Shown here: positions 1-64,000 of the stretch, piece after piece
How positions within the stretch are numbered: the stretch's first letter is position 1
Layout of the letters: the number at the start of each line of letters is the position of its first letter
Assembly (NCBI RefSeq): GCF_020529025.1
Contig: NZ_JACNMM010000010.1
Location: 1 to 64,000 of the forward strand
DNA: 64,000 nt
From: Oceaniglobus trochenteri
Lineage (GTDB): Bacteria; Pseudomonadota; Alphaproteobacteria; Rhodobacterales; Rhodobacteraceae
Direction of reading: 5' to 3'
Program-made: the position numbers and the translations under genes
Notes under the pieces: model-generated
Told to the model about the DNA's origin: nothing
Database searches by the model: none
The model's input: only the letters and a program-made list of their open reading frames with translations

Positions 1-2
1 CG

Positions 3-275
3 ATCGTCATCCCGTCGGGATCAGGATCGCGCGACTTCTGCGTACAGTTCGACATCCGGTCAGGCAGCGCAGACGCGGCCGCCGGCAGCTTCTCGGCGCT
101 GGCCTTCGGCGATGGCAGCGTGGTGGCCAGCAACGCCGGCCTGACCGAGACATTGGCCTCGGCATCGGCGCGCGGTGCGTCGATGGATCTGATCGACTGG
201 AAGGTGCAGGCAACCCAATCGGCCGCCGCCGGCACCCTGCAGGTGCGCGCCTTCGACTGCGACGTCAAGTTCTGA
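3..275 (+). CDS. C-terminal end of a phage structural (probably tail) protein, partial
   Basis: An open frame enters from the left edge and stops at the TGA that overlaps the next gene start (TGATG). The 90 visible residues are rich in Gly, Ser and Ala and look like beta-structured virion protein (for example FGDGSVVASN and LQVRAFDCDVKF). No family can be named from the fragment. The call as a virion or tail component rests on position: it lies directly before a holin-amidase-spanin cassette, where late structural genes of tailed phages usually end. The start lies outside the window. Confidence 0.55.
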   Translation: MVIPSGSGSRDFCVQFDIRSGSADAAAGSFSALAFGDGSVVASNAGLTETLASASARGASMDLIDWKVQATQSAAAGTLQVRAFDCDVKF

Positions 276-502
276 TGGACTGGTCGGCGATCATCTCGGA
301 AATCGGCGGCGGCCTGCCCGCCGTCGTGATCGTCGCGCTGGCCTGGCGCGACTGGATCAACACCAAGCGCCTTGATGCCGCGCATGAGGCCCGTCTGAAC
401 GACATGCGCGATCACAGCAAGGAACTGCGCGAGGTGTCGGACAACGCCACGGCGGCGCTGAACGGAATGGCCCGCCTGCTGGAGGATCGCCGGAATGTTT
501 AG
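275..502 (+). CDS. Small phage membrane protein, holin or lysis accessory
   Basis: A 75-residue protein. Residues 4-24 are one hydrophobic segment (IISEIGGGLPAVVIVALAW), followed by a charged, helical, coiled-coil-like cytoplasmic tail (HEARLNDMRDHSKELREV). The start codon overlaps the previous stop and the stop overlaps the next start, so it is translated within a compact cassette. One membrane span plus a coiled-coil tail ahead of an endolysin suggests a holin, pinholin or holin regulator. The sequence alone does not allow a family assignment. Confidence 0.6.
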   Translation: MDWSAIISEIGGGLPAVVIVALAWRDWINTKRLDAAHEARLNDMRDHSKELREVSDNATAALNGMARLLEDRRNV

Positions 503-671
503 TTGGCCCTGGCATCGCAAGCAGGCCCGCCACGAGGCGGCCATCGAAGCCCAAAGGATGCTGACCCGCGCTTCGGTGGACGACGTGAAGAATGCCGCCA
601 GCAGACTGCAAACCGTGCTGGATCAGATGCGCGAAACGAACGAGGAGCGCCGCAATGAACGGCACGATTGA
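495..671 (+). CDS. Small coiled-coil phage protein (58 aa)
   Basis: ATG at 495 overlaps the end of the upstream holin-like gene, and the frame runs to TGA at 669-671, overlapping the next start. It begins MFSWPWHRKQARHEAAIEAQ and continues as one amphipathic helix (VDDVKNAASRLQTVLDQMRETNEERR). It has no membrane span or signal peptide. Overlaps of a few bases on both sides and good codon use support a real gene. The function is unknown; position suggests a lysis accessory protein. Confidence 0.5.
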   Translation: MFSWPWHRKQARHEAAIEAQRMLTRASVDDVKNAASRLQTVLDQMRETNEERRNERHD

Positions 672-1101
672 TATTCCCCTGAACGTGCTGGTCGGGGTTC
701 CGGCCACCTTCGTGATCCTGATGGGGGTGCGCGGCCTGGTACCGCACCTGTTCCGGCCCGAGCGGCGCGATGCCTTTCACCTGGCCATGGCCATGGTGCT
801 GATCCTGGCGCAGGGCGCCGGGCGCACGGGCTATTGGGACCTGGTGCGCGTATTCACCGGCCCCGACCTCTGGGCCGTGGTGCGCGACGCCCTGGGCGGT
901 GCCGAGGCGAATGCCATCTGGAACCTCGTTTTGCTCTGGGGCGGGCTGCACCTGCTGAAATTGTTGCACCTGCTGGTGCCGGTGGGCGACCGGCACCGCT
1001 ACTCGATGTGGACCGCCTGGAACTATCCCACCCATCTTCGCGGCCTGCTGTGTCATCTGCGCCCCCGGCGGCGCCGTAATCGCGGAAAGGACGGTCAATG
1101 A
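655..1101 (+). CDS. Phage membrane protein, putative holin
   Basis: About 148 residues from ATG 655, which overlaps the previous gene. The chosen start gives MNGTIDIPLNVLVGVPATF, and an in-frame upstream ATG at 592 would lie inside the preceding gene. Two or three hydrophobic segments are visible: roughly 10-30, 45-60 and 90-115, the last being LVLLWGGLHLLKLLHLLVPV. The C-terminus is highly basic (LRPRRRRNRGKD). Several spans plus a basic cytoplasmic tail fit a class I or II holin that times lysis and releases the adjacent amidase. The stop overlaps the amidase start by 4 bases. Confidence 0.6.
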   Translation: MNGTIDIPLNVLVGVPATFVILMGVRGLVPHLFRPERRDAFHLAMAMVLILAQGAGRTGYWDLVRVFTGPDLWAVVRDALGGAEANAIWNLVLLWGGLHLLKLLHLLVPVGDRHRYSMWTAWNYPTHLRGLLCHLRPRRRRNRGKDGQ

Positions 1102-1553
1102 TCTATCAAGGCAAGGCACGGTATCCCGTGCATGAGGTAATCTTGCACACTTCGGCTACGCCGGGCGACTGGTGGAAGGGCAAGACGCCGTGGGAAATGC
1201 GGCAAGCGATCTGGGAGTGGCATGTCCACGACAACGGCTGGTCGGACATTGGCTATCACCGCGTTGTGCCGCCGCAGGGCGGGGTGGTGACCGGGCGGTC
1301 GATCTACAGGGTCGGCGCCCATGTGAAGGAGCGGAACAGGGGAACGATCGGGATCTGCATGATCCCGGTGCGTACTCATGCCGGCATCAAGACATTTGAG
1401 GATTATTTCACGCCCGAACAGCGTGAGAGTGTCCGATCCTACATCGCGGACCTGCGGACGCTGACGGACATAACGAAAGTCAGCGGGCACAACGATTACG
1501 CGAACAAGGAATGCCCAGGTTTCAAGGTGCGTTCCGAGGATTGGCTGAAGTGA
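1098..1553 (+). CDS. N-acetylmuramoyl-L-alanine amidase (phage endolysin)
   Basis: A 151-residue Amidase_2/PGRP-fold enzyme that cuts the bond between MurNAc and L-alanine in peptidoglycan at lysis. The T7-lysozyme active-site pattern is complete: zinc ligands His17 (VILHTSATP), His131 and Cys139 (SGHNDYANKECPGF), with Tyr53 and Lys137 at the catalytic positions. Full length resembles T7 lysozyme (151 residues). There is no signal peptide, so it needs the holin to cross the membrane. The start overlaps the holin-like gene by 4 bases and the stop overlaps the spanin start (GTGA). Confidence 0.92.
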   Translation: MIYQGKARYPVHEVILHTSATPGDWWKGKTPWEMRQAIWEWHVHDNGWSDIGYHRVVPPQGGVVTGRSIYRVGAHVKERNRGTIGICMIPVRTHAGIKTFEDYFTPEQRESVRSYIADLRTLTDITKVSGHNDYANKECPGFKVRSEDWLK

Positions 1554-1873
1554 CCCGTTACGCCCTCGTAGCCGCGCTACTGGCCTGTCTGGGATTTGGC
1601 GGCGCGGCATGGTGGCAGTCCAGCAAGGTGGATGACCTGCAGGACAGGATTTCCGCCCAAGGCCGCGCCAATGCCGCTCTGATGGCGCAGGCCGTTCAAG
1701 CCAGACTGTCCGCTGCCGTCGCTGCTGCATACCGCGAGAGTGAAGCGCGCCGCGCCTCTGCCGCCAATGCCACCATCGAAAAAATCCTGACCGCCGATCT
1801 AGGGGAGTGTGCCGATGCGCAGCTTGATCCTGCTCTGTCCGATATTCTTCGCGGCCTGCGACAAGCAGATTGA
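1550..1873 (+). CDS. i-spanin (Rz-like) inner-membrane lysis protein
   Basis: The GTG at 1550 overlaps the amidase stop and gives VTRYALVAALLACLGFGGAAWW, an N-terminal membrane anchor. A long Ala/Arg-rich periplasmic helix (residues about 25-80) follows. The 107-residue length and signal-anchor plus coiled-coil layout match Rz-type i-spanins of Gram-negative phages. These join an outer-membrane lipoprotein partner to fuse the two membranes in the last step of lysis. The 3' end overlaps the o-spanin gene in another frame, the usual Rz/Rz1 arrangement. A longer reading from ATG 1511 would run inside the amidase and is less likely. Confidence 0.8.
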   Translation: MTRYALVAALLACLGFGGAAWWQSSKVDDLQDRISAQGRANAALMAQAVQARLSAAVAAAYRESEARRASAANATIEKILTADLGECADAQLDPALSDILRGLRQAD

Positions 1874-2072
1874 GTACATCGAGGTCAGCCCCGATGTGCC
1901 GGCCGAGTTGCTGACGCCCTGCGAGATCAGCGACCGTGTGGCCGCGACCTATCGCGATCTGGCCGTTCTGGCGACCGAACATCTGCGCAGCGCGGAATGT
2001 GCGAATGGGAAGATCGAGGCGGTTGGGGAGATCGTTGGAGGAGTGCAGGCGACGAAAATGGTTGGGAGGTAA
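1815..2072 (+). CDS. o-spanin (Rz1-like) outer-membrane lipoprotein
   Basis: It begins at ATG 1815, behind the ribosome site AGGGGAG at 1801-1807, inside the 3' end of the i-spanin gene. MRSLILLCPIFFAACDKQ is a lipoprotein signal with lipobox FAAC, so mature lipoprotein would start at about Cys15. A Pro-containing stretch (VSPDVPAELLTPC) and an amphipathic helix follow. Partial nesting in another frame of a signal-anchor spanin is diagnostic of Rz/Rz1 pairs, although here the o-spanin extends about 200 bases past the i-spanin. A GTG at 1809 is an alternative start, but its ribosome-site spacing is too short. Confidence 0.78.
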   Translation: MRSLILLCPIFFAACDKQIEYIEVSPDVPAELLTPCEISDRVAATYRDLAVLATEHLRSAECANGKIEAVGEIVGGVQATKMVGR

Positions 2073-2411
2073 GGAAAGCGAGACACCAAGCGGCGCTGCA
2101 GACTGCCCTGCTTTTCCAGCCAGGATGGGCGGAGAGCGGACGTTCAATGCGCGTGCGAGATCAATGTTGCCAAATCGTGGAGGCAGACACTCTACCACCA
2201 CCACCCGGAGGAACCCTAGGTGGCCTGCAGTCAGTGCGGAACGCGGCCCGACAGCGTCGCAGCATAGTAAGCGCGGCACTTTCACGAAAGCGGCCACAGA
2301 TGCAGTCTGAAAAGTCTAGCAGCCCACTGCATGAAGTACACAGAGCGTACTAAGATGGCAGTGCGCTGTCTTGCTGATGGCACAATGATGCCAGTGGTGT
2401 TAAGGAGCGGC
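2073..2411. other. Intergenic stretch between lysis cassette and ietAS operon
   Basis: These 339 bases have no convincing coding frame. Base composition is less GC-rich than the flanks, and short frames on both strands lack coding character. It should hold the promoter of the downstream three-gene operon. The only clear signal I can point to is the ribosome site TAAGGAG at 2401-2407 before the ATG at 2412. The junction between phage late genes and cargo lies here. Confidence 0.5.
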
Positions 2412-2630
2412 ATGGCCAAGGAACTGAACGAACCTGACAACGACATAACCGCGCTTACGGTGCGGGTGCCACGTGCGCTGGTAAGCAACATTGATCACGA
2501 GCGGAAAGCTCGGGCCGTCCAGGTGCCGCGCAACACTTGGATTCTGGAGGCTGTTGTTGAGAAGCTAGATCGGGAAAAACAGGGTAAGCATAACGGAATG
2601 GGCCAGGGAGCAGACGATGGCGAGAAGTGA
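2412..2630 (+). CDS. Ribbon-helix-helix (Arc/CopG-like) DNA-binding protein
   Basis: A 72-residue protein starting at ATG 2412, 4 bases after TAAGGAG. Residues 14-22 form the beta strand (ALTVRVP), followed by two helices (RALVSNIDHERKA and RNTWILEAVVEKLDRE), the layout of MetJ/Arc/CopG repressors that bind operators as dimers. The end overlaps the ietA start by 14 bases, so it is translationally coupled to the ATPase and protease genes. It probably autoregulates the operon, or it could act as an antitoxin-like brake. Reading from ATG 2331 is possible but lacks a ribosome site. Confidence 0.72.
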   Translation: MAKELNEPDNDITALTVRVPRALVSNIDHERKARAVQVPRNTWILEAVVEKLDREKQGKHNGMGQGADDGEK

Positions 2631-3666
2631 TCTGCTTATCTCGCTGGTCAAGGCAGGATCAAGCGGTGACTCCCGAAGTGTGCGGGCTGCGGCCGAAGCC
2701 ATTATTGCCGAAGAAAAGGCCAAGAACCATAACGTGCTGGCGGATCGCTTGACGAAGGCCATGCATGCCAATGGCAATGGCAATGGCAATGGCAAAGGTT
2801 ACCAAGCATCTGCGGTTCTCGGAGGAAATCCCAATCGTCATCGGGAATTCCTGCTCGAACTGGTGCCCGAAAAGCGCATCGAGGATCTAGTGCTATCGGA
2901 TCTGAACCGCCGTGCCTGTGCGGAACTTATCGAGGAGCAACAGCGCGCCTCGGTTCTGCGGTCGCATTCGCTCGAGCCGCGACACCGGATTCTGCTTTCC
3001 GGACCGCCGGGCAATGGCAAAACCTCGCTGGCCGAGGCGATTGCTGAGGCGTTGGCGCTGCCGTTTTTCGTAGTTCGCTACGAAGCGATGATCGGCAGTT
3101 ATCTCGGCGAGACAGCGGCCCGGCTGAAACGCGTTTTCGACTATGCACGGACTACTCCCTGCGTTTTGTTTTTTGATGAATTCGATGCTGTTGGCAAGGA
3201 GAGGGGGGACGAACACGAGACTGGCGAAATCAAACGCGTCGTGACCTCGCTGCTGATGCAGATGGACGATCTGCCTAGCTATACGATCACCGTGGCGGCA
3301 ACTAACCACAGCGAACTGTTGGATCGGGCGGTCTGGCGCCGGTTCCAGCTCAGGCTGTCGCTGAACGCGCCGACGCGGGCGGAATTGACCGCGTATTTTC
3401 AGCGGTTTGCGGACGGTATGGAACAACCCCTAGGGCGGGCTGCTGGCAGCATTGCGAAATCGCTCGGCTCGATCAGCTATGCTGAGGCCGAGGAATTCTG
3501 CCTAGATGTCCGCCGTCGGCACGTTCTGGCCATGGGGGAACTACCACTGAAAAAAACTGTCGAGGAGCGGCTGAAGATGTGGGCCGCGCGAACCTCGCCG
3601 AATGCTCGGGAGGATGCCTCGCATGACCGAATACCCCCTTCTGCCGGTTCCAAAGCCGGGGAGTGA
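2617..3666 (+). CDS. ietA: AAA+ ATPase of an IetAS-type defence/stability module
   Basis: A 349-residue AAA+ protein related to the Vps4/FtsH/spastin clade. Walker A is GPPGNGKTS at about 129-137, Walker B VLFFDEFDAV at 183-192, sensor-1 Asn in AATN near 230, and an arginine pair follows near 241. The N-terminal ~80 residues are helical, with a Gly-Asn linker (NGNGNGNGK). Family knowledge: an AAA+ ATPase next to a subtilisin-like protease is the ietA-ietS arrangement, first described for plasmid stability and incompatibility on a Ti plasmid and later reported as an antiphage system. The overlap of 44 bases with ietS supports a joint function. The symbol rests on domain pairing, not alignment. 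Confidence 0.85.
   Translation: MARSDLLISLVKAGSSGDSRSVRAAAEAIIAEEKAKNHNVLADRLTKAMHANGNGNGNGKGYQASAVLGGNPNRHREFLLELVPEKRIEDLVLSDLNRRACAELIEEQQRASVLRSHSLEPRHRILLSGPPGNGKTSLAEAIAEALALPFFVVRYEAMIGSYLGETAARLKRVFDYARTTPCVLFFDEFDAVGKERGDEHETGEIKRVVTSLLMQMDDLPSYTITVAATNHSELLDRAVWRRFQLRLSLNAPTRAELTAYFQRFADGMEQPLGRAAGSIAKSLGSISYAEAEEFCLDVRRRHVLAMGELPLKKTVEERLKMWAARTSPNAREDASHDRIPPSAGSKAGE
2770..2793 (+). repeat. Hexanucleotide microsatellite (AATGGC)x4 inside ietA
   Basis: Four perfect copies of AATGGC encode four Asn-Gly pairs in the linker between the N-terminal helical domain and the AAA+ core. Copy-number change would lengthen or shorten the linker by two residues without shifting the frame. Confidence 0.85.
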
Positions 3667-6214
3667 CAAGCGGCCTAAGGGCGGTAGCGGCGGGAGCAAG
3701 GTTCAGACCCCGTCGCGCGCCGAGCAGCGCGACCGGCTCGGCCCGATTTTTCAGCGGCTCCGCGATGTTTTCGATCGGAATGGAGATCCGCTGAGTCTTC
3801 GCGAGGAACCGCTTGGCATTGCGCCGGAACGGGCGCTGGTGTTCGAGGTCGCGGGCTCGATCGGCGACTTCAGCGCGGCAGTCGCACGTATCGGCGGGCT
3901 AGATTTTCTTGCCGACGAACAAATGATCTTCGAGCCAGACGATAAGTTCGGGGTGATCGAGACCCGCAAAGGGCGCGAGCCTGGTATCCGCGACGATAAG
4001 CCGATCGCAGGCCGCCTTTATATGGCCATGCCGGACACGCAGGCCCTGCGCAATCTGCTGTCGCTCTGGCGGCTCTATGAGGTGGGCGAGGCTGCTCCGC
4101 GTGGCTTCGCGCCTTGGTTTGAGGTCTTCAAGCATCTGCATACGCTGCGGGCTTGGGGACCGGCAGATCGGATCCCTAGCGAAACGATCCAGTATCTCGA
4201 AGAAGAACTGGCCGTAAAGGGGGCGAATGCCGTCGTACGCGTAGAGGTCGAGATGTGGTATGTCGGCACCGCAGCACGGCGCTCGGCGGCGAAGGCGAGT
4301 TTCGAAGACGCAGTCGCGGCGGCCGAGGGAGTGGTCGTCGATCAGGCGGAGATAGGTGAGATCGGCTACATGGCCCGGTTGGTCGACCTGCCGGCGGTGG
4401 AAGTGCAGCGGCTGATCGCGCGGGAGGAGGTCAGCCTGGCGATTTGCGACGATGTTATGATGGTGCGGCCGCAATCGACTGTGGAGTTTCCTGTCGGAGC
4501 CGATCCGCTTGACGAGGAGTTGCATGCGCCGCCCGATCCGGAAGTACGGCTTCCGCCAGTGGCCGCCTTGTTCGATGCCATGCCGGTGCAAAACCATACG
4601 CTGCTTGCCGGCCGCTTGGTTTTGGACGACCCCGACGATTTCGAGGCAATGAGCGTGGTCGCGGAGCGCAAGCATGGGACAGAAATGGCGTCACTAATCC
4701 TCCATGGCGACCGCAATCTAGAAGAAGAGCCTCTGTCCCGGCCCATTTATCTCCGCCCGGTGCTTTATGCACCGGGTGGGGGACGGAGTGAGCAGCCGCT
4801 GCGCGACCGGCTGTTGCTCGACCTGATCTATCAAGCGGTCCTCCGGATGAAAGTTGGCGACGCCGAGGGCGAAGCGACAGCGCCGGGCGTCTTCATCGTC
4901 AATCTCTCGTTGGGTGATCGTAACCGTCCCTTTGCTGGGCCGATGAGCCCTTGGGGCCGACTGCTCGATTATCTTGCGGACAGGTTCGGCATCCTGTTTC
5001 TAGTAAGTGCCGGCAATGTCACTGAACCGCTTGCGGTTCGGGACTTCGCGGGACTGACTGACTTCGAGAACGCCTCGGCCGAGGACCGCGAAGCTGCGAT
5101 CTTGCGGGCGCTGGCGGAACAGCAGGCAGTCCGCACGCTGCTTTCGCCGGCGGAGTCACTTAATGCGGTCACCGTCGGCGCCTGGCACGAGGATGGCGCG
5201 CCGCCGATGAATGGCGCGGCGGTATTCTCGCCCTTTGCAGAAGCAACCGGCCCCAATATCTCCTCCGCCATTGGCCTCGGACACCGGAAGGTGGTCAAGC
5301 CGGACATCTTCATGCCGGGCGGCCGTGAACTCGTCCGGGTTTCCGCCAACGGCGCAGGCGGCGTTAGTCTTCGGTTGGTGCCGCCGGGGCGGCTATACGG
5401 CTTGCGTTGCGCCGTGCCCGACGGTGGAGGCGACGTGACCCGTGAAGGGTTCAGCTCAGGCACCAGTGCAGCGACGGCGCTGGCGACGAGGGCCGCACAT
5501 CGCATCTTCGATGCGCTCTCCGATCCAGACAATGGTAATCTTCTCGAAGGAGTGGATCCCGATTTCTATGGGGTTATCGTTAAGGCGATGTTGGTGCATC
5601 GCGCACAATGGGGCAGCTTAGGTGGGCTACTCGACCAGACGTGGCTGCCGCAGGGGCCGGGCAGCCATGTCGTTCGCCGGGATGGTATCGCCCGGCTTCT
5701 GGGCTATGGTCGACCGGCGGTTCATGAGGCGATGGAATGTGCCGCGAATCGGGCCACGATGATTGGCTTTGGGGAGATTCCTGCCGGTGAGCAGGCAGCC
5801 CTGTACCGTATCCCCCTGCCGCAGAGCTTGGAGCGCGTGCGCGAACCGCGCGCGCTGACGGTTTCGCTGGCGTGGTTCTCGCCGGTAAACATTCGGCATC
5901 AAGCTTATCGACGAGCAAAGCTGGAGGTCGCACCGGATAGTCCGGATACCAGATTTGGTGTCGCGAGGGTCGCCGGTCAGCCCTCGGACAAAGCCGCGCC
6001 TCGCGGGTCGCTTTTACATGTTCGCTATGCCGGCGAGCGTGCCGTCGCGTTTGTCGATGGCAATACCTTAGGGCTCCGTGTCTTCTGCAGAGAGCAGGGC
6101 GGCGCGCTTGATCAGTCGATCCGCTATGGCCTCGCCGTCACAATCGAGGCAGGCGCGGCCATCAGCGTCTATGAAGAGGTACGCCAAGGGCTGGGTATCC
6201 GGCCTCGACCCTAA
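3623..6214 (+). CDS. ietS: Subtilisin-like (S8) serine protease of an IetAS-type module
   Basis: An 863-residue protease from ATG 3623, preceded by GGGAGG; upstream in-frame ATGs at 3602 and 3614 are alternatives. The S8 triad is in order: Asp about 318 (AALFDAMPV), His about 351 (KHGTEMAS), and Ser about 615 (SGTSAATAL), with oxyanion Asn about 465 (SAGN). A ~300-residue N-terminal region and a ~230-residue C-terminal beta-rich region flank the catalytic domain. There is no signal peptide, so it should act in the cytoplasm with the AAA+ partner. The pair probably senses infection and cleaves host or phage proteins; this is inference. About 160 bases with no clear gene follow. Confidence 0.87.
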   Translation: MTEYPLLPVPKPGSDKRPKGGSGGSKVQTPSRAEQRDRLGPIFQRLRDVFDRNGDPLSLREEPLGIAPERALVFEVAGSIGDFSAAVARIGGLDFLADEQMIFEPDDKFGVIETRKGREPGIRDDKPIAGRLYMAMPDTQALRNLLSLWRLYEVGEAAPRGFAPWFEVFKHLHTLRAWGPADRIPSETIQYLEEELAVKGANAVVRVEVEMWYVGTAARRSAAKASFEDAVAAAEGVVVDQAEIGEIGYMARLVDLPAVEVQRLIAREEVSLAICDDVMMVRPQSTVEFPVGADPLDEELHAPPDPEVRLPPVAALFDAMPVQNHTLLAGRLVLDDPDDFEAMSVVAERKHGTEMASLILHGDRNLEEEPLSRPIYLRPVLYAPGGGRSEQPLRDRLLLDLIYQAVLRMKVGDAEGEATAPGVFIVNLSLGDRNRPFAGPMSPWGRLLDYLADRFGILFLVSAGNVTEPLAVRDFAGLTDFENASAEDREAAILRALAEQQAVRTLLSPAESLNAVTVGAWHEDGAPPMNGAAVFSPFAEATGPNISSAIGLGHRKVVKPDIFMPGGRELVRVSANGAGGVSLRLVPPGRLYGLRCAVPDGGGDVTREGFSSGTSAATALATRAAHRIFDALSDPDNGNLLEGVDPDFYGVIVKAMLVHRAQWGSLGGLLDQTWLPQGPGSHVVRRDGIARLLGYGRPAVHEAMECAANRATMIGFGEIPAGEQAALYRIPLPQSLERVREPRALTVSLAWFSPVNIRHQAYRRAKLEVAPDSPDTRFGVARVAGQPSDKAAPRGSLLHVRYAGERAVAFVDGNTLGLRVFCREQGGALDQSIRYGLAVTIEAGAAISVYEEVRQGLGIRPRP

Positions 6215-6378
6215 CCTTCGACGTCTATAGCAGAAAATGCTGCGCTCTCTTTTGAACGAGTGCTTTCGGGGTGATCGCGTCGCAGCAATGAGCTAGGCGG
6301 AATGTCGGCTATGGGCCGTTCGCGACAGCGGCCCCACTGTCTGTTGCCATTCCTTGGCTGCCAAACCAACCTTCCCCT

Positions 6379-6582
6379 ATGGAAACCGAACTAGCCAACA
6401 TCGCCGCGATCCATCTCTGGTGCGCTAACGGTCACGCAGGCGAGGCCGTGGCCGTCGCGGATCTGCTACGCTTGCCGCACCCGCCTCGCACCGTCGGCGA
6501 TGTAGTCCGCCGGGCCCGGTGCAGGCAGTGCGGTGCGGCCTGCGCTGACTTCAGGCTGTCGGGGAAGATGCATTCGGCCTGA
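6379..6582 (+). CDS. Small putative zinc-ribbon protein (67 aa)
   Basis: A 67-residue frame with two metal-binding halves: C-x3-H near the start (LWCANGHAG) and CRQCGAAC near the end (VVRRARCRQCGAAC). The middle (ADLLRLPHPPRTVGDVV) resembles small phage and alphaproteobacterial zinc-ribbon proteins that end in a RLRCSxCG-like segment. GC-rich third positions support coding. No clear ribosome site is visible before ATG 6379, and the end overlaps a minus-strand frame by 32 bases. The function is unknown. Confidence 0.45.
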   Translation: METELANIAAIHLWCANGHAGEAVAVADLLRLPHPPRTVGDVVRRARCRQCGAACADFRLSGKMHSA

Positions 6583-6799
6583 AGGCTACGCTGCGATTGT
6601 CATCTGGGTTCTCAGGGTATTCGAGGTGCCGCAGGCTAGCGGGATCAGAGAACCGCACGCCCACGCTTGGCATCGCCCCGGGCACTACATCTTCCCGGTC
6701 TGCGTCGGTCATCCAATCAATGGGCCAGATCAAGTTAACCTGGCGGCCGGTGCAAGACGTGACGGACAAGACCGCGCAACGCTCAGGTGGAATTTTCAT
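6551..6799 (-). CDS. Small hypothetical phage-region protein
   Basis: A minus-strand frame of 82 residues from the ATG at 6799, which follows GGAG at good spacing; an ATG at 6832 would add 11 residues. The sequence (IWPIDWMTDADREDV, FSDPASLRHLEYPENPDD) has a normal amino-acid mix. It follows two other minus-strand phage genes in the same direction. No domain is recognised. The tail-to-tail overlap with the zinc-ribbon frame means one of the two may be spurious. Confidence 0.4.
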   Translation of the reverse strand: MKIPPERCAVLSVTSCTGRQVNLIWPIDWMTDADREDVVPGAMPSVGVRFSDPASLRHLEYPENPDDNRSVAFRPNASSPTA

Positions 6800-6899
6800 G
6801 GGGGCTCCGGGGCTAGTCGGATGTGGTGTCATGGTCTTTCCAACATTGCGTGTCGTTATCCGCCATCTCCCAAGTTCCGGCGTTGGGGCAGGATAGCGG

Positions 6900-7193
6900 T
6901 TATGGGTTAAGGGGTGGTTTAGCCGGTTTGGACGCCGGTTTTCTCATCAGCCCCGCCCGCGCAAGCGCCGCATCGTCGGTGGGGTCGATGAGGTGGTCGG
7001 TGCGGTAGCCGTTGACGAGAGTTGCGCAGAACAGACCGTCATGATCGTCGGCCACAACGGCCCCCTCGTGCCAATCTCCGTAGAGAGTTGTGGTTGCCCC
7101 ACCGTCGCCGACATATCCGCAATCGCAAAGGCCAGACGACCACCGCCACTCCCCCGGCGTTGCCGCCGCGTCCAGCTTGGCAAGGTCAGTCAT
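6900..7193 (-). CDS. Small phage hypothetical protein (97 aa)
   Basis: It starts at ATG 7193, overlapping the stop of the preceding minus-strand gene (ATGA). The protein begins MTDLAKLDAAATPGEWRW, an opening common in small phage and prophage proteins of unknown function (LDAATPGPW-type). The rest includes GLCDCGYVGDGG and NGYRTDHLIDPTDDAALA, with an Ala/Lys/Pro-rich end. It probably belongs to the early or recombination-proximal part of the prophage. No catalytic motif is seen. Confidence 0.6.
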   Translation of the reverse strand: MTDLAKLDAAATPGEWRWSSGLCDCGYVGDGGATTTLYGDWHEGAVVADDHDGLFCATLVNGYRTDHLIDPTDDAALARAGLMRKPASKPAKPPLNP

Positions 7194-7513
7194 TCGGTGT
7201 CTCCCTTGCTTGCGTCCCGCCATCGCCCCGGCGCGACAGCTTCCATGGCCGTCAGCGCTGCCCTCGCCGTGTCTGCATCTGCCCCCTCGTTCCCCGCGAT
7301 GCGTTCCAGGGCCGCCCTGCCTTCTGCCGCCATGGTCCTGTAATCGTCACGCGCACGTCTGGCCCGCTCTGCGCGCTTCTTCCACTTGGCCGCGTTGCCG
7401 TCAGCCTCCATGGCCCTTTCGGGCATCGTATAGTCCTCAGGCTGTTCAGCCCCGGTTGGGATTTCCACAGGGTTTCCCGTCGCTGGGTCAAAGTCGGGAC
7501 GTGTGTCAGTCAT
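7190..7513 (-). CDS. Small charged phage hypothetical protein (107 aa)
   Basis: ATG at 7513, preceded by GGAG on the minus strand. The sequence is hydrophilic: an N-terminal Asp/Pro-rich segment (TRPDFDPATGNPVEIPTG) followed by a long Arg/Ala helix (AAKWKKRAERARRARDDYRTM). It overlaps the next gene by 4 bases in one operon. It ends the coding part of the prophage, about 150 bases before the tRNA-Leu fragment. The function is unknown, and a helical nucleic-acid or structural accessory is only a guess. Longer minus-strand readings through modA are shadows. Confidence 0.6.
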   Translation of the reverse strand: MTDTRPDFDPATGNPVEIPTGAEQPEDYTMPERAMEADGNAAKWKKRAERARRARDDYRTMAAEGRAALERIAGNEGADADTARAALTAMEAVAPGRWRDASKGDTE

Positions 7514-7668
7514 GCTGAGTCTCCGTTGGTGTGGTGGATTGATCGTGCCGTGAGCAGGCGCTGGCACTGGATTCCCGCGCGAGAAGGCCCGTCGCAGGTT
7601 CGCCTTGTGTTTTCGGTTTGTCCGTGCGACGGATTTGGCCGATGTGATTGAAAAGACCGTAAAGCCAT

Positions 7669-7725
7669 GGGATTCAAAATCCCCCGCCGCAAGGCGTGCC
7701 GGTTCGAGTCCGGCCTCGGGTACCA
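7669..7725 (+). tRNA. 3' half of a tRNA-Leu(CAA), probable prophage attachment site
   Basis: The run contains the anticodon arm GGGA-TTCAAAA-TCCC (CAA anticodon), a leucine-type variable arm CGCC-GCAA-GGCG at 7685-7696, a perfect T arm GCCGG-TTCGAGT-CCGGC at 7698-7714, then CTCGGGT, discriminator A and CCA ending at 7725. The expected 5' acceptor strand (ACCCGAG) and D arm are missing: 35-45 bases upstream is unrelated AT-richer sequence, and the outermost anticodon-stem pair is already mismatched. This is the duplicated tRNA 3' end left at one edge of an element that integrates into a tRNA-Leu gene. It is not expected to make a functional tRNA. Confidence 0.85.
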
Positions 7726-7756
7726 TTGCTTGGCGGTGCATTGCTGGGAGCCTGCC

Positions 7757-8485
7757 GTGCGCCGCGCCCTTCTGATCCTCTCGCTCATGATCGCAGGCCA
7801 GGTGGCGCGGGCCGAAACCGTGACGGTTGCCGTCGCCGCCAACCTCCTGTCGACCGCGCAAGGCCTGGTGGCCGCCTATGAAGCCGATCATCCCCACCGG
7901 GTGGAACTGGTTCACGGCTCGACCGGCAAACTTTACGCCCAGATCCGCGCCGGTGCGCCCTTCGACATCTTCCTGGCTGCCGACGCCGAACGCCCCGAAC
8001 TGTTGGAGCAGGAGGGGCTGACCGCCGCGCGCCGGGCCTATGCCCTGGGGCTGATCGCGCTGGTGACGGCTCCGGGTCTTGCCAACGACGCGGCGACGCT
8101 GGATTCCGTGCGCCTTTCCATCGCCGACCCCAAGGTCGCGCCCTACGGGCGGGCGGCGGAACAGGCGTTGCGCCATCTTGGCGTCGATACCGGCACGGCC
8201 CGGCTGATCCTGGGGGAAAGCGTCGGGCAGGTCGCGGTGTTCTTTGCCACGGGCAATGTCGATGCCGCCGTGATCTCGGTGTCGCAACTGGCGCAGGTGC
8301 GCGCCGAACGTGCGCTTGACGTGCACGCGATCGACCAGGCGACCTTCGATCCGATCCGCCAGGAGGGGGTTCTGCTGGCCCGCAGCGGCGACAGCCCTGC
8401 CGCGCAGTCGTTCTGGGGCTGGCTGGAATCGCCCGTCGCCCTCGCGATACTTGACAAGGCCGGCTATGGCAGGCCCGACCCGTGA
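7757..8485 (+). CDS. modA: Molybdate ABC transporter substrate-binding protein
   Basis: A 242-residue periplasmic protein that binds molybdate or tungstate and delivers it to ModB. The GTG at 7757 follows GGGAG with 6 bases spacing and gives the signal peptide VRRALLILSLMIAGQVARA, cleaved before ETVTVAVAANLL. The ModA core follows (VELVHGSTGKLYAQI, GAPFDIFLAADAERPELLEQEG), with conserved Ser/Thr and Tyr ligand regions. Reading further upstream would start inside the tRNA fragment. The stop overlaps modB by 4 bases. Only 31 bases separate the gene from the prophage scar. Confidence 0.93.
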   Translation: MRRALLILSLMIAGQVARAETVTVAVAANLLSTAQGLVAAYEADHPHRVELVHGSTGKLYAQIRAGAPFDIFLAADAERPELLEQEGLTAARRAYALGLIALVTAPGLANDAATLDSVRLSIADPKVAPYGRAAEQALRHLGVDTGTARLILGESVGQVAVFFATGNVDAAVISVSQLAQVRAERALDVHAIDQATFDPIRQEGVLLARSGDSPAAQSFWGWLESPVALAILDKAGYGRPDP

Positions 8486-9150
8486 TCTGGGCCGCGGTCT
8501 GGTTGTCGCTGAAACTGGCGGCCCTGACGACGGTGATCCTGCTGGTGGCGGGGCTGCCCTTAGCCTGGTGGCTGGCCACCACCCGCAACCGCCTGCGCCC
8601 CATGGTCGAGGCGCTGACCGCGCTGCCGCTGGTGCTGCCGCCCACGGTGCTGGGGTTCTACCTGCTGATCCTGATGAGCCCGGAGGCCCCCCTTGGTGCG
8701 GCCTTCCTGCGGCTGACCGGTGATACCCTCACCTTCAGCTTTTCGGGGCTGGTCATCGCCTCGATCTTCTATTCGCTGCCCTTCGCTGTGCAGCCGATGC
8801 AGACGGCCTTTGCCGGGGTCGGCCCCGGGCTGATGGAGGCCGCGTCGATGCTGGGGGCCAGGCGGCGCGATGCCTTCTTCAGCATCGCCATGCCCCTGGC
8901 GCGGCGCGGGATGCTGACGGCGGGTGTGCTGACCTTTGCCCATACGCTGGGTGAATTCGGCGTGGTGCTGATGGTGGGGGGCAACATACCGGGGCGCACG
9001 CGGGTGATTTCGATCGAGATCTATACCGCGGTCGAAACCCTGGATTATGCCACGGCGCATATCCTGTCGGCCGCGCTTCTTGTCCTGTCGTTCGTGGTGC
9101 TCAGCTTCGTTTATGTCCTGAACCAGGGCCGGGGGCGGCGCCTTGTCTGA
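8482..9150 (+). CDS. modB: Molybdate ABC transporter permease
   Basis: A 222-residue inner-membrane permease with about five or six spans. The coupling loop carries the EAA-like motif (MEAASMLGARRRDAFFSIAMPLARRGMLTAG), which contacts ModC. Length and the opening (IWAAVWLSLKLAALTTVILLVAG, LPLAWWLATTRN) are typical of ModB. It starts at GTG 8482, overlapping the modA stop, and its end overlaps the modC start, so the three genes are translationally coupled. Confidence 0.93.
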   Translation: MIWAAVWLSLKLAALTTVILLVAGLPLAWWLATTRNRLRPMVEALTALPLVLPPTVLGFYLLILMSPEAPLGAAFLRLTGDTLTFSFSGLVIASIFYSLPFAVQPMQTAFAGVGPGLMEAASMLGARRRDAFFSIAMPLARRGMLTAGVLTFAHTLGEFGVVLMVGGNIPGRTRVISIEIYTAVETLDYATAHILSAALLVLSFVVLSFVYVLNQGRGRRLV

Positions 9151-10156
9151 CAGCCTGAGGTTTGACGTTGCGCTGGCGCGGGCCGGGTTCGGGTTGGCCA
9201 TGGCTGCCGATGTTCCGTTGCGCGGGATCACCGCCATCACCGGCCCCTCGGGCAGCGGCAAGACCACGTTGTTGCGCATCCTTTCGGGGCTGGAGCCGCA
9301 GGCGACCGGCCATGTGCAACTGGCCGGGCGTATCCTGCAGGGGCAGGGCACCTTCGTGCCGCCGCACCGGCGCGGCATCGGCTATGTCTTTCAGGAACCC
9401 CGCCTGTTTCCGCATCTGAACGTCGCGGGCAACCTGGCCTACGGCGCAAGGCGGCGGGGTGTGGGCGCGGCGCGCGTGGACGAGGTGGCCGATCTGCTGA
9501 ACCTCGGCCCGTTGATGCAGCGTGACATTCGCGGCCTGTCGGGGGGCGAGGCGCGGCGGGTCGCCCTTGGGCGGGTCATGGCCTCGGGGCCCGACATCCT
9601 GTTTCTGGATGAGCCGCTGACCGGGCTGGACACCGCGCGCAAGGCCGAGATCCTGCCCCATGTCACCCGCGCCAGCCAGGCCTTCGGCGTGCCCGCGCTG
9701 TTCGTCAGCCATGCCCGCGACGAGGTGCTGACGCTGGCCGACCGTGTTCTTTCCGTGGCCGATGGCGCGATCACCGGCTGGGCAAACGACCCGGTGCGCC
9801 TGGCGGCCCGGGTGATCGAACAGGCGGCGGGGGGCGCTGTCTTCGATGTCGGCGGGGCGCGGGTAACGCTGCCGGTGAAGGCGGCACCGGGCGAACGCTG
9901 GTCGCTGACGCTGCCGGTTGAATCGACGCTGATTTCGCTGGCCGATCCGGGGCCGACATCGGGGCACCTAACCCTGCAAGGCCGCATCGCGGGGATGACC
10001 GACAACCACCTGCGCCTGAGCCTTGCCGGGCAGAACGTGCTTTGGCCGCTGGCCAACTGGCCGGGCGCGGCTGTGGTTGGTGATCCGGTCTGGCTGACGC
10101 TGCTGGCGGTCTTGCCCCGCCCCGAGGTCGGCCGATGGGCGAATGATTCGAATTGA
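9143..10156 (+). CDS. modC: Molybdate ABC transporter ATP-binding protein
   Basis: A 337-residue ATPase powering molybdate import. Walker A is GPSGSGKTT at about 34-42, Q-loop YVFQEPRLF, signature LSGGEARRVALGR (Glu in place of the usual Gln), Walker B ILFLDEPLTGLD and H-loop FVSHARDE. The last ~100 residues form the molybdate-binding (Mop/TOBE-like) regulatory domain typical of ModC. The start appears to be a TTG at 9143, overlapping modB. No modE is seen nearby. An inverted repeat covers the stop codon. Confidence 0.92.
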   Translation: MSDSLRFDVALARAGFGLAMAADVPLRGITAITGPSGSGKTTLLRILSGLEPQATGHVQLAGRILQGQGTFVPPHRRGIGYVFQEPRLFPHLNVAGNLAYGARRRGVGAARVDEVADLLNLGPLMQRDIRGLSGGEARRVALGRVMASGPDILFLDEPLTGLDTARKAEILPHVTRASQAFGVPALFVSHARDEVLTLADRVLSVADGAITGWANDPVRLAARVIEQAAGGAVFDVGGARVTLPVKAAPGERWSLTLPVESTLISLADPGPTSGHLTLQGRIAGMTDNHLRLSLAGQNVLWPLANWPGAAVVGDPVWLTLLAVLPRPEVGRWANDSN

Positions 10157-10179
10157 TCGTTCCCGGAACACGATCAATT
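10151..10179. repeat. 10-bp perfect inverted repeat over the modC stop codon
   Basis: Arms AATTGATCGT (10151-10160) and ACGATCAATT (10170-10179) flank a 9-base spacer. It includes the modC TGA and is not followed by a T-run. It could stabilise or end the mod mRNA, or be a protein-binding dyad. Confidence 0.65.
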
Positions 10180-10791
10180 GCTCCGAAAGCACCAGATTGA
10201 CCAAAATTATCGCTACGTCGTGCCTGTCGTCGCGATTGTTTGAACTGCCCTCGGGGTTGTGCCCAGGTTCTGCCACAATCCTGCCCAATTCCGGTCAGCC
10301 CAGCGTTGCGTTGCCGCCCAAAAAGGTTACCGAAGCGTCAATTTCAACAATAAAATCCTAGGGAACTGTCCGAATCCGCCCCTCGGAACGGCCTTTGAAC
10401 CGCCAAATCAGACCACAATCCCCGGTTGTAGACAGGTGCTGAGTCGCCAACCGATGCGGGTGCTGCCAGCGGTTAACCTCCAACTACCATTATAATTTTC
10501 CGCTTGGTTGCGCCGTTGGCTGCGCTAGTTTGGGTTGCGAACTGGGTTTCGAGCGTCGTTGGGGGACGACCGGATCGAACCCGGCACGGAACATCGTGCC
10601 GGCAAGATCGAATGAATGTCTGCACGGGTCGGTTTTCGGCTCAAGCGCTTCATTATTTTTGCGTTCCAGCTGATGGGACGGTCGGAATGGGATTGCTTGC
10701 ATCGAGAACCGATGAGGCATTCCGGATTGGAAAGCTCGACGGCGCGCCGCCAGGTGCAGTGCCGCGCGTCGCATGGAGATGGAGCCGGATT
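10157..10791 (+). promoter_or_regulatory. 635-base non-coding region upstream of the RTX gene, with candidate promoter
   Basis: No convincing gene lies between modC and the RTX start. The region is AT-richer than its flanks. A perfect -10 hexamer TATAAT sits at 10491-10496, close behind a GGTTAACC palindrome at 10471-10478 that resembles a CtrA half-site. No good -35 lies at standard spacing, so the promoter may be activator-dependent. The RTX ribosome site (GGAG at 10781-10784) lies 7 bases before ATG 10792. An open frame runs upstream in phase with the RTX gene to 10504, but its composition is unlike the protein and it is treated as leader. Confidence 0.4.
10581..10602 (+). repeat. 8-bp hairpin in the RTX 5' leader
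   Basis: CCGGCACG and CGTGCCGG pair perfectly around the loop GAACAT. It lies about 190 bases before the RTX start. With no T-run after it, a leader structure or dimeric operator is more likely than a terminator. Confidence 0.55.
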
Positions 10792-13700
10792 ATGTCGAAC
10801 GACACAAAGAACATTGAAAACCAAACCCCTGCTGCCGGTACGCCGGTCGCAAGCTCGGGGCCGGTGCCCGCCAGCCGTGGCGGCGTCGTCGATGGCGACC
10901 AGAACGCCAACCCCGATGACCTGATCGACCTGAACTATGACGACGACCCCGAGGGCGACCGCGTCGACAACAACGACGCCATCCTGTCGAACCCCGGGTC
11001 GAACGACGACATCATCAAGGCGCGCGAAGGGAACGACACGATCCTGGCGGGCGAGGGCGACGACGATGCCTATGGCGGCAATGGCGACGACTACATCGAA
11101 GGCGGAGCGGGCGACGACACCCTGCGCGGCGAAGCGGGCGACGACACGCTGAAGGGCGATGACGGGCGCAACTTCCTTGAGGGTGGCGATGGCGACGATA
11201 AGTTCATCGGTGGCGAAGGTGCCGACAGCCTCTTCGGCGGCGAAGGCATGGACACCATCGATTACTCGGGGTCGTCCGATCCGGTGAACGTCAACCTCGA
11301 CGACAACACCCTGTCGGGTGGCGATGCGGGCAACGACAGCATCGACAGCGGCAGCCGCATCGAAGGCGTCATCGGTTCGGCCGGGGACGACACGCTGACC
11401 GGCGGCACGGGCCCCAACGACCTGCGCGGCGGCGACGGCGACGATTCCATCACGGCCGGCGCGGGCGATACCGTGGCGGGCGATGGTGGCGACGATTACT
11501 TCACCGTGGCCGACGATCAGCTGGCCCCCGGCGAAACCCTTTACGTCATCGGCGGCGAAACCGGCGAAGTGAACGGCGATACGCTGGATCTGCGCGGGCT
11601 GGTGGATGATCCGGCCGCACAGGTGACCTATTCCAACACCGATCCGGGCGCCGGTGGCGGCCTGACGGGCGTTGCCACCCTGAACGACGGCACGATCGTC
11701 GACTTCACCGAGATCGAGAACATGGTCTTCGACGGCCCGAGCGGTGGCCCCGATGGCATCGTGTCCGGCACGCCGGGCGACGACAACATCGACCTTGGCT
11801 ATACCGGCGACCCCGATGGCGACCGGATCGACAACAACGACGCGATCCTCGGCCCGAACCCCGGCAGCAACGACGATATCGTGCGCGCCGGTGACGGTGA
11901 CGATACGGTCGATGGCGGCGAAGGCGATGACGACATCGACGGCGGTACCGGCGATGACGATCTGTCGGGTGGTGTCGGCGATGACACGATCACCGACGGT
12001 TCGGGTTCGGAAACCGTCAGCGGCGGCGACGGCGACGACCTGATCGACGTGTCGGGCAACGATCCGGCGCTGGATACCCCGCCCTTCGTCGTGCCCGGCG
12101 TCATCGAACCCGATGCCTTCCCGGACGACGACCGCGACTCGGTCGATGGCGGCGCGGGCAATGATACCATCCGCACCGGCGACGACCGCGACACCATCAA
12201 CGGCGGCGACGGCGACGACAGCATCGAATCCGGCATCGACGATGACCTGGTCGATGGCGGCGCGGGCAACGACTACATCGACGACATCCAGGGCGCCGAC
12301 ACCATCTATGGCGGCGACGGCAATGACACGATCATCGCCGGCATCGACACCCTGTCCGACTATGTAGGCGACGACCCCAACAACCGCCCGGGCGAATCCG
12401 ACCCGAACCAGGAAGACGGCCGCGATTTCGTCGATGGCGGCGCGGGCGACGACCTGATCTTCACCGGGGACGACCGCGACACCATCGTCGGCGGTCTGGG
12501 CAACGACACGATCAACGGCGGCATCGACGATGACGAGATCAGCGGCGGCGAAGGCGACGACAGCCTGACCGGTAGCCACGGGTCCGACACCATCACCGGC
12601 GGCGCCGGGAACGACACCATCCATGGTGGTTTCGGGAACGATCCGATCCCGGGTTTCGCAGGGGAAGAGCCTGACGCGACCGATCCTGTCCCCGAGAACG
12701 GCCGCGATTACCTTGATGGCGGCGCCGGCGACGACGTGATCTATGGCGAAGACGACGATGACACGCTGATTGGTGGCACCGGCGACGATTACCTCGACGG
12801 CGGTATCGACAACGACAGCCTGGAGGGCGGTGCCGGAAACGACACGCTGATCGGCGGCCAGGGCGATGACATGCTGGCCGGTGGCGCCGACGACGACCTG
12901 CTGGAAGGCGGCGACGGCGACGACACCCTGGACGGTGGCCGCGGCAACGACATCCTTGACGGTGGCGATGGCGCGAACCAGCTGAGCGGCGGCCAGGGCG
13001 ATGACCTGATCACCGGCGGCGCGGGCGACGACACGGTGGTAGGCGGCTTCGGCAACGACACCATCGACACCGGCGCGGGCGATGACACCATCGAAGCGGG
13101 GGCCGGGGATGACGTGGTCACCGCGGGCGCGGGGGACGACACCGTGCGCGGCGGCGATGGCGAAGACACCATTTCGGGCGGTCCGGGCAACGACAGCCTT
13201 GAGGGCAACGACGACGCCGATACCTTCATCGACGTGAACGGTGGCGATACCGTTTCGGGTGGCGCGGGCTTTGGCCCCGACAGCCGCGACTTCGACACGC
13301 TGGACCTTACCGGTTCCATCGACGGAACGCCGGGCGCCGTGCGCTACGAGTTGCAGGACACCGTGACCGACAGCGACGGCAACGGGATCGACGGGTCGGT
13401 CGTCTACTTCGATGCCGATGACAACGAGGTGGGTCAGATCGACTTCACCAACATCGAAGAGATCATCGACACCGTGCCGCCCTGCTTCACCCCCGGCACG
13501 CTGATCGCGACTCCGAAGGGCGAACGCCTGGTCGAGGATCTGCGCGAAGGCGATCGCGTGATCACCCGCGATAACGGCATCCAGCAGATCCGCTGGGTGG
13601 GTCACACCACGCTGGACGGTCGCGCCTTGGCCGAAAACCCCAGGTTGCAGCCGGTGCTGATCCGTGCGGGTGCCTTGGGCAATGGCCTGCCGGAACGTGA

Positions 13701-14064
13701 CATGCTGGTGTCGCCCAACCACCGCGTGCTGGTGGCCAACGACAAGACCGCGCTGTACTTCGAAGAGCGTGAGGTCTTGGTGGCGGCCAAGCACCTGGTC
13801 GATGGCAAGGGGATCGTCGAGGTCGAGGCAAGTTCGACCACCTACATCCACTTCATGTTCGACCAGCACGAGGTTGTGCTGTCCGACGGGGCCTGGACCG
13901 AAAGCTTCCAGCCCGGCGATCAGAGCCTCAAGGGGATCGACAGTGCCCAGCGGGATGAAATCCTGGCGCTGTTCCCCGAACTGGAAAACGCTGAGGGCTT
14001 GGCCGATTACGCCGCCGCCCGCCGCACCCTGAAAAAGCACGAAGCGGCGCTTCTGCTGAAGTAA
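10792..14064 (+). CDS. RTX calcium-binding repeat protein with C-terminal Hint domain
   Basis: About 1090 residues from ATG 10792 (MSNDTKNIENQ). Residues ~60-870 consist largely of GGxGxDxUx nonapeptides (GGAGDDTLRGEAGDDTL and many others), which fold as calcium-filled beta-rolls in proteins secreted by type I systems. At about Cys898 a Hint domain begins (CFTPGTLIATPKGERLVEDL) and extends to the end (VSPNHRVLV, HFMFDQHEVVLSDGAWTESF). Hint_2 domains like this are common at the end of Rhodobacterales RTX proteins and may cleave or splice at the Cys. There is no signal peptide, as expected for type I export, and no hlyB/hlyD lies in the window. It may be an adhesin or surface or matrix protein; no enzymatic domain is recognised. 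Confidence 0.9.
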   Translation: MSNDTKNIENQTPAAGTPVASSGPVPASRGGVVDGDQNANPDDLIDLNYDDDPEGDRVDNNDAILSNPGSNDDIIKAREGNDTILAGEGDDDAYGGNGDDYIEGGAGDDTLRGEAGDDTLKGDDGRNFLEGGDGDDKFIGGEGADSLFGGEGMDTIDYSGSSDPVNVNLDDNTLSGGDAGNDSIDSGSRIEGVIGSAGDDTLTGGTGPNDLRGGDGDDSITAGAGDTVAGDGGDDYFTVADDQLAPGETLYVIGGETGEVNGDTLDLRGLVDDPAAQVTYSNTDPGAGGGLTGVATLNDGTIVDFTEIENMVFDGPSGGPDGIVSGTPGDDNIDLGYTGDPDGDRIDNNDAILGPNPGSNDDIVRAGDGDDTVDGGEGDDDIDGGTGDDDLSGGVGDDTITDGSGSETVSGGDGDDLIDVSGNDPALDTPPFVVPGVIEPDAFPDDDRDSVDGGAGNDTIRTGDDRDTINGGDGDDSIESGIDDDLVDGGAGNDYIDDIQGADTIYGGDGNDTIIAGIDTLSDYVGDDPNNRPGESDPNQEDGRDFVDGGAGDDLIFTGDDRDTIVGGLGNDTINGGIDDDEISGGEGDDSLTGSHGSDTITGGAGNDTIHGGFGNDPIPGFAGEEPDATDPVPENGRDYLDGGAGDDVIYGEDDDDTLIGGTGDDYLDGGIDNDSLEGGAGNDTLIGGQGDDMLAGGADDDLLEGGDGDDTLDGGRGNDILDGGDGANQLSGGQGDDLITGGAGDDTVVGGFGNDTIDTGAGDDTIEAGAGDDVVTAGAGDDTVRGGDGEDTISGGPGNDSLEGNDDADTFIDVNGGDTVSGGAGFGPDSRDFDTLDLTGSIDGTPGAVRYELQDTVTDSDGNGIDGSVVYFDADDNEVGQIDFTNIEEIIDTVPPCFTPGTLIATPKGERLVEDLREGDRVITRDNGIQQIRWVGHTTLDGRALAENPRLQPVLIRAGALGNGLPERDMLVSPNHRVLVANDKTALYFEEREVLVAAKHLVDGKGIVEVEASSTTYIHFMFDQHEVVLSDGAWTESFQPGDQSLKGIDSAQRDEILALFPELENAEGLADYAAARRTLKKHEAALLLK

Positions 14065-14080
14065 CCCCAAGTTAAGCAGC

Positions 14081-14114
14081 GAACGGCGCGATGTCGAAAC
14101 ACATCGCGCCGTTC
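14081..14114 (+). terminator. 14-bp perfect hairpin after the RTX gene
   Basis: GAACGGCGCGATGT and ACATCGCGCCGTTC pair perfectly around CGAAAC, 16 bases after the RTX stop. No U-run follows, so it may act as mRNA 3' protection working together with the terminator at 14172. Confidence 0.65.
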
Positions 14115-14171
14115 AACTGTGGCTGGGGGGAGGGCTGCCTCCCGGTCACTTTTTCAAAGGTTGTTCGCGAT

Positions 14172-14203
14172 GCCTGCCAGGTTTCCGGCAGGCTTTTTCG
14201 TTT
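14172..14203 (+). terminator. Rho-independent terminator
   Basis: GCCTGCC (14172-14178) pairs with GGCAGGC (14187-14193) and is followed by TTTTTCGTTTT. It ends transcription of the RTX gene ahead of the convergent minus-strand operon. Confidence 0.8.
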
Positions 14204-14824
14204 TCAGGTGTGACTGTCGCGGGCGCTGCGCCAGGCGGCCCAGGCCTCGGGCGTGTCGAGATCGACCAGCGCGCGCCGGCCCGCAAGGGGCAGGGTGACG
14301 CAACGACCACGGTTGGCGGCCAGGATGGCGCGCGCGCCGGTATCGCCCCGCAGATCGGCCAGGTCGGGCAGGCAGTCGGCCGGCAGGATCACGGGATGCC
14401 CCGGTGTGCCATCCTTTGCCCCGGCGCGGACGATGCTGCTGGCGTGGCCTTTGGTGAAACCTTCGATCAGCAGCGTCAGGTCGGCCGTTTCGATGTCGGG
14501 CATGTCGGCCAGCATCACCATCAACCCGTCGGGCCGCCCCGCTGCAAGGGCGCCAAGGCGCAGGCTTTCGCCCATGCCCTCGGCGGCGCCGGGCACCTCG
14601 ATCACGGCAAGGGGAAGGTCGTGCAGGCACGCAAGCCGCGCGTGGTGCCGGGGGGGCAGGGCAACGATCACCGGTGCACCCGTGGCCACCGCCGCCCGGG
14701 CCTGTCGGCGCAACAGGGGCGTTCCGTCGACAAGCTGGGTCAGCTTGTCAGCCCCCCGCATCCGCGAAGACGACCCCGCCGCAAGCAGCAGGATCGTCAC
14801 GTCGCAAGGTGGCGGCACGCTCAT
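14204..14824 (-). CDS. MocA-like molybdenum cofactor nucleotidyltransferase
   Basis: A 206-residue NTP transferase. The nucleotide-binding loop LLLAAGSSSRMRGADKL lies at about 11-27, the metal-binding LADMPDI near 105, and GTPGHPVILP near 140. These match the MobA/MocA family, which adds CMP or GMP to molybdopterin during cofactor maturation. MocA makes the cytosine dinucleotide form used by xanthine-dehydrogenase-family enzymes such as the Mo hydroxylase in this window. It is the last gene of the minus-strand liv operon, overlapping livM by 4 bases, an unusual location. A different sugar- or nucleotide-transferase role cannot be excluded. Confidence 0.8.
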   Translation of the reverse strand: MSVPPPCDVTILLLAAGSSSRMRGADKLTQLVDGTPLLRRQARAAVATGAPVIVALPPRHHARLACLHDLPLAVIEVPGAAEGMGESLRLGALAAGRPDGLMVMLADMPDIETADLTLLIEGFTKGHASSIVRAGAKDGTPGHPVILPADCLPDLADLRGDTGARAILAANRGRCVTLPLAGRRALVDLDTPEAWAAWRSARDSHT

Positions 14825-16125
14825 CTCTCGGGGATCAGGCCCCGCGGCGAGAAGCGCAGCACCAGCAACAGCACGACACCCATGGTCAAAAGCCGCATAT
14901 GCGCGGCGCTTTCGATCAGGTGATCCTTGAGCGGCGATCCATCGGCCATGCCGGCGGTGATCAGGTTGATCAGCATCAGGCCCATGGGTTCGACCTGAAC
15001 CCAGAGGAACCAGATCAGGAAGCCCCCAAGGACCGAGCCCCAGTTGTTGCCCGACCCGCCGACGATCACCATAACCCAGATCAGGAAGGTGAAGCGCAGC
15101 GGCTGATAGCCGGTCGGGGTCAGTTGGCCGTCAAGCGTGGTCATCATGGCGCCGGCCAGACCGCAGATCGCGCTGCCCAGGATGAAGACCTGAAGGTGAC
15201 GCCCGGTCACATCCTTGCCCATCGCCTCGGCCGCGGTTTCATTGTCGCGGATCGCGCGCATCATCCGCCCCCAGGGCGATTTCAGCGCCGTTTGCGTCAG
15301 CCAGATCAGCAACAGCAGGACCGAGGCGAAGAGCGCGGCATAGAGCAGCTTGACCACGATGGACGAGGCTGTCACCGGATCGGCGCCGATGGCCTGCATC
15401 CGCGCCAAAAAGTCGGTCGATTGCTGCAGGTCCACCTCGTAGGGTACCGGTCGGGGCAGGCCGATGACGTTCTTCACGCCGCGCGCCAGCCAGTCTTCGT
15501 TCTTCATCACGGCGATGATGATCTCGGCAATGCCCAGCGTGGCGATGGCCAGGTAATCGCTGCGCAGGCCCAGGGCCGTCTTGCCGACGATCCAGGCCGC
15601 ACCCGCCGCCAGAAGACCGCCCACAGGCCAGCCGATCAGCACCGGCAGGCCCAGCCCGCCCAGGTTGCCCGACACGGCGGGGTTCACCGCCTCGACCGCC
15701 TCGACACCGCCATCAAAGACAGCGCGGAAGGCATAGAACCCGATGACCAGCAGCACGGTGATGGCCACCCCGCGCCAGCGCCCGGGCTTCATCCGCTTCC
15801 AGACGAACACGGCGCCCAGGATCGTCGCCAGCGCGAGAAGCAGCCCCAGCAGGATGCGGACGCCACCCGCGGCCCAGGCCTCGGCCACCGGGGGCATGCC
15901 GATGATGACGGCGCCAAGGCCGCCAAGGGCGACAAACCCCATCACCCCGATGTTGAACAGCCCAGCATAGCCCCATTGCATGTTCACGCCCAGGGCCATG
16001 ATCGCGCTGATCAGGCCCATGTTGAAGATCCCCAGCGCCGAGTTCCAGGATGAGGTGAAACCGGTGAACAGGAACATCGCCGCAACGGCGGCAAAAAGAA
16101 GCGGTGCTCTGACAGAAGCGCTCAT
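14821..16125 (-). CDS. livM: Branched-chain amino-acid type ABC transporter permease (LivM-like)
   Basis: A 434-residue inner-membrane permease with around ten hydrophobic segments. It carries the LivM hallmarks: MGLISAIMALGVNMQWGYAGLFNIG near the start, YLAIATLGIAEIII, the cytoplasmic coupling loop MRAIRDNETAAEAMGKDV, and VIVGGSGNNWGSVLGG near the end. It is longer than many LivM proteins because of extra loop sequence around residues 85-165. It overlaps livH upstream and the mocA-like gene downstream by 4 bases each. Substrate range (amino acids, amides or other small acids) cannot be read from sequence. Confidence 0.88.
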   Translation of the reverse strand: MSASVRAPLLFAAVAAMFLFTGFTSSWNSALGIFNMGLISAIMALGVNMQWGYAGLFNIGVMGFVALGGLGAVIIGMPPVAEAWAAGGVRILLGLLLALATILGAVFVWKRMKPGRWRGVAITVLLVIGFYAFRAVFDGGVEAVEAVNPAVSGNLGGLGLPVLIGWPVGGLLAAGAAWIVGKTALGLRSDYLAIATLGIAEIIIAVMKNEDWLARGVKNVIGLPRPVPYEVDLQQSTDFLARMQAIGADPVTASSIVVKLLYAALFASVLLLLIWLTQTALKSPWGRMMRAIRDNETAAEAMGKDVTGRHLQVFILGSAICGLAGAMMTTLDGQLTPTGYQPLRFTFLIWVMVIVGGSGNNWGSVLGGFLIWFLWVQVEPMGLMLINLITAGMADGSPLKDHLIESAAHMRLLTMGVVLLLVLRFSPRGLIPER

Positions 16126-17132
16126 ACCGATTTCCCCTTGAACAGGCCGGTGGGTTTGAACAGCAGCACGATCACCAGGATCGAGAAGCTGACCGCGAAT
16201 TTGTAATCGGTGCTTAGAAGCTGGACGAGCCCCTCGGGTTCATACCAGGGCAGGAGGTAATCCAGCACCTTGCGGAAGGCATAGGTCACCATCACCTCGG
16301 AGTAGGCGATCAGGAAGCCCCCCGCGATGGCGCCCACCGGGCTGCCCAGCCCGCCGACGATGGCACTGGCGAAGATCGGCAGAAGAAGCTGGAAATAGGT
16401 GAAGGGTTTGAAAGACTTGTCCAGCCCGTAAAGCGTGCCCGCAATGGTGGCCAGCGCCGCGACGATCAGCCAGGTGATCGTCACCACCCGTTCGGGGTTG
16501 ATGCCCGAAAGCAGCGCAAGGTCTTCGTTGTCGGAATAGGCGCGCATGGATTTGCCGGTGCGGGTGCGGTTCAGGAACCAGAACAGGAAGGCCACCACGA
16601 TCACGGCCGTGACAATGGTGATCCCCTGCGAGGTGCGGATGGAAAGCGCCTCGTCAAGGCCGGTCATCGTCTTGAATTCGCGGGCCGTGATGATGAAGCG
16701 TTCGCCATCCGCGAACTGCTGGTCGTCGGGGCCGATGATGAAGCGCACCAGCCCATTCATGATGAACATCACCCCCATGGACACGATCACCAAGATCACC
16801 GGTGCGGCCTTCTGTTCGCGGTAGAACCGATAGACGGCCCTGTCGGTGCCCAGAAGCAGAAGCGCGGTGCCCGCGATGCCGAAGGGCAGCGCCAGAAGCG
16901 CCGTGGGCAGCGGGCCGAAGGAAATGCCCCAGCCCTGGAACAGCCAGGTGAACAGGATCGTGACCATGGCGCCAAAGGCCATCGTGTCGCCATGGGCGAA
17001 GTTCGAGAAGCGCAGGATGCCATAAATCAGCGTGACCCCCAGCGCCCCGAGGGCCAGCTGGGCGCCGTAGGAGGTGGCGGGGATGAGCACGAAATTGGCC
17101 AGCACCACAAGGGCGTTCAACAGATCCATCAT
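16122..17132 (-). CDS. livH: Branched-chain amino-acid type ABC transporter permease (LivH-like)
   Basis: A 336-residue membrane protein with about eight spans. LivH motifs are present: LGALGVTLIYGILRFSNFAHGDTMAFGAM, the coupling loop MRAYSDNEDLALLSGINPERV, and IVGGLGSPVGAIAGGFLI. It partners LivM as the second half of the translocation path. It lies 114 bases downstream of livF on the minus strand and overlaps livM by 4 bases. Confidence 0.88.
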   Translation of the reverse strand: MMDLLNALVVLANFVLIPATSYGAQLALGALGVTLIYGILRFSNFAHGDTMAFGAMVTILFTWLFQGWGISFGPLPTALLALPFGIAGTALLLLGTDRAVYRFYREQKAAPVILVIVSMGVMFIMNGLVRFIIGPDDQQFADGERFIITAREFKTMTGLDEALSIRTSQGITIVTAVIVVAFLFWFLNRTRTGKSMRAYSDNEDLALLSGINPERVVTITWLIVAALATIAGTLYGLDKSFKPFTYFQLLLPIFASAIVGGLGSPVGAIAGGFLIAYSEVMVTYAFRKVLDYLLPWYEPEGLVQLLSTDYKFAVSFSILVIVLLFKPTGLFKGKSV

Positions 17133-17246
17133 GCCACCTTTCGGGTCGCGGCGCGGCCCTGGGGCGCACCGGATACGTCGTTTGCGTCAAAGGGATGGGA
17201 AAGGCCCGGCATCCCGTGCCGGCAGTCGGAACGATAAACAGTCATC

Positions 17247-18086
17247 CTATCCCCCAAGAAAGCTTGCGCGCACATCGGGGTTGGACAGAAGTTCTTCCCC
17301 CGTGCCGGTAAACGCGTTGCTGCCCTGCACCAGGACGTAACCGCGGTCCGCGATCTCCAGCGCCTGGCGGGCGTTCTGTTCGACCATGAGGATCGAGATG
17401 CCCGTGCGGGCCACCTCGATGATGCGGTCGAACAATTCGTCCATCACGATGGGGCTGACCCCGGCCGTGGGTTCGTCCAGCATCAGGACACGCGGCTTGG
17501 TCATCAGGGCGCGGCCCACCGCCACCTGCTGGCGCTGCCCGCCCGAAAGCTCACCCGCCGGCTGGCGGCGCTTGTCGCCCAGGATCGGGAACAGGTCATA
17601 GACCTGCGCGATGGTCTTGCCGATGTCGTCGCGGCGCAGAAAGGCGCCCATTTCGAGGTTTTCCTCGACGGTCATCGAAGTGAAGATGTTGTGGGTCTGG
17701 GGTACGAAGGCCATGCCCTTCGCCACCCTGTCCTGCGGGGTCAGGTGGGTGATGTCCTCACCCTCAAGCCGCACCGCACCGCTGCGCACGTTCAGCATCC
17801 CGAAGACGGCCTTCATCGCCGTGGATTTGCCCGCGCCGTTCGGCCCGACGATCACCGCGATCTGGCCCGGGTCCACCGCCAAGGTGCAGCCGTGCAGGAT
17901 GTCGGCACCGCTGCCATAGCCGCCCGTCATATTGTCGCCGATCAGGAAGGGGCCATCCGTTACACGCGGCGCCCCCGATCCCATGGTTCTGTGGCGCACC
18001 GGATCGCCCGATCCGCCCGCGCCGCTGCTTTTCGTGATCGAGCGGTCCTTGTTGCCGCGATCATCCTGCCATGGATTTCCGGTCAT
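17247..18086 (-). CDS. livF: Branched-chain amino-acid type ABC transporter ATPase (LivF-like)
   Basis: A 279-residue ATPase. Walker A GPNGAGKST lies near 80, the Q-loop FVPQTHNIF, signature LSGGQRQQVAVGRAL, Walker B VLMLDEPTAGVSP and H-loop-region MVEQNARQALEIAD. The first ~45 residues are a polar extension not usual in LivF (LivF is typically ~235 residues). The start overlaps the livG stop by 4 bases, which supports the long form, although an internal start near residue 53 (MTGGYGSGADILHGC) would give the normal length. Confidence 0.87.
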   Translation of the reverse strand: MTGNPWQDDRGNKDRSITKSSGAGGSGDPVRHRTMGSGAPRVTDGPFLIGDNMTGGYGSGADILHGCTLAVDPGQIAVIVGPNGAGKSTAMKAVFGMLNVRSGAVRLEGEDITHLTPQDRVAKGMAFVPQTHNIFTSMTVEENLEMGAFLRRDDIGKTIAQVYDLFPILGDKRRQPAGELSGGQRQQVAVGRALMTKPRVLMLDEPTAGVSPIVMDELFDRIIEVARTGISILMVEQNARQALEIADRGYVLVQGSNAFTGTGEELLSNPDVRASFLGG

Positions 18087-18859
18087 GCTGTCGCCTTGTT
18101 CTTCAGGCCGGTGCCAAGGTAGGCCTCGATCACCTGTTCATTGGCCTTGATCTGGTCGATGGTGCCTTCCGCCAGGACGTGCCCCTCGGCCATGACGATC
18201 ACGGGATCGCACAGGCGGCCGATGAAATCCATGTCGTGTTCGATCATGCAGAAGGTATAGCCGCGCTCGCGGTTCAGGCGCAAAATCGCGTCGCCCACCG
18301 TGTTCAGAAGGGTGCGGTTCACCCCGGCGCCCACCTCGTCCAGAAAGACGATCTTGGCGTCCACCATCATCGTGCGGCCCAGTTCCAGCAGCTTCTTCTG
18401 CCCGCCCGACAGGTTGCCGGCGCGTTCGTCCTTCAGGTGGTCGATGGTCAGAAACTCGAGAACCTCGTCGGCCTTCTTGAGAAGCGCCGCTTCCTCTTGC
18501 GCGATGCGGGCGCGGCCGAACCAGGCGTTCCAGATCGTTTCGCCCGACTGGGCCGGGGGCACCATCATCAGGTTTTCCCGCACGGTCATCGACCCGAATT
18601 CATGGGCGATCTGGAAGGTGCGCAGCAGCCCTTTGTGAAACAGCGTGTGCGGCGGCAGGCCGGTGATATCCTCGCCCGCCATGGTCACCTTGCCCGAGGT
18701 CGGTTTAAGAACGCCGGCGATGACGTTGAAAAGAGTGGTCTTTCCGGCGCCGTTCGGCCCGACAAGGCCGGTGATCGACCCCGCCTTGATTTCAAGAGAT
18801 GCACCGTCGACGGCGTGAAACCCGCCGAAATGCTTGTGCAGGTTTTCGACAACGATCAT
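18083..18859 (-). CDS. livG: Branched-chain amino-acid type ABC transporter ATPase (LivG-like)
   Basis: A 258-residue ATPase starting at ATG 18859, 6 bases after AAGGGG; a TTG-initiated extension to 18919 would run into a strong hairpin and is rejected. Walker A GPNGAGKTT, the LivG-specific LLRTFQIAHEFGSMTV, signature LSGGQKKLLELGR and Walker B IVFLDEVGAGVN (Val replacing the usual Pro of DEP) are visible. H-loop is IEHDMDF. It pairs with LivF to drive the importer. Confidence 0.87.
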   Translation of the reverse strand: MIVVENLHKHFGGFHAVDGASLEIKAGSITGLVGPNGAGKTTLFNVIAGVLKPTSGKVTMAGEDITGLPPHTLFHKGLLRTFQIAHEFGSMTVRENLMMVPPAQSGETIWNAWFGRARIAQEEAALLKKADEVLEFLTIDHLKDERAGNLSGGQKKLLELGRTMMVDAKIVFLDEVGAGVNRTLLNTVGDAILRLNRERGYTFCMIEHDMDFIGRLCDPVIVMAEGHVLAEGTIDQIKANEQVIEAYLGTGLKNKATA

Positions 18860-18916
18860 GTATTGCCCCTTCGCGTCCCCGTTGGCCGCTTCCGGTTTTG
18901 CATCGGAATACGGAAA

Positions 18917-18947
18917 CAACCCGGCGCACGAGGGGCGCGCCGGGTTG
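18917..18947 (-). terminator. Intercistronic hairpin between livK and livG
   Basis: CAACCCGGCGC (18917-18927) and GCGCCGGGTTG (18937-18947) form a perfect 11-bp stem around 9 bases. It lies just after the livK stop on the minus strand. Such hairpins often protect abundant binding-protein mRNA and reduce read-through to the ATPase and permease genes. Confidence 0.65.
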
Positions 18948-18970
18948 CCAGTTGAAAGCGGATCAGACGA

Positions 18971-20164
18971 TCAGCGGTACCCTTTGGTCACCAGCTTGCC
19001 GTCCTCGAACGCGATCTCACGGTAGTTGCCGGCGGATTCGCCCGGGCCGATCAGTTCCACCGCCGAGGCGCCGACATAGTCGATCTCGGTTCCGGCCTTG
19101 AGAAGCTCCAGCGCCTTGGCCAGTTCGCCGGGATAGATCTTTTCGCCCGGAGCGTTGGCGACATCCATCACCTTGCCCGCGTAATCGGCGGATTCCACCG
19201 AACCGGCAGCCTGCATCGCCAGCAGGATCAGCGCGGCGGCGTCATAGCTTTCAGGAGCGAAGGCGCTGGTGGGGTCAAAGGCATCGCCCACCAGATCGTT
19301 GAAGGTGGCCACGCCGGGGCTGTCGGTGCCAGGGTGCTGACCGGTCGAACCGTCGATCTCGCTGCCGAAGTTCTTCTCAAGCTGCGAGCTGACCATGCCA
19401 TCGGGGAAATGGAAGGTGTCGAAAGCACCCGAATCCAGCGCCGCGCGCACGATGCCCGATCCGCCACCGTCGACATAACCCGCCACCACGAGGCGCTGAC
19501 CACCGGCCGCGGCCAATGCCCCGACTTCAGCCGAATAGTCGGCCTTCAGGTCTTCGTGGGCGGTGTTGATGGTCACCTTGCCACCGGCTTCGGTGTAGGC
19601 GGCTTCGAAGGCATCGGCCAGGCCCTTGCCATAGTCGTTGTTGACATAGGACACGGCCACTTCCTCGATCCCCTGGTCCAGCAGAACCTGGGTCATCACC
19701 ACACCCTGACGGGCATCCGAGGGCGAGGTGCGGAAGAACAGGCCTTCGTCCTCGACCGTAGACAGGCCCGGCGACGTGGCCGAGGGCGAAATCATCACGA
19801 TGCCGTTGGGAACGGCCACGTTCGACAGGATCGCACCGGTCACGCCCGAACAGGCGGCGCCGACAATACCCTTGATGCCGTCCGAGGTAATCAGGCGTTC
19901 GGCGGCGGCGGTCGCGGCGCCGGCGTCGATGCAGGTACTGTCACCGCGCACCGGAACCACGGTCATGCCATCCAGGAACTTGCCCGAATCCGACACTTCC
20001 TTGATCGCCAGTTCGGCAGCGGGGCCCATTTCGGCGGTCAGCGCTTCAAGCGGGCCGGTAAAGCCCATGATCACGCCGATCTTTACCTCTTCAGCCTGGG
20101 CCGCCGAGAAGGCCGAGCTGGCGGCGACGGCGGTCATGGCGGAGGCCATAAGTAGCTTTTTCAT
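18971..20164 (-). CDS. livK: Branched-chain amino-acid type periplasmic substrate-binding protein (LivK-like)
   Basis: A 397-residue Peripla_BP_6 protein. The signal peptide MKKLLMASAMTAVAASSAFSAAQA is cleaved before EEVKIGVIMGFTGPLEAL. Two-lobe features follow (GIVGAACSGVTGAILSNV, SPSATSPGLST, VAVSYVNNDYGKGLADAF). The paired Cys in DSTCIDAGAA and GAACSGV probably form a disulfide. It is first in the liv operon, behind a promoter region at 20165-20337 shared with the divergent sugar dehydrogenase. The ligand is not determinable. Confidence 0.88.
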   Translation of the reverse strand: MKKLLMASAMTAVAASSAFSAAQAEEVKIGVIMGFTGPLEALTAEMGPAAELAIKEVSDSGKFLDGMTVVPVRGDSTCIDAGAATAAAERLITSDGIKGIVGAACSGVTGAILSNVAVPNGIVMISPSATSPGLSTVEDEGLFFRTSPSDARQGVVMTQVLLDQGIEEVAVSYVNNDYGKGLADAFEAAYTEAGGKVTINTAHEDLKADYSAEVGALAAAGGQRLVVAGYVDGGGSGIVRAALDSGAFDTFHFPDGMVSSQLEKNFGSEIDGSTGQHPGTDSPGVATFNDLVGDAFDPTSAFAPESYDAAALILLAMQAAGSVESADYAGKVMDVANAPGEKIYPGELAKALELLKAGTEIDYVGASAVELIGPGESAGNYREIAFEDGKLVTKGYR

Positions 20165-20337
20165 TTAAGTCTCCCTGTTGTGGAACGTTGTCCTGAGGGT
20201 GACGTTATTGTGGGTCGGTCCAAAAGAAAAGGGTGTTGATCTGCACATTTACCCCGAAAATCCGGGGTTGCCGCGGTTTACCCTACGTCCGGTCGCCCTA
20301 TCTGGAGGGGAGAAGAACAGGAAGGGAAGGCCACGGG

Positions 20338-21438
20338 ATGAGAACGAGAATCTGCGCGACACTTCTGGCACTGGCCTGTCTTTCACCCCTCGCCAGCGCC
20401 GCCATGGACAGCAGCCTTGGCGCGATCGAGGTGGCGCCGGTGGTGACGGGGTTGAACGAACCCTGGGGCTTTGCCTTCCTGCCCGGCGGGGGTTTTCTGG
20501 TCACCGAACGGGCAGGCCGCCTGCAACATGTCGGTGCTGATGGGTCGGTGAAACAGGTGTCGGGCCTGCCCGATGTGCATGTCGAAGGGCAGGGCGGCCT
20601 GCTTGACGTCATGGTGCCCCGCGATTTTGCCGAAACGCGCGAGGTTTTCCTGAGCTATGCCAAGAAGCAGGGCGGCGGCGCAGGAACGGCCCTGGCGGTC
20701 GGGCGCCTGTCGCAGGCGGGCGACCGGCTTGAGGATGTGAAAGTGATCTTCGAGATGGCACCGGGTTCGGACGGCGGGCGGCACTTTGGTTCGCGCATCG
20801 TCGAGGGGCGTGATGGCCATCTGTTCCTCACCATTGGCGACCGTGGCACCGGCCCGCAGGCCCAGAATACCGCAAGCCACAACGGCAGCGTGGTGCGCAT
20901 CAACCGCGACGGATCGGTGCCCGCCGACAACCCCTTCGTCGGCCAAGAGAATGCCCTGCCCGAAATCTGGTCCTACGGCCACCGCAACCCCCAGGGCGCG
21001 GGGCTGGACGGCGCGGGGCAGCTTTGGGTGGTGGAACATGGCGCAAAGGGCGGAGACGAGGTGAACCGCGTCAAAAAGGGCGCCAATTTCGGCTGGCCCG
21101 TCATTTCCTACGGCACCCATTATTCCGGCCAGCAAATCGGCGAGGGCACGCAAAAACCGGGCATGGCGCAACCGGCCCACTACTGGGACCCGTCGATCGC
21201 ACCTTCGGGGATGACTTTCTATTCCGGGCGGCTCTGGCCGGAATGGAAGGGCGATCTTCTGGTGGGGTCGCTGAAGTTCGACATGATCTCGCGGCTGGAC
21301 GGCGACACCATGAAAGAGGAAGAGCGCCTGAAATCCCCCGAAACCGCCCGCGTGCGCGACATCCGCGAAGCACCCGACGGCACTATCTGGTTTCTCGCCG
21401 TCGGGAAGGGCACACTTTACCGGATGAGCCCACGCTAG
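20338..21438 (+). CDS. PQQ-dependent soluble aldose sugar dehydrogenase family protein
   Basis: A 366-residue secreted beta-propeller from ATG 20338, behind GAAGGGAAGG. The signal peptide is MRTRICATLLALACLSPLASA. Family signatures include LNEPWGFAFLPGG, LVTERAGRL, VEGQGGLLDV, GGRHFGSRIVEG with the catalytic-type His, WSYGHRNPQGAGLD, and EHGAKGGDEVN. Relatives oxidise aldoses in the periplasm with PQQ and calcium. An upstream in-frame ATG at 20233 would precede the signal peptide with unrelated sequence. It is convergent with the GlxA-type regulator. Confidence 0.88.
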   Translation: MRTRICATLLALACLSPLASAAMDSSLGAIEVAPVVTGLNEPWGFAFLPGGGFLVTERAGRLQHVGADGSVKQVSGLPDVHVEGQGGLLDVMVPRDFAETREVFLSYAKKQGGGAGTALAVGRLSQAGDRLEDVKVIFEMAPGSDGGRHFGSRIVEGRDGHLFLTIGDRGTGPQAQNTASHNGSVVRINRDGSVPADNPFVGQENALPEIWSYGHRNPQGAGLDGAGQLWVVEHGAKGGDEVNRVKKGANFGWPVISYGTHYSGQQIGEGTQKPGMAQPAHYWDPSIAPSGMTFYSGRLWPEWKGDLLVGSLKFDMISRLDGDTMKEEERLKSPETARVRDIREAPDGTIWFLAVGKGTLYRMSPR

Positions 21439-21439
21439 G

Positions 21440-21461
21440 TTCTTTCTTGCTGCAAATACTC
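21440..21461 (+). repeat. Copy of a dispersed intergenic motif (TTCTTTCTTG...CAAATACTC)
   Basis: A 22-base segment in the 48-base convergent gap. It resembles, in reverse orientation, the segment at 63020-63040 and, in the same orientation, 63061-63082. The shared core is GAGTAxTT-n-GCAA-n-GAA. Confidence 0.45.
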
Positions 21462-21486
21462 ATTTCACGCCAGATCGGCGCGGTGC

Positions 21487-22491
21487 TTACGAGGGCAGGC
21501 GGCTGGCCTGGATTCCACGCTCGCGATAGGGCGTGGTTTCATAATGGGCGCGGTAGCATTTCGAAAAATGCGACGGGCTGGCAAAGCCGCAGGCCAGGGC
21601 GACGTTGATCACGCTCATGTCGGTCTGCATAAGCAGGTTGCGCGCCTTTTGCAGGCGCAATTCCATGTAATACCGCTTGGGCGAACGGTTCAGGTAGCGA
21701 CGGAACAGCCGTTCCAGCTGGCGGGTCGACATGCCGACATCCCGCGCCAGAATGGCGGGGCTGATCGGATCTTCGATATGACTTTCCATCATCTGGATCA
21801 CCGTCGACAGTTTCGGATGCCGCACGCCGATGCGGGTGGGCACCGACAGCCGCTGTATGTCCTGGTCGGTGCGGATGCTGGAATAGATCAGCTGGTCGGC
21901 CACGGCGCTGGCCAGGGTTTCGCCGTGCTCATCGGCGATCAGCTTCAGCATCAGGTCGATCGAGGATGTGCCCCCCGCCGTGGTATAACGGTTGCCGTCG
22001 ATCACGAAGACCGATTTGGTCAGCGTGACTTCCTCGAATTCCTCGGCGAAACTGTCCTGGTTTTCCCAATGGATCGTGGCCCGCTTGCCATCCAGAAGCC
22101 CGGCGCGCGCCAGGGTGTGGCCGGCGGTGCACAGCCCGCCGATGGTGACCCCGCGCCGCGCCTCGCGCCGCAGCCAGTTGACCACGCGTTTCGTCGTCGC
22201 GCCGGAGACGTCGATGCCGCCGCAGACCAGCACGGTATCGTCGCGGTTCAATTCGTCCAGGTCGCTGTCGGTCTGGAACACGGTGCCGACCGAACTGCTG
22301 ACCGGTTCGCCCCCCTCACCGGCGATGACCCAGGAATAAAGCTGGGTGCGGGCCAGCCGGTTGGCGATGCGCAGGCTTTCGATGGCGCTGGCAAATGACA
22401 GCAGCGTGAAATTGTCCAGCAGGAGAAAGACAAAGTGGCGCGGTTTGTCGCCCGCCGTATCCACATCCACGCTATAGCGACTCACTTCCAT
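21487..22491 (-). CDS. GlxA-family transcriptional regulator (DJ-1/PfpI-like + AraC HTH)
   Basis: 334 residues from ATG 22491 (MEVSRYSVDVDTAG). Residues ~18-190 form the DJ-1/PfpI-like sensor domain (FVFLLLDNFTLLSFASAIESLRIANRL, VLVCGGIDVSG, GLCTAGHTLARAGLLDG). Residues ~230-330 are the double AraC helix-turn-helix (DPISPAILARDVGMSTRQLERLF, VALACGFASPSHFSKCYRAHY). Family members such as GbdR, CdhR and ArgR control catabolism of glycine betaine, carnitine or arginine, and the opening here is most like the betaine group (inference). A dyad at 22546-22569 could be its operator. Confidence 0.88.
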   Translation of the reverse strand: MEVSRYSVDVDTAGDKPRHFVFLLLDNFTLLSFASAIESLRIANRLARTQLYSWVIAGEGGEPVSSSVGTVFQTDSDLDELNRDDTVLVCGGIDVSGATTKRVVNWLRREARRGVTIGGLCTAGHTLARAGLLDGKRATIHWENQDSFAEEFEEVTLTKSVFVIDGNRYTTAGGTSSIDLMLKLIADEHGETLASAVADQLIYSSIRTDQDIQRLSVPTRIGVRHPKLSTVIQMMESHIEDPISPAILARDVGMSTRQLERLFRRYLNRSPKRYYMELRLQKARNLLMQTDMSVINVALACGFASPSHFSKCYRAHYETTPYRERGIQASRLPS

Positions 22492-22545
22492 GGCAACGAT
22501 CCGATCCCTGCGACCGGGCGAGCCAAGCAGGTTTGCGTCGCGCCC

Positions 22546-22569
22546 GCAAGATGCGGATGTCGCATTTGC
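22546..22569. promoter_or_regulatory. Dyad-symmetric candidate operator between glxA-type regulator and DAHP synthase
   Basis: GCAA-g-ATGCG and CGCAT-TTGC form 9-bp arms (one bulged G) around GATGT. It sits 55 bases before the regulator start and 100 bases before the synthase start in the divergent promoter region. Confidence 0.4.
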
Positions 22570-22668
22570 ACCACGCGGTTTGACCCTGCGTCGGTTTAGC
22601 TGTTTGCAACCCTTGCCGCCCTGCGTATAACCGCCGCCTGAAATGCATGTGTTTCCGGAGCAAAGACG

Positions 22669-24039
22669 ATGACTCAGTGGCAGAAATCCGACTGGCGCAA
22701 CAAACCGCGGGTCCAGATGCCCGATTATACCGATCCGGCCGCCCTGGCCGCGGTCGAGCAGGGTCTGGCCAAGTATCCGCCGCTTGTCTTTGCCGGTGAG
22801 GCGCGCACCCTGAAACGCGAGCTTGCCGAGGTATCGCGCGGCGAGGCATTCCTGCTTCAGGGCGGCGATTGCGCCGAGAGCTTTGCCGAGTTCAGCGCCG
22901 ACAACATCCGCGACACCTTCAAGGTGATGCTGCAGATGGCCATGGTTCTGACCTTCGGTGCCAAGGTGCCGACGGTGAAGGTGGGCCGCATGGCGGGCCA
23001 GTTCGCCAAGCCGCGCAGCGCGCCCACCGAAACCAGCGGTGGCGTGGAACTGCCCAGCTACCGTGGCGACATCATCAACGGCTTCGATTTCACCCCCGAG
23101 GCGCGGATTCCCGACCCCGGCCGCATGATGCAGGCCTATACCCAGGCGGCTGCGACGCTGAACTTCCTGCGCGCGCTTTCCAAGGGCGGCTATGCCGACA
23201 TTCACCGGGTGCACGCCTGGACGCTTGGGTTCACCGAATCCGACGAGGCCGAGAAATACCGCGACATGGCCAACCGCATCCAGGATGCGCTGGATTTCAT
23301 GACGGCGGCAGGTCTGACCAGCGACAACAACGCCGAACTGGCCACCGTCGATTTCTACACCAGCCACGAGGCGCTGCTGCTGGAATACGAAGAGGCACTG
23401 GCCCGCGTCGATACCACCAGCGGCAACACCCTGGCCGGATCGGGCCACCTGATCTGGATCGGCGACCGCACCCGCCAGCCCGACGGCGCCCATGTGGAGT
23501 TCTGCAAGGGCGTGCTTAACCCCATCGGCCTGAAATGCGGCCCCTCGATCTCGACCGACGACCTGAAGCGTCTGATGGCCACGCTGAACCCGAAGAACGA
23601 GGCGGGCCGCCTGACCCTGATCGCCCGTTTCGGCGCCGGCACGGTGGGCGACCACCTGCCCAAGCTGATCCGCGCGGTCGAGGAAGAAGGCGCCAACGTG
23701 GTTTGGTCCTGCGATCCGATGCACGGCAACACGATCAAGTCGGCCAGCGGTTACAAGACGCGCCCGTTCGATTCCGTGCTGCGCGAGGTGCAGGAATTCT
23801 TCGAGGTGCACAACGCCGAGGGCACCGTTCCCGGTGGCGTGCATTTCGAGATGACAGGCCAGGACGTGACCGAATGCACCGGCGGCGTGCGGGCGGTGAC
23901 CGATGAAAACCTGTCGGATCGTTACCACACGGCCTGCGATCCGCGCCTGAACGCCAGCCAGGCGCTGGAACTGGCCTTCCTCGTGGCCGAACAGTTGAGC
24001 AGCCGCCAGGCCGCCAGCCGCACTGCCGCGGCCAGCTGA
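22669..24039 (+). CDS. Class II 3-deoxy-7-phosphoheptulonate (DAHP) synthase
   Basis: A 456-residue enzyme joining phosphoenolpyruvate and erythrose 4-phosphate, the first step of the shikimate pathway. Plant-type (class II) signatures are clear: the metal-binding Cys in [27 protein letters not shown], the [12 protein letters not shown] region, [16 protein letters not shown], and SCDPMHGNT near the C-terminal third with metal-ligand His. Full length is typical. The start ATG 22669 follows CCGGAG. It is divergent from the GlxA-type regulator. aroQ of the same pathway lies 35 kb downstream. Confidence 0.94.
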
Positions 24040-24057
24040 TCTTTGCGGCGGCGGTGC

Positions 24058-24717
24058 CTAGGCGCCGCCGTCGATCAGCGTCAGACGGGGTTTGCCCCGC
24101 TGGCGCGCACCCTTCACGGTATCGATCACGGTGGGCGGGTTGGTGGTATCCTGGCCGGCCGGTCGGTCGCCATAGCCGATCAGCGTGCGGCGATTGTCCG
24201 ACGAGATGGTGAAACGGTGGGGCGCGCCGATCATCGGGGCGCTGGCCGAAAGGCACCCCAGCGCGCGCGTCACCTGTCCGGCATCGTCGCGCAGCGGCAA
24301 AAGCAGCATCCGCGCCGCCATCCGCCCCTTCGTCACCTTGCCCGGTCCGGCCAGCCACAGATCGACGCGGGCCGGTTCGCTGAAGACGCATTCCACCGCA
24401 TCGGCGAGGGCCGTCCGCGCACCCGGCAGGAAGAAGCACGACAGGGGCATGCCGCGCACCTCCATGCCCATCAGGTCGGACAGGTGGTTTCCGGCAAGGC
24501 GGATGCGCGCGATGCCCGGCGCGATACGTTCGATCAGGAAGGTGCGATCCAGCGCGCCGACAATGCCGCGGGGGTCGATCTCGGCGCGGCGCGGCATCAA
24601 CCGCCCGTCACAGAGGCTTTGCCAATAGGCCTCGACCTCGCCGAAACAATCCGACTCGACCGGCTTGCGCTGGAACATGGAAACCACGCGGCCCATGGGT
24701 GTTTCGCTCTGCTGCAT
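24058..24717 (-). CDS. PAS-domain (PAS_5 type) protein
   Basis: 219 residues from ATG 24717 (MQQSETPMGRVVSMFQRK); upstream in-frame sequence to 24840 lacks coding character. The central part (FGEVEAYWQSLCDGRLMPRRAEIDP, ALDRTFLIERIAPGIARIRLAGNHLSDLMGMEVRGMPLSCFF) matches the small alphaproteobacterial PAS_5 family, single-domain cytoplasmic proteins of unknown role. No output domain follows; the C-terminus is basic and disordered. It is convergent with the DAHP synthase, with 18 bases between. Confidence 0.75.
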   Translation of the reverse strand: MQQSETPMGRVVSMFQRKPVESDCFGEVEAYWQSLCDGRLMPRRAEIDPRGIVGALDRTFLIERIAPGIARIRLAGNHLSDLMGMEVRGMPLSCFFLPGARTALADAVECVFSEPARVDLWLAGPGKVTKGRMAARMLLLPLRDDAGQVTRALGCLSASAPMIGAPHRFTISSDNRRTLIGYGDRPAGQDTTNPPTVIDTVKGARQRGKPRLTLIDGGA

Positions 24718-24864
24718 CTCTTTCCACCTCACGCTCACCTTTGTGTCCGCCAGAAGGTGCACCCCCCGGTGCCGTTTTCCGCTGGACCAATCATGTCCCC
24801 CATGTGTCTTATAGCAGCCAAGCTGCCTTAAAGCTGTCACATTTTCGCCAAAAGGTTAACACGC

Positions 24865-25758
24865 ATGCCCAATTCGATGACCGGTTTCGCCGCGGCCCAG
24901 GGGGCCTTCTCCGATTGGTCCTGGTCATGGGACATTCGCAGCGTCAACGGCAGGGGCCTGGATCTGCGCTTGCGGGTGCCCGACTGGATCGAGGGGCTGG
25001 AGACTGAAATCCGCCCGTTGCTTCAAGGGGCTGTGGCGCGGGGCAATGTCACCCTGTCGCTGCGGGTCGTGCGGGCGGGGCAGGCGGCCGGCGTTCGGAT
25101 CGACGCCGAGGCCCTGGCCCGCACCCTGGATCAGATCGCCGCCGTGGAAGAGGCGGCGATGGCGCGGGGTGTCAACATTGTGGCACCCAGCGCCACCGAC
25201 ATCCTGTCACAACGTGGCATTCTGGAGGCGCCCAGCAGCGAGGCCGAGGATACCGCCCCCCTGCGCAAGGCGCTTGTCGCCGATTTCCCGGCGCTGCTGG
25301 CCGATTTCAACGCCATGCGCGCCCGCGAGGGGGCCGCGCTGCATGGCGTTTTGACGGCACAGATCGATCAGATCGCCGACCTGACGCAAGAGGCCGGAGC
25401 GCTTGGCGCCGAACGCGCCGACAGGATGGCGGCCCAACTGCGCGAAAACCTGGCGCGGGTTCTGGACAACAGCCAGGGCGCCGACTCCGACCGCGTGGCG
25501 CAGGAACTGGCTCTGATTGCCGTAAAGGCCGACATCACCGAAGAACTTGACCGGCTGCGCGCCCATGTCGAGGCCGCGCGCGAGCTTCTGGCCGACGATG
25601 GTCCAGTGGGGCGAAAGCTGGATTTCCTGACGCAGGAATTCAACCGCGAGGCGAATACCCTCTGCTCGAAATCTCAGCATCCTGGGCTGACACGGGTTGG
25701 CCTTGCCCTGAAAACCACGATAGACCAGATGCGTGAACAGGTTCAGAACGTGGAGTAA
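24865..25758 (+). CDS. yicC: YicC family endoribonuclease
   Basis: A 297-residue YicC/YloC protein. The N-terminal hallmark [15 protein letters not shown] and [16 protein letters not shown] are followed by a long helical middle and the C-terminal DUF1732-type signature ([43 protein letters not shown]). E. coli YicC is an endoribonuclease affecting small-RNA stability. The gene is directly before gmk, a common order in proteobacteria, with 4 bases to the chosen gmk start. Confidence 0.93.
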
Positions 25759-25762
25759 CCCA

Positions 25763-26401
25763 TTGGCGCGACGCGGCCTTCTTATCATCTTGTCTTCGCC
25801 TTCGGGGGCGGGGAAATCGACCTTGGCCAAGCGGCTGATGGCCTGGGACCCCAGCCTGCGGTTCTCGGTCTCAGCCACCACGCGCCAGCCCCGCGAGGGC
25901 GAAGTTGACGGCAAGGATTACTATTTCGTCAGCGAAGAGGCGTTCAAATCCCAGGTCAAGCAGGACGAGATGCTGGAACACGCGCAGGTTTTCGGAAACT
26001 ACTACGGATCGCCCAAGGGCCCAGTCGAGGCGGCAATCAACGACGGGCGCGACGTTCTGTTCGATATCGATTGGCAGGGCGCCCAGCAGATCGAGAATTC
26101 GGCGCTGGAAAAGCACGTTCTGTCGATCTTCATCCTGCCGCCCACGATTTCCGAACTGCGCCGCCGGCTGGTGTCGCGCGGGCAGGACGATGCCGAAACC
26201 ATCGCCCGACGGATGCTGAAATGCTGGGACGAGATCAGCCATTGGGGCGGCTATGACTATGTGCTGGTCAACGATGACCTGTTCGAAACCGAAGCCCGCC
26301 TGAAAACCATCATCACCGCCGAACGGCTTCGCCGCACTCAGCAGCCCGACCTGCTGGATCATGTGCGCGGGCTTCAGGATGAATTCGAGGAGGTATCATG
26401 A
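25763..26401 (+). CDS. gmk: Guanylate kinase
   Basis: A 212-residue enzyme phosphorylating GMP to GDP with ATP. The P-loop is [10 protein letters not shown]; the GMP-binding segment [23 protein letters not shown] and the lid [14 protein letters not shown] are present. The start is taken as TTG 25763 ([13 protein letters not shown]) because GTGGAG lies 7 bases upstream and the length then matches the family. A GTG at 25733 would overlap yicC by 26 bases and add 10 atypical residues. The stop overlaps the next gene by 4 bases. Confidence 0.93.
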
Positions 26402-26919
26402 CCCTATACGCACTGGACGGGCAGGCGCCCGAGATTGCCGCCGATGCCTGGATCGCACCCGATGCCAACGTGATCGGCAAGATCAGGGTGCTGGGCCAGG
26501 GCTCGGTCTGGTTCGGCTGCACGCTGCGTGGCGACAACGAATGGATCGAGGTCGGGCAGGGCAGCAACGTGCAGGAAAACTGCGTGCTGCACACCGACAT
26601 GGGCTTTCCCCTGACCATCGGCACCGATTGCACCGTGGGCCACAAGGCGATGCTGCACGGCTGCACCATCGGGGATGGCACGCTGATCGGCATGGGGGCG
26701 ACCATCCTGAACGGTGCCGTGATCGGCAAGGGCTGTCTGATCGGGGCGGGTGCGCTGATCACCGAGGGCAAGAAAATTCCCGATGGCAGCCTCGTGATGG
26801 GGGCGCCCGGCCGCGTGGTGCGCGAATTGGACGATGCGGCGCAGAAGGCGCTTCTCGGCTCGGCCGAGGCCTATCGCGTCAACGCCCGCCGATTTGCCAC
26901 GGGGCTTGCGCCGGTCTAG
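26398..26919 (+). CDS. Gamma-carbonic anhydrase family (YrdA/PaaY-like) left-handed beta-helix protein
   Basis: A 173-residue hexapeptide-repeat protein. Three zinc-ligand His are in place: His65 (NCVLHTDMG), His82 and His87 ([10 protein letters not shown]). The turn repeats run [21 protein letters not shown] through [20 protein letters not shown], with a helical C-terminus. Homologues are trimeric; some hydrate CO2 but many lack measurable activity. It is coupled to gmk by ATGA overlap. Confidence 0.9.
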
Positions 26920-26932
26920 CGTGCGGTGGGCG

Positions 26933-27301
26933 TCAACTCAGGTCCGCAGGGCTCAGCACCCCGAAATCAAGCCCCGGAAAGGTGGCGCGCACTTCGCGGC
27001 AGACAAGTTCGGGGTTGGGCAGGTTCGTATCGAAAATCCGCTGGGCGTTCTGGAAGTTGTGCAGGTAAAGAAGCTCGGCCAGGTCCATGCAATCGAACAG
27101 GGGCGTCATGGCAAGCGACAGGACGATATCGGGATGACGCCGGTTCAGGAGGTATCGCGGAACATCGAAGATCTGGCAGATCTTGACCGGTGGCTTGCTG
27201 GGCAGACGGGCCTGGGCCAGATGCAGATAGACAGGGTCGCCCACGAACAGGCAGGCCCGCACATCATTCAGATGGGTGACGGGTGCGGGACGGCTGGCCA
27301 T
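26933..27301 (-). CDS. Hypothetical protein upstream of the pho operon
   Basis: A minus-strand frame of about 122 residues (MASRPAPVTHLNDVRACLF from ATG 27301; ATGs at 27310 and 27319 or a GTG at 27328 are alternatives). It has normal composition with hydrophobic patches (ACLFVGDPVYLHLAQ, KICQIFDVPRYLLNRRHPDIVLSLAMTPLFDCMDLAELLYLH) and no signal peptide. It converges on the carbonic anhydrase gene 13 bases away and is divergent from phoR. I do not recognise a family. Codon use fits a real gene. Confidence 0.6.
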   Translation of the reverse strand: MASRPAPVTHLNDVRACLFVGDPVYLHLAQARLPSKPPVKICQIFDVPRYLLNRRHPDIVLSLAMTPLFDCMDLAELLYLHNFQNAQRIFDTNLPNPELVCREVRATFPGLDFGVLSPADLS

Positions 27302-27517
27302 ACATGTCATCTTGGGCATTCTGGTCACGCTGTTGTTCTTGGTCCTGCATTTTCGTTCGTTCCGGTTCTTCCGGGGCGGGCCCGTTCCAAAAGTTTTTAT
27401 CTATCATGAGGCTACACCGGAAACTCCAGCCTAGGCGAAAGATTTCCGGAATGCCATGGACCAACCAGCAAGGATTCGCCACCCCCGGCCCGAAAACAAC
27501 GCAGATCCAGGACCATA

Positions 27518-28564
27518 ATGGACAACAATGATATCCAGATCGTTCTGGACGCGCTTCAACTTCCGGCTTTCCTTGTCGATCACGAGGAACGGATCACCGT
27601 CAGCAATGCACCCGCGCGCCGGCTTCTGGGCGGTGCCCTGCGCGGCGGGCATTACGCCGCCGTCCTGCGCCAGCCCCAGATCCTTGAGGCGATCGAAACG
27701 GTGATCGCCGGTGGCGGCCCGGCGCGGGCCAGTTTCGCCACCTCGTCCGGTGCGCGCGAAACCATCTGGATGGCCAGTGCCGCAGCCTTGTCTGCGGGCG
27801 GGCGACAGGGCGTTCTCGTCAGCCTCGAAGATACCACCGAGATGCTGGAGGCCGGGCAGATGCGGCGCGATTTCGTGGCCAACGTCAGCCACGAACTGCG
27901 CACGCCGCTGACCGCGCTGATCGGTTTCATCGATACCCTGCGCGGCGCTGCCCGCGACGATGCGGCAGCACGCGATCGTTTCCTGTCGATCATGGAGCGC
28001 GAGGCCAACCGCATGAACCGGCTGGTCAAGGATCTTCTGTCGCTGTCGCGCGTGGAAAGCGAAGAGCGCATGCGCCCGACCGGCAGGCTGGACATGGGCG
28101 AGCTGCTGCGCTCGGTCATCCAGTCGCTGACGCCGCTTGTGGGCGATCACGGCCAGCGGATCGAACTGACCGGCGCCGATGACCTGCCGGCAATCAGCGG
28201 CGATGGCGACCAGTTGCGCCAGGTTTTCACCAACCTGATCGAGAATGCCGCGAAATACGGCGCCCGCGACGAAACCGTGACCGTGGCGGTGCAGGTTCTG
28301 GCGCGCGATCCATCGTTGCGCTGTGCGGCCCTTCAGATCGACGTGGTGGACCGGGGCGAGGGGATCGACCCGATCCACCTGCCGCGCCTGACCGAACGCT
28401 TCTATCGCATCGACGATCACCGGTCGCGTGAAAAGGGCGGCACGGGGCTGGGTCTGGCCATCGTCAAGCATATCGTCAACCGCCATCGCGGGCGCCTGCG
28501 CATTTCCAGCACGCCGGGCGAAGGCAGCCGGTTTTCGGTTCTTCTGCCGCTTGCCGGGGACTGA
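27518..28564 (+). CDS. phoR: Phosphate regulon sensor histidine kinase PhoR
   Basis: A 348-residue kinase. An N-terminal PAS-like domain (LQLPAFLVDHEERITVSNAPARRLLG) is followed by the H-box FVANVSHELRTPLT with phosphoacceptor His125, N-box NLIENAAKYG, G1 DRGEGI and G2 GGTGLGLAIVKH. Unlike enterobacterial PhoR it has no N-terminal membrane spans, as in many alphaproteobacterial PhoR proteins, so sensing probably goes through PstSCAB-PhoU. It lies immediately before pstS, and its partner phoB is the last gene of the cluster. Confidence 0.9.
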   Translation: MDNNDIQIVLDALQLPAFLVDHEERITVSNAPARRLLGGALRGGHYAAVLRQPQILEAIETVIAGGGPARASFATSSGARETIWMASAAALSAGGRQGVLVSLEDTTEMLEAGQMRRDFVANVSHELRTPLTALIGFIDTLRGAARDDAAARDRFLSIMEREANRMNRLVKDLLSLSRVESEERMRPTGRLDMGELLRSVIQSLTPLVGDHGQRIELTGADDLPAISGDGDQLRQVFTNLIENAAKYGARDETVTVAVQVLARDPSLRCAALQIDVVDRGEGIDPIHLPRLTERFYRIDDHRSREKGGTGLGLAIVKHIVNRHRGRLRISSTPGEGSRFSVLLPLAGD

Positions 28565-28571
28565 CCGCGCA

Positions 28572-28600
28572 TTGTCATGAACCTGTTACGTTTCTGTCGC
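28572..28600 (+). promoter_or_regulatory. Pho box (PhoB-binding site) before pstS
   Basis: Three 7-base direct repeats with 4-base spacers: TTGTCAT, CTGTTAC and CTGTCGC at 28572, 28583 and 28594. The 11-base period matches tandem PhoB half-sites (CTGTCAT-N4). It lies just after phoR and 78 bases before the pstS start. Confidence 0.85.
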
Positions 28601-28677
28601 AAAAGCTTGGCATGGCCGCTCTAGATGCGGGGCCAAGGCCGCAACGGTGCGGCCTCTACGACAAACAGGAGCTTTGC

Positions 28678-29715
28678 ATGTCCCTCGTGAAACTGTCCGT
28701 TTCCGCCCTGGCCGTCGCGGCCGCATCGGCCACCGCCGCCGCCGCCCGTGACCAGGTGCAGGTTGCCGGATCGTCCACCGTTCTGCCCTATGCCGCCATC
28801 GTCGCCGAAGCCTTTGGCGAGAACTTCGATTTTCCGACCCCGGTGGTTGAATCGGGCGGATCGTCGGCGGGCCTGAAGAAATTCTGCGAAGGCCTGGGCG
28901 AAAACACCATCGACATCGCCAACGCCAGCCGCCAGATCCGCGAGAAAGAGATCAAGGCCTGCGCCGAGAACGGCGTGACCGACATCATCGAGGTGCGCAT
29001 CGGCTATGACGGCATCGTCTTCGCCAGCGACATCAACGGCAACTCCTTCGCCTTCACCCCCGAAGACTGGTACAAGGCGCTGGCCGCCGAACACTATGTC
29101 GACGGCGCGCTGGTGAAGAACGAACTCACCACCTGGGACCAGGTGAACCCCGATCTGCCCGCCCAGCCGATCCAGGCCTTCATCCCCGGCACCAAGCACG
29201 GCACCCGCGAAGTGTTCGAGGAAAAGGTGATCCTGCAGGGCTGTGAAGACGGCGGTTACATGCAGGCGATGCTGGACGGCGGCGTCGATGAGGACATGGC
29301 CGAGGAAAAATGCATGGCCATCCGCACCGACGGGCGTTCGGTCGACATCGACGGCGATTACACCGAAACCCTGGCCCGCATCGAAAGCAACAAGGACGGC
29401 ATCGGCGTCTTTGGCCTGTCGTTCTACGAGAACAACACCGACAAGCTGCAGGTTGCCACGATGACCGGTGTCGTTCCCTCGACCGAGACGATCTCGACCG
29501 GCGAATACCCCGTGTCGCGCCCGCTGTTCTTCTACGTAAAGAAGGCCCACATCGGCGTGATCCCCGGCCTGAAGGAATACGCCGAATTCTTCGTGGCGGA
29601 CGAGATCGCCGGCCCGGACGGCCCGCTTGCCGAATACGGCCTGGTGGCCGACCCCGATCTGGCCACCACCCAGGCCACCATCGCGGACGAAAACGTCATG
29701 AACGGCGGAAGCTGA
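28678..29715 (+). CDS. pstS: Phosphate ABC transporter substrate-binding protein PstS
   Basis: 345 residues from ATG 28678, preceded by CAGGAG. The signal peptide MSLVKLSVSALAVAAASATAAAA is cleaved before RDQVQVAGSSTVLPY. Phosphate-binding features follow: GSSTVLPYAAIVAEAFGE, ESGGSSAGLKKFCEG, DIANASRQIREKE and IPGTKHGTREVF. It captures inorganic phosphate in the periplasm for PstCAB. A hairpin at 29731-29759 separates it from pstC. Confidence 0.94.
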   Translation: MSLVKLSVSALAVAAASATAAAARDQVQVAGSSTVLPYAAIVAEAFGENFDFPTPVVESGGSSAGLKKFCEGLGENTIDIANASRQIREKEIKACAENGVTDIIEVRIGYDGIVFASDINGNSFAFTPEDWYKALAAEHYVDGALVKNELTTWDQVNPDLPAQPIQAFIPGTKHGTREVFEEKVILQGCEDGGYMQAMLDGGVDEDMAEEKCMAIRTDGRSVDIDGDYTETLARIESNKDGIGVFGLSFYENNTDKLQVATMTGVVPSTETISTGEYPVSRPLFFYVKKAHIGVIPGLKEYAEFFVADEIAGPDGPLAEYGLVADPDLATTQATIADENVMNGGS

Positions 29716-29730
29716 AACTGACTGCCGAAC

Positions 29731-29759
29731 GGGGCAGGGTGCATGTTGCGCCCTGTCCC
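29731..29759 (+). terminator. Intercistronic hairpin between pstS and pstC
   Basis: GGGGCAGGG and CCCTGTCCC form a 9-bp stem with one G-U pair around 11 bases, 16 bases after the pstS stop. No T-run follows. It probably protects pstS mRNA and lowers expression of the downstream genes. Confidence 0.55.
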
Positions 29760-29783
29760 ACCTTGTGATTTCCGGGGGATTTC

Positions 29784-31244
29784 ATGCCGTTGATCTGGCT
29801 TCTTGCCCTGCTTGCCGCATTGTCGGCGGCTGGTTTCGTTATGGGGCGGCGGCGCGCCGTGCTGTCATCGGGTGGCGATGTGCGCCGCTTGCATTCCTTG
29901 CCCAACTATTATGGTTTCAACGTAGGGCTGGCGGTGATCGTGCCGTCGCTTTTGGTTCTTTTTTGTTGGCTTCTGGTGCAACCCCTGGTCATCGAGGCCC
30001 GCGTCGCAGCACAGCTTTCCCCCGAGGCGCTGAGCCAGGCCAGCGACCCCGCACTGGTCATGAGCGACGTGCGCCGCCTGGCCGAAGGTCTGGACGTGGC
30101 CATCGCCGAGGGCGCGATGAGCGGGGATGACATGCGCAACCTCGAGGCCGATGGCGGCAACATCCGCGCGGCCCTGGGGGCCGTGGGTGTCGCGCTGGGG
30201 TCAGAGGTTGAACCTTCGGTGCTGGTGGCGGCGCAATCCTATATCGCGCAGGTGCGCACCGGGAACATGGTTCGCAATGTCACGGTCATCCTGCTGGCCC
30301 TGGCCGGGTTCCTTTGGGCCATGCGCCTGACGGCCCCCGGTTTTCGCGCCCGCGGCGCGGTGGAACGGGCGGTTCTGGCGCTGTTGATCGCGGCCGCCTC
30401 GATCGCCATCCTGACGACGGCGGGCATCGTGCTGTCGATGCTGTTTGAATCCATCAACTTCTTTCGCCAGTATCCGATCTCCGATTTCTTCTTCGGCACC
30501 ACCTGGTCGCCCAACTTCCGCGGAAACTCGGACCTCGGGATCCTGCCGTTGCTCTGGGGTACGCTTTACATCAGCTTCATTGCGCTTCTGGTGGCGGTGC
30601 CGGTGGGGTTGTTCTCGGCGATCTACCTTTCGGAATATGCCGGGCCGAAAGTGCGCGGTGTCGCCAAGCCCCTGATCGAGGTTCTGGCCGGCATCCCCAC
30701 CATCGTCTACGGGCTGTTCGCGCTGATCACAGTCGGCCCGCTGCTGCGCGATCACTTTGCCCAACCCCTGGGGCTTGGCGAAAGCGGTTCCTCGGTCATG
30801 ACGGCGGGGCTGGTCATGGGGATCATGCTTATTCCCTTCGTCAGTTCGTTGTCGGACGACATCATCAACGCCGTGCCGCAATCCATGCGCGACGGCAGCC
30901 TTGGGCTGGGCGCGACGAAATCGGAAACCATACGCCAGGTTGTCGTTCCCGCCGCGCTGCCCGGGATCGTTGGCGCCGTCCTTCTGGCCGCATCCCGCGC
31001 CATTGGCGAGACGATGATCGTGGTGCTGGGGGCAGGGGCGGCGGCCAAGCTTGACCTGAACCCCTTCGAGGCAATGACGACCGTGACCGTCAAGATCGTC
31101 AGCCAGTTGACCGGCGATACCGATTTCGCCGCGCCCGAAACCCTCGTGGCCTTTGCCCTTGGCCTTACACTTTTCGTCATCACCCTGGGGCTGAACGTCA
31201 TCGCCCTGGTGATCGTGCGCAAATACCGGGAGCAGTACGAATGA
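29784..31244 (+). CDS. pstC: Phosphate ABC transporter permease PstC
   Basis: A 486-residue permease, longer than E. coli PstC (~319) because of an N-terminal extension of about 190 residues. The extension has two or three membrane segments and a soluble loop, as in the alphaproteobacterial PstC subfamily (DUF3708-type). The core carries GLFSAIYLSEYAGPKVRGVAKPLIEVLAGIPTIVYGLFAL and the coupling loop SMRDGSLGLGATKSETIRQVVVPAALPGIVGA. It overlaps pstA by 4 bases. Confidence 0.92.
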   Translation: MPLIWLLALLAALSAAGFVMGRRRAVLSSGGDVRRLHSLPNYYGFNVGLAVIVPSLLVLFCWLLVQPLVIEARVAAQLSPEALSQASDPALVMSDVRRLAEGLDVAIAEGAMSGDDMRNLEADGGNIRAALGAVGVALGSEVEPSVLVAAQSYIAQVRTGNMVRNVTVILLALAGFLWAMRLTAPGFRARGAVERAVLALLIAAASIAILTTAGIVLSMLFESINFFRQYPISDFFFGTTWSPNFRGNSDLGILPLLWGTLYISFIALLVAVPVGLFSAIYLSEYAGPKVRGVAKPLIEVLAGIPTIVYGLFALITVGPLLRDHFAQPLGLGESGSSVMTAGLVMGIMLIPFVSSLSDDIINAVPQSMRDGSLGLGATKSETIRQVVVPAALPGIVGAVLLAASRAIGETMIVVLGAGAAAKLDLNPFEAMTTVTVKIVSQLTGDTDFAAPETLVAFALGLTLFVITLGLNVIALVIVRKYREQYE

Positions 31245-32587
31245 GCGATATTTCCGCAATCCCCGCCGCCGCCCCGCATTCGTCGCTGCACCGTCAAAGC
31301 GCGCGCACGAAAAAACGCAACGCCGCCGAGAAGCGGTTTCAGGTTTACGGCATGATGGCTGTGGGCTTTGGGCTGCTGGCGCTGGTGGTCCTGCTGGCGT
31401 CGATCCTGGGCAACGGGCTGTCTTCGTTCCGCCAGACCCATGTCGTGCTGCCCGTCGAACTGTCCGAGGCCAGGCTGGACAAGTCCGGCGAACGTGACAT
31501 CGAGGCGATCAAGAAGGTTTCGACCTTCGGCTATGCGCCGTTGATCAAGGACGCGCTGGCCCGCGGGATGGAAGAGAGCGGCATCGCCATCGAAGGGCTG
31601 GATGAAAAAGACGCGGGCGAGATCATCAGCAAGGAGGCGCCCGCGCAGATCCGCGATTTCGTGATCGCCAACCCCGACCTGATCGGCACCACGCAGGAAT
31701 TCCGCCTGCTGGCGAACGGACGGATCGATGGCTATTTCAAGGGCCGCGTCAGCATGGAAAGCGCCGCGCTGGACAGCAATGTCAGCCCCGCGCAGTTGCA
31801 ACTGGCCGAGGCGCTGAAAGAGGCGGGGCTTCTGACCACCGGCTTCAACCGCGATTTCATCACCGCGCCCGACGCCAGCGATCAGCGCCCCGAGGCGGCC
31901 GGTCTTGGTGTCGCGATCCTGGGCTCGCTTTACATGATGCTGGTGGTTCTGGTGCTGGCCCTGCCCATCGGCGTGGCCGCCAGCATCTATCTTGAGGAAT
32001 TCGCGCCGAAAAACCGCTGGACCGACCTGATCGAGGTGAACATCTCGAACCTCGCCGCCGTGCCCTCCATCGTCTTCGGCATCCTCGGCCTTGCCATCTT
32101 CATCAACTTCGCCGGCCTGCCGCAATCAGCCCCCATCGTCGGCGGCCTTGTCCTGACGCTGATGACATTGCCCACCATCATCATCGCCACCCGCGCCAGC
32201 CTGAAATCGGTGCCCCCCAGCATCCGCGACGCGGCGCTTGGCGTGGGGGCCAGCAAGATGCAGGCGGTGTTCCACCATGTCCTGCCGCTGGCGGCACCCG
32301 GCATCCTGACCGGCACCATCATCGGGCTGGCCCAGGCCCTGGGGGAGACCGCGCCCCTGCTGCTGATCGGAATGGTGGCCTTCGTCAAGGAATTCCCCGG
32401 CGCGCCGCCCGAAGGCTTCTTTGATCCTGCCAGTGCGCTGCCGGTGCAGATCTACAACTGGACCCAGCGGGCCGATCCGGCCTTTGTCGAACGCGCATCG
32501 GGGGCCATCATCGTGCTTCTGGTCTTTCTTGTGGTGATGAACACCATCGCCGTGATCCTGCGCCGCCGGTTCGAGCGGCGCTGGTAA
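31241..32587 (+). CDS. pstA: Phosphate ABC transporter permease PstA
   Basis: A 448-residue permease with an N-terminal DUF3333-type extension (one membrane span near 30-50, then a soluble region to ~210) and a C-terminal PstA core. Core features are [42 protein letters not shown] and the coupling loop [29 protein letters not shown]. Paired with PstC it forms the membrane channel; both carry extensions, suggesting these interact. Confidence 0.92.
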
Positions 32588-32598
32588 GGAGAACCGCC

Positions 32599-33393
32599 AT
32601 GAAAGACCATTTTACAGTCGAAAGCGAAATCATGACCGAAACCAAGATCACGGCCCGCAACGTGCAGGTGCATTATGGCGATACCCACGCCATCAAGGAT
32701 GTCAGCGTCGAGATCGCCGACCGCACCGTGACGGCTTTCATCGGGCCGTCGGGCTGTGGCAAATCCACCTTCCTGCGCTGCATCAACCGGATGAACGACA
32801 CCATCGACATCTGCCGCGTCGAGGGCGACATCCTGATCGACGGCGAAGACATCTATGACCGCAAGGTCGATCCGGTGCAACTGCGCGCGAAGGTGGGCAT
32901 GGTGTTTCAAAAGCCCAACCCCTTTCCGAAATCCATCTACGACAACGTGGCCTATGGCCCGCGCATCCACGGCCTGGCCCGCAGCAAGGCCGAACTGGAC
33001 GAGATCGTCGAGAAGTCCCTGCGCCGCGCCGCCATCTGGAACGAGGTGAAGGACAGGCTTTCGGCCCCCGGCACCGGCCTTTCGGGCGGGCAGCAGCAGC
33101 GGCTGTGCATTGCCCGCGCGGTGGCCACCGAGCCCGAGGTTCTGTTGATGGACGAACCCTGCAGCGCGCTTGACCCCATCGCGACCGCCCAGGTCGAAGA
33201 GCTGATCGACGATCTGCGCCGGCAGTTTTCGGTGGTGATCGTCACCCACTCGATGCAGCAGGCCGCCCGCGTCAGCCAGCGCACCGCCTTCTTTCACCTC
33301 GGCAACCTTGTGGAATTCGGGGAAACCAGTCAGATTTTCACCAATCCGCAGGACAGCCGCACCGAAAGCTACATCACCGGACGTATCGGGTAA
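32599..33393 (+). CDS. pstB: Phosphate ABC transporter ATPase PstB
   Basis: A 264-residue ATPase from ATG 32599 with AAGGAG upstream; an internal ATG at 32632 is an alternative. Walker [10 protein letters not shown], PstB-specific [11 protein letters not shown]-loop [19 protein letters not shown], signature [14 protein letters not shown], Walker [14 protein letters not shown] and H-loop VTHSMQQA are all present. It drives phosphate import and, with PhoU, signals to PhoR. Confidence 0.95.
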
Positions 33394-33405
33394 GGAAACG
33401 ACACG

Positions 33406-34119
33406 ATGACCGAACAACATATCTCGTCCGCCTTCGACCGCGATCTTGAGGGTGTCACCGCGCTGATCATGAAGATGGGCGGCCTTGTCGAGGCGGCGAT
33501 CCTGGACAGCGCCAATTCGCTGGTCGACCGTGACACCGAACTGGCCGCCCGGGTGCGGGCGGGCGACATTGCCATCGACAATCTGGAAACCCGCATCAAC
33601 GAGGAAGCCGCGCGCATCATCGCCCTGCGGTCCCCCGTGGGCAACGATCTGCGCACCGTCCTGAGCGTGATGAAGATCAGCGGCAACCTGGAACGCTGCG
33701 GCGACTACGCCAAGAACCTGGCCAAGCGTACGACGGTTCTGGCCGAGATGCCCCAGGTGGGCAGTTCGTCGCAATCCATCCGGCGCATGGCCCGTGAGGT
33801 TCAGAAGATGCTGAAGGACGTGCTGGATGCCCATATCCAGCTTGACGCCGAACTGGCCGCCGACGTGCGCGACCGCGACCGCGACATCGACCAGATGTAC
33901 AACGCCCTGTTCCGCGAATTCCTGACCCACATGATGGAAGACCCGCGCAACATCACCGCCTGCATGCACCTGCATTTCATCGCCAAGAACATCGAGCGCA
34001 TGGGCGATCACGTGACGGCGGTTGCCGAACAGGTGATCTATCTGGTGACGGGCGCCCTTCCCGAAGAGGACCGCGACAAGCAGGACAGCACCTCGTTCGC
34101 GCGTCAGCCCAAGGCCTGA
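33406..34119 (+). CDS. phoU: Phosphate signalling protein PhoU
   Basis: A 237-residue all-helical protein with two tandem PhoU three-helix bundles. Each bears the metal-binding E/DxxxD pattern (DNLETRINEEAARIIALRSPVGNDLR and DQMYNALFREFLTHMM...HLHFIAKNIERMGDHVTAVAE). PhoU represses the Pho response when phosphate is plentiful by linking PstB to PhoR. The gene is 12 bases after pstB and 4 bases before phoB. Confidence 0.95.
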   Translation: MTEQHISSAFDRDLEGVTALIMKMGGLVEAAILDSANSLVDRDTELAARVRAGDIAIDNLETRINEEAARIIALRSPVGNDLRTVLSVMKISGNLERCGDYAKNLAKRTTVLAEMPQVGSSSQSIRRMAREVQKMLKDVLDAHIQLDAELAADVRDRDRDIDQMYNALFREFLTHMMEDPRNITACMHLHFIAKNIERMGDHVTAVAEQVIYLVTGALPEEDRDKQDSTSFARQPKA

Positions 34120-34123
34120 GCTG

Positions 34124-34813
34124 ATGAGCGCCGATCTGCCCCGTGTCCTTGTCGTCGAGGATGAACCCGCCCAGCGCGAGGTGCTGGCCTATAACCTCGA
34201 AGCCGAGGGGTTTCACGTCCTGCGCGCCGAAAGCGGCGATGAGGCGCTTATGCTGGTGCGCGAGGACGCGCCCGACGTGATCGTCCTTGACTGGATGCTG
34301 CCGGGGGTTTCGGGCATCGAGGTGTGCCGCCGCCTGAAGATGCGCCAGGAAACCCGCGCCATCCCCGTGATCATGCTGAGCGCGCGCAGCGAAGACACCG
34401 ACAAGGTGCGTGGCCTTGATACCGGTGCCGACGATTACATGGGCAAGCCATATTCGATCAACGAACTGGTGGCCCGCGTGCGCGCCCAGTTGCGCCGCAC
34501 CCGCCCCGCGGCGGTGGGTCAGCGGCTCGAGTTCGACGACATCACGCTTGACGCCGAAACCCATCGCGTGACCCGCGACGGCAAGACGCTGAAACTGGGC
34601 CCGACCGAGTTTCGCCTGCTGGCCACCTTCATCGAGAAGCCCGGCCGCGTCTGGAGCCGCGAACAGCTGCTTGACCGGGTCTGGGGGCGTGACATCTATG
34701 TCGATACCCGCACGGTCGACGTGCATATCGGCCGGTTGCGCAAGGCGCTGTGCCTGCATGGGGGCGAAGATCCGGTGCGCACGGTGCGCGGCGCGGGCTA
34801 TGCCCTGGGCTAG
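34124..34813 (+). CDS. phoB: Phosphate regulon response regulator PhoB
   Basis: 229 residues. The receiver domain has acidic residues VEDEPAQ, phosphoacceptor Asp56 (VIVLDWMLPG), and the conserved Thr/Ser and Lys positions (MLSARSE, MGKPYSI). The C-terminal winged helix (GPTEFRLLATFIEKPGRVWSREQLLDRVWG, TVDVHIGRLRKAL) binds Pho boxes such as that at 28572. It ends the phoR-pstSCAB-phoU-phoB cluster. Confidence 0.95.
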   Translation: MSADLPRVLVVEDEPAQREVLAYNLEAEGFHVLRAESGDEALMLVREDAPDVIVLDWMLPGVSGIEVCRRLKMRQETRAIPVIMLSARSEDTDKVRGLDTGADDYMGKPYSINELVARVRAQLRRTRPAAVGQRLEFDDITLDAETHRVTRDGKTLKLGPTEFRLLATFIEKPGRVWSREQLLDRVWGRDIYVDTRTVDVHIGRLRKALCLHGGEDPVRTVRGAGYALG

Positions 34814-34956
34814 GCCCCCACCGCCATCCCCCAAAAAAGAGACGCTTGGTTACGCAGCCGCACTGGAAGGGATCAGCCCCGTCACCGCTTTGCCCCACCA
34901 TGGAGCCGAGATGGCGCGCAGGAAGACGTGACATCGACCACATGGGAGGATTTGCG

Positions 34957-36216
34957 ATGAAGAAGAATTTCCTTGGCACCATTTCGACGCTGGCGGTGAT
35001 GACCGCCGGCAGCGCGGCCCTGGCCGATGCGCATTCCGGGCCGCTCAAGGTGGGCGTGCTGGTGACGCTGGAAGGCACCTATGCCGTTCCGGGCGAAGAC
35101 GGCGTGCGCGGCATCGAACTGGCCCTGGCCCAGCATGACGGCATGGCCGGCGGGCGCGAGATCGAGCTGACGACCGTATCCACCGACACCACCCCCGACA
35201 GCGCCGTGCGCGGCGCGCGCAAGCTGGTGGAACAGGATGGCGTGGAAATCGTGATCGGGCCGCTTTCCGGTTCCGAAGGCATCGCGATCCGCGACTATTC
35301 GAAAACCCAGCCGGGCGTCACCTTCATCAACGGCATCTCGGGCGCACAAGAGGCCACCTATGTCGACCCGTCCGAGAACTTCTTCCGCTACAACATGGAA
35401 GGGGCGCAGTGGTCGGCCGGTCTGGGCGATTACGTGTTCAACGAAAAGGGATACAAGACCGTCGCCACCATCGGCGAGGATTATTCCTTCATCTACACCC
35501 AGGTTCTGGGCTTTGCCCTTGGGTATTGCCAGGCGGGCGGCGAGATTACCGAACGCTTCTGGGTGCCGCTGGGCACCAAGGACTTCGGCTCGATCATCGC
35601 GTCTCTGCCCGATGATGTCGATGCCATCTACCTTGGCCTTGGCGGCGGCGATGCCGTGAACTTCCTCAACCAGTACCAGCAGGCCGGCGGTGAGGCGAAC
35701 CTGATCGGCGGCACGATCATGGTTGACGGCACGGTGCTGAACTCCAAGGGTTCGGCCAAGGATGCGCTGATCGGGGTTCCGTCCTCGGGGCCGCAGGCCG
35801 ATACCTATGACGGGGAAAAATGGGTCGCCTATGTCGATGCCTACAAGGAAATGTTCCCCGATGGCTTCCCCTCGCCGTCGCTTTTCGCCACCGGTTACTA
35901 CAACTCGACCAACGCCATGCTTCAGTGTCTTGACGAGGTCGAGGGCAACCTGGGCGAAGGCCAGGCCGATTTCCGCGAATGCCTGAGCAACATCGAACTG
36001 GATGCCCCCAACGGCATGATCACCCTGGACGAGAACCGCCAGGCCATCGGCACCAACTATATCACCGAAGTCTCCGAACAGGATGACGGCACCCTGGCCA
36101 ACAAGGTGGTCAAGGTTGTCGACGGTGTGGACCAGCGCCTGGGCCTGAGCAAGGAAGCCTTCGACGCCATCGGCCTTCCGGGCCGCGACGTGCCCGAGTG
36201 CAAGACCTCGTACTGA
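34957..36216 (+). CDS. Periplasmic binding protein of a Liv/amide-type ABC transporter
   Basis: 419 residues from ATG 34957, preceded by GGGAGGA. The signal peptide is MKKNFLGTISTLAVMTAGSAALA. Peripla_BP_6 features are LKVGVLVTLEGTYAVPGEDGVRGIELAL, IVIGPLSGSEGIAIRDYS and VATIGEDYSFIYTQVLGFA. It differs clearly from the LivK-like protein at 18971. The permease and ATPase genes that probably serve it begin 3.6 kb downstream, after a dehydrogenase pair and an AraC regulator. The ligand is unknown; with the catabolic genes downstream, a ring compound or carboxylate is as plausible as an amino acid. Confidence 0.87.
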   Translation: MKKNFLGTISTLAVMTAGSAALADAHSGPLKVGVLVTLEGTYAVPGEDGVRGIELALAQHDGMAGGREIELTTVSTDTTPDSAVRGARKLVEQDGVEIVIGPLSGSEGIAIRDYSKTQPGVTFINGISGAQEATYVDPSENFFRYNMEGAQWSAGLGDYVFNEKGYKTVATIGEDYSFIYTQVLGFALGYCQAGGEITERFWVPLGTKDFGSIIASLPDDVDAIYLGLGGGDAVNFLNQYQQAGGEANLIGGTIMVDGTVLNSKGSAKDALIGVPSSGPQADTYDGEKWVAYVDAYKEMFPDGFPSPSLFATGYYNSTNAMLQCLDEVEGNLGEGQADFRECLSNIELDAPNGMITLDENRQAIGTNYITEVSEQDDGTLANKVVKVVDGVDQRLGLSKEAFDAIGLPGRDVPECKTSY

Positions 36217-36244
36217 TCGGGGCCTGACCGCAGAGACCCGAAAC

Positions 36245-36281
36245 CCGGGCGGCATCCCTGGCGATGCCGCCCGGTCTTTCC
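36245..36281 (+). terminator. Hairpin terminator after the binding-protein gene
   Basis: CCGGGCGGCATC (36245-36256) pairs perfectly with GATGCCGCCCGG (36263-36274), followed by TCTTTCC. The 12-bp stem with a short T-rich tail suggests partial termination before the dehydrogenase genes. Confidence 0.65.
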
Positions 36282-36307
36282 TTACACATTCATTTCGGTG
36301 TGGCGCC

Positions 36308-37318
36308 ATGACGCTGATCACCTATCCCACGCGCGTGCATTTTGCCGATGGCGTGCTGGAAGAGGCTTTGCGCTCGGAGCTTGAGAGGCAGGGCCATCGC
36401 CACCCGCTGTTGCTGTGCGATGCAACGCTTGAGGGCAGCGTGTTCCAGGAACGGGTGCTGGCGGGCGTGCCGCGCCATTCGGGCCGGGTTGCCATGCAGA
36501 TGGGGCCATTGGCTGACCCCCGGGCCGTCATCCGGGCGGTAGAAGAGCAACATGCCGAAAGGCCCATCGACGTGATTGTCGCCTTTGGGTCGTCCCGTGC
36601 CATTGAGGTGGGGCGCAAGTGCCGCCGCGCGCTGTCCACCGACCGCGAGGCGCGGCTTGATCTTTTCGCGGTACCGGGGGCCGATGGCATGCCCGATCCC
36701 TGCACCCGCAACCTGGAAAGCTGGCGCATGGGGCTGCCGTCGATCCTGATCTGCGATCCGACGCTGACGCTGCACGCCGACCGCCGAGCAAGCCAGGCGG
36801 CCTCGGTCCTGTCGCTGGCGCGCTGTCTGGAAAGCTATCTTGCCGTGGCCTTCAACCCGCCCGCCGATGGCATGGCGCTGGATGGGTTCCTGCGCTGCAT
36901 TCGCAACATCCACCGCCTGAACGACAGCGACGACGGGCTGGCGGTGCGGCGCGATCTGATGGCTGCCTGCCTGAATGCCATGCTGGCGCAGGAAAAGGGG
37001 CTTGGCCCGGCGCAGCTTCTGGCGCGCGCCTTGGGGGCGGGGCCGGAACCGGGCGCCGTGGCCCGGCTGATCCTGCCCGGCATCCTAGCCGCGGTGGCGC
37101 CCGACGGCGAAAAGCCTGCGGCGCTGTGTTCGATGATGGGCTGTGCGCTGGGGCTGGCCGAGGGCATGCGCGATTTCCTCGAAGACCTGCCGATGCAGCG
37201 CAGCCTGTCGGACATGGGGGTGGGGGCCGACGACATCGACCGCGCCGCCGAGGCGATGGAGGGGCGCAGCGATCTGCCGCCCGCCGCCGCGCGGGATATA
37301 TTGGAGTCGGTCTTTTGA
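36308..37318 (+). CDS. Degenerate iron-containing alcohol dehydrogenase-like protein
   Basis: A 336-residue protein with the overall order of the Fe-ADH/maleylacetate-reductase family: an N-terminal half like VHFADGVLEEALRSELERQG...VIVAFGSSRAIEVGRK and a helical C-terminal half. The hallmark GGGS loop reads AFGSSRA. The metal-binding D-x3-H-x2-E segment reads SLARCLESYL, and both later His (HxLGG...HG) are replaced in LARALGAGPEPGAVARLILP. Iron binding and classical dehydrogenase activity are therefore doubtful. It overlaps the aldehyde dehydrogenase gene (TTGA), so they are co-translated. It may be a divergent reductase or a pseudoenzyme. Confidence 0.65.
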   Translation: MTLITYPTRVHFADGVLEEALRSELERQGHRHPLLLCDATLEGSVFQERVLAGVPRHSGRVAMQMGPLADPRAVIRAVEEQHAERPIDVIVAFGSSRAIEVGRKCRRALSTDREARLDLFAVPGADGMPDPCTRNLESWRMGLPSILICDPTLTLHADRRASQAASVLSLARCLESYLAVAFNPPADGMALDGFLRCIRNIHRLNDSDDGLAVRRDLMAACLNAMLAQEKGLGPAQLLARALGAGPEPGAVARLILPGILAAVAPDGEKPAALCSMMGCALGLAEGMRDFLEDLPMQRSLSDMGVGADDIDRAAEAMEGRSDLPPAAARDILESVF

Positions 37319-38745
37319 AACCCCTGCTGATCGATGGCGCATGGCAGCGCACCTCCCACGGGGTCGAGAACGTGAACCCCTCCGACACTGCCGACGTGAT
37401 CGACACCTATGCCCAGGCCGGTGTCGCCGAAACCCAGACGGCCATCGCTGCCGCCCTGGCGGCAGCGCCTGAATGGGGCCTCTCGGCGCCGCTGCTGCGC
37501 CATGATATCCTGCGCCGCGCGGGGGATGAGATTCTGGCCCGTCGCGAAGAACTGGGGCGGCTTCTGTCGCGGGAAGAGGGCAAGATCGCCCGCGAGGGCA
37601 TTGCCGAGGCGACCCGCGCCGCCCAGATCTTCCACTTCTTCGCGGCCGAGGCGCTGCGCCTGTCGGGGGAAACCGGCGCCTCTCTCCGCCCCGGCGTGAC
37701 AGTCGAGGTGACGCGCGAACCGGTGGGCGTCGTCGGCATCATCGCGCCCTGGAACTTTCCGCTGGCCATTCCGGCCTGGAAGATCGCCCCGGCCTTGTGT
37801 TTCGCCAATACGGTGGTGTTCAAACCAGCCGAGCTTGTCCCCGCCTCGGCCTGGGCGCTGGCCGACATCCTGCATCGGGCAGGGGTGCCCGATGGGGTTT
37901 TCAACCTGCTGAACGGGCCGGGCGCGGTTGTGGGGCAGGCCATGCTGGACGATCCGCGCATCGACGCCCTCAGCTTTACCGGTTCACAGGCAACAGGGAC
38001 GCGGGTGGCGGCGGCCAGCCTGCCGATGATGCGCCGCCTCCAGCTTGAGATGGGGGGCAAGAACCCGCTGGTGGTGCTGGACGATGCCGACCTTGATGTC
38101 GCGGTGCAATGCGCGCTGGACGGCGCGTTCTTTTCCACCGGGCAGCGGTGCACCGCCTCGTCCCGCCTGATCGTGACCGAGGGCCTGCACGACCGGTTCG
38201 TCAGCCGCTTGACCGAGGCCGTTTCGGCGCTGCGGGTCGGCCATGCGCTGGAGGATGCATCGGACATGGGGCCGGTAGTGAGCGAGGCACAGTTGCAGCA
38301 GCATCTGGCCTTCATCGCGCAGGCCCGCGCCCAGGGCGGCCACCTGCGCACGGGCGGCGAGGTGCTGCGCCGCGAGACTGCGGGATTCTACCTCTCGCCG
38401 GCCCTGATCACCGAGACCGATCCGAAAATGACCATCAACACCACCGAGGTTTTCGGCCCCGTCGCCAGCGTGATCCGCGTGCGCGACTATGAACATGCGC
38501 TGGCTGTGGCCAATGACACGCCCTTCGGGCTGTGCGCCGGGATCTGCACCACCAGCCTGAAACATGCCAGCGATTTCAAGCGCAAGGCACAGGCCGGGAT
38601 GGTCATGGTGAACCTGCCGACCGCCGGTGTCGATCACCACGTGCCCTTCGGCGGCACCAAGTCCAGCAGCCATGGCCCCCGTGAACAGGGCGGGCAGGCG
38701 CGTGAATTTTTCACCACACTGAAGACGGCATATGTGCAACCCTAG
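37315..38745 (+). CDS. NAD(P)-dependent aldehyde dehydrogenase
   Basis: 476 residues starting at TTG 37315 (L/MKPLLIDGAWQRTSHGVENVNP), overlapping the upstream stop, with GGAG 8 bases before; no ATG lies at an equivalent place. Family motifs: VGVVGIIAPWNFPLAIPAWKIAPAL, FTGSQATGTRVA, catalytic Glu in LQLEMGGKNPLVVL, catalytic Cys in FFSTGQRCTASSRLIV, and TEVFGPVASVIRV. The closest functional classes are alpha-ketoglutarate-semialdehyde or similar semialdehyde dehydrogenases, but substrate is not readable. It probably oxidises an aldehyde arising in the downstream pathway. Confidence 0.9.
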   Translation: MKPLLIDGAWQRTSHGVENVNPSDTADVIDTYAQAGVAETQTAIAAALAAAPEWGLSAPLLRHDILRRAGDEILARREELGRLLSREEGKIAREGIAEATRAAQIFHFFAAEALRLSGETGASLRPGVTVEVTREPVGVVGIIAPWNFPLAIPAWKIAPALCFANTVVFKPAELVPASAWALADILHRAGVPDGVFNLLNGPGAVVGQAMLDDPRIDALSFTGSQATGTRVAAASLPMMRRLQLEMGGKNPLVVLDDADLDVAVQCALDGAFFSTGQRCTASSRLIVTEGLHDRFVSRLTEAVSALRVGHALEDASDMGPVVSEAQLQQHLAFIAQARAQGGHLRTGGEVLRRETAGFYLSPALITETDPKMTINTTEVFGPVASVIRVRDYEHALAVANDTPFGLCAGICTTSLKHASDFKRKAQAGMVMVNLPTAGVDHHVPFGGTKSSSHGPREQGGQAREFFTTLKTAYVQP

Positions 38746-38887
38746 GCCGAAAGCTGCCCGTCGCCACGTAACCCTGAGTATGATTATTGGCGCGGCGGGC
38801 TTGCCCCGAAGGGGGTGGCCGTGCGGCACTGGACATTCCGGTACAATCGCCGCCAGAGCGATACGCCGGCCATAGGGAGGATGACAG

Positions 38888-39778
38888 ATGAGTCATGCGG
38901 TGTCGGTATCGCACGGAGAGTTCGGCCGTGCCACGATCTATCGGCTGGACCGGCCGATCATCAACCACGCCCATCGTGAAGGACATATCGTTTACAATAT
39001 CGGCGGCCCGGCCGCCACGATGACGGTGGCAGACAGCGAGGTGCCCTGCACCGCGACCACGGCCACCGCCATCAGCCCATGGGAGCCGCACAGTTGGAAC
39101 GGCTCTCCCGAGGGTGAGGTGGTATCGCTGACGCTTTACATAAAACCGATGTGGTTTCTCGAAAACTCGGCCTCGGCGGAATATGCGCTGAAGTTCGGGC
39201 GCAGCGCGATCACGGTCACCCCGGTGATCGACGACCTGGTGAAACGGCTGACCGCGCATCTGCTGGAGGACGAGGAACACAACGGCTTTGACGATCTGCT
39301 TTTCGCCCTGACAAAGGAGAGCTTTGAACAGACCTGGCACGCCGCGCCGCAAGGCAGCCTGAACACCGCCTGCCAGCGGTTCAGCGATTTCCGCGTGCGT
39401 CGGTCCCTGCGCCTGATGGAGGACCGGATGACCGAGGATGTCGACATGGAGGGCATCGCGCGCTCGGTCGGCCTGTCGCGGCCGCATTTCTTCAAGCTGT
39501 TCAAGCAACAGATGGGCGTGACGCCCAATATCTACCTCAACACCCTGCGCGCCGAACAGGCGATCGAGGATCTGCTGACCACCGACAAGTCGGTCACCGA
39601 CATCGCCCACGACCTGGGCTTTTCCAGCCAGGCCAGTTTCACCCGGTTCTTTTCCTCCAACGTCGGCATCGCGCCCAGCGAATACCGCCGGGTGGCCCAT
39701 TGCTCCAGCACCGCTTTTCCGATGATCGGGCAGGCGGGCAGACTGTCGGGTATGCCGGTTTCGGGGGTGCGCAACTAA
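38888..39778 (+). CDS. AraC-family transcriptional regulator with cupin-like sensor domain
   Basis: 296 residues from ATG 38888, 7 bases after AGGGAGG; an ATG at 38881 is out of frame and too close. The N-terminal half is cupin-like (RPIINHAHREGHIVYNIGG, ISPWEPHSWNGSPEGEVVSLTLYI) with His that may bind ligand or metal. Residues ~180-275 form the two AraC helix-turn-helix motifs (DVDMEGIARSVGLSRPHFFKLFKQ, SVTDIAHDLGFSSQASFTRFF). It is sandwiched between the dehydrogenase pair and the long transporter-catabolic run on the same strand and is the obvious candidate activator of both. Confidence 0.88.
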   Translation: MSHAVSVSHGEFGRATIYRLDRPIINHAHREGHIVYNIGGPAATMTVADSEVPCTATTATAISPWEPHSWNGSPEGEVVSLTLYIKPMWFLENSASAEYALKFGRSAITVTPVIDDLVKRLTAHLLEDEEHNGFDDLLFALTKESFEQTWHAAPQGSLNTACQRFSDFRVRRSLRLMEDRMTEDVDMEGIARSVGLSRPHFFKLFKQQMGVTPNIYLNTLRAEQAIEDLLTTDKSVTDIAHDLGFSSQASFTRFFSSNVGIAPSEYRRVAHCSSTAFPMIGQAGRLSGMPVSGVRN

Positions 39779-39820
39779 CCTGAGGCGACAAGGCCCGGCA
39801 AACGGGCAGGGGAGGAATGG

Positions 39821-39877
39821 GTGATCGTCATGGCCAAGTGCATCTGCGCCGTCCCGGTGGGCCGGTCCGCACCATGA
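39821..39877 (+). CDS. Possible 18-aa leader peptide coupled to the permease gene
   Basis: The strong ribosome site GGGGAGG at 39809-39815 is correctly spaced for GTG 39821, which opens an 18-codon frame (MIVMAKCICAVPVGRSAP). Its TGA overlaps ATG 39874 of the permease (ATGA). The same ribosome site is only one base from ATG 39817 in the permease frame and would not serve that codon well. It could be a translation-coupling leader or chance. Confidence 0.3.
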   Translation: MIVMAKCICAVPVGRSAP

Positions 39878-40884
39878 GGCGTTTCGCCACCCGCCATCCT
39901 GTCTGGACTGCGATCCTGGCGGTCATCGCCGCGCTGCTGTTGTGGATGATCTTTGCCGTCTGGCCCGACGGGTTCGAGGAAGTGTTCGGCCGCAAGAAGG
40001 TGTTCCTGAACGCGCTGTTCAACGGCATCACCCTGGGCGGGCTCTATTTCCTGGTGGCCAGCGGGTTTACCCTGATCTTCGGGCTGATGCGCAACGTGAA
40101 CCTGGCGCACGGGTCGCTGTACCTTCTGGGGGGCTATGTCGGCTATTTCGCCGCCGACATCACGGGGTTCTGGCTTCTGGCCTTCCCCATCGCCTTCGTG
40201 GTGGTCGGGTTCTTCGGTATCATGCTGCAAATCCTGGTCTTTAGACGGATGGAGGGCGAAGACCTGCGCCAGACCCTGGTGACCATCGGCATTTCCATCG
40301 TGGTGGCCGACCTGATGCTTTGGGGCTTTGGCGGTGATTTCTACAACATCTCGCCACCCGAATGGCTCTCGGGCCCGATGAGCACATTTTTCGTGACCGC
40401 CGTCAAATCCTCGGGCGAACCGGTGTTCATGAAGTACCCGATGGTGCGCATCGTGATCTTTGCCGCCTCGGTGGTGGTGGGTGTGGCCATGTGGCTGGCG
40501 CTGAACAAGACGCGTATCGGCATGATGATCCGCGCCGGCGTCGATGATCGCGACATGCTGAGCGCGACGGGCGCGCGCATCCAGATCGTCTTTGTCGGCG
40601 TCTTTGCCTTCGGGGCCGGGCTTGCGGGGATCGCCGGTGTCGTCGGCGGCACCTTCCAGTCGATCGCCCCGGGCGAGGATATACGGTTCCTGCTGGCCAG
40701 CCTCGTGGTGGTGATCGTCGGCGGCATGGGGTCGATTCCCGGCGCCGCGCTGGGGGCTCTGCTGATCGGGCTGGCCGAACAGTTCGGGTCGGTCTATTTC
40801 CCGACCTATGCCGTCGTGCTGACCTTCCTCATCATGGTGATCGTGCTGGCCTTCCGCCCGCAGGGTCTGTTGGGAAAGGCCTGA
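39874..40884 (+). CDS. Liv-type ABC transporter permease (LivH-like), catabolic cluster
   Basis: 336 residues from ATG 39874 (MRRFATRHPVWTAILAVIAALLLW); an in-frame ATG at 39817 adds 19 polar residues. About eight spans. LivH motifs: FNGITLGGLYFLVASGFTLIFGLMRNVNLAHGSLYLLGGYVG, the coupling loop MIRAGVDDRDMLSATGARI, and VVVIVGGMGSIPGAALGALLIGL. An additional N-terminal hydrophobic segment is present. It is first in a run of about 16 same-strand genes with gaps of 33 bases or less. Confidence 0.87.
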   Translation: MRRFATRHPVWTAILAVIAALLLWMIFAVWPDGFEEVFGRKKVFLNALFNGITLGGLYFLVASGFTLIFGLMRNVNLAHGSLYLLGGYVGYFAADITGFWLLAFPIAFVVVGFFGIMLQILVFRRMEGEDLRQTLVTIGISIVVADLMLWGFGGDFYNISPPEWLSGPMSTFFVTAVKSSGEPVFMKYPMVRIVIFAASVVVGVAMWLALNKTRIGMMIRAGVDDRDMLSATGARIQIVFVGVFAFGAGLAGIAGVVGGTFQSIAPGEDIRFLLASLVVVIVGGMGSIPGAALGALLIGLAEQFGSVYFPTYAVVLTFLIMVIVLAFRPQGLLGKA

Positions 40885-40887
40885 CCC

Positions 40888-41943
40888 ATGGTTGCCATGC
40901 CCGAATCCGACGCCCGCAGCGAAAAGAAGCCGCCCCAATGGGTGGAAAACACACCACCCGCCTATTGGGTGCTGGGCATCCTGCTGTTGATCGTGCCGAC
41001 CTTCGCCAGCAACTTCGTGATGTTCCAGATCATGGGCTGGACCTTCATCCTGGGCCTGATTGCCCTGTCGCTGATGTTCCTGGGCGGATATGGCGGGATG
41101 GTATCTTTGGCGCAAATGGCCTTTGCAGGCTTTTGCGGCTACATGATCGCCATCTTCGGCAACAGCGCGGTCGAGGGGATATCACAGGGCTGGCCCTGGT
41201 GGCTGGTCATTCCGCTGGCGTTGTTCCTCACCATGCTGTTCGCCACCCTCGTCGGCTGGCTGGCCGTGCGCACCGAGGGTATCTATACCATCATGATCAC
41301 CCTCGCCATCGCGGCGGCCTTCTTCTATTTCGCGCGCCAGAACTACGAGGTGTTCAACGGTTTCCAGGGCTTCAATTCGGTCCTGCCGCCCGAACTGTTC
41401 GGGGTCGATTGGCGCGGGCCGGTGGCCTTCTATTACCTCACCCTGTTCTGGGCCGTCGCCGGATATGCCGCGGTGCTTTACGTCAGCCGCGCGCCCTTCG
41501 GGCTGGCGCTGCAAGGGGTGCGCGACAATCCGCGCCGCATGGCCGCGCTGGGGTACAACGTGACCGCGCACCGGGTGGCGGCCTATGCCTTTGCCGCGCT
41601 GATCGCCGGGATCGGCGGTATCCTTCTGACCTGGCAATCGGCGCAGATTTCGCCCGGCACCATCAGCATTCAGGCCGCCATCGACGTTCTTGTGATCGCG
41701 GTGATCGGCGGGCTGCGCCATCCCATCGGCGCCTTCATCGGCGCCTTCATCTTCGTGCTGCTCAAGACCTTCGCCGTCGATGTCCTGATCGCGCTGGGGC
41801 TGGGGGGTGAGAGGTTCAACCTGCTGATCGGCATCGGTTTCCTGATCATCGTATTCTGGTCGCCCGACGGCCTTCTGGGGCTTTGGGAAAAGCTGCGCGA
41901 CAGCCGCAAGCGCGATCCGCTGACCGGCAAGGGGGTGGAGTGA
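40888..41943 (+). CDS. Liv-type ABC transporter permease (LivM-like), catabolic cluster
   Basis: A 351-residue membrane protein with about nine spans. LivM motifs: FILGLIALSLMFLGGYGGMVSLAQMAFAGFCGYM, VRTEGIYTIMITLAIAAAFFYFA, the coupling loop VRDNPRRMAALGYNVTAHRV, and VIGGLRHPIGAFIGAF. It starts 3 bases after the LivH-like gene and its stop overlaps the next start (TGATG). It differs clearly from livM at 14821. Confidence 0.87.
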   Translation: MVAMPESDARSEKKPPQWVENTPPAYWVLGILLLIVPTFASNFVMFQIMGWTFILGLIALSLMFLGGYGGMVSLAQMAFAGFCGYMIAIFGNSAVEGISQGWPWWLVIPLALFLTMLFATLVGWLAVRTEGIYTIMITLAIAAAFFYFARQNYEVFNGFQGFNSVLPPELFGVDWRGPVAFYYLTLFWAVAGYAAVLYVSRAPFGLALQGVRDNPRRMAALGYNVTAHRVAAYAFAALIAGIGGILLTWQSAQISPGTISIQAAIDVLVIAVIGGLRHPIGAFIGAFIFVLLKTFAVDVLIALGLGGERFNLLIGIGFLIIVFWSPDGLLGLWEKLRDSRKRDPLTGKGVE

Positions 41944-42731
41944 TGGCGCGCGATACCGTCACCGAACGCCTTGCCGCCACCGGCACCGACAACGCGCTGG
42001 AGCTGCGCGGTGTGTCGAAGAAATTCGGCGAGCTCGAGGCCCTGGGCGGAATCGAGATGACCGTGAAGCCGGGCGAGCGCCGCGCGGTGCTGGGCAGCAA
42101 CGGGGCGGGCAAGACGACGCTTTTCAACTGCATCACCGGCGATTTCGCTCCCACCACGGGCGCCATCCGCTTTTTCGGCGAAGACGTGACAGCCTTTCCC
42201 GCGCAGGAACGCATCCGCCGCGGGTTGCGCCGGACCTATCAGATTTCGCTGCTGTTTTCCGGGCTCTCGGTGATCGACAATATCTATCTTGCCTGTCGCG
42301 GCGTGTCGCGGGGGCGGTTTTCCTTCATCCGTCCGGGGCGGTCTGACGCGCTGATGCAATCGGCCGAGGATCTTCTGCGCGTCGTCCACTTGGAGCCAGT
42401 GCGCGACACCATGGTCAGCGACCTGTCCTATGGCCAGCAGCGCCAGCTTGAAATCGCCATGGCGCTGTCGGGGGCGCCGCGCTTCATCCTGTTCGACGAA
42501 CCGGCCGCCGGTCTTTCACCCACCGAACGCAGCGAACTGGTGCAAATCCTCACCGGGCTGCCCTCGCATGTTGGCTACATCATCATCGAACACGACATGG
42601 ACGTGGCCCTGCGCGTGTCGGACATGGTGACGATGATGCACAACGGGCGCATCTTCAAGGAAGGCAAGCCCGCCGAAATCGAGGACGACGAAGAGGTGCA
42701 GGCGCTGTACCTGGGGGGCGGCCATGACTGA
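41943..42731 (+). CDS. Liv-type ABC transporter ATPase (LivG-like), catabolic cluster
   Basis: 262 residues from ATG 41943. Walker A GSNGAGKTT, LivG-type GLRRTYQISLLFSGLSVIDN, the signature region LSYGQQRQLEIAMAL (Tyr replacing the first Gly of LSGGQ, common in LivG), Walker B FILFDEPAAGLSP and H-loop IEHDMDVALRVSD. It overlaps the following fusion gene by 8 bases. Confidence 0.87.
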   Translation: MARDTVTERLAATGTDNALELRGVSKKFGELEALGGIEMTVKPGERRAVLGSNGAGKTTLFNCITGDFAPTTGAIRFFGEDVTAFPAQERIRRGLRRTYQISLLFSGLSVIDNIYLACRGVSRGRFSFIRPGRSDALMQSAEDLLRVVHLEPVRDTMVSDLSYGQQRQLEIAMALSGAPRFILFDEPAAGLSPTERSELVQILTGLPSHVGYIIIEHDMDVALRVSDMVTMMHNGRIFKEGKPAEIEDDEEVQALYLGGGHD

Positions 42732-44874
42732 GCGCAGCGGCCCGGCAATCCTCGAGGTGAAAGACCTCAACGTCTATTACGGCCAGTCCCACGCGTTGCA
42801 GGGGGTGAACCTGACCCTTGGGGGCGGTGTGCTGTCGGTGGTGGGGCGCAACGGCATGGGCAAGACGACGCTCTGCAAGGCGATCATGGGTCTGGTGCCC
42901 ACCGCCTCGGGCGGCATTTCCCTTGGCGGTCAATCGCTTGCGGGGCTTTCCTCGGCCGAGATCGCGCGCCTTGGCATCGGCTATGTGCCCCAGGGGCGGC
43001 GGCTGTGGAAATCGCTGACCGTGGATGAACACCTGAAGCTTGTGGCAACGAAAGGCGGCGCCTGGACGCCCGAGCGTATCTATTCCGTCTTCCCGCGCCT
43101 GGCCGAACGCAAAACCAACGGCGGCGCGCAACTCTCTGGTGGTGAACAACAAATGTTGGCCATCGGGCGCGCGCTTCTGCTGAATCCGCGCCTGTTGGTG
43201 ATGGACGAACCGACCGAGGGTCTGGCCCCCGTCATCGTCAACCAGGTGGCCGATATGCTGATCCGGCTGGGGCAGGAGGGTGACATCGACGTTCTGGTGA
43301 TCGAACAGAACATCGGCGTGGCCTGTTCCGTGGCCGACCGCGTGGCGATCATGGTGAACGGCAAGATCAACCGCGTGATGGACGCCGGATTGCTGGCCAG
43401 CGACCGCGACCTGCAACAGGCGCTTCTGGGGGTCGGGCGCCATGCCCACGACGAAACCCCCGACGATGCCGACACCCGCCCTGTGCAGGGCACAGCCCCG
43501 CGCGGCCCGGCCAAGATTTACCTGTCGAACCCGAAAACCCCGACCCGCTGGAGCGCGCCGGTGCCGGTTCACCTTCTCGAACAATCCGCCCGCACCACAA
43601 GCGAGGTTGCAGCCGGCCCATCCCAGAGCGCGCCAAAGGTCGAACCGCGCGCCGGGGTCGTCTATGTCTGCGGCACGCTGGATACCAAGGGCGACGAGCT
43701 GCGGTTCATGCGCGACATCCTCAAGGGTGCGGGCTTGCGGGTGGCCATGGTGGACCTGTCCACCAGCGGAAAACCCTCGGGCGCCGAGGTGCCGCCTGCC
43801 GTGGTGGCCGGGTTCCATCCGCGCGGATCGTCGGGCGTTTTCACCGGCGACAGGGGCAGCGCCGTGGCGGGCATGACCCTGGCGTTCGAGCGGTGGATGA
43901 AAACCCGCAACGACGTGGCGGGCCTTCTGGCGGCGGGCGGATCGGGCGGCACGGCCCTCGTGGCACCGGCCTTTCGCGTCCCGCCCGTGGGGGTGCCCAA
44001 GGTGATCGTCAGCACCGTGGCCAGCGGCAACACCGAACAATACGTCGGCCCCGCCGATATCATGATGATGCATTCCGTGGCCGATGTGCAGGGCCTGAAC
44101 TCGATCACGCGCGAGGTGCTGGGCAATGCCGCCCATGCCGTCGCAGGCATAGCCAAGGCCCGCCAGAACGCCCAGCCCGCACCGGGCAAACCCGCCATCG
44201 GGCTGACCATGTTCGGCGTCACGACCCCCTGTGTGCGCCAGGTGGTGGCCCAGCTTGACGCCGACTATGACTGCCTTGTGTTCCACGCCACGGGAACCGG
44301 CGGTCGCAGCATGGAAAAACTGCTTTCTTCCGGCATGTTGCAGGGCGTTCTTGACCTCACCACCACTGAGGTTTGCGACATGGTGGCGGGCGGCGTTTTC
44401 GCCTCGGACACGACAAGGTTCGATGCGGCCATCAATTCGCGTCTGCCCTTCATCGGCGCCTGCGGGGCGCTGGACATGGTGAACTTCAACGCCCCCGACA
44501 CGGTGCCGGAAAAATACCGTGGCCGGCTTCTCTATGAACACAATCCGCAAATCACCCTGATGCGGACTTCGGTTGAAGAAAACGTCGCAATGGCCCGTTT
44601 CATCGGGGAAAAACTGAATCGGATGAATGGCGTGGTGCGGTTCTTCCTGCCCGAAGGGGGCGTTTCGGCGCTGGATGCCAAGGGTCAGCCCTTCTGGGAC
44701 CCGGCAGCCGACAAGGCCCTGTTCGACACGCTGGACCAGGTCGTGACCCAGACCGCCAACCGCCAGCTTGTCCGCGTGCCCCACAACATCAACGATCCCG
44801 AATTCGCAGCGCTGGTGGTCAAGACCTTCCGGTCGTTCCACGCGCAGCCGACCAAATCCGCCAAAGGAGCCTGA
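42724..44874 (+). CDS. Fusion: LivF-like ABC ATPase + UPF0261/Tm-1-like domain
   Basis: A 716-residue fusion in one uninterrupted frame. Residues 1-240 are a LivF-type ATPase (Walker [10 protein letters not shown] at 41-49, signature [15 protein letters not shown] near 137, Walker [22 protein letters not shown]). A ~70-residue Pro/Ala/Thr-rich linker follows. Residues ~310-700 are a UPF0261 (Tm-1-like) domain ([79 protein letters not shown]). UPF0261 resembles the N-terminal half of the tomato antiviral protein Tm-1. Its bacterial role is unknown; nucleotide binding has been proposed. The next gene matches the other Tm-1 half. Confidence 0.87.
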
Positions 44875-44875
44875 G

Positions 44876-45700
44876 ATGATCGACCGCGACACCCTGATGC
44901 AGAAGTTTCGCGCGATGCGCGACGCGGGCGAACCCATCGTCGGCGGCGGCGCGGGCACCGGACTTTCTGCCAAATGCGAAGAGGCGGGCGGGATCGACCT
45001 GATCGTGATCTACAACTCGGGCCGCTACCGCATGGCCGGGCGCGGATCGCTGGCCGGACTGATGCCTTATGGCGACGCGAACGGTGTGGTGATGGAAATG
45101 GCGGGCGAGGTTCTGCCGGTGGTGAAACACACGCCGGTTCTGGCCGGGGTCTGCGCCTCGGACCCGTTTCGCCAGATGAACCGGTTTCTGGACCAGGTGA
45201 AGGCCGAGGGGTTTTCCGGCGTTCAGAACTTCCCCACCGTGGGGCTGATCGACGGCACCTTCCGCGCCAACCTGGAAGAAACCGGCATGTCCTATTCCCT
45301 TGAGGTCGACATGATCCGCATGGCCCATGAAAAGAGCCTGCTGACCACGCCTTATGTCTTCTGCGAAGATGACGCACGCGCGATGGCCGGGGCGGGCGCC
45401 GACATTATCGTCGTGCATCTTGGGCTTACGACCGGTGGTTCCATCGGTGCGGAAACCGGCGTGTCGCTGGAGGAGGCCCCGGCGCTGACCGACGCCTGGG
45501 CCAAGGCGGCGCTTGAGGTGAACTCCGATGTCATCGTTCTGGTCCATGGCGGCCCGGTGGCGATGCCCGAAGATGCCGAATACGTCCTGAAGAACACCAA
45601 GCATTGCCACGGGTTTTACGGCGCCTCGTCGATGGAACGTCTTCCAACCGAGATCGCGCTGACCGAACAGACCCGTAAATTCAAGAAAATCAGCCGCTAA
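44876..45700 (+). CDS. Phosphoenolpyruvate-hydrolase-like TIM-barrel protein (Tm-1 C-terminal type)
   Basis: 274 residues from ATG 44876, one base after the fusion-gene stop and behind AAAGGAG. The sequence ([105 protein letters not shown]) matches the PEP_hydrolase-like/IGPS-like TIM-barrel family related to PEP mutase/isocitrate-lyase-type enzymes. The same domain forms the C-terminal half of Tm-1. Its substrate in bacteria is not established; C-C or C-P lyase or retro-aldol chemistry on a ring-opened intermediate is possible. Confidence 0.85.
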
Positions 45701-45733
45701 GGCACCGAAGTTCACCCAAAGGGAGGGTATATC

Positions 45734-48700
45734 ATGACCGGACAAGTGATAGGACAGTTGATCCTGTGGCTGATCATGGCGGTGATCGTCATTTTCATCC
45801 TCTACTGGGTGATGAACTGGCTCTACCGGCGTTCGACCAAGGAAATCGCCTTTGTGCGCACGGGTTTCCTGGGTGAAAAGGTGGTGATTGACGGAGGCGC
45901 CTTCGTCTGGCCGATCATCCATGACATCACGCCGGTCAACATGAACTCGCTTGACCTGAACGTGACGCGCGAGCGTGAGAAGGCGCTGATCACGAAGGAC
46001 CGGATGCGCGTTGATATCGAAGCGTCGTTCTACATCCGCGTCAAGCAGACGAAAGAGGCGGTGACGCTTGCCGCCTCAACCCTGGGCCGCCGCACCCTGG
46101 AGCCTGAGCGGATTCACCAGCTTCTGTCGGGCAAGTTCGTTTCGGCCATGCGCTCGGTCGCGTCGGAAATGACCATGGAAGAGCTGCACGAGCAGCGCGG
46201 CGAATATGTGCGCCGCGTTCTGGATTATGCACAGGAAGGGTTGGACAAGAACGGGCTGGAGCTGGAAAGCGTCGCCATTCTGGATATCGACCAGACCGAC
46301 ATCGAGTATTTCAACCCCTCCAACCGGTTTGACGCCGAGGGCCTGACCAGCGTGATCGAGGCGATCGAAGGGCGGCGCAAGCTGCGCAACGACATCGAAC
46401 AGGATACGATGATCCAGATCCGCGCCCGCAACCTTGAGGCCGAGCGGCAAAGCCTTGAGATTGAACGCGATTCCGAGTCGGCCCGCCTGGACCAGGAGCG
46501 CGAGATCGAATTCCGCCGCGCCCGCCAGCGCGCCGAACTGGCCCGCGAACGCGGCGAGCGCGAGAAGGAAGGCGAAGAGGCGACCCTTATCAGCCGCGAG
46601 GCCATCGAACGCGCCCGCATCGCCAACGAGGAACAGATCGCCGCCGCCCGCATCGCCAGCGAACGCACCATCCGCCAGCAGGAAATCGAACGCCAGCGGG
46701 TGATCGACGAGGCCGAGATTTCGACCCGCGAAGTGGTGGAAAAGGCGCGCATCATGCAGGAGCGCACCCTGACCGAGGCGCGCATTTCCAACACCCGCGA
46801 CACCGACGCCGCCGAGATTTCGGCCCGCGAAGCCATCGAAAAGGCGCGGATCGCACAGGAAAAGGCGCTGACCGAGGCGCGGATCGAAAAAGACCTCACG
46901 ACCCAGAGCCGCGAGATCGAACGCAAGCGCACCATAGACGAGGCCGACATTTCCGCCCGCGAGGTGATCGAGAAAGCCCGCATCGCCCAGGAGCGCGAGA
47001 TCACCGAGGCGCGGATCGCATTCGAACGTAACACCCGCGAGAAGGAGATTGAGCGTAACCTGGCCATCGAAGAGGCCGAGATCGCCAGCCGCGAGGCCAG
47101 CGAGAAGCTGCGCATCGCCCAGGAGCGCACGGTGAGCGCCGAGCGGATTTCCAGCGATCAGGAGACCCGCAAGCTGGAGATTGCCCGCAGGAAAGCCCTG
47201 GAAGAGGCTGAAATCGCAAGCGAACAGGCGATCGAGGCCGCCCGGATCGCCCGCGAAAAGATGCTGGCCGCCGAGAGGATCGAAAGCCAGCAGGCCACCC
47301 GCGCGAAAGAGATCGAACAGCGCAAGGTTCTGGACCAGGCCGAAATCGCCGCCAGCGAGGAAACCAGCAAGGAGCGGATCGCCCAGGAAGAGCGCATTCG
47401 CAGCCTGGAGATTGCCCGCAACCAGGCCATCGACGAGGCCGAGATCGCCAGCCGAGAGGCGGTGGAAAAGGCCCGCATCGCCACCGAGGCCCGCACCCAG
47501 GTGGAGCGGATCGAGAACGAGGAGCGCACCAAGGAGCGTGACCTGGCCCGCGAACAGGCCATCGCCTTTGCCGACACCGCGAAACAGGAGGCCGTGGAGG
47601 CCAAGCGGATCGCCAAGGAGAAGAAGCTGGCCGCCGAACGCATCGCCTATGAGCAGGACATGCGCGAACGCGAAATCGCCCGCAACCGCGCCGTGGACGT
47701 GGCCGCAAGCAGCGCCGCCGAGGCCGTGAACGCCGCCAAGATCACCGAGGCCGCGCGCACCCGTGCCGCCGAGATCGCCCGCGACGCCGAGATCCGCAGC
47801 CGCGAGATCGAGAAGCAGGAGGCCATCGAGGCGGCCGAGATCTCCAGCCGCCGGTTGATCGAAGGGCAGCGGATCGAGAAGGAGGCCGAAACCACGGTCG
47901 AGAAGATCGCCCGCGACCGCAAGATCCGCGATCTGGAGATCGAGCGCAACAGGGCGCTGGACGCCGCCCAGATCGCCGCCGACGAAGCCATCGAAGCCGC
48001 CCGCGTGGCCAAGGCCAAGACGGTGGACGCCGAAAAGATCGTGGCCGAGCAGGAGCTGGACTCCAAGCGGCTTGAGCGTCGCAAGGTGCTGGAGCAGTTG
48101 GAGATTGCCCGCGTACAGGCCCTTAACGAGGCCGAGATCGCCAGCCAGGAGGAGATCGAACGCGCCCGGATCGCATCGGAACGTGGGCTGGACGACGCGC
48201 GCATCGGCCACCAGACCGAACGCCGCCGCCTGGAGATCGGCCGCGAGAGAGCCGTGGAAGAGGCGAACATGGAAAAGGCCATCGCGCTGTACCAGAAGTC
48301 GCTTGACCAGTCCGCCGCCGCCATCGAGGCCGAGAACGCCCGTGCCCGCGCCGTCGAGGCGGCCGAGAAGGTCAAGACCGTCGGCGAAACCGAAGAGGCA
48401 TCGCGCCGCAAGGTCGTGGGTGTGACGGCGGCCCAGCTTGAGGCCGAGAAGACCCGCATCAAGGCCGAGGCCGACAAGATCCGCACCGCGGTCGAGGCCG
48501 AGGCCCAGAAGCTGATCAACGAGGCCGAGAACGTGCTGACCGACGGCGCGCGCACCAGCCTGTTCAAGCGCAAGATGCTGGAGCATGTGGAAGGCATCGT
48601 TTCGGCCAGCGTGAAGCCGCTGGAGAAGATCAACGACATCCGCATCATGCAACTGGGCGGCAGCGGCACCCAGGGGCTGAACTGGGCCGACGGGGCGCCG

Positions 48701-48940
48701 GGCGGCGGCGGTGGCGGGGGCGGCAGCAGCCCCACCGACGAGGTGATGAACAGCGCCCTGCGCTATCGCGTGCAGGCGCCCATGGTCGACAGCCTGCTGT
48801 CCGACATCGGGCTGGACGGCAGCAACATCGCCAAGTCCGACATCTTCCGCAACGCCAGCGACATGACCCGCGCGGCCGGCGAAATCGCCCGCAGCAGGGC
48901 GGCGCAGAAGCCCAGCGACAAGCCGACGGAGAAATCGTAA
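45734..48940 (+). CDS. Giant SPFH/flotillin-like membrane protein with hendecad coiled-coil repeats
   Basis: 1068 residues. A single N-terminal membrane segment (about 8-30, LILWLIMAVIVIFILYWVMNWL) precedes an SPFH/band-7 domain (~33-225, including AFVRTGFLGEKVVIDGGAFVWP and RVDIEASFYIRVKQTKEAV). From ~230 to 930 the protein is a Glu/Arg/Ala/Ile coiled coil. Within 317-850 the segment EIExxxxIDEAEIASxE recurs at multiples of 11 residues, mostly 44. The tail has a Gly9-like run near 990 and a final helical region. Flotillins are normally 400-700 residues and scaffold membrane microdomains. Here, inside a catabolic-transport operon, a scaffold for the importer and Mo hydroxylase is inferred. 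It ends one base before the next gene. Confidence 0.88.
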   Translation: MTGQVIGQLILWLIMAVIVIFILYWVMNWLYRRSTKEIAFVRTGFLGEKVVIDGGAFVWPIIHDITPVNMNSLDLNVTREREKALITKDRMRVDIEASFYIRVKQTKEAVTLAASTLGRRTLEPERIHQLLSGKFVSAMRSVASEMTMEELHEQRGEYVRRVLDYAQEGLDKNGLELESVAILDIDQTDIEYFNPSNRFDAEGLTSVIEAIEGRRKLRNDIEQDTMIQIRARNLEAERQSLEIERDSESARLDQEREIEFRRARQRAELARERGEREKEGEEATLISREAIERARIANEEQIAAARIASERTIRQQEIERQRVIDEAEISTREVVEKARIMQERTLTEARISNTRDTDAAEISAREAIEKARIAQEKALTEARIEKDLTTQSREIERKRTIDEADISAREVIEKARIAQEREITEARIAFERNTREKEIERNLAIEEAEIASREASEKLRIAQERTVSAERISSDQETRKLEIARRKALEEAEIASEQAIEAARIAREKMLAAERIESQQATRAKEIEQRKVLDQAEIAASEETSKERIAQEERIRSLEIARNQAIDEAEIASREAVEKARIATEARTQVERIENEERTKERDLAREQAIAFADTAKQEAVEAKRIAKEKKLAAERIAYEQDMREREIARNRAVDVAASSAAEAVNAAKITEAARTRAAEIARDAEIRSREIEKQEAIEAAEISSRRLIEGQRIEKEAETTVEKIARDRKIRDLEIERNRALDAAQIAADEAIEAARVAKAKTVDAEKIVAEQELDSKRLERRKVLEQLEIARVQALNEAEIASQEEIERARIASERGLDDARIGHQTERRRLEIGRERAVEEANMEKAIALYQKSLDQSAAAIEAENARARAVEAAEKVKTVGETEEASRRKVVGVTAAQLEAEKTRIKAEADKIRTAVEAEAQKLINEAENVLTDGARTSLFKRKMLEHVEGIVSASVKPLEKINDIRIMQLGGSGTQGLNWADGAPGGGGGGGGSSPTDEVMNSALRYRVQAPMVDSLLSDIGLDGSNIAKSDIFRNASDMTRAAGEIARSRAAQKPSDKPTEKS
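46682..48281 (+). repeat. Tandem ~132-bp coding repeats (44-residue, four-hendecad units)
   Basis: Repeat anchors (EIER/EIAR-type) fall at residues 317, 394, 438, 482, 526, 559, 603, 647, 691, 735, 779, 790 and 834. All spacings are multiples of 11 (77, 44, 44, 44, 33, 44, 44, 44, 44, 44, 11, 44). DNA copies are diverged, so expansion is old or under selection. Confidence 0.85.
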
Positions 48941-49378
48941 ATGGCGCGTGTGTTCATCAGCTCGGTCATTCCTGCCGAACCTGCCAAGGTCTGGGAAAGG
49001 GTGCGCGATTTCAACGCCTTGCCCAAGTGGCACCCGCGCATCCGCGACAGCCGGATCGAAGACGCGCTGCCCTCGGACAAGATCGGCTGCATCCGCAACT
49101 TCCACCTTCAGAACGGCGACATGATCCGGGAAAAGCTTGTCGGGCTAAGCGATTACGACCTGTTCTTCACCTATACCATGCTTGAGGGGCCAATGCCCCT
49201 GTGGGATTACATGGCCACCTTCCGCCTGACCCCGATCACCGACACCAACCGCACCTTTGCGGAATGGTCGGCCGAGTTCGAATGCGACCCGAAGGATGCC
49301 GGCGATCTGGTGAACGGCATCGGCAGCAACGTGTTTCAGGGCGGTTTCGACGCGCTGAAGCGGCACTTCGGGGGCTAG
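48941..49378 (+). CDS. SRPBCC (START/polyketide-cyclase fold) protein 1
   Basis: 145 residues beginning directly after the SPFH stop. SRPBCC features: an N-terminal strand plus VIPAEPAKVWERVRDFNALPKWHPRIRDSRIED, central beta strands, and a C-terminal helix (LVNGIGSNVFQGGFDALKRHFGG). This family has a deep hydrophobic pocket. It is 30-35 percent identical by eye to the next gene, indicating tandem duplication. In CO-dehydrogenase clusters an SRPBCC protein (CoxG) accompanies the enzyme and is linked to membrane attachment, so a similar docking or ligand-carrying role is plausible. Confidence 0.85.
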   Translation: MARVFISSVIPAEPAKVWERVRDFNALPKWHPRIRDSRIEDALPSDKIGCIRNFHLQNGDMIREKLVGLSDYDLFFTYTMLEGPMPLWDYMATFRLTPITDTNRTFAEWSAEFECDPKDAGDLVNGIGSNVFQGGFDALKRHFGG

Positions 49379-49381
49379 GCC

Positions 49382-49828
49382 ATGGTCAGCGTGATCCGCA
49401 GCACCGTGATGCCCGCGCCGATCGAGGCGGTCTGGGAGGTGCTGCGCGATTTCAACGGGCATGATCAATGGCACCCCGCCGTCGCCAGCAGCGCCATTGA
49501 ACGGGGCCGCGACGCCGACAGGGTGGGCTGCGTGCGCCGCTTCAAGCTGGAGGACGGCAGCGAGTTGCGCGAACAGCTTCTCACGCTCAGCGATGCGGAG
49601 ACGGCGTTCAGCTATTGCCTGCTCGACACTCCGATTCCGCTTTTGAACTACGTCGCCCATGTGCGGCTGATCCCGGTGACGGACGGCGATCACACCTTCT
49701 GGGATTGGCGCTGTCGGTTCGACACCCCGAAGGGGCGCGAGGATGAACTGGCCACCATGGTGGGCGACAACATCTATCAGGCCGGGATCGATGCGATCCG
49801 GGTGCATATGGGATTGGAGGGCGCATGA
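49382..49828 (+). CDS. SRPBCC (START/polyketide-cyclase fold) protein 2
   Basis: 148 residues, 3 bases after its paralogue. It opens VSVIRSTVMPAPIEAVWEVLRDFNGHDQWHPAVASSAIERG and ends in the helix TMVGDNIYQAGIDAIRVHMGLEG, paralleling the preceding gene segment by segment. Two copies could form a heterodimer or bind substrate and product. It overlaps the FAD-subunit gene by 4 bases, tying the pair to the Mo hydroxylase. Confidence 0.85.
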   Translation: MVSVIRSTVMPAPIEAVWEVLRDFNGHDQWHPAVASSAIERGRDADRVGCVRRFKLEDGSELREQLLTLSDAETAFSYCLLDTPIPLLNYVAHVRLIPVTDGDHTFWDWRCRFDTPKGREDELATMVGDNIYQAGIDAIRVHMGLEGA

Positions 49829-50625
49829 CGCTGGCGGTTGAAACCTATCCGACCCTGCGCGAAGCGGCGCAGGCGCTGGGTGATCGGGCGCGGTATCTGG
49901 GCGGCGGCACCTTGCTGATGCGGGCCGTGAACTATGGCGACCAAAGCTTTGATCGCATTGTCAGAAGTCGTGAGGTTGACCGGACGGTGCGATCCGAAGG
50001 GCAGGGCATCCGCATCGGCGCCGGGGCCACCATGGCCGATGTCCTGGCCAGCCGCGACCTGATCGCGCTGCATTCGGTGGCCCGCATCGTCGGCGGCCCG
50101 GCGGTGCGCAACATGGCCACGGTGGGCGGCAACCTCTTCGCCGCGTCCCCTTATGGCGATTTCGCCACGGCGCTTCTGGCGCTGGATGCCACGGTGCAGA
50201 TGGCCGACGGGCAGAACCTGCCGATGGAAAGCTTCCTGTCGGGCCGTGCGCGGATGCGCGGCATTGTCGCCTCGGTCACGGTGCCAAGGGTGGGTGAGGG
50301 CGAATTCCGCTTTGCCAAGGTCAGCCGGATCAAACCCAAGGGCGTTTCGATGATGTCGCTTGCCGCCGTCCTGCCGGGGGTCGGGTCGGGAAGGCTGGGC
50401 GATGTGCGTATCGCCTTCGGCACCATGGGGCCGACACCGCTGCGCGCCAAGGCGGCTGAACAGGCGCTGCGCGGCCGGGGGCTGACCGACGCCGAAATCG
50501 AACCGGCACTGAAGGTCTGCTGTGACGGGTTGCAACCCGCCGACGATGAACTGGCCACCGAATGGTACCGCCGCGAGGTGGCGCCGGTTCACCTGAAACG
50601 CCTGCTGCTGGGGGGGCGCCGCTGA
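49825..50625 (+). CDS. Molybdenum hydroxylase FAD-binding medium subunit (CoxM-like)
   Basis: 266 residues. FAD-binding signatures of the xanthine dehydrogenase/CO dehydrogenase family are RARYLGGGTLLMRAVNYGD (pyrophosphate loop) and RIVGGPAVRNMATVGGNLFAASPYGDFATALLALDA. The C-terminal domain follows (LRAKAAEQALRGRGLTDAEIEPALKVCCDG). It passes electrons from the 2Fe-2S subunit to an acceptor. The stop overlaps the next start (TGATG). Confidence 0.92.
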   Translation: MTLAVETYPTLREAAQALGDRARYLGGGTLLMRAVNYGDQSFDRIVRSREVDRTVRSEGQGIRIGAGATMADVLASRDLIALHSVARIVGGPAVRNMATVGGNLFAASPYGDFATALLALDATVQMADGQNLPMESFLSGRARMRGIVASVTVPRVGEGEFRFAKVSRIKPKGVSMMSLAAVLPGVGSGRLGDVRIAFGTMGPTPLRAKAAEQALRGRGLTDAEIEPALKVCCDGLQPADDELATEWYRREVAPVHLKRLLLGGRR

Positions 50626-51107
50626 TGGCTCGCACACCGCTGACATTCACGCTGAACGACGCCGAAACCGGGGTTTTCGTGGTTCCGGGATCGAACCTTC
50701 TTGATGTGCTGCGCCGGGGTGCCGGTGATCTGACACCCAAGCAGGGCTGCGCCCAGGGCACCTGCGGCAGTTGCACGGTTCTGATCGACGGGGTGCCGCA
50801 CCTGTCCTGTCTGACCCTGGCCGAGACCGTCGAGGGCAGGCGTATTGACACCACCGGCGGCCTTGCGGGCGGGCCGGACCTGCACCCGCTGCAACAGGCC
50901 GTCATGGAGGGTTTCGCGGCACAATGCGGGTTCTGCACGGCTGGCATGCTGATGGCGGCCAAGGCCCTGCTGGACCGCACGCCAAACCCCACCCGCGACG
51001 AGGTGATCGAGGCGATCAGCGGCAATCTCTGCCGTTGCACCGGCTATGAACCCATCGTCGATGCCATCCTGACGGCAAGCGCACGGATGCAAGGACGCAC
51101 AGCATGA
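50625..51107 (+). CDS. Molybdenum hydroxylase 2Fe-2S small subunit (CoxS-like)
   Basis: 160 residues from ATG 50625. Both clusters are intact: plant-ferredoxin-type Cys42, 47, 50 and 62 (QGCAQGTCGSC, LSCLTL), and the C-terminal helical cluster Cys101, 104, 136 and 138 (AAQCGFCTAGM, GNLCRCTGYEPIVDAI). It relays electrons from the Mo site to FAD. A longer reading from 50562 would overlap the FAD subunit and is rejected. It overlaps the large-subunit gene by 4 bases. Confidence 0.93.
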   Translation: MARTPLTFTLNDAETGVFVVPGSNLLDVLRRGAGDLTPKQGCAQGTCGSCTVLIDGVPHLSCLTLAETVEGRRIDTTGGLAGGPDLHPLQQAVMEGFAAQCGFCTAGMLMAAKALLDRTPNPTRDEVIEAISGNLCRCTGYEPIVDAILTASARMQGRTA

Positions 51108-52984
51108 GCAGCACCGAATTCCGCAAGGACCTGTTCGCCGACGAACGCGACGACACATTGAAAGAGATCGGCAAGCCCACGATACGGCAGGATATTCTGG
51201 GCCATGTCACCGGGCGCACAAAGTATTTCGACGATCACCTGTTTGATGGTCTGCTGCACATGCGCGCCGTGCGCTCGCCGCACCATCACGCCCGTATCCG
51301 CCGTATCGACACCGAGGCCGCCGCGCGAATGCCCGGGGTGCGCCGGGTGGTGACGGCGAAGGATGTTCCGGTAAACCTCAACACCCTGCTCAGCCTGATC
51401 AATTTCGGCCGCGACGATGAACCGCTTTGCGCCCATGACAAGGTGCGCTTTTTGGGCGAAACCGTCGCCTGGATCATCGCCGACACCGAACGCGAGGCCC
51501 GCGATGCCGTGGCGCAGGTGCGCGTGGATTACGAACCGCTTCCCCATGTTCTGGACGTGGAAGAGGCGCTGAAGCCCGACGCGCCGGTGGTGAACGAGGT
51601 CTATCCAAACAACACCTTCGATTATCACGGCAAATACGACCACCAGAAGCTGCGCTTTGGCGATGTGAACGCCGCCTTTGCCCGGGCCGATCACGTGATC
51701 GAGGCCGAATACCAGATGTCGCCCATCGAACAGGCGCCCATCGAAACCTGCGGGGCCATCGCCGCGCCCGAACAGAACGGGCGCTTCGTCTGCCACACCA
51801 ACACCCAGGCGCTGTTCTTTTCCCTCGGCACCACGGCAAAGCTGCTGGATACGCCTTCGTCACGGCTGCACTTCATCGGCGGCACCGCCGGCGGCGGGTT
51901 CGGCGGCAAGGTGGATTCCATCGTCGAACCGACCGCCGTTCTGGGGGCCATGCTGACCGGGCGGCCGGTGAAATTCGCCTGGGACAGGTACGAGGAAATG
52001 CAGGTGGGCGCGCCCCGCGGCGGCGAACGCTGGCGCATCAAGGACGGGGTGATGCGGGACGGCACGATCATCGCGCGGGAATTCACCGGTTTCTTCGATT
52101 CCGGCGCCTATATGCGGCTGTCGCCCTATGCAATCATCAAGGGCACCGGGCATCTGCCGGGGCCCTATTCGATTCCGAACGTCGCCAGCAACGTCTATTG
52201 CGTGGTGGCGAACCGCACGCCCGCCACCGCCATGCGCGGTTTCGGAATCACGGCGGTGGATTTTTCCATCGAATGCCACATGGACCGGGTGGCCGAGGCG
52301 GTGGGCATGAACCCGATCGAGCTGCGCATCCTCAATGCCTATCGCGACGGCGACATGAAGGCACATCGGCGGAAGGCCAAGAACACCGCCCTGATCGAAT
52401 GCTGCCAGGTGGCGGCGGGCAAGGCGGGTTGGTCGATTTCCGCCGATGCCATGGCCCAAAGCTCGCTTCGGGGCGGCGGTCTGGGCGAACGCGGCGCAAT
52501 CCCGGAAACCGCTACCGATGAAGAGGGGCGGATCGGGGAACGGCGCGCCGGGCGCACCCGCGACACCGCGCCATCGCGTCAACCGACGGGCCGGGTGCCT
52601 GCGGGCCATGCCGGGCAGGCGGTAACTGCCGCGCCGGTGCAGAACCCCGATATGGAGATCGAGATCGAGAGGATCGGCCACCGCATTGCCGCCCAGCAGG
52701 GCGCGGCCCCGGCACCCCGTGCGCCGCAACCACCCGCAGGCCAGCCCACGCCGCCACGCGCGGCCCCGCCCGCCGCCGCACCGCAATCGTCCTATGCCCC
52801 GCCGCCCAGCCCGCAGGCCACGGCGCCGACCTACCAGCAGCCTCCGGCACCGACGCCACCGCCCGCGCCAACACCACCCACGCCGCCGGCGGCAAGCGAA
52901 CCCTATAAACCCGAGCAACCGTTCAGCCGCGGCGTCAACCGCCCCGGCACCTCGCGGTTCCTCTCTGGCACGCGGAGGCGCTGA
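51104..52984 (+). CDS. N-terminal half of a split molybdenum hydroxylase large subunit, with Pro-rich tail
   Basis: 626 residues. Residues 1-450 match the first half of xanthine-dehydrogenase/CoxL large subunits: IRQDILGHVTGRTKYFDDH, RSPHHHARIRRIDTE, FLGETVAWIIADTE, then the Mo-cofactor segment FIGGTAGGGFGGKVDS and the active-site loop TPATAMRGFGI (compare AYRGAG of form-II enzymes). At the usual junction (AAGKAGWSISADAM) the family match ends. About 165 disordered residues rich in Pro, Ala and Gln follow, and the gene stops; the missing half begins one base later. This is an in-frame, two-gene split rather than a frameshift, because the tail is long, low-complexity and unrelated to the domain. 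Confidence 0.88.
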   Translation: MSSTEFRKDLFADERDDTLKEIGKPTIRQDILGHVTGRTKYFDDHLFDGLLHMRAVRSPHHHARIRRIDTEAAARMPGVRRVVTAKDVPVNLNTLLSLINFGRDDEPLCAHDKVRFLGETVAWIIADTEREARDAVAQVRVDYEPLPHVLDVEEALKPDAPVVNEVYPNNTFDYHGKYDHQKLRFGDVNAAFARADHVIEAEYQMSPIEQAPIETCGAIAAPEQNGRFVCHTNTQALFFSLGTTAKLLDTPSSRLHFIGGTAGGGFGGKVDSIVEPTAVLGAMLTGRPVKFAWDRYEEMQVGAPRGGERWRIKDGVMRDGTIIAREFTGFFDSGAYMRLSPYAIIKGTGHLPGPYSIPNVASNVYCVVANRTPATAMRGFGITAVDFSIECHMDRVAEAVGMNPIELRILNAYRDGDMKAHRRKAKNTALIECCQVAAGKAGWSISADAMAQSSLRGGGLGERGAIPETATDEEGRIGERRAGRTRDTAPSRQPTGRVPAGHAGQAVTAAPVQNPDMEIEIERIGHRIAAQQGAAPAPRAPQPPAGQPTPPRAAPPAAAPQSSYAPPPSPQATAPTYQQPPAPTPPPAPTPPTPPAASEPYKPEQPFSRGVNRPGTSRFLSGTRRR

Positions 52985-52985
52985 C

Positions 52986-54008
52986 ATGGCCATTCACAAG
53001 GGGCGCGGTTTCGCCTGCATCAACTATCCCATCGGCATGAACCTGGGCGGCGATCCAGCGCAAGCGCTGGTGCATTCCACGCCCGACGGCAAGTTCATGG
53101 TCGCCCTTTCGGCCATCGACCTGGGGCAGGGGATGAAATCGGTCACCCGCCAGATCGCCAGCGAAACCCTGGGCGTCCCGGTCGAGGATGTCTATGTCGA
53201 CACCGCCGACAGCGACACCGGCCCCCACGACATGGGGTCTTTCGCATCGCGCGGCACCCATCGCGTCGGCAACGCCGTGATCCGCGCCAGTGCCGAGGCC
53301 CGCAAGCAGATGCTTGAGGCGGCGGCCGAAGAGCTTGAGGTGAACGCCAGCGATCTTGACACCGACGGCAAGGGCAACATCCACGTCAAGGGCGCGCCCT
53401 CCCGCAGCATCACCGTGGCCGATACCGCCATGGCCGCGCAGTTCAAGCAGGGGCGCACCCTGGCCGGGCGCGGGATCTTCCTGATCCCGCCCTCGGACGC
53501 CGACGCCGAAACCGGGGAAATGACACCGGTGACATGTTTCGCCCATGCGGCCCTGGTGATCGATCTGGAGGTGGACGACGAAACCGGTGATGTCGAGGTG
53601 AAAGAGATCAACTCGGCCTATGAGGTGGGGCGCGCGCTGAACCCGAAACTGGTGGAACAGCAGTTGATCGGCGGCGCCTGGATGGGGGTGTCGCACGCGC
53701 TTTATGAAACTACCGAACCGCAATATCCCAAGCGCGATCACGGCCCGCAGGATTTCAACACCTACCTGATGCCGGGGCCGGGGCAGATCGTGCCCCACAA
53801 CATCGCCGTGCTGGAACGCCCGGCCGAGGATGCGCCCTTTGGCGGCAAGGGGCCGGGCGAGATGTGCGCCAACCCGGTGCTGCCTGCCGTGGCCAATGCG
53901 ATCTACAACGCCGTTGGCATACGCTGTGACCGCCTGCCCATCACGCCCGAGAAAATCCTGCGCGGGCTGCGGGCCAATGGCGGCGCGCGCCCGCAACAGG
54001 TGCGCTAG
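52986..54008 (+). CDS. C-terminal half of a split molybdenum hydroxylase large subunit
   Basis: 340 residues from ATG 52986 (MAIHKGRGFACINYPIGMNLGG), corresponding to the segment that normally follows the first Mo-cofactor domain. It carries DLGQGMKSVTRQIASETLGVPVEDVYV, GSFASRGTHRVGNAV, and the catalytic-Glu motif FGGKGPGEMCANPV. Cofactor-binding and catalytic residues are therefore shared between two polypeptides that must associate. An in-frame upstream reading through the Pro-rich part of the preceding gene is spurious. Confidence 0.88.
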   Translation: MAIHKGRGFACINYPIGMNLGGDPAQALVHSTPDGKFMVALSAIDLGQGMKSVTRQIASETLGVPVEDVYVDTADSDTGPHDMGSFASRGTHRVGNAVIRASAEARKQMLEAAAEELEVNASDLDTDGKGNIHVKGAPSRSITVADTAMAAQFKQGRTLAGRGIFLIPPSDADAETGEMTPVTCFAHAALVIDLEVDDETGDVEVKEINSAYEVGRALNPKLVEQQLIGGAWMGVSHALYETTEPQYPKRDHGPQDFNTYLMPGPGQIVPHNIAVLERPAEDAPFGGKGPGEMCANPVLPAVANAIYNAVGIRCDRLPITPEKILRGLRANGGARPQQVR

Positions 54009-54890
54009 GTGGCGGTGCGCGCCAATATCGCCGGGCTGAGCAGCCCCGAGGCGTTGCAGCGCGCGCTGGTCGATGCCCAGTACCTGGCCGACGATGCCCT
54101 TGCCACGTCAAGCTATCTTGCCCTGGCCCTGGGCAAGCCGATGTTGCTGGAGGGGGCGCCGGGCGTGGGCAAGACCGAGGCGGCGAAGGCCCTGGGTGGC
54201 GTGCTGGGCCGGCAGGTGATCCGGCTTCAGTGCTTTGAAGGCATCGACGCGGCGGCAGCACTTTATGAGTGGAACTATCCCCGCCAGATGCTGGCGATCC
54301 GGCAGGCGGGGCAGGATCATCTGAACCTCTACGGGGAGGAGTTCCTTTTGGAACGCCCCTTGCTGACCGCTTTAAGAAACCCCGCCACCTCGTTGTTGTT
54401 GATAGATGAAATCGACCGCGCCGATCACGAGTTCGAGGCCTTCCTTCTTGAATTCCTGTCGGATTTCACCATTTCCATCCCCGAAACCGGCACCGTGCGC
54501 GCCATGCAGCCGCCGGTGGTGGTGCTGACCAGCAACCGCACCCGCGACCTGCACGAGGCCTTGCGCCGCCGCTGCGTCTATCACTGGATCGACTATCCCC
54601 ATCCCGCGCTCGAGGCGCAGATCGTCATGGCCCGCGCGTCGCGCGTGGCGCAGGCGACGGCGGATGCCGTGGTGGCCAGCGTGAACGCCCTGCGTGCCGA
54701 ACCTCTGGCCAAGCCGCCGGGCGTGGCCGAAACCATCGAATGGGCCGAGGCGGCAACGCTGTTGAACGGGCAGGGCGCGCGCTGGCCCGATGCCTTCCGC
54801 CGGGCCATCGGCGTTGCGGTCAAGGATCACGATGACATGGCCTATCTGGCCCCCCGCCTTGACGGCCTTCTGCCCGGAGAGGCCGCATGA
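54009..54890 (+). CDS. MoxR-family AAA+ ATPase (CoxD-like maturation factor)
   Basis: 293 residues starting at GTG 54009, immediately after the upstream stop. Walker A EGAPGVGKTEAAKAL near 50, Walker B LLLIDEIDRADHEFEAFLLEFLSDF, sensor 1 VVLTSNRTRDLHEALRRRC with arginine fingers. In CO-dehydrogenase clusters CoxD, a MoxR-type ATPase, with the VWA protein CoxE matures the Mo active site. The same gene pair lies here directly after the large-subunit halves. It overlaps the VWA gene by 4 bases. Confidence 0.9.
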   Translation: MAVRANIAGLSSPEALQRALVDAQYLADDALATSSYLALALGKPMLLEGAPGVGKTEAAKALGGVLGRQVIRLQCFEGIDAAAALYEWNYPRQMLAIRQAGQDHLNLYGEEFLLERPLLTALRNPATSLLLIDEIDRADHEFEAFLLEFLSDFTISIPETGTVRAMQPPVVVLTSNRTRDLHEALRRRCVYHWIDYPHPALEAQIVMARASRVAQATADAVVASVNALRAEPLAKPPGVAETIEWAEAATLLNGQGARWPDAFRRAIGVAVKDHDDMAYLAPRLDGLLPGEAA

Positions 54891-55984
54891 CCCTGCCGCG
54901 CGCCCTGTCGCCCTTCGTCGGCTTTGCCCAGGCGCTGCGCCAGGCAGGCTTTGCCGTGTCGCCCGACCAGACCGCCAGCTTCATCGAAGCGGTGGGCGTG
55001 CTTGGCCCCCGCGATCTGACCGATGTCTGGCGGGCAGGGCGGGCCTTGTTTTCGGTGCCGCCTGAACGGCTTGCGGAATATGACGCGCTGTTTCGCGCGA
55101 TCTTCCTGGGCCAGACGGTCGCCGCACCCGCCGAGGGCGAGGATGACAGCGTCGAGGCCTTCGAGCCGACGGGCGAGACGCAGGAGATCGAGGTTGGCCA
55201 GGACGAAAGCGAAGTGGGCGGCGAGGCGGTGACGGCCGAACGGCTGGGCCGGCGCGAACTGGCCACGCGCGACGATGACGCCGCGCTGGTGCAACTTCAT
55301 CGCGAGGTGCCGGGCGCGCTGCCGCGTCGCCTGTCCTATCGGCGCCAGCGAGCCAACCGGGGCACCCGGATGGACATGCGCCGCATCCTGCGCGAGGCGG
55401 CAAGGCGCGAAGGCGATGTGCTGCGCCTGTTCGAAACCCGCCGCAAGACGCGTCAGCGGCGGGTACTGCTGCTGATCGACGTGTCGGGGTCGATGAAGGA
55501 ACGTTCCGAAGCCTCTTTGCGGCTGGCCCATGCCGTGGTGCAGGTGGCCGACCGCGCCGAGGTCTTCACCCTCGGCACCCGGCTGACCCGTGTCACCGCC
55601 GCCCTGCGCCCCGCCGACAAGGCCCAGGCGCTGGAGCGGGCAGGGGCGCTGATCGCCGATTTCGACGGGGGAACGCGGATCGGCGAGGCGCTGGCCACCT
55701 ATCTGGCAGTGCCGCGCTTTGCCGGCTTTGCGCGGGGGGCTGCCGTGATCGTGCTGTCCGACGGGTTGGAGCGGGGCGATCCGGCGGCGATGGTGGATGC
55801 TGTCGCGCGGCTGTCGCGCATCGCCTGGCGGCTCGATTGGCTGACGCCGCTGGCCCGCGATCCGGATTATGCCCCGGAAACCGCAGGTCTCAAGGCGATC
55901 CTGCCACTGATCGATACCCTGGCCGACGGCGCCGATACCGCCGCCATCACCGACCACATCCTGAACCTGAGGCGTGCCGCATGA
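54887..55984 (+). CDS. VWA-domain protein (CoxE-like), MoxR partner
   Basis: 365 residues. An N-terminal helical region (LRQAGFAVSPDQTASFIEAVGVLGPRDLTDVWRAGRALF) and an acidic linker precede a C-terminal von Willebrand A domain with the metal-adhesion motif LLLIDVSGSMKERSEASLRLAH and the downstream FDGGTRIGEAL and VLSDGLERGD. CoxE-type proteins act with MoxR ATPases on a target enzyme. The 4-base overlaps on both sides put it firmly in the operon. Confidence 0.9.
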   Translation: MTLPRALSPFVGFAQALRQAGFAVSPDQTASFIEAVGVLGPRDLTDVWRAGRALFSVPPERLAEYDALFRAIFLGQTVAAPAEGEDDSVEAFEPTGETQEIEVGQDESEVGGEAVTAERLGRRELATRDDDAALVQLHREVPGALPRRLSYRRQRANRGTRMDMRRILREAARREGDVLRLFETRRKTRQRRVLLLIDVSGSMKERSEASLRLAHAVVQVADRAEVFTLGTRLTRVTAALRPADKAQALERAGALIADFDGGTRIGEALATYLAVPRFAGFARGAAVIVLSDGLERGDPAAMVDAVARLSRIAWRLDWLTPLARDPDYAPETAGLKAILPLIDTLADGADTAAITDHILNLRRAA

Positions 55985-56856
55985 TCGATGCCCATCACCA
56001 CATCTGGCTGCAAAAGGATCTGCCCTGGCTGCTTGGCCCCGAACAGCCGCGCATCTTCGGACCCTACCGCGCAATCATGCGCGATTACACCACCCGCGAA
56101 TACCTGGCCGACATCGCCGGAACGGGCATCGGGAAATCGGTTTACGTCCAGGCCAACTGGGCGCCCAACTGGTTCATGGACGAGGCGGCCTGGGTGCAGG
56201 AGCAAGGCGAGGAACACGGGTTGCCCGATGCCATCGTCGGCTATGCCGATTTCACCACTGGCGATGTGCGCGACCAGCTGGACAAGTTGAAGAAATACAA
56301 CCGCATGCGCGGCATTCGTCAGCAACTGCATTGGCATGAGAATCCGACCTACCGCTTTGCCCGCGACCCCGACCTGTGCCGCGATGAAACGGTGCAGAAG
56401 AACATCGCCCGTTTGGGGGATTACGGCTGGTCCTTCGATCTTCAGGTCTTTGCGCCGCAGATGGCGGGCGCGGTGGACCTGGCCCGTGCCTGTCCTCACA
56501 TCACCTTCATCCTGCAACATGCCGGAATGCTTGAGGATCTGTCGGACTCAGGGCGCAAGCAATGGCAGGACGGGATGAAGGCGCTGGCCGATTGCCCGAA
56601 CGTGGTGACAAAGCTCAGCGCCTTTGGCACCTTCATCCACCGCAACGATCCCGATTTCATCGAAGAGATGATCGTGACCACCGAAGGCATCTTCGGCGCC
56701 GAGCGGTGCATGTTCGGCAGCAACTTTCCCATCGAAAAGCTCTGGACCAGTTATACCGAGCTGTTCAACGCCTTCAGATCGGGCGCCAAATCACTGAGCA
56801 AAAAGAAACAATCCGCAATCTTCAACGACACGGCCGCCCGTGTCTACGGCATCTAG
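55981..56856 (+). CDS. Amidohydrolase-2 family (TIM-barrel) hydrolase
   Basis: 291 residues from ATG 55981, overlapping the VWA stop. The metal-binding HxH motif (IDAHHHIWLQKDLPWLLG) is at the start, ILQHAGMLEDLSD in the middle, and FGSNFPIEKLW near the end, where Asn replaces the Asp of FGSDWP, a variant seen in part of this family. Relatives include lactonases (for example 4-sulfomuconolactone or 2-pyrone-4,6-dicarboxylate hydrolases) and decarboxylases. A lactone or ring-opening step fits the neighbours. Readings upstream of 55981 lie inside the VWA gene. Confidence 0.87.
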   Translation: MIDAHHHIWLQKDLPWLLGPEQPRIFGPYRAIMRDYTTREYLADIAGTGIGKSVYVQANWAPNWFMDEAAWVQEQGEEHGLPDAIVGYADFTTGDVRDQLDKLKKYNRMRGIRQQLHWHENPTYRFARDPDLCRDETVQKNIARLGDYGWSFDLQVFAPQMAGAVDLARACPHITFILQHAGMLEDLSDSGRKQWQDGMKALADCPNVVTKLSAFGTFIHRNDPDFIEEMIVTTEGIFGAERCMFGSNFPIEKLWTSYTELFNAFRSGAKSLSKKKQSAIFNDTAARVYGI

Positions 56857-56867
56857 GGAGGGGCAGC

Positions 56868-57716
56868 ATGGCCTTGCAAATTCACGTTCTCGATTATGGC
56901 GACATCGAACTGGAAACCTCGTTCCTGGTTCTGGGCCATGAATGCGGTCGGGTGCGCCGGGTGCCGGTTTACGGCTTCTTGATCACCGGGGGCGAATATC
57001 CGGTCCTGGTCGATACCGGCTACCGCGACAATGCGATCATGGAAAGCCTGGGGATGCGGGGGCTGCAATTCCACGACAACATGATCGAAAACCAGCTGGC
57101 CAAGCACGGGCTGAAGCTGGGCGATATCCGCTATATCCTGCACACCCACCTGCATATCGACCACGCCGGGCAGGACGACAAGTTTCCGATGAACACCACC
57201 GTCGTCATCAACCGGCGCGAGATGGAGTTTTCGGTCAGCGGCATTATGTTTCCGCAATACCCAAAGCCCGACATCAAGCACCTGGTGGACCGCATCTATG
57301 AGCCCGAGGCGATGCGTTTCCTCGACCTCGACATCACCACGGCGGAAGAGATCATTCCCGGCGTCTGGTGCGAATATGCCGGTGGCCACACCGAGGGCAG
57401 CATGAACGTGGTGGTGGAGACCGCCGAGGGCCTGGCCTGTATCTGTGGCGACGTGATCTATGATTTCAACGACCAGATCGTGAACCATGTCTACACCAAC
57501 AACTGGATGGAACCGCGCGTCACCGGCAACCACAGCCAGTCGAAACGCGAGGAGAAGGGCGCGATCAAGAAGCTGCTGAACAACTACACTTTCCTTCTGC
57601 CCATCCACGACAAGCCCGCCAAGATCGAGCGCCAGAAGGTTGTCGGGCGGCTTGGCATGACGGTGCCGGGGCCGCTGACCCAGACGCTGCCCGACCGCCC
57701 CTGGTTCCCGGTCTGA
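56868..57716 (+). CDS. Metallo-beta-lactamase-fold hydrolase (AHL-lactonase-like)
   Basis: 282 residues from ATG 56868 behind GGGAGGGG. The dinuclear zinc motif HTHLHIDHAG lies near 94-103, with later ligands in AGGHTEGS, CGDVIYD and LPIHDKP. The N-terminal YGFLITGGEYPVLVDTGY and overall length resemble AiiA/AttM-type N-acyl-homoserine lactonases. In this cluster a different lactone or ester produced after Mo-hydroxylase oxidation is equally likely. It lies 11 bases after the amidohydrolase and 3 before the next gene. Confidence 0.87.
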   Translation: MALQIHVLDYGDIELETSFLVLGHECGRVRRVPVYGFLITGGEYPVLVDTGYRDNAIMESLGMRGLQFHDNMIENQLAKHGLKLGDIRYILHTHLHIDHAGQDDKFPMNTTVVINRREMEFSVSGIMFPQYPKPDIKHLVDRIYEPEAMRFLDLDITTAEEIIPGVWCEYAGGHTEGSMNVVVETAEGLACICGDVIYDFNDQIVNHVYTNNWMEPRVTGNHSQSKREEKGAIKKLLNNYTFLLPIHDKPAKIERQKVVGRLGMTVPGPLTQTLPDRPWFPV

Positions 57717-57719
57717 GCC

Positions 57720-59321
57720 ATGGGCCACACTGCCATCTCCGACAGCTTCCGCGCCATCATCGACGAACACGAACCGGTGCGCCAGCTGGCCACCGGGTTC
57801 ATCTTTACCGAGGGGCCGCTGTGGCATCCGGTGGATCAATCGCTGATCTTCTCGGACATGCCGGGCGACGTGCGGCGTCAGTACGTGCCGGGGCAGGGCG
57901 TGCGTGAAATCGCAAGGCCCAGCAACAAGGGCAACGGCATGACCTATGATGCCGGGTTGAACCTGCTGGTCTGCGAACATGCCACCTCGTCGGTGGTGCG
58001 GCTGCGCCCGGATGGCACGCGCGAGGTGCTGTGTTCGCATTTCCAGGGGCGCGAGTTGAACAGCCCCAACGATATTGTCGTCGGCAATGACGGCGCGATC
58101 TGGTTCACCGATCCCACCTATGGCCGGCTGGAACATTTCGGCGTGCCGCGTCCGACGCAACTGGGCTTTCAGGGCGTCTACCGTCTTCCACCCGGTCACC
58201 AGCCTGGTGCAGAACCTGAACTTGTGGTAGACAAGTACCTGTTTTCACAGCCAAATGGCCTATGCTTTTCACCGTGTCAGCGCTGGATGTGGGTGAACGA
58301 TACCGATCAGGCGAACATCCGCATGTTCGACGTGGTGAACGGGCGGCTTGAGAATGGCCGGGTCTTCGCCGGTGGCATCAAGGACGATCTGAAACCCGGC
58401 GTGCCCGACGGAATGAAGGCCGACAGCAAGGGCAACCTTTACGTCACCGCGCCCGGGGGGATCTGGGTCTATTCCTTCCATGGAGAGCTGATCGGCAAGA
58501 TTTCCTGTCCCGAGATGGTGGCGAATTTCCACTGGGGCGGCCCGGATTGGAGCACGCTGTACCTCTGCGCCATGACCTCGCTTTATTCGGTGCAGACGCG
58601 GGCGAAGGGGCGCGACGAACCCTTCATGTATCCGGTTGTGCAACCGCCACGTCGGGTACAGGCGCAGGCTCCGCAAACCGTCCCGGCAGCACCTTCGCTG
58701 ATAACGCACCCGGTGGAACAACCCATCATTGCGTCGCGTAGCGCCTTGATCTTGCAGGATCTTCAGAACGACGTGATCATCGACGGCGGCGCCTTTGCGG
58801 CATCGGGTTCGCCGGAGCACGCCCGCAGCCAGAAGGTGCTGGCCAATGCGGCGCGGCTGGCGGCGGCGGCAAGGGCACAGGGCGTGATGGTGGTGCATGT
58901 CTGGATGGTCTGTGAACCGGGGCATCCGTACCTGGCGCAGCACGCCGACCTGATGCGCGGGCTCAAGGGCGAGAACGCGCTGGTGCGCGGCACCTGGGGC
59001 GTGAAACCGGCACCGGGCATCGAACCGCAGCCCGGCGATCTGATTGTCGAGAAAATGTCGATGAGCGCATGGGAAACCTCCCGTCTGGAAAGTTATCTGC
59101 ACCACGGCGGGCGCGACACGATCATCAACTGCGGCGCCTGGACGAACATGAGCGTCGAACACACGGCACGTACCGCCGCTGACAAGGGGTTTCGCGTCAT
59201 CGTGCCCGAAGATGCCTGTTCGTCGATGAACGCCGACTGGCACGCGGCATCCATCAACTATGCGATGCAGAACGTCGCAACGGTCACCACGACCGACGCG
59301 ATCCTTGCAAAACTGGCCTGA
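57720..59321 (+). CDS. Fusion: SMP-30/gluconolactonase + isochorismatase-like hydrolase
   Basis: 533 residues in one frame. Residues 1-305 are an SMP-30 beta-propeller lactonase with metal-ligand positions Glu31 (TEGPLWHP), Asn179 (SQPNGLCFS) and Asp230 (GVPDGMKAD). A Pro-rich linker (~305-335) leads to an isochorismatase-like domain (340-530): Asp347 (LILQDLQND) and Lys445 (LIVEKMSMSAW) of the usual Asp-Lys-Cys triad are kept, but the nucleophile Cys is Ser478 (WTNMSVEHTARTA). The second domain is thus not a standard cysteine amidohydrolase and may perform vinyl-ether-type hydrolysis or be altered. Last gene of the long run. Confidence 0.87.
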   Translation: MGHTAISDSFRAIIDEHEPVRQLATGFIFTEGPLWHPVDQSLIFSDMPGDVRRQYVPGQGVREIARPSNKGNGMTYDAGLNLLVCEHATSSVVRLRPDGTREVLCSHFQGRELNSPNDIVVGNDGAIWFTDPTYGRLEHFGVPRPTQLGFQGVYRLPPGHQPGAEPELVVDKYLFSQPNGLCFSPCQRWMWVNDTDQANIRMFDVVNGRLENGRVFAGGIKDDLKPGVPDGMKADSKGNLYVTAPGGIWVYSFHGELIGKISCPEMVANFHWGGPDWSTLYLCAMTSLYSVQTRAKGRDEPFMYPVVQPPRRVQAQAPQTVPAAPSLITHPVEQPIIASRSALILQDLQNDVIIDGGAFAASGSPEHARSQKVLANAARLAAAARAQGVMVVHVWMVCEPGHPYLAQHADLMRGLKGENALVRGTWGVKPAPGIEPQPGDLIVEKMSMSAWETSRLESYLHHGGRDTIINCGAWTNMSVEHTARTAADKGFRVIVPEDACSSMNADWHAASINYAMQNVATVTTTDAILAKLA

Positions 59322-59340
59322 AGGGGGGCCGCTCGGTGGG

Positions 59341-59355
59341 TTAACAGAATCTTAA
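59341..59355 (+). promoter_or_regulatory. CtrA-type binding site TTAA-N7-TTAA before aroQ-luxR
   Basis: TTAA (59341-59344), CAGAATC, TTAA (59352-59355) matches the full alphaproteobacterial CtrA consensus. It is in an AT-rich island 190 bases before aroQ and just after the end of the catabolic cluster. Confidence 0.6.
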
Positions 59356-59426
59356 TAATCGGTATTATGTGTATTTTAGACGTGACGAAACACTGATGAA
59401 CCCCTGACAAGGCCGTGCTATACAAG

Positions 59427-59456
59427 GACAAAGCCGATCCTTCGATCGGATTTGTC
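59427..59456 (+). repeat. 13-bp imperfect inverted repeat before aroQ
   Basis: GACAAAGCCGATC and GATCGGATTTGTC pair at 12 of 13 positions around CTTC. It could be a leader hairpin or a LuxR-type dimer operator, 90 bases before the aroQ start. Confidence 0.6.
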
Positions 59457-59545
59457 ACCCCTGCGTCGTGATTTCCGGCCAAACGGTCTCGACAGCGTGG
59501 CGGGCGCGCGGCTAATTGCAATGGCACAGTATAGGAAAGCAACAG

Positions 59546-59992
59546 ATGCCATCGGTCTTGATCTTGAACGGTCCCAACCTGAATCTCCTGGGCCAGCGCC
59601 AACCCCAGGTCTACGGGCATACCACCCTGGCCGAGGTCGAGCAGCAGTGCCGCGAGGCTGCGGGCCCCCTGAACCTTGAGATCCAGTTCGAGCAGACCAA
59701 CCACGAAGGCGGCATGGTGGATCTGATCCACGCGGCGCGCGGCAAGCATCAGGGAATGATCCTGAACGCCGGCGCCTATACCCACACCTCCATCGCCTTG
59801 ATGGACGCGATTTCGTCGGCGGAATTGCCCACGATCGAACTGCACCTGTCCAACGTCCACGCCCGCGAGGCGTTTCGCCACCAGTCCTATATCGCCCGGG
59901 TCGCCATCGGCGTGATCTGTGGCTTCGGGCCGCGCGGCTATACCCTTGCTCTCGAGGCGATGGCAGATCACCTGGCGGAGAAAGATCCATGA
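59546..59992 (+). CDS. aroQ: Type II 3-dehydroquinate dehydratase
   Basis: 148 residues from ATG 59546 (MPSVLILNGPNLNLLGQRQP). It removes water from 3-dehydroquinate in the shikimate pathway. Family hallmarks are the catalytic Tyr-loop (GQRQPQVYG), FEQTNHEGGMVDLIHAA, ILNAGAYTHTSIALMDAI, and IELHLSNVHAREAFRHQSY with the catalytic His region. Reading from 59516 adds ten atypical residues. The stop overlaps luxR (ATGA), an arrangement that ties an aromatic-biosynthesis gene to a regulator. Confidence 0.95.
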   Translation: MPSVLILNGPNLNLLGQRQPQVYGHTTLAEVEQQCREAAGPLNLEIQFEQTNHEGGMVDLIHAARGKHQGMILNAGAYTHTSIALMDAISSAELPTIELHLSNVHAREAFRHQSYIARVAIGVICGFGPRGYTLALEAMADHLAEKDP

Positions 59993-60732
59993 TCGATCAC
60001 CTGGAACGGATTGTCGAAGCCACCTCGGTCGAGGATGTGTGGCAACTGCACTGCGACAAGATGCTGAGCTATGGCTTTGACCGGCTGCTCTATGGCTTCA
60101 CGCGGTTCCGGACGGCAACGGGTTTCGGGGATCGCGAGGATTTCCTGATCATGACGAACCATGACCCGGAGTATGCCGACAAGTTCATGAACGGTGGTTT
60201 GTATTTCCATGCCCCGATGGTGCACTGGGCGCTGAACAACAACGGCGCCTGCAGTTGGGGCTGGTGGGCCAACAATGCCGACAGCCTGACCCCCAGCGAA
60301 CGAAAGGTCGTCGCCTTCAACCTGTCGCACGGCGTGACGGCGGGCTATTCCATCAGCTTTCGTGACGCCTCGATCCGCAACAAGGGCGCCATCGCGCTGA
60401 CGGCCCGCCGCGGCATGAGCCAGGACGAGGTTGAGGAGATCTGGAGCGAGCACGGCCGCGACATCACGGTGATGAACAACGTGGCGCACCTGAAGCTGAT
60501 CCAGCTCCCCTACTCCACCCCCGCGCGCCAGTTGACGAAACGCCAGCGCGAGGCGCTGGAATGGGTGCGCGACGGCAAGACAACCCAGGACGCCGCCGAG
60601 ATCATGGGCCTGACCGCCGCAACCGTCGAAAAGCACCTGCGCCTTGCGCGCGAGGCTTTGGACGTGGAAACCACCGCCCAGGCCGTTCTGAAGGCATCCT
60701 TCCAGAACCAGATTTTCGTCGTGGAGCGTTGA
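59989..60732 (+). CDS. LuxR-family transcriptional regulator, probably a solo
   Basis: 247 residues. An N-terminal autoinducer-binding-like domain (~10-160) and a C-terminal LuxR helix-turn-helix (LTKRQREALEWVRDGKTTQDAAEIMGLTAATVEKHLRLARE). The normally invariant AHL-binding Asp-Pro pair reads Ala75-Pro76 (FHAPMVHW), and the usual Trp before it is not evident (HDPEYADKF). Canonical AHL binding is therefore uncertain. No luxI is in the window. Coupled to aroQ by 4-base overlap. Confidence 0.88.
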   Translation: MIDHLERIVEATSVEDVWQLHCDKMLSYGFDRLLYGFTRFRTATGFGDREDFLIMTNHDPEYADKFMNGGLYFHAPMVHWALNNNGACSWGWWANNADSLTPSERKVVAFNLSHGVTAGYSISFRDASIRNKGAIALTARRGMSQDEVEEIWSEHGRDITVMNNVAHLKLIQLPYSTPARQLTKRQREALEWVRDGKTTQDAAEIMGLTAATVEKHLRLAREALDVETTAQAVLKASFQNQIFVVER

Positions 60733-60938
60733 GCGCACCGCTTACGGGCCAACATCCCCGCGTTTCGTGACAAAGCCTGTCAGCAATGGCCGCCCGGCTT
60801 CCCGTGCCCACGCGAAATTGCGAAAAGGATGGCGTTCCGCCTGTGGTGGCATTTCGGCCATGGAACAGCCCCCCGATGCGCCTGTTATTGATCGGGAGGG
60901 ATCGGGGGGCACCCTTCTGCCCGCCCCCCAAACGCAAA

Positions 60939-60965
60939 AAAGGCGCGCCATGACGACGCGCCTTT
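60939..60965 (-). terminator. Terminator of the rpsB-tsf operon (possibly bidirectional)
   Basis: AAAGGCGCG and CGCGCCTTT form a 9-bp stem. On the minus strand it ends in a run of six T (A-run at 60936-60941 on the plus strand), 23 bases after the tsf stop. A separate G7/C7 hairpin at 60904-60929 may serve luxR on the plus strand. Confidence 0.8.
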
Positions 60966-60987
60966 CCCGAATGCTGTTGCTTAGGGC

Positions 60988-61863
60988 TCAGCCCTTGGCG
61001 GCCTTGGCAACCTCGGCGGCGAAATCCTCTTTCACCACTTCGATGCCTTCGCCCACTTCCAGGCGCACGAAACCGGTGACGGTCACGCCGGCTTCTTTCG
61101 CGGCGGCCTCGACCGTGAGGTCGGGGTTCACGACGAATGCCTGGTTCAGCAGGGTCACTTCGGACATGAATTTCTTCATCCGCCCGACGATCATCTTCTC
61201 GATCACGGCTTCCGGCTTGCCGCTTTCGCGGGCAATGTCCATCTGCACGGTCTTTTCCTTTTCGACGACGGCAGGATCAAGATCCTCTTCCGACAGCGAA
61301 GCGGGGTTGGTGGCGGCGATGTGCATGGCGATCTGCTTGCCGATGCCGTTGTCCGCACCGTTCAGCGCGACCAGCACGCCGATCTTGCCCATGCCTTCGG
61401 CGGCGGCATTGTGGACGTAGGACACGACGGTTTCACCGGTGATCGACGACATGCGGCGCACCGACATGTTCTCACCGATCTTGGCGATGGCGTCGGTGAT
61501 GACGGTTTCAACGGGCTTGCCGTTGATCTCGGCCGCCTTCAGCGCCTCGACGTTGTCGACGGTCAGGGCAACATCGGCGATGTCGCTGACCATCTTCTGG
61601 AACTCGGCGTTCTTGCCGACGAAATCGGTTTCCGAGTTCACCTCGACGGCGATACCCTTGCCACCATCCACCTTGACGGCAACAAGGCCCTCGGCGGCGG
61701 TGCGGCCCGATTTCTTGGCGGCCTTGGCCAGGCCCTTGGTGCGCAGCCAGTCGACGGCGGCTTCCATGTCGCCATCGGTTTCGGTCAGCGCCTTCTTGGC
61801 GTCCATCATGCCGGCACCGGTGGTGTCGCGCAGTTCTTTCACTTGAGCAGCGTTGATTGCCAT
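60988..61863 (-). CDS. tsf: Translation elongation factor Ts
   Basis: 291 residues from ATG 61863, behind GGAGAG. It exchanges GDP for GTP on EF-Tu. Hallmarks: [32 protein letters not shown] (UBA domain), [27 protein letters not shown] (EF-Ts core), and [29 protein letters not shown]. Upstream in-frame sequence to 61929 is leader. It is cotranscribed with rpsB, 105 bases upstream on the minus strand. Confidence 0.97.
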
Positions 61864-61968
61864 GGCGTGGCTCTCCTTCATGAAACGTGTCGGGATCGAA
61901 GCAGGAGGCATGGCCCGCTTCGATGACAATGTAGTGACAGGCGCGCCGGCATGCGGCGCGCCAAAGGC

Positions 61969-62835
61969 TCAGGCCTTCTGGTCTGCGGGCTTGTTGTCCA
62001 GGTCATAGGGGGCATCCTTGGCGATGCCGCTGTTGGCCTGGGTCATCTCGGTGTCGCCCACGGGGGTCTCGGCGGCCTGCTGCTCGGCGAGAACCTCTTC
62101 GACGGCGGCTTCTTCCATGGCGCCCATGTCGACGCCGGCGGCGCTCATCTGGGCGGACATGCCGTCAAGTGCGGCGCGCGCGGCCAGATCGCAGTACAGC
62201 GCGATGGCACGGGCGGCGTCGTCGTTGCCGGGGATGATATAGTCGATGCCATCGGGCGAGCAGTTGGAGTCGACCACGGCAACCACGGGAATGCCCAGCT
62301 TCTTGGCTTCGGCGATGGCCAGGTCTTCCTTGTTCACGTCGATCACGAACAGAAGGTCGGGCACGCCGCCCATTTCGCGGATACCGCCCAGCGATGCGTT
62401 CAGCTTGGCCTGGTCACGCTCCATGCTCAGGCGTTCGCGCTTGGTCAGGCCCTCGGCGCCCTGCTCCATCTTCTCGTCGATGGATTTCAGGCGGTTGATC
62501 GACTGGGAAACGGTTTTCCAGTTGGTCAGCGTGCCGCCCAGCCAGCGGTGGTTCATGTAGTACTGCGCGCATTTCTCGGCGGCGTCGGCGATGGGCTTTT
62601 GTGCCTGACGCTTGGTGCCGACGAACAGGATGCGGCCGTTCTTGGCGACGGTGTCACGGATGACCTTCAGCGCCTGGTCCAGCATCGGAACCGTCTGGGT
62701 CAGGTCGAGAATGTGAATGCCGTTGCGGTCGCCGTAGATGAATTCCTGCATCCGCGGGTTCCAGCGCTGAGTCTGGTGACCATAGTGAACGCCAGCTTCC
62801 AGAAGCTGACGCAGGGAGAAATCGGGGAGCGCCAT
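61969..62835 (-). CDS. rpsB: 30S ribosomal protein S2
   Basis: 288 residues from ATG 62835 ([27 protein letters not shown]); an ATG at 62841 two codons upstream is equally close to the AAGGA ribosome site and is an alternative. S2 signatures: [79 protein letters not shown], and [12 protein letters not shown] ~45-residue acidic C-terminal extension rich in Glu/Ala is common in alphaproteobacterial S2. Confidence 0.97.
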
Positions 62836-62951
62836 GTCCATTTTCCTTTTCCGGTTTGCGCCTCGGCAGGGCCATCAGAGCATACGCTCAACCGGCGGAC
62901 CGTAACGGGATGTCTCCCCGTCAGGCCCAAGCCCCACCTGTGAAGTGGGGG
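62836..62951 (-). promoter_or_regulatory. Structured 5' leader of rpsB
   Basis: On the minus strand the leader contains CCCCAC/GTGGGG (62932-62950) and ACGGG/CCCGT hairpins before the ribosome site. S2 autoregulates rpsB-tsf through its leader in other bacteria; a similar role here is inference. Confidence 0.45.
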
Positions 62952-63019
62952 CGCGATACACCGGTTGCGCGCCATGTGCAAGGGCGGCGATGCAGGAAAC
63001 CGCAGGACGCCTCCGGCGG

Positions 63020-63082
63020 GAGTACTTGGGCAAGAAAGAAACCCGACCGTCGCGGACCGGCTTCTTCGTTGCGAAAATACTC
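63020..63082. repeat. Inverted pair of a dispersed intergenic motif
   Basis: Arm 1 at 63020-63040 (GAGTACTTGG, CAAGAAAGAA) and arm 2 at 63061-63082 (CTTCTTCGTTG, AAAATACTC) are inverted relatives, about 16 of 21 positions pairing, around a GC-rich centre. A third relative lies at 21440-21461. It occupies the divergent rpsB/kinase promoter region. Confidence 0.5.
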
Positions 63083-63139
63083 GGATGGCGTAGCGTCCGC
63101 CATCTTGCGCCAGGGGGCGGGCTGCTGCAAAACCGCCGG

Positions 63140-64000
63140 ATGAACACGCCTGACATCCTTTGCATCGGTTCCGTCCTGTGGGACATCATCGGCCGCACCG
63201 CCACCCCGATGCGGCTGGGCTCGGACGTGGCCGGGCGCATCACGCGCCTGCCCGGTGGCGTTGCCATGAACATCGCGATGACCCTGCGCCGCTTCGATCT
63301 GACGCCCGTGCTTCTGAGCGCCGTGGGCCGCGATGCCGAGGGGGACGAGCTTTTGGCCGCCTGCGCCGGCCTTGGCATGGTCACCGATCACGTCCACCGC
63401 CCCGAGAGCCTGCCCACCGATCTTTACATGGCCATCGAGGGGGCCGGCGGCCTGGTCGCCGCCATTGCCGATGCCCACACGCTTGAGGCGGCGGGCGATG
63501 CCATCCTGGCACCCCTTGGCGACGGGCGCCTGGGCACCGCCGATGCGCCCTTCGGCGGGATGATCGCGCTGGACGGCAACCTTACCATCGACCTGCTGAG
63601 CCAGATCGCGCTGAGCCCCTTGTTTCGCGCCGCCGATCTGCGCGTCGCCCCCGCGTCCCCCGGCAAGGCCGAACGCCTGGCGGGGCTGTTCGACCATCCG
63701 AACGCCACCTTCTATGTCAACCTGGAAGAGGCCGGCATCCTGGCGCAGACGCCGTTCACGAATGCCGCCAGCGCCGCCGCCACGCTGATCGAACGCGGCG
63801 CGCACCGGGTGCTGGTGACCGATGGCGGTTCGATGGCGGCCATGGCGGACGCCAGCGGCGTGCTGACCGCCCTGCCCCCGCCGATCACCGTTGCCCGCGT
63901 CACCGGCGCCGGCGATACCTTCATGGCCGCCCACATGGCGGCCGATCTGGGCGGTGCGCCGCCACAGGATGCCTTGCACCGCGCCCTGGGCGCGGCGGCC
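63140..64000 (+). CDS. PfkB-family carbohydrate/nucleoside kinase, partial (runs off the window)
   Basis: 287 codons are visible from ATG 63140 (MNTPDILCIGSVLWDIIGR), open to the right edge. Family motifs are LPGGVAMNIAMTLRRF (substrate-binding Gly-Gly) and VTGAGDTFMAAHMA with the catalytic Asp. The N-terminal ILCIGSVLWDIIGRT and the overall pattern resemble pseudouridine kinase (PsuK) of Rhodobacteraceae, normally next to psuG; the partner would lie outside the window, so this is inference. No strong ribosome site beyond CCGGA is seen. Confidence 0.85.
   Translation, partial: MNTPDILCIGSVLWDIIGRTATPMRLGSDVAGRITRLPGGVAMNIAMTLRRFDLTPVLLSAVGRDAEGDELLAACAGLGMVTDHVHRPESLPTDLYMAIEGAGGLVAAIADAHTLEAAGDAILAPLGDGRLGTADAPFGGMIALDGNLTIDLLSQIALSPLFRAADLRVAPASPGKAERLAGLFDHPNATFYVNLEEAGILAQTPFTNAASAAATLIERGAHRVLVTDGGSMAAMADASGVLTALPPPITVARVTGAGDTFMAAHMAADLGGAPPQDALHRALGAAA

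Follow-up and report, generated by a model that had tools for sequence, protein, structure and literature searches.

The window, a 64,000-nucleotide stretch of Oceaniglobus trochenteri DNA, contains a run of 17 plus-strand genes, from permease 1 at position 39817 to the end of the SMP-30/isochorismatase-like gene at 59321, which, as indicated by gene order and phylogeny, is one co-inherited unit that moves horizontally. We propose, with a probability of roughly one half, that it is a mobile catabolic operon: an aromatic or heteroaromatic compound would be imported, activated and then oxidised by a Mo enzyme, at a membrane site that a giant flotillin organises. Gene order, protein families, co-inheritance, the split Mo subunit, its conserved tail and the hendecad register are read from the sequence; the substrate, the reaction order, docking and the scaffold are inferred.

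Open reading frames and Pfam matches bear out the 17 tightly packed genes and their order given in the initial annotation, as well as the binding-protein, Fe-ADH-like, aldehyde dehydrogenase (ALDH) and AraC genes upstream (Table 1). Gene starts were set and checked from the sequence itself, which places the operon start at 39817 instead of the annotated 39821. The widest intergenic gap in the run is 33 bases (PEPH-flotillin), 4-base overlaps join SRPBCC 2-CoxM, CoxS-CoxL, MoxR-VWA and VWA-AmHyd, and 38 bases separate AraC from permease 1. A consensus scan covering both strands of positions 39700-59600 gave 3 promoter-like sites, against an expectation of 2.9, and 19 terminator-like sites, against 14.4 (standard deviation 4.5); since both counts are near expectation, there is no sign of the strong internal promoters or terminators named earlier as marks of separate units, as far as the sigma-70 consensus, ill-suited to alphaproteobacteria, can tell. 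None of the 20 proteins scanned passed a function-level NCBIfam cut-off, the only passes being to uncharacterised UPF0261 models.

Table 1. Genes and parts of genes in and directly upstream of the 17-gene run (window positions).
Feature	Position	Strand	Evidence or remark
Liv/Urt-type substrate-binding protein	34957..36216	+	open frame from 34750; Peripla_BP_6 5.6e-51
Fe-ADH-like protein, divergent, usual HxxxH absent	36308..37318	+	ADH_Fe_C 7e-7
Aldehyde dehydrogenase	37315..38745	+	open frame from 37126; TTG start estimated; Aldedh 1.2e-152
AraC-type regulator	38888..39778	+	HTH_18 1.4e-23
Permease 1	39817..40884	+	BPD_transp_2 7.2e-34
Permease 2	40888..41943	+	BPD_transp_2 4e-34
Importer ATPase 1	41943..42731	+	ABC_tran 6.6e-28
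Importer ATPase 2-UPF0261/Tm-1-like fusion	42724..44874	+	ABC_tran 1.4e-25, UPF0261 6.5e-54, UPF0261_C 3e-89
UPF0261 domain of fusion	43660..44835	+	residues 313-704; model pLDDT 87.3; fold as in Tm-1 and 9mpy
PEP_hydrolase-family TIM barrel (PEPH)	44876..45700	+	PF09370 1.6e-130; 2p10
Giant flotillin, 1068 aa	45734..48940	+	Band_7 6.4e-19, Flot 1.1e-34
Helical hendecad-repeat part of flotillin	46334..48529	+	11-residue autocorrelation, length register, low-confidence model
SRPBCC protein 1	48941..49378	+	Polyketide_cyc2 1.4e-22
SRPBCC protein 2	49382..49828	+	Polyketide_cyc2 1.5e-19
CoxM-type FAD subunit	49825..50625	+	FAD_binding_5 1.5e-28
CoxS-type 2Fe-2S subunit	50625..51107	+	Fer2_2 1.4e-29
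Mo subunit N-half with proline-rich tail, 626 aa	51104..52984	+	Ald_Xan_dh_C, MoCoBD_1; 3hrd_A
Proline-rich tail of Mo N-half	52439..52981	+	Pro content
C-terminal peptide of Mo N-half, three terminal Arg	52940..52981	+	conserved basic end among orthologs
Mo subunit C-half (CoxL_C), 340 aa	52986..54008	+	MoCoBD_2 1.3e-57; 3hrd_B
MoxR-type AAA+ ATPase, CoxD-like	54009..54890	+	AAA, AAA_5
VWA protein, CoxE-like	54887..55984	+	VWA_CoxE 3.8e-47
Amidohydro_2/fuconolactonase-like hydrolase (AmHyd)	55981..56856	+	4.6e-41; 4dlf
Metallo-beta-lactamase-fold, AHL-lactonase-like hydrolase (MBL)	56868..57716	+	Lactamase_B 5.4e-14
SMP-30 lactonase/isochorismatase-like fusion (SGL/Iso)	57720..59321	+	SGL 8.5e-41, Isochorismatase 1.8e-45

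The block from permease 1 to CoxL_C, which defines a full locus, is complete in 60 of 88 non-redundant loci, always in identical order (60/60), and 18 of the remaining 28 are contig-cut or shorter versions. Conservation is thus not confined to small subsets. The same ordered set occurs in other Rhodobacterales, but is not limited to them: full blocks are found in Hyphomicrobiales, other alphaproteobacteria and one gammaproteobacterial MAG, and twice on plasmids. Of the 19 genomes found via named loci, 17 have MoxR, VWA, AmHyd, MBL and SGL/Iso following in this order, as do seven order-level genomes (in G291 SGL is cut by the contig end) and a Yoonia plasmid; Hoeflea has no AmHyd match and Shinella no MBL match in this part. 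PEPH sits between UPF0261 and the flotillin in all full loci except L110, which has none (59/60), and the binding protein and AraC genes were detected upstream in 58 and 59 of the 60. The 2 dehydrogenase-like genes are not the fixed parts that the initial annotation took them for, ALDH being detected in 34/60 and the Fe-ADH-like gene in 50/60, a count possibly too low because the sequence is so divergent. Taxonomic orders intermingle on the tree of one operon gene, and the block therefore moves between lineages. Chance adjacency of two or more independent units is very unlikely: short versions without the Mo genes do exist, but the order is fixed across taxonomic orders and on plasmids, gaps are near zero, and the block stays whole while its one-gene tree mixes orders. 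Hosts of the set of about twenty genes are mostly marine or soil alphaproteobacteria, and the operon would represent a catabolic capacity common to marine and plant- or soil-associated bacteria. In the open literature searched we found neither a description of this operon nor a pathway with this gene set, in agreement with the initial annotation.

The FAD, 2Fe-2S and Mo-cofactor domains are all present, placing the predicted enzyme among the Mo hydroxylases of the xanthine-oxidase family. The motif GGKGPGEMCANP, in what we take to be the catalytic Glu region, is invariant in the 13 C-halves aligned. The active-site loop of the N-half reads AMRGFG, and in an alignment of 60 N-halves every residue of it has a conservation of at least 95%. 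Aerobic CO dehydrogenase (CODH) was rejected, since this loop differs from that of CODH and CODH models score far below cut-off. The Mo subunit is split in all 60 non-redundant loci (63/63 counting three duplicates). The nearest PDB structure for both halves is nicotinate dehydrogenase (3hrd_A and 3hrd_B), presumably from Eubacterium barkeri, in which the Mo subunit is divided at the same domain border; however, 3hrd_A, with only 425 aa, lacks the long tail, and the operon described here adds MoxR/VWA, flotillin and SRPBCC genes. As in coxMSLDEFG, genes for FAD, 2Fe-2S and Mo subunits precede CoxD/CoxE-type genes and SRPBCC genes are present, as with CoxG, but the Mo subunit is split, no XdhC/CoxF-type Pfam match occurs among the 17 genes, and the SRPBCC proteins are not CoxG family members, matching only Polyketide_cyc2 and Polyketide_cyc (PF10604, PF03364). 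In the short versions G235 and L116, SRPBCC protein 2 is fused to a Zn-ADH. The hydroxylase, of nicotinate-dehydrogenase type and probably matured by the MoxR/VWA pair, would oxidise the imported compound.

Upstream of this enzyme, the Liv-type ABC importer set is complete (binding protein, two BPD_transp_2 permeases, two ATPases) and would take up the compound. The solved structures nearest to the binding protein are 4zpj, 4ey3 and 4evq, which we take to be relatives from Rhodopseudomonas that bind aromatic acids. The ATPase fusion contains both Pfam halves and the fold of UPF0261/Tm-1, with 33% identity in structural alignment to 9mpy, titled as Saro_1862, a UPF0261 protein, with acetovanillone; family and fold are shared, whereas here the domain is fused to an importer ATPase and adjoins a PEP_hydrolase. 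Because a UPF0261 relative holds acetovanillone and the binding protein resembles presumed aromatic-acid binders, an aromatic or heteroaromatic substrate is favoured by sequence likeness, and the earlier suggestion that a ring compound is imported appears plausible, also given the likeness to nicotinate dehydrogenase. On the same side, a gene for a Rieske-type oxygenase alpha subunit follows a short version in G195, and a short version in Variovorax lies near Rieske-type oxygenase genes. Counted against this reading, UPF0261-PEPH pairs elsewhere adjoin sugar importers, cupins and Gfo/Idh genes and, in Actinobacteria, lie in loci with P450 or glycosyltransferase genes. On arrival, the compound may be activated by the UPF0261 domain and its PEP_hydrolase-family partner, perhaps with ATP, which would give these 2 widespread families a role in uptake and probably also in the breakdown of aromatics. 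The HpeHI phenol dikinases, composed of ATP-grasp and swivel domains, perform ATP-dependent aromatic activation at the start of catabolism (PMC12167813), the point where UPF0261-PEPH would act; an HpeHI-type two-component dikinase was rejected, the operon having no ATP-grasp or swivel Pfam match. That the operon serves biosynthesis or modification instead of catabolism is most improbable: in L133 the UPF0261-PEPH-SRPBCC genes have P450 and methyltransferase genes as neighbours, and in L139 genes for epimerase and glycosyltransferase, but here importer, Mo hydroxylase and several hydrolases share one operon, the Pfam matches of which include no ligase, synthase or exporter families.

The three lactonase-family hydrolases and the isochorismatase-like domain would open the oxidation products. 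In the latter, Ser replaces what we take to be the nucleophilic Cys of isochorismatase-fold amidases in all 28 sequences aligned, with Asp and Lys kept, which counts against simple amide hydrolysis by this domain; the amide-hydrolysis step of the initial annotation is to this extent unsupported. The lactonase families, together with SDR or FAH genes found downstream in some loci, fit sugar-acid or lactone routes equally well. The substrate might accordingly be a lactone or sugar-acid-like compound (an acyl-homoserine lactone, furanone or deoxy-sugar lactone), with the Mo enzyme oxidising an aldehyde or lactol. The best PDB matches of the MBL protein are N-acyl homoserine lactonases, AmHyd is closest to 4dlf, with the L-fuconolactonase model best but below cut-off, an SMP-30 domain is present, a LuxR-type gene follows the operon in the window, and a short version occurs in Variovorax paradoxus VAI-C, presumably an AHL-degrading strain. 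We nonetheless consider this unlikely, as nothing scored at a function-level cut-off, no LuxR match is listed in the eight loci reaching past SGL/Iso (G087, G040, G141, G021, G124, G080, L061 and L062), and the relatives of the UPF0261 domain and of the binding protein suggest aromatics. Among the dehydrogenase-like proteins, ALDH scores best, below cut-off, with the 2,5-dioxovalerate dehydrogenase NCBIfam model. HxxxH is the metal motif of iron-containing alcohol dehydrogenases; it is missing in most Fe-ADH-like relatives, which counts against the typical enzyme, a loose HxxxH pattern being found in 7 of 58 sequences, including that of the window, where it is not at the expected place.

The flotillin contains SPFH2 domains, Band_7 and Flot both scoring above Pfam cut-offs, although the FloT equivalog was rejected (38.6 bits against an NCBIfam cut-off of 700 bits). 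The initial annotation was right about a giant flotillin, but the class was described before: giant SPFH2b flotillins of 800-1000 aa were noted already in 2009, SPFH2 flotillins typically having an NfeD-family operon partner (PMC2636767), and the human flotillin cage has a right-handed, hole-free helical wall (PMC11260169). The SPFH and Flot domains and the long coil are shared with these, whereas the proteins described here reach 1190 aa, belong to a putative catabolic operon and have no NfeD-family Pfam match among the 17 operon proteins; 11-residue length steps are not mentioned in the available portions of either source. The coil is an 11-residue repeat by autocorrelation, and a model of low confidence (pLDDT 59) places helices at 201-717 and 722-932. 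Coil lengths of all 69 flotillins fall in two of eleven phase classes, and, mapped on the CoxL_C tree, length changed at least 25 times and phase twice. Retention of the register through so many changes suggests an ordered wall, and we consider that the flotillin may assemble at the membrane into a long helical structure built on hendecads. The steps could instead have arisen by mutation, as a by-product when 33-base repeats recombine, with no selection on phase; the protein is repetitive at period 11 and repeats of this kind usually gain or lose complete units, yet the window's flotillin gene has no extended 33-base DNA array, making this rather doubtful. The phase is shared by ordinary flotillins, in which the same anchors lie 259-446 residues apart (8/8 mapped, 17 tried); this was counted against the by-product but can be read either way.

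The Mo N-half ends in a candidate tether. Median proline content is 19% in the tails versus 5% in the cores, and three basic C-terminal residues are present in all 60 non-redundant orthologs over 500 aa. Of the other open frames taken from the cluster, 997 in sum with PEPH left out, none ends in RRR, and 4/4 other split Mo N-halves, three of them from one genus, lack both tail and triplet. The Mo subunit would dock at the flotillin site via this flexible tail and basic peptide, and the two SRPBCC proteins may act as carriers of a hydrophobic intermediate or as links between the Mo enzyme and the membrane. Counted against such a site, the flotillin also occurs without the Mo enzyme (G017, G224, G235, G195, L116 and L185). 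The membrane-scaffolded Mo enzyme of the initial annotation thus gains a tether-like tail, with scaffolding and docking still as predictions. A bacterial flotillin would thereby acquire a defined set of partners in metabolism, of which the docking-like peptide and the rule of 11-residue length steps can be put to the test. The chief alternative, which we hold at somewhat less than even odds, is that flotillin, SRPBCC proteins and basic tail provide loose membrane association only, a raft plus a lipid-binding tail, with neither cage nor specific docking. Ending a flexible linker in a polybasic C-terminus is a simple way to bind lipids, and the tail may do no more than this; recruitment like that by CoxG, an SRPBCC protein proposed to bring CO dehydrogenase to the membrane (PMC4240915), requires no cage. 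Against this, the register suggests an ordered wall, and the peptide is conserved beyond the basic triplet (Gly at -5 in 55/60, Ser at -6 in 51/60). At its most speculative, and decidedly doubtful, the flotillin cage would be an operon-encoded metabolic compartment without a protein shell, importer-fed, membrane-capped and hendecad-walled, its height set in 11-residue steps and the Mo hydroxylase loaded by the tail with its basic docking peptide; if so, this would be a new bacterial way of enclosing a pathway. No microcompartment or encapsulin shell family is among the Pfam matches of the 17 operon proteins. The importer-UPF0261/PEPH/flotillin/SRPBCC core would then be a chassis for varied oxidoreductase payloads.

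We read the cluster as a mobile and probably catabolic operon. Pfam searches of the open reading frames in the window confirmed the domain assignments of the initial annotation: two permeases (perm1, perm2), an ATPase (ATP1), an ATPase-UPF0261 fusion (ATP2-UPF0261), a PEP_hydrolase-family TIM barrel (PEPH), a flotillin, two SRPBCC proteins (SRP1, SRP2), CoxM, CoxS, the two halves of a split Mo subunit (CoxL_N, CoxL_C), MoxR, VWA, an Amidohydro_2 hydrolase (AmHyd), a metallo-beta-lactamase-fold hydrolase (MBL) and an SMP-30/isochorismatase-like fusion (SGL/Iso). Binding-protein, Fe-ADH-like, ALDH and AraC genes lie 5' of these 17 genes. A search of mainly open-access journal papers found none combining these parts.

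Coordinates of the cluster and of features around it
Feature	Sequence	Positions	Strand	Remark
17-gene cluster	window	39817-59321	plus	largest gap 33 bases
PhoU and PhoB-type regulator	window	33406-34813		directly 5' of cluster
Fe-ADH-like gene	window	36308-37318		
Open frame	window	59418-59990		no Pfam match
LuxR-type autoinducer-binding regulator	window	59989-60732		3' of cluster
Second Liv-type importer set	Yoonia plasmid (L061)	3105-7749		directly before cluster

The same ordered set, which the initial annotation had proposed to seek in other Rhodobacterales, does recur there. Some flotillin match is present in 80 of 292 genomes of the order, and among the 15 best-scoring of these, the window's own excluded, 8 have the complete set in the same order wherever their contigs extend (those of G203 and G291 stop short). 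Two others have a shortened version without Mo genes (G235, G195), 2 another cluster version (G017, G224), and 3 a flotillin with the cluster absent (G176, G034, G287). When named genomes were searched with the ATPase-UPF0261 protein, the best 80 of 212 relatives gave 78 distinct loci, which extended the comparison to 88 non-redundant loci, after removal of duplicates (G203=L065, G087=L074, G291=L106, G124=L126) and with G224, G176, G034 and G287 outside the set; L065 is the Kandeliimicrobium roseum XY-R6 locus. All of perm1, perm2, ATP1, ATP2-UPF0261, flotillin, SRP1, SRP2, CoxM, CoxS, CoxL_N and CoxL_C are present in 60 of the 88 loci, a share that applies to this selection and not to UPF0261 genes at large, the named loci being the best 80 of 212 relatives. 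Gene order is identical in all 60, and the median gap ranges from -8 to 5 bases at every junction except the one across PEPH. In 59 of them PEPH sits between the UPF0261 and flotillin genes; L110 has no PEPH.

The 28 of 88 loci without the full perm1-CoxL_C set, in classes sorted by us
Class	Number	Loci
Cut at contig edge	14	L064, L065, L068, L083, L089, L091, L098, L101, L104, L107, L117, L118, L123, L128
Rearranged	1	L086
Short or alternative versions	4	L116, G195, G235, G017
UPF0261 without importer genes	9	L127, L132, L133, L135, L137-L141

Conservation extends to both flanks of this core. The SGL-isochorismatase fusion is full-length in 19 of 20 genomes searched, Fodinicurvata, with its short version, having SGL matches only and no full-length fusion; in the 28 sequences aligned, the isochorismatase-like domain retains Asp and Lys, with Ser in place of Cys. 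The downstream order MoxR-VWA-AmHyd-MBL-SGL/Iso is kept in 17 of the 19 genomes, the exceptions being Hoeflea, which has no AmHyd match, and a gammaproteobacterial MAG, where SGL/Iso lies upstream on the opposite strand; the Shinella plasmid gave no MBL match. Upstream, the 60 full loci contain detectable AraC (59), binding-protein (58), Fe-ADH-like (50) and ALDH (34) genes. The Fe-ADH-like gene is detected in most relatives despite strong divergence and the absence of the metal motif from most of its copies, and its product may have another role. Matches to a PhoU and PhoB-type pair also precede the cluster in L064, L065 and L124 among the 80 loci, some of which have little upstream sequence, suggesting that the cluster probably entered the window's lineage beside pho genes. 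No LuxR match was found beyond SGL/Iso in the 8 relatives whose sequence reaches that far, and an Rfam search returned no matches.

Copies are plasmid-borne in Yoonia (source recorded as marine algae) and Shinella. Roseibium album CECT 5095 and Labrenzia sp. THAF82 are further carriers of the cluster. In the CoxL_C tree, Pseudoruegeria pairs with Aurantimonas (support 99/88) and Nitratireductor with a Granulosicoccaceae MAG (96/82), and Hoeflea and Roseitalea share a clade with Rhodobacterales (100/99). Nine of the order's 292 genomes encode a CoxL_C ortholog with at least 78% identity, and all other matches listed reach at most 36%. One of the nine, G174 (L217/L218), retains the downstream half as a decayed copy whose frames are broken and which is cut at a contig end.

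The Mo halves are encoded by separate genes in all 63 loci compared (3 of them duplicates), spaced from a 4-base overlap to 15 bases apart, which rules out a sequencing error or frameshift as the origin of the split. The AMRGFG loop excludes identity with CO dehydrogenase, and the best solved-structure match for both halves is nicotinate dehydrogenase, in its separate subunits. From about residue 445, CoxL_N continues into a tail of 82-202 residues (median 19% proline) whose conserved terminal peptide follows the pattern RFSS-SG-RRR or SRFLSG-RRR. Three basic residues form the C-terminus in 60 of 60 non-redundant orthologs, and none of the 997 further open frames taken from the cluster, a sum that excludes PEPH, has an RRR terminus. 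As a control, 4 N-halves of split Mo subunits from other loci of the order (31-33% identity; 3 come from one genus, g16) stop about 482 residues past the aligned start and have no such tail; judged by these few controls, the tail accompanies the flotillin cluster. A CoxL-like match in Actinomadura (L133) proved to involve only the proline-rich tail.

The predicted model of the window's UPF0261 domain (pLDDT 87.3) shares its fold with tomato Tm-1 and with the acetovanillone-bound structure of Novosphingobium aromaticivorans Saro_1862 (9mpy). In this bacterium the first step of acetovanillone catabolism falls to MarK, a single-component kinase (PMC13101465), and we infer that MarK may be Saro_1862. 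The idea that HpeHI and AcvAB are UPF0261 proteins was ruled out by the published description of HpeHI as an ATP-grasp/swivel dikinase (PMC12167813); acvAB is given as homologous to hpeHI in PMC9618137. The G017 locus has no PEPH and its UPF0261 domain has degenerated, with identity at 83 of 302 aligned residues, which suggests that UPF0261 and PEPH work together, although in L110 the domain is normal despite the missing PEPH. UPF0261 is described in PMC5028733 as co-evolving with a TIM-barrel TBST domain, which we take to be the PEP_hydrolase family. The pair stands alongside SRPBCC genes in Azospirillum, Terrarubrum and Actinobacteria and elsewhere adjoins sugar importers. The actinobacterial loci (L133, L137-L141) combine UPF0261, PEPH and one SRPBCC gene, and the two whose neighbours were scanned, L133 and L139, have P450, methyltransferase, epimerase and glycosyltransferase genes nearby.

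Relatives of the binding protein among solved structures are 4ey3, 4evq and 4f06, presumably Rhodopseudomonas proteins. Several R. palustris binding proteins of this kind bind benzoate or coumarate (PMC3223731). Taken with the acetovanillone bound in 9mpy and the kinship of the Mo enzyme to nicotinate dehydrogenase, these relatives favour an aromatic or heteroaromatic compound as the substrate. The three lactonase-family hydrolases of the cluster and the FAH/SDR genes at some loci would also suit a lactone or sugar acid. The homarine pathway was also considered, and nothing fitting appeared among the literature listed.

The flotillin coil has a period of 11 residues: identity peaks at lags 44, 77, 88, 33 and 11, and hydrophobicity shows power at periods of 2.75 and 5.5 residues. 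Relative to the window's protein, anchor-to-anchor length differs by 11k in 45 and by 11k+3 in 24 sequences, that is, in 69 of 69 non-redundant ones. These have 21 distinct lengths. Treating the 20 non-window lengths as independent, although their independence is incomplete, gives a chance probability of about 1.6e-15. Mapped onto the CoxL_C tree, 60 rows require a minimum of 25 changes of length and 2 of phase. The phase is common to all 8 mappable of 17 other flotillins of the order tried (L014-L030), so the length rule probably holds across the family, with an extreme form here. No extended 33-base DNA array was found in the window's flotillin gene, and its AlphaFold monomer is of low confidence. 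Hendecads favour slightly right-handed helix packing. In human flotillin, 44 helices that span 186 residues form a right-handed barrel, the hole-free wall of a complex 22 nm high (PMC11260169). By extrapolation, about 700 residues would build a wall several times that height. SPFH2 giants of 800-1000 aa were already noted in 2009 (PMC2636767). Flotillins measure 876-1190 aa in versions with Mo genes (1068 aa in the window) and 566-731 aa in Zn-ADH-fusion versions (annotated as 562 aa in Variovorax), with G017, at 960 aa and without Mo genes, as the exception to this split. The Variovorax paradoxus VAI-C locus (L185, CP063167.1) is a short version with the 562-aa flotillin and two SRPBCC genes, and has Rieske-type oxygenase genes nearby.
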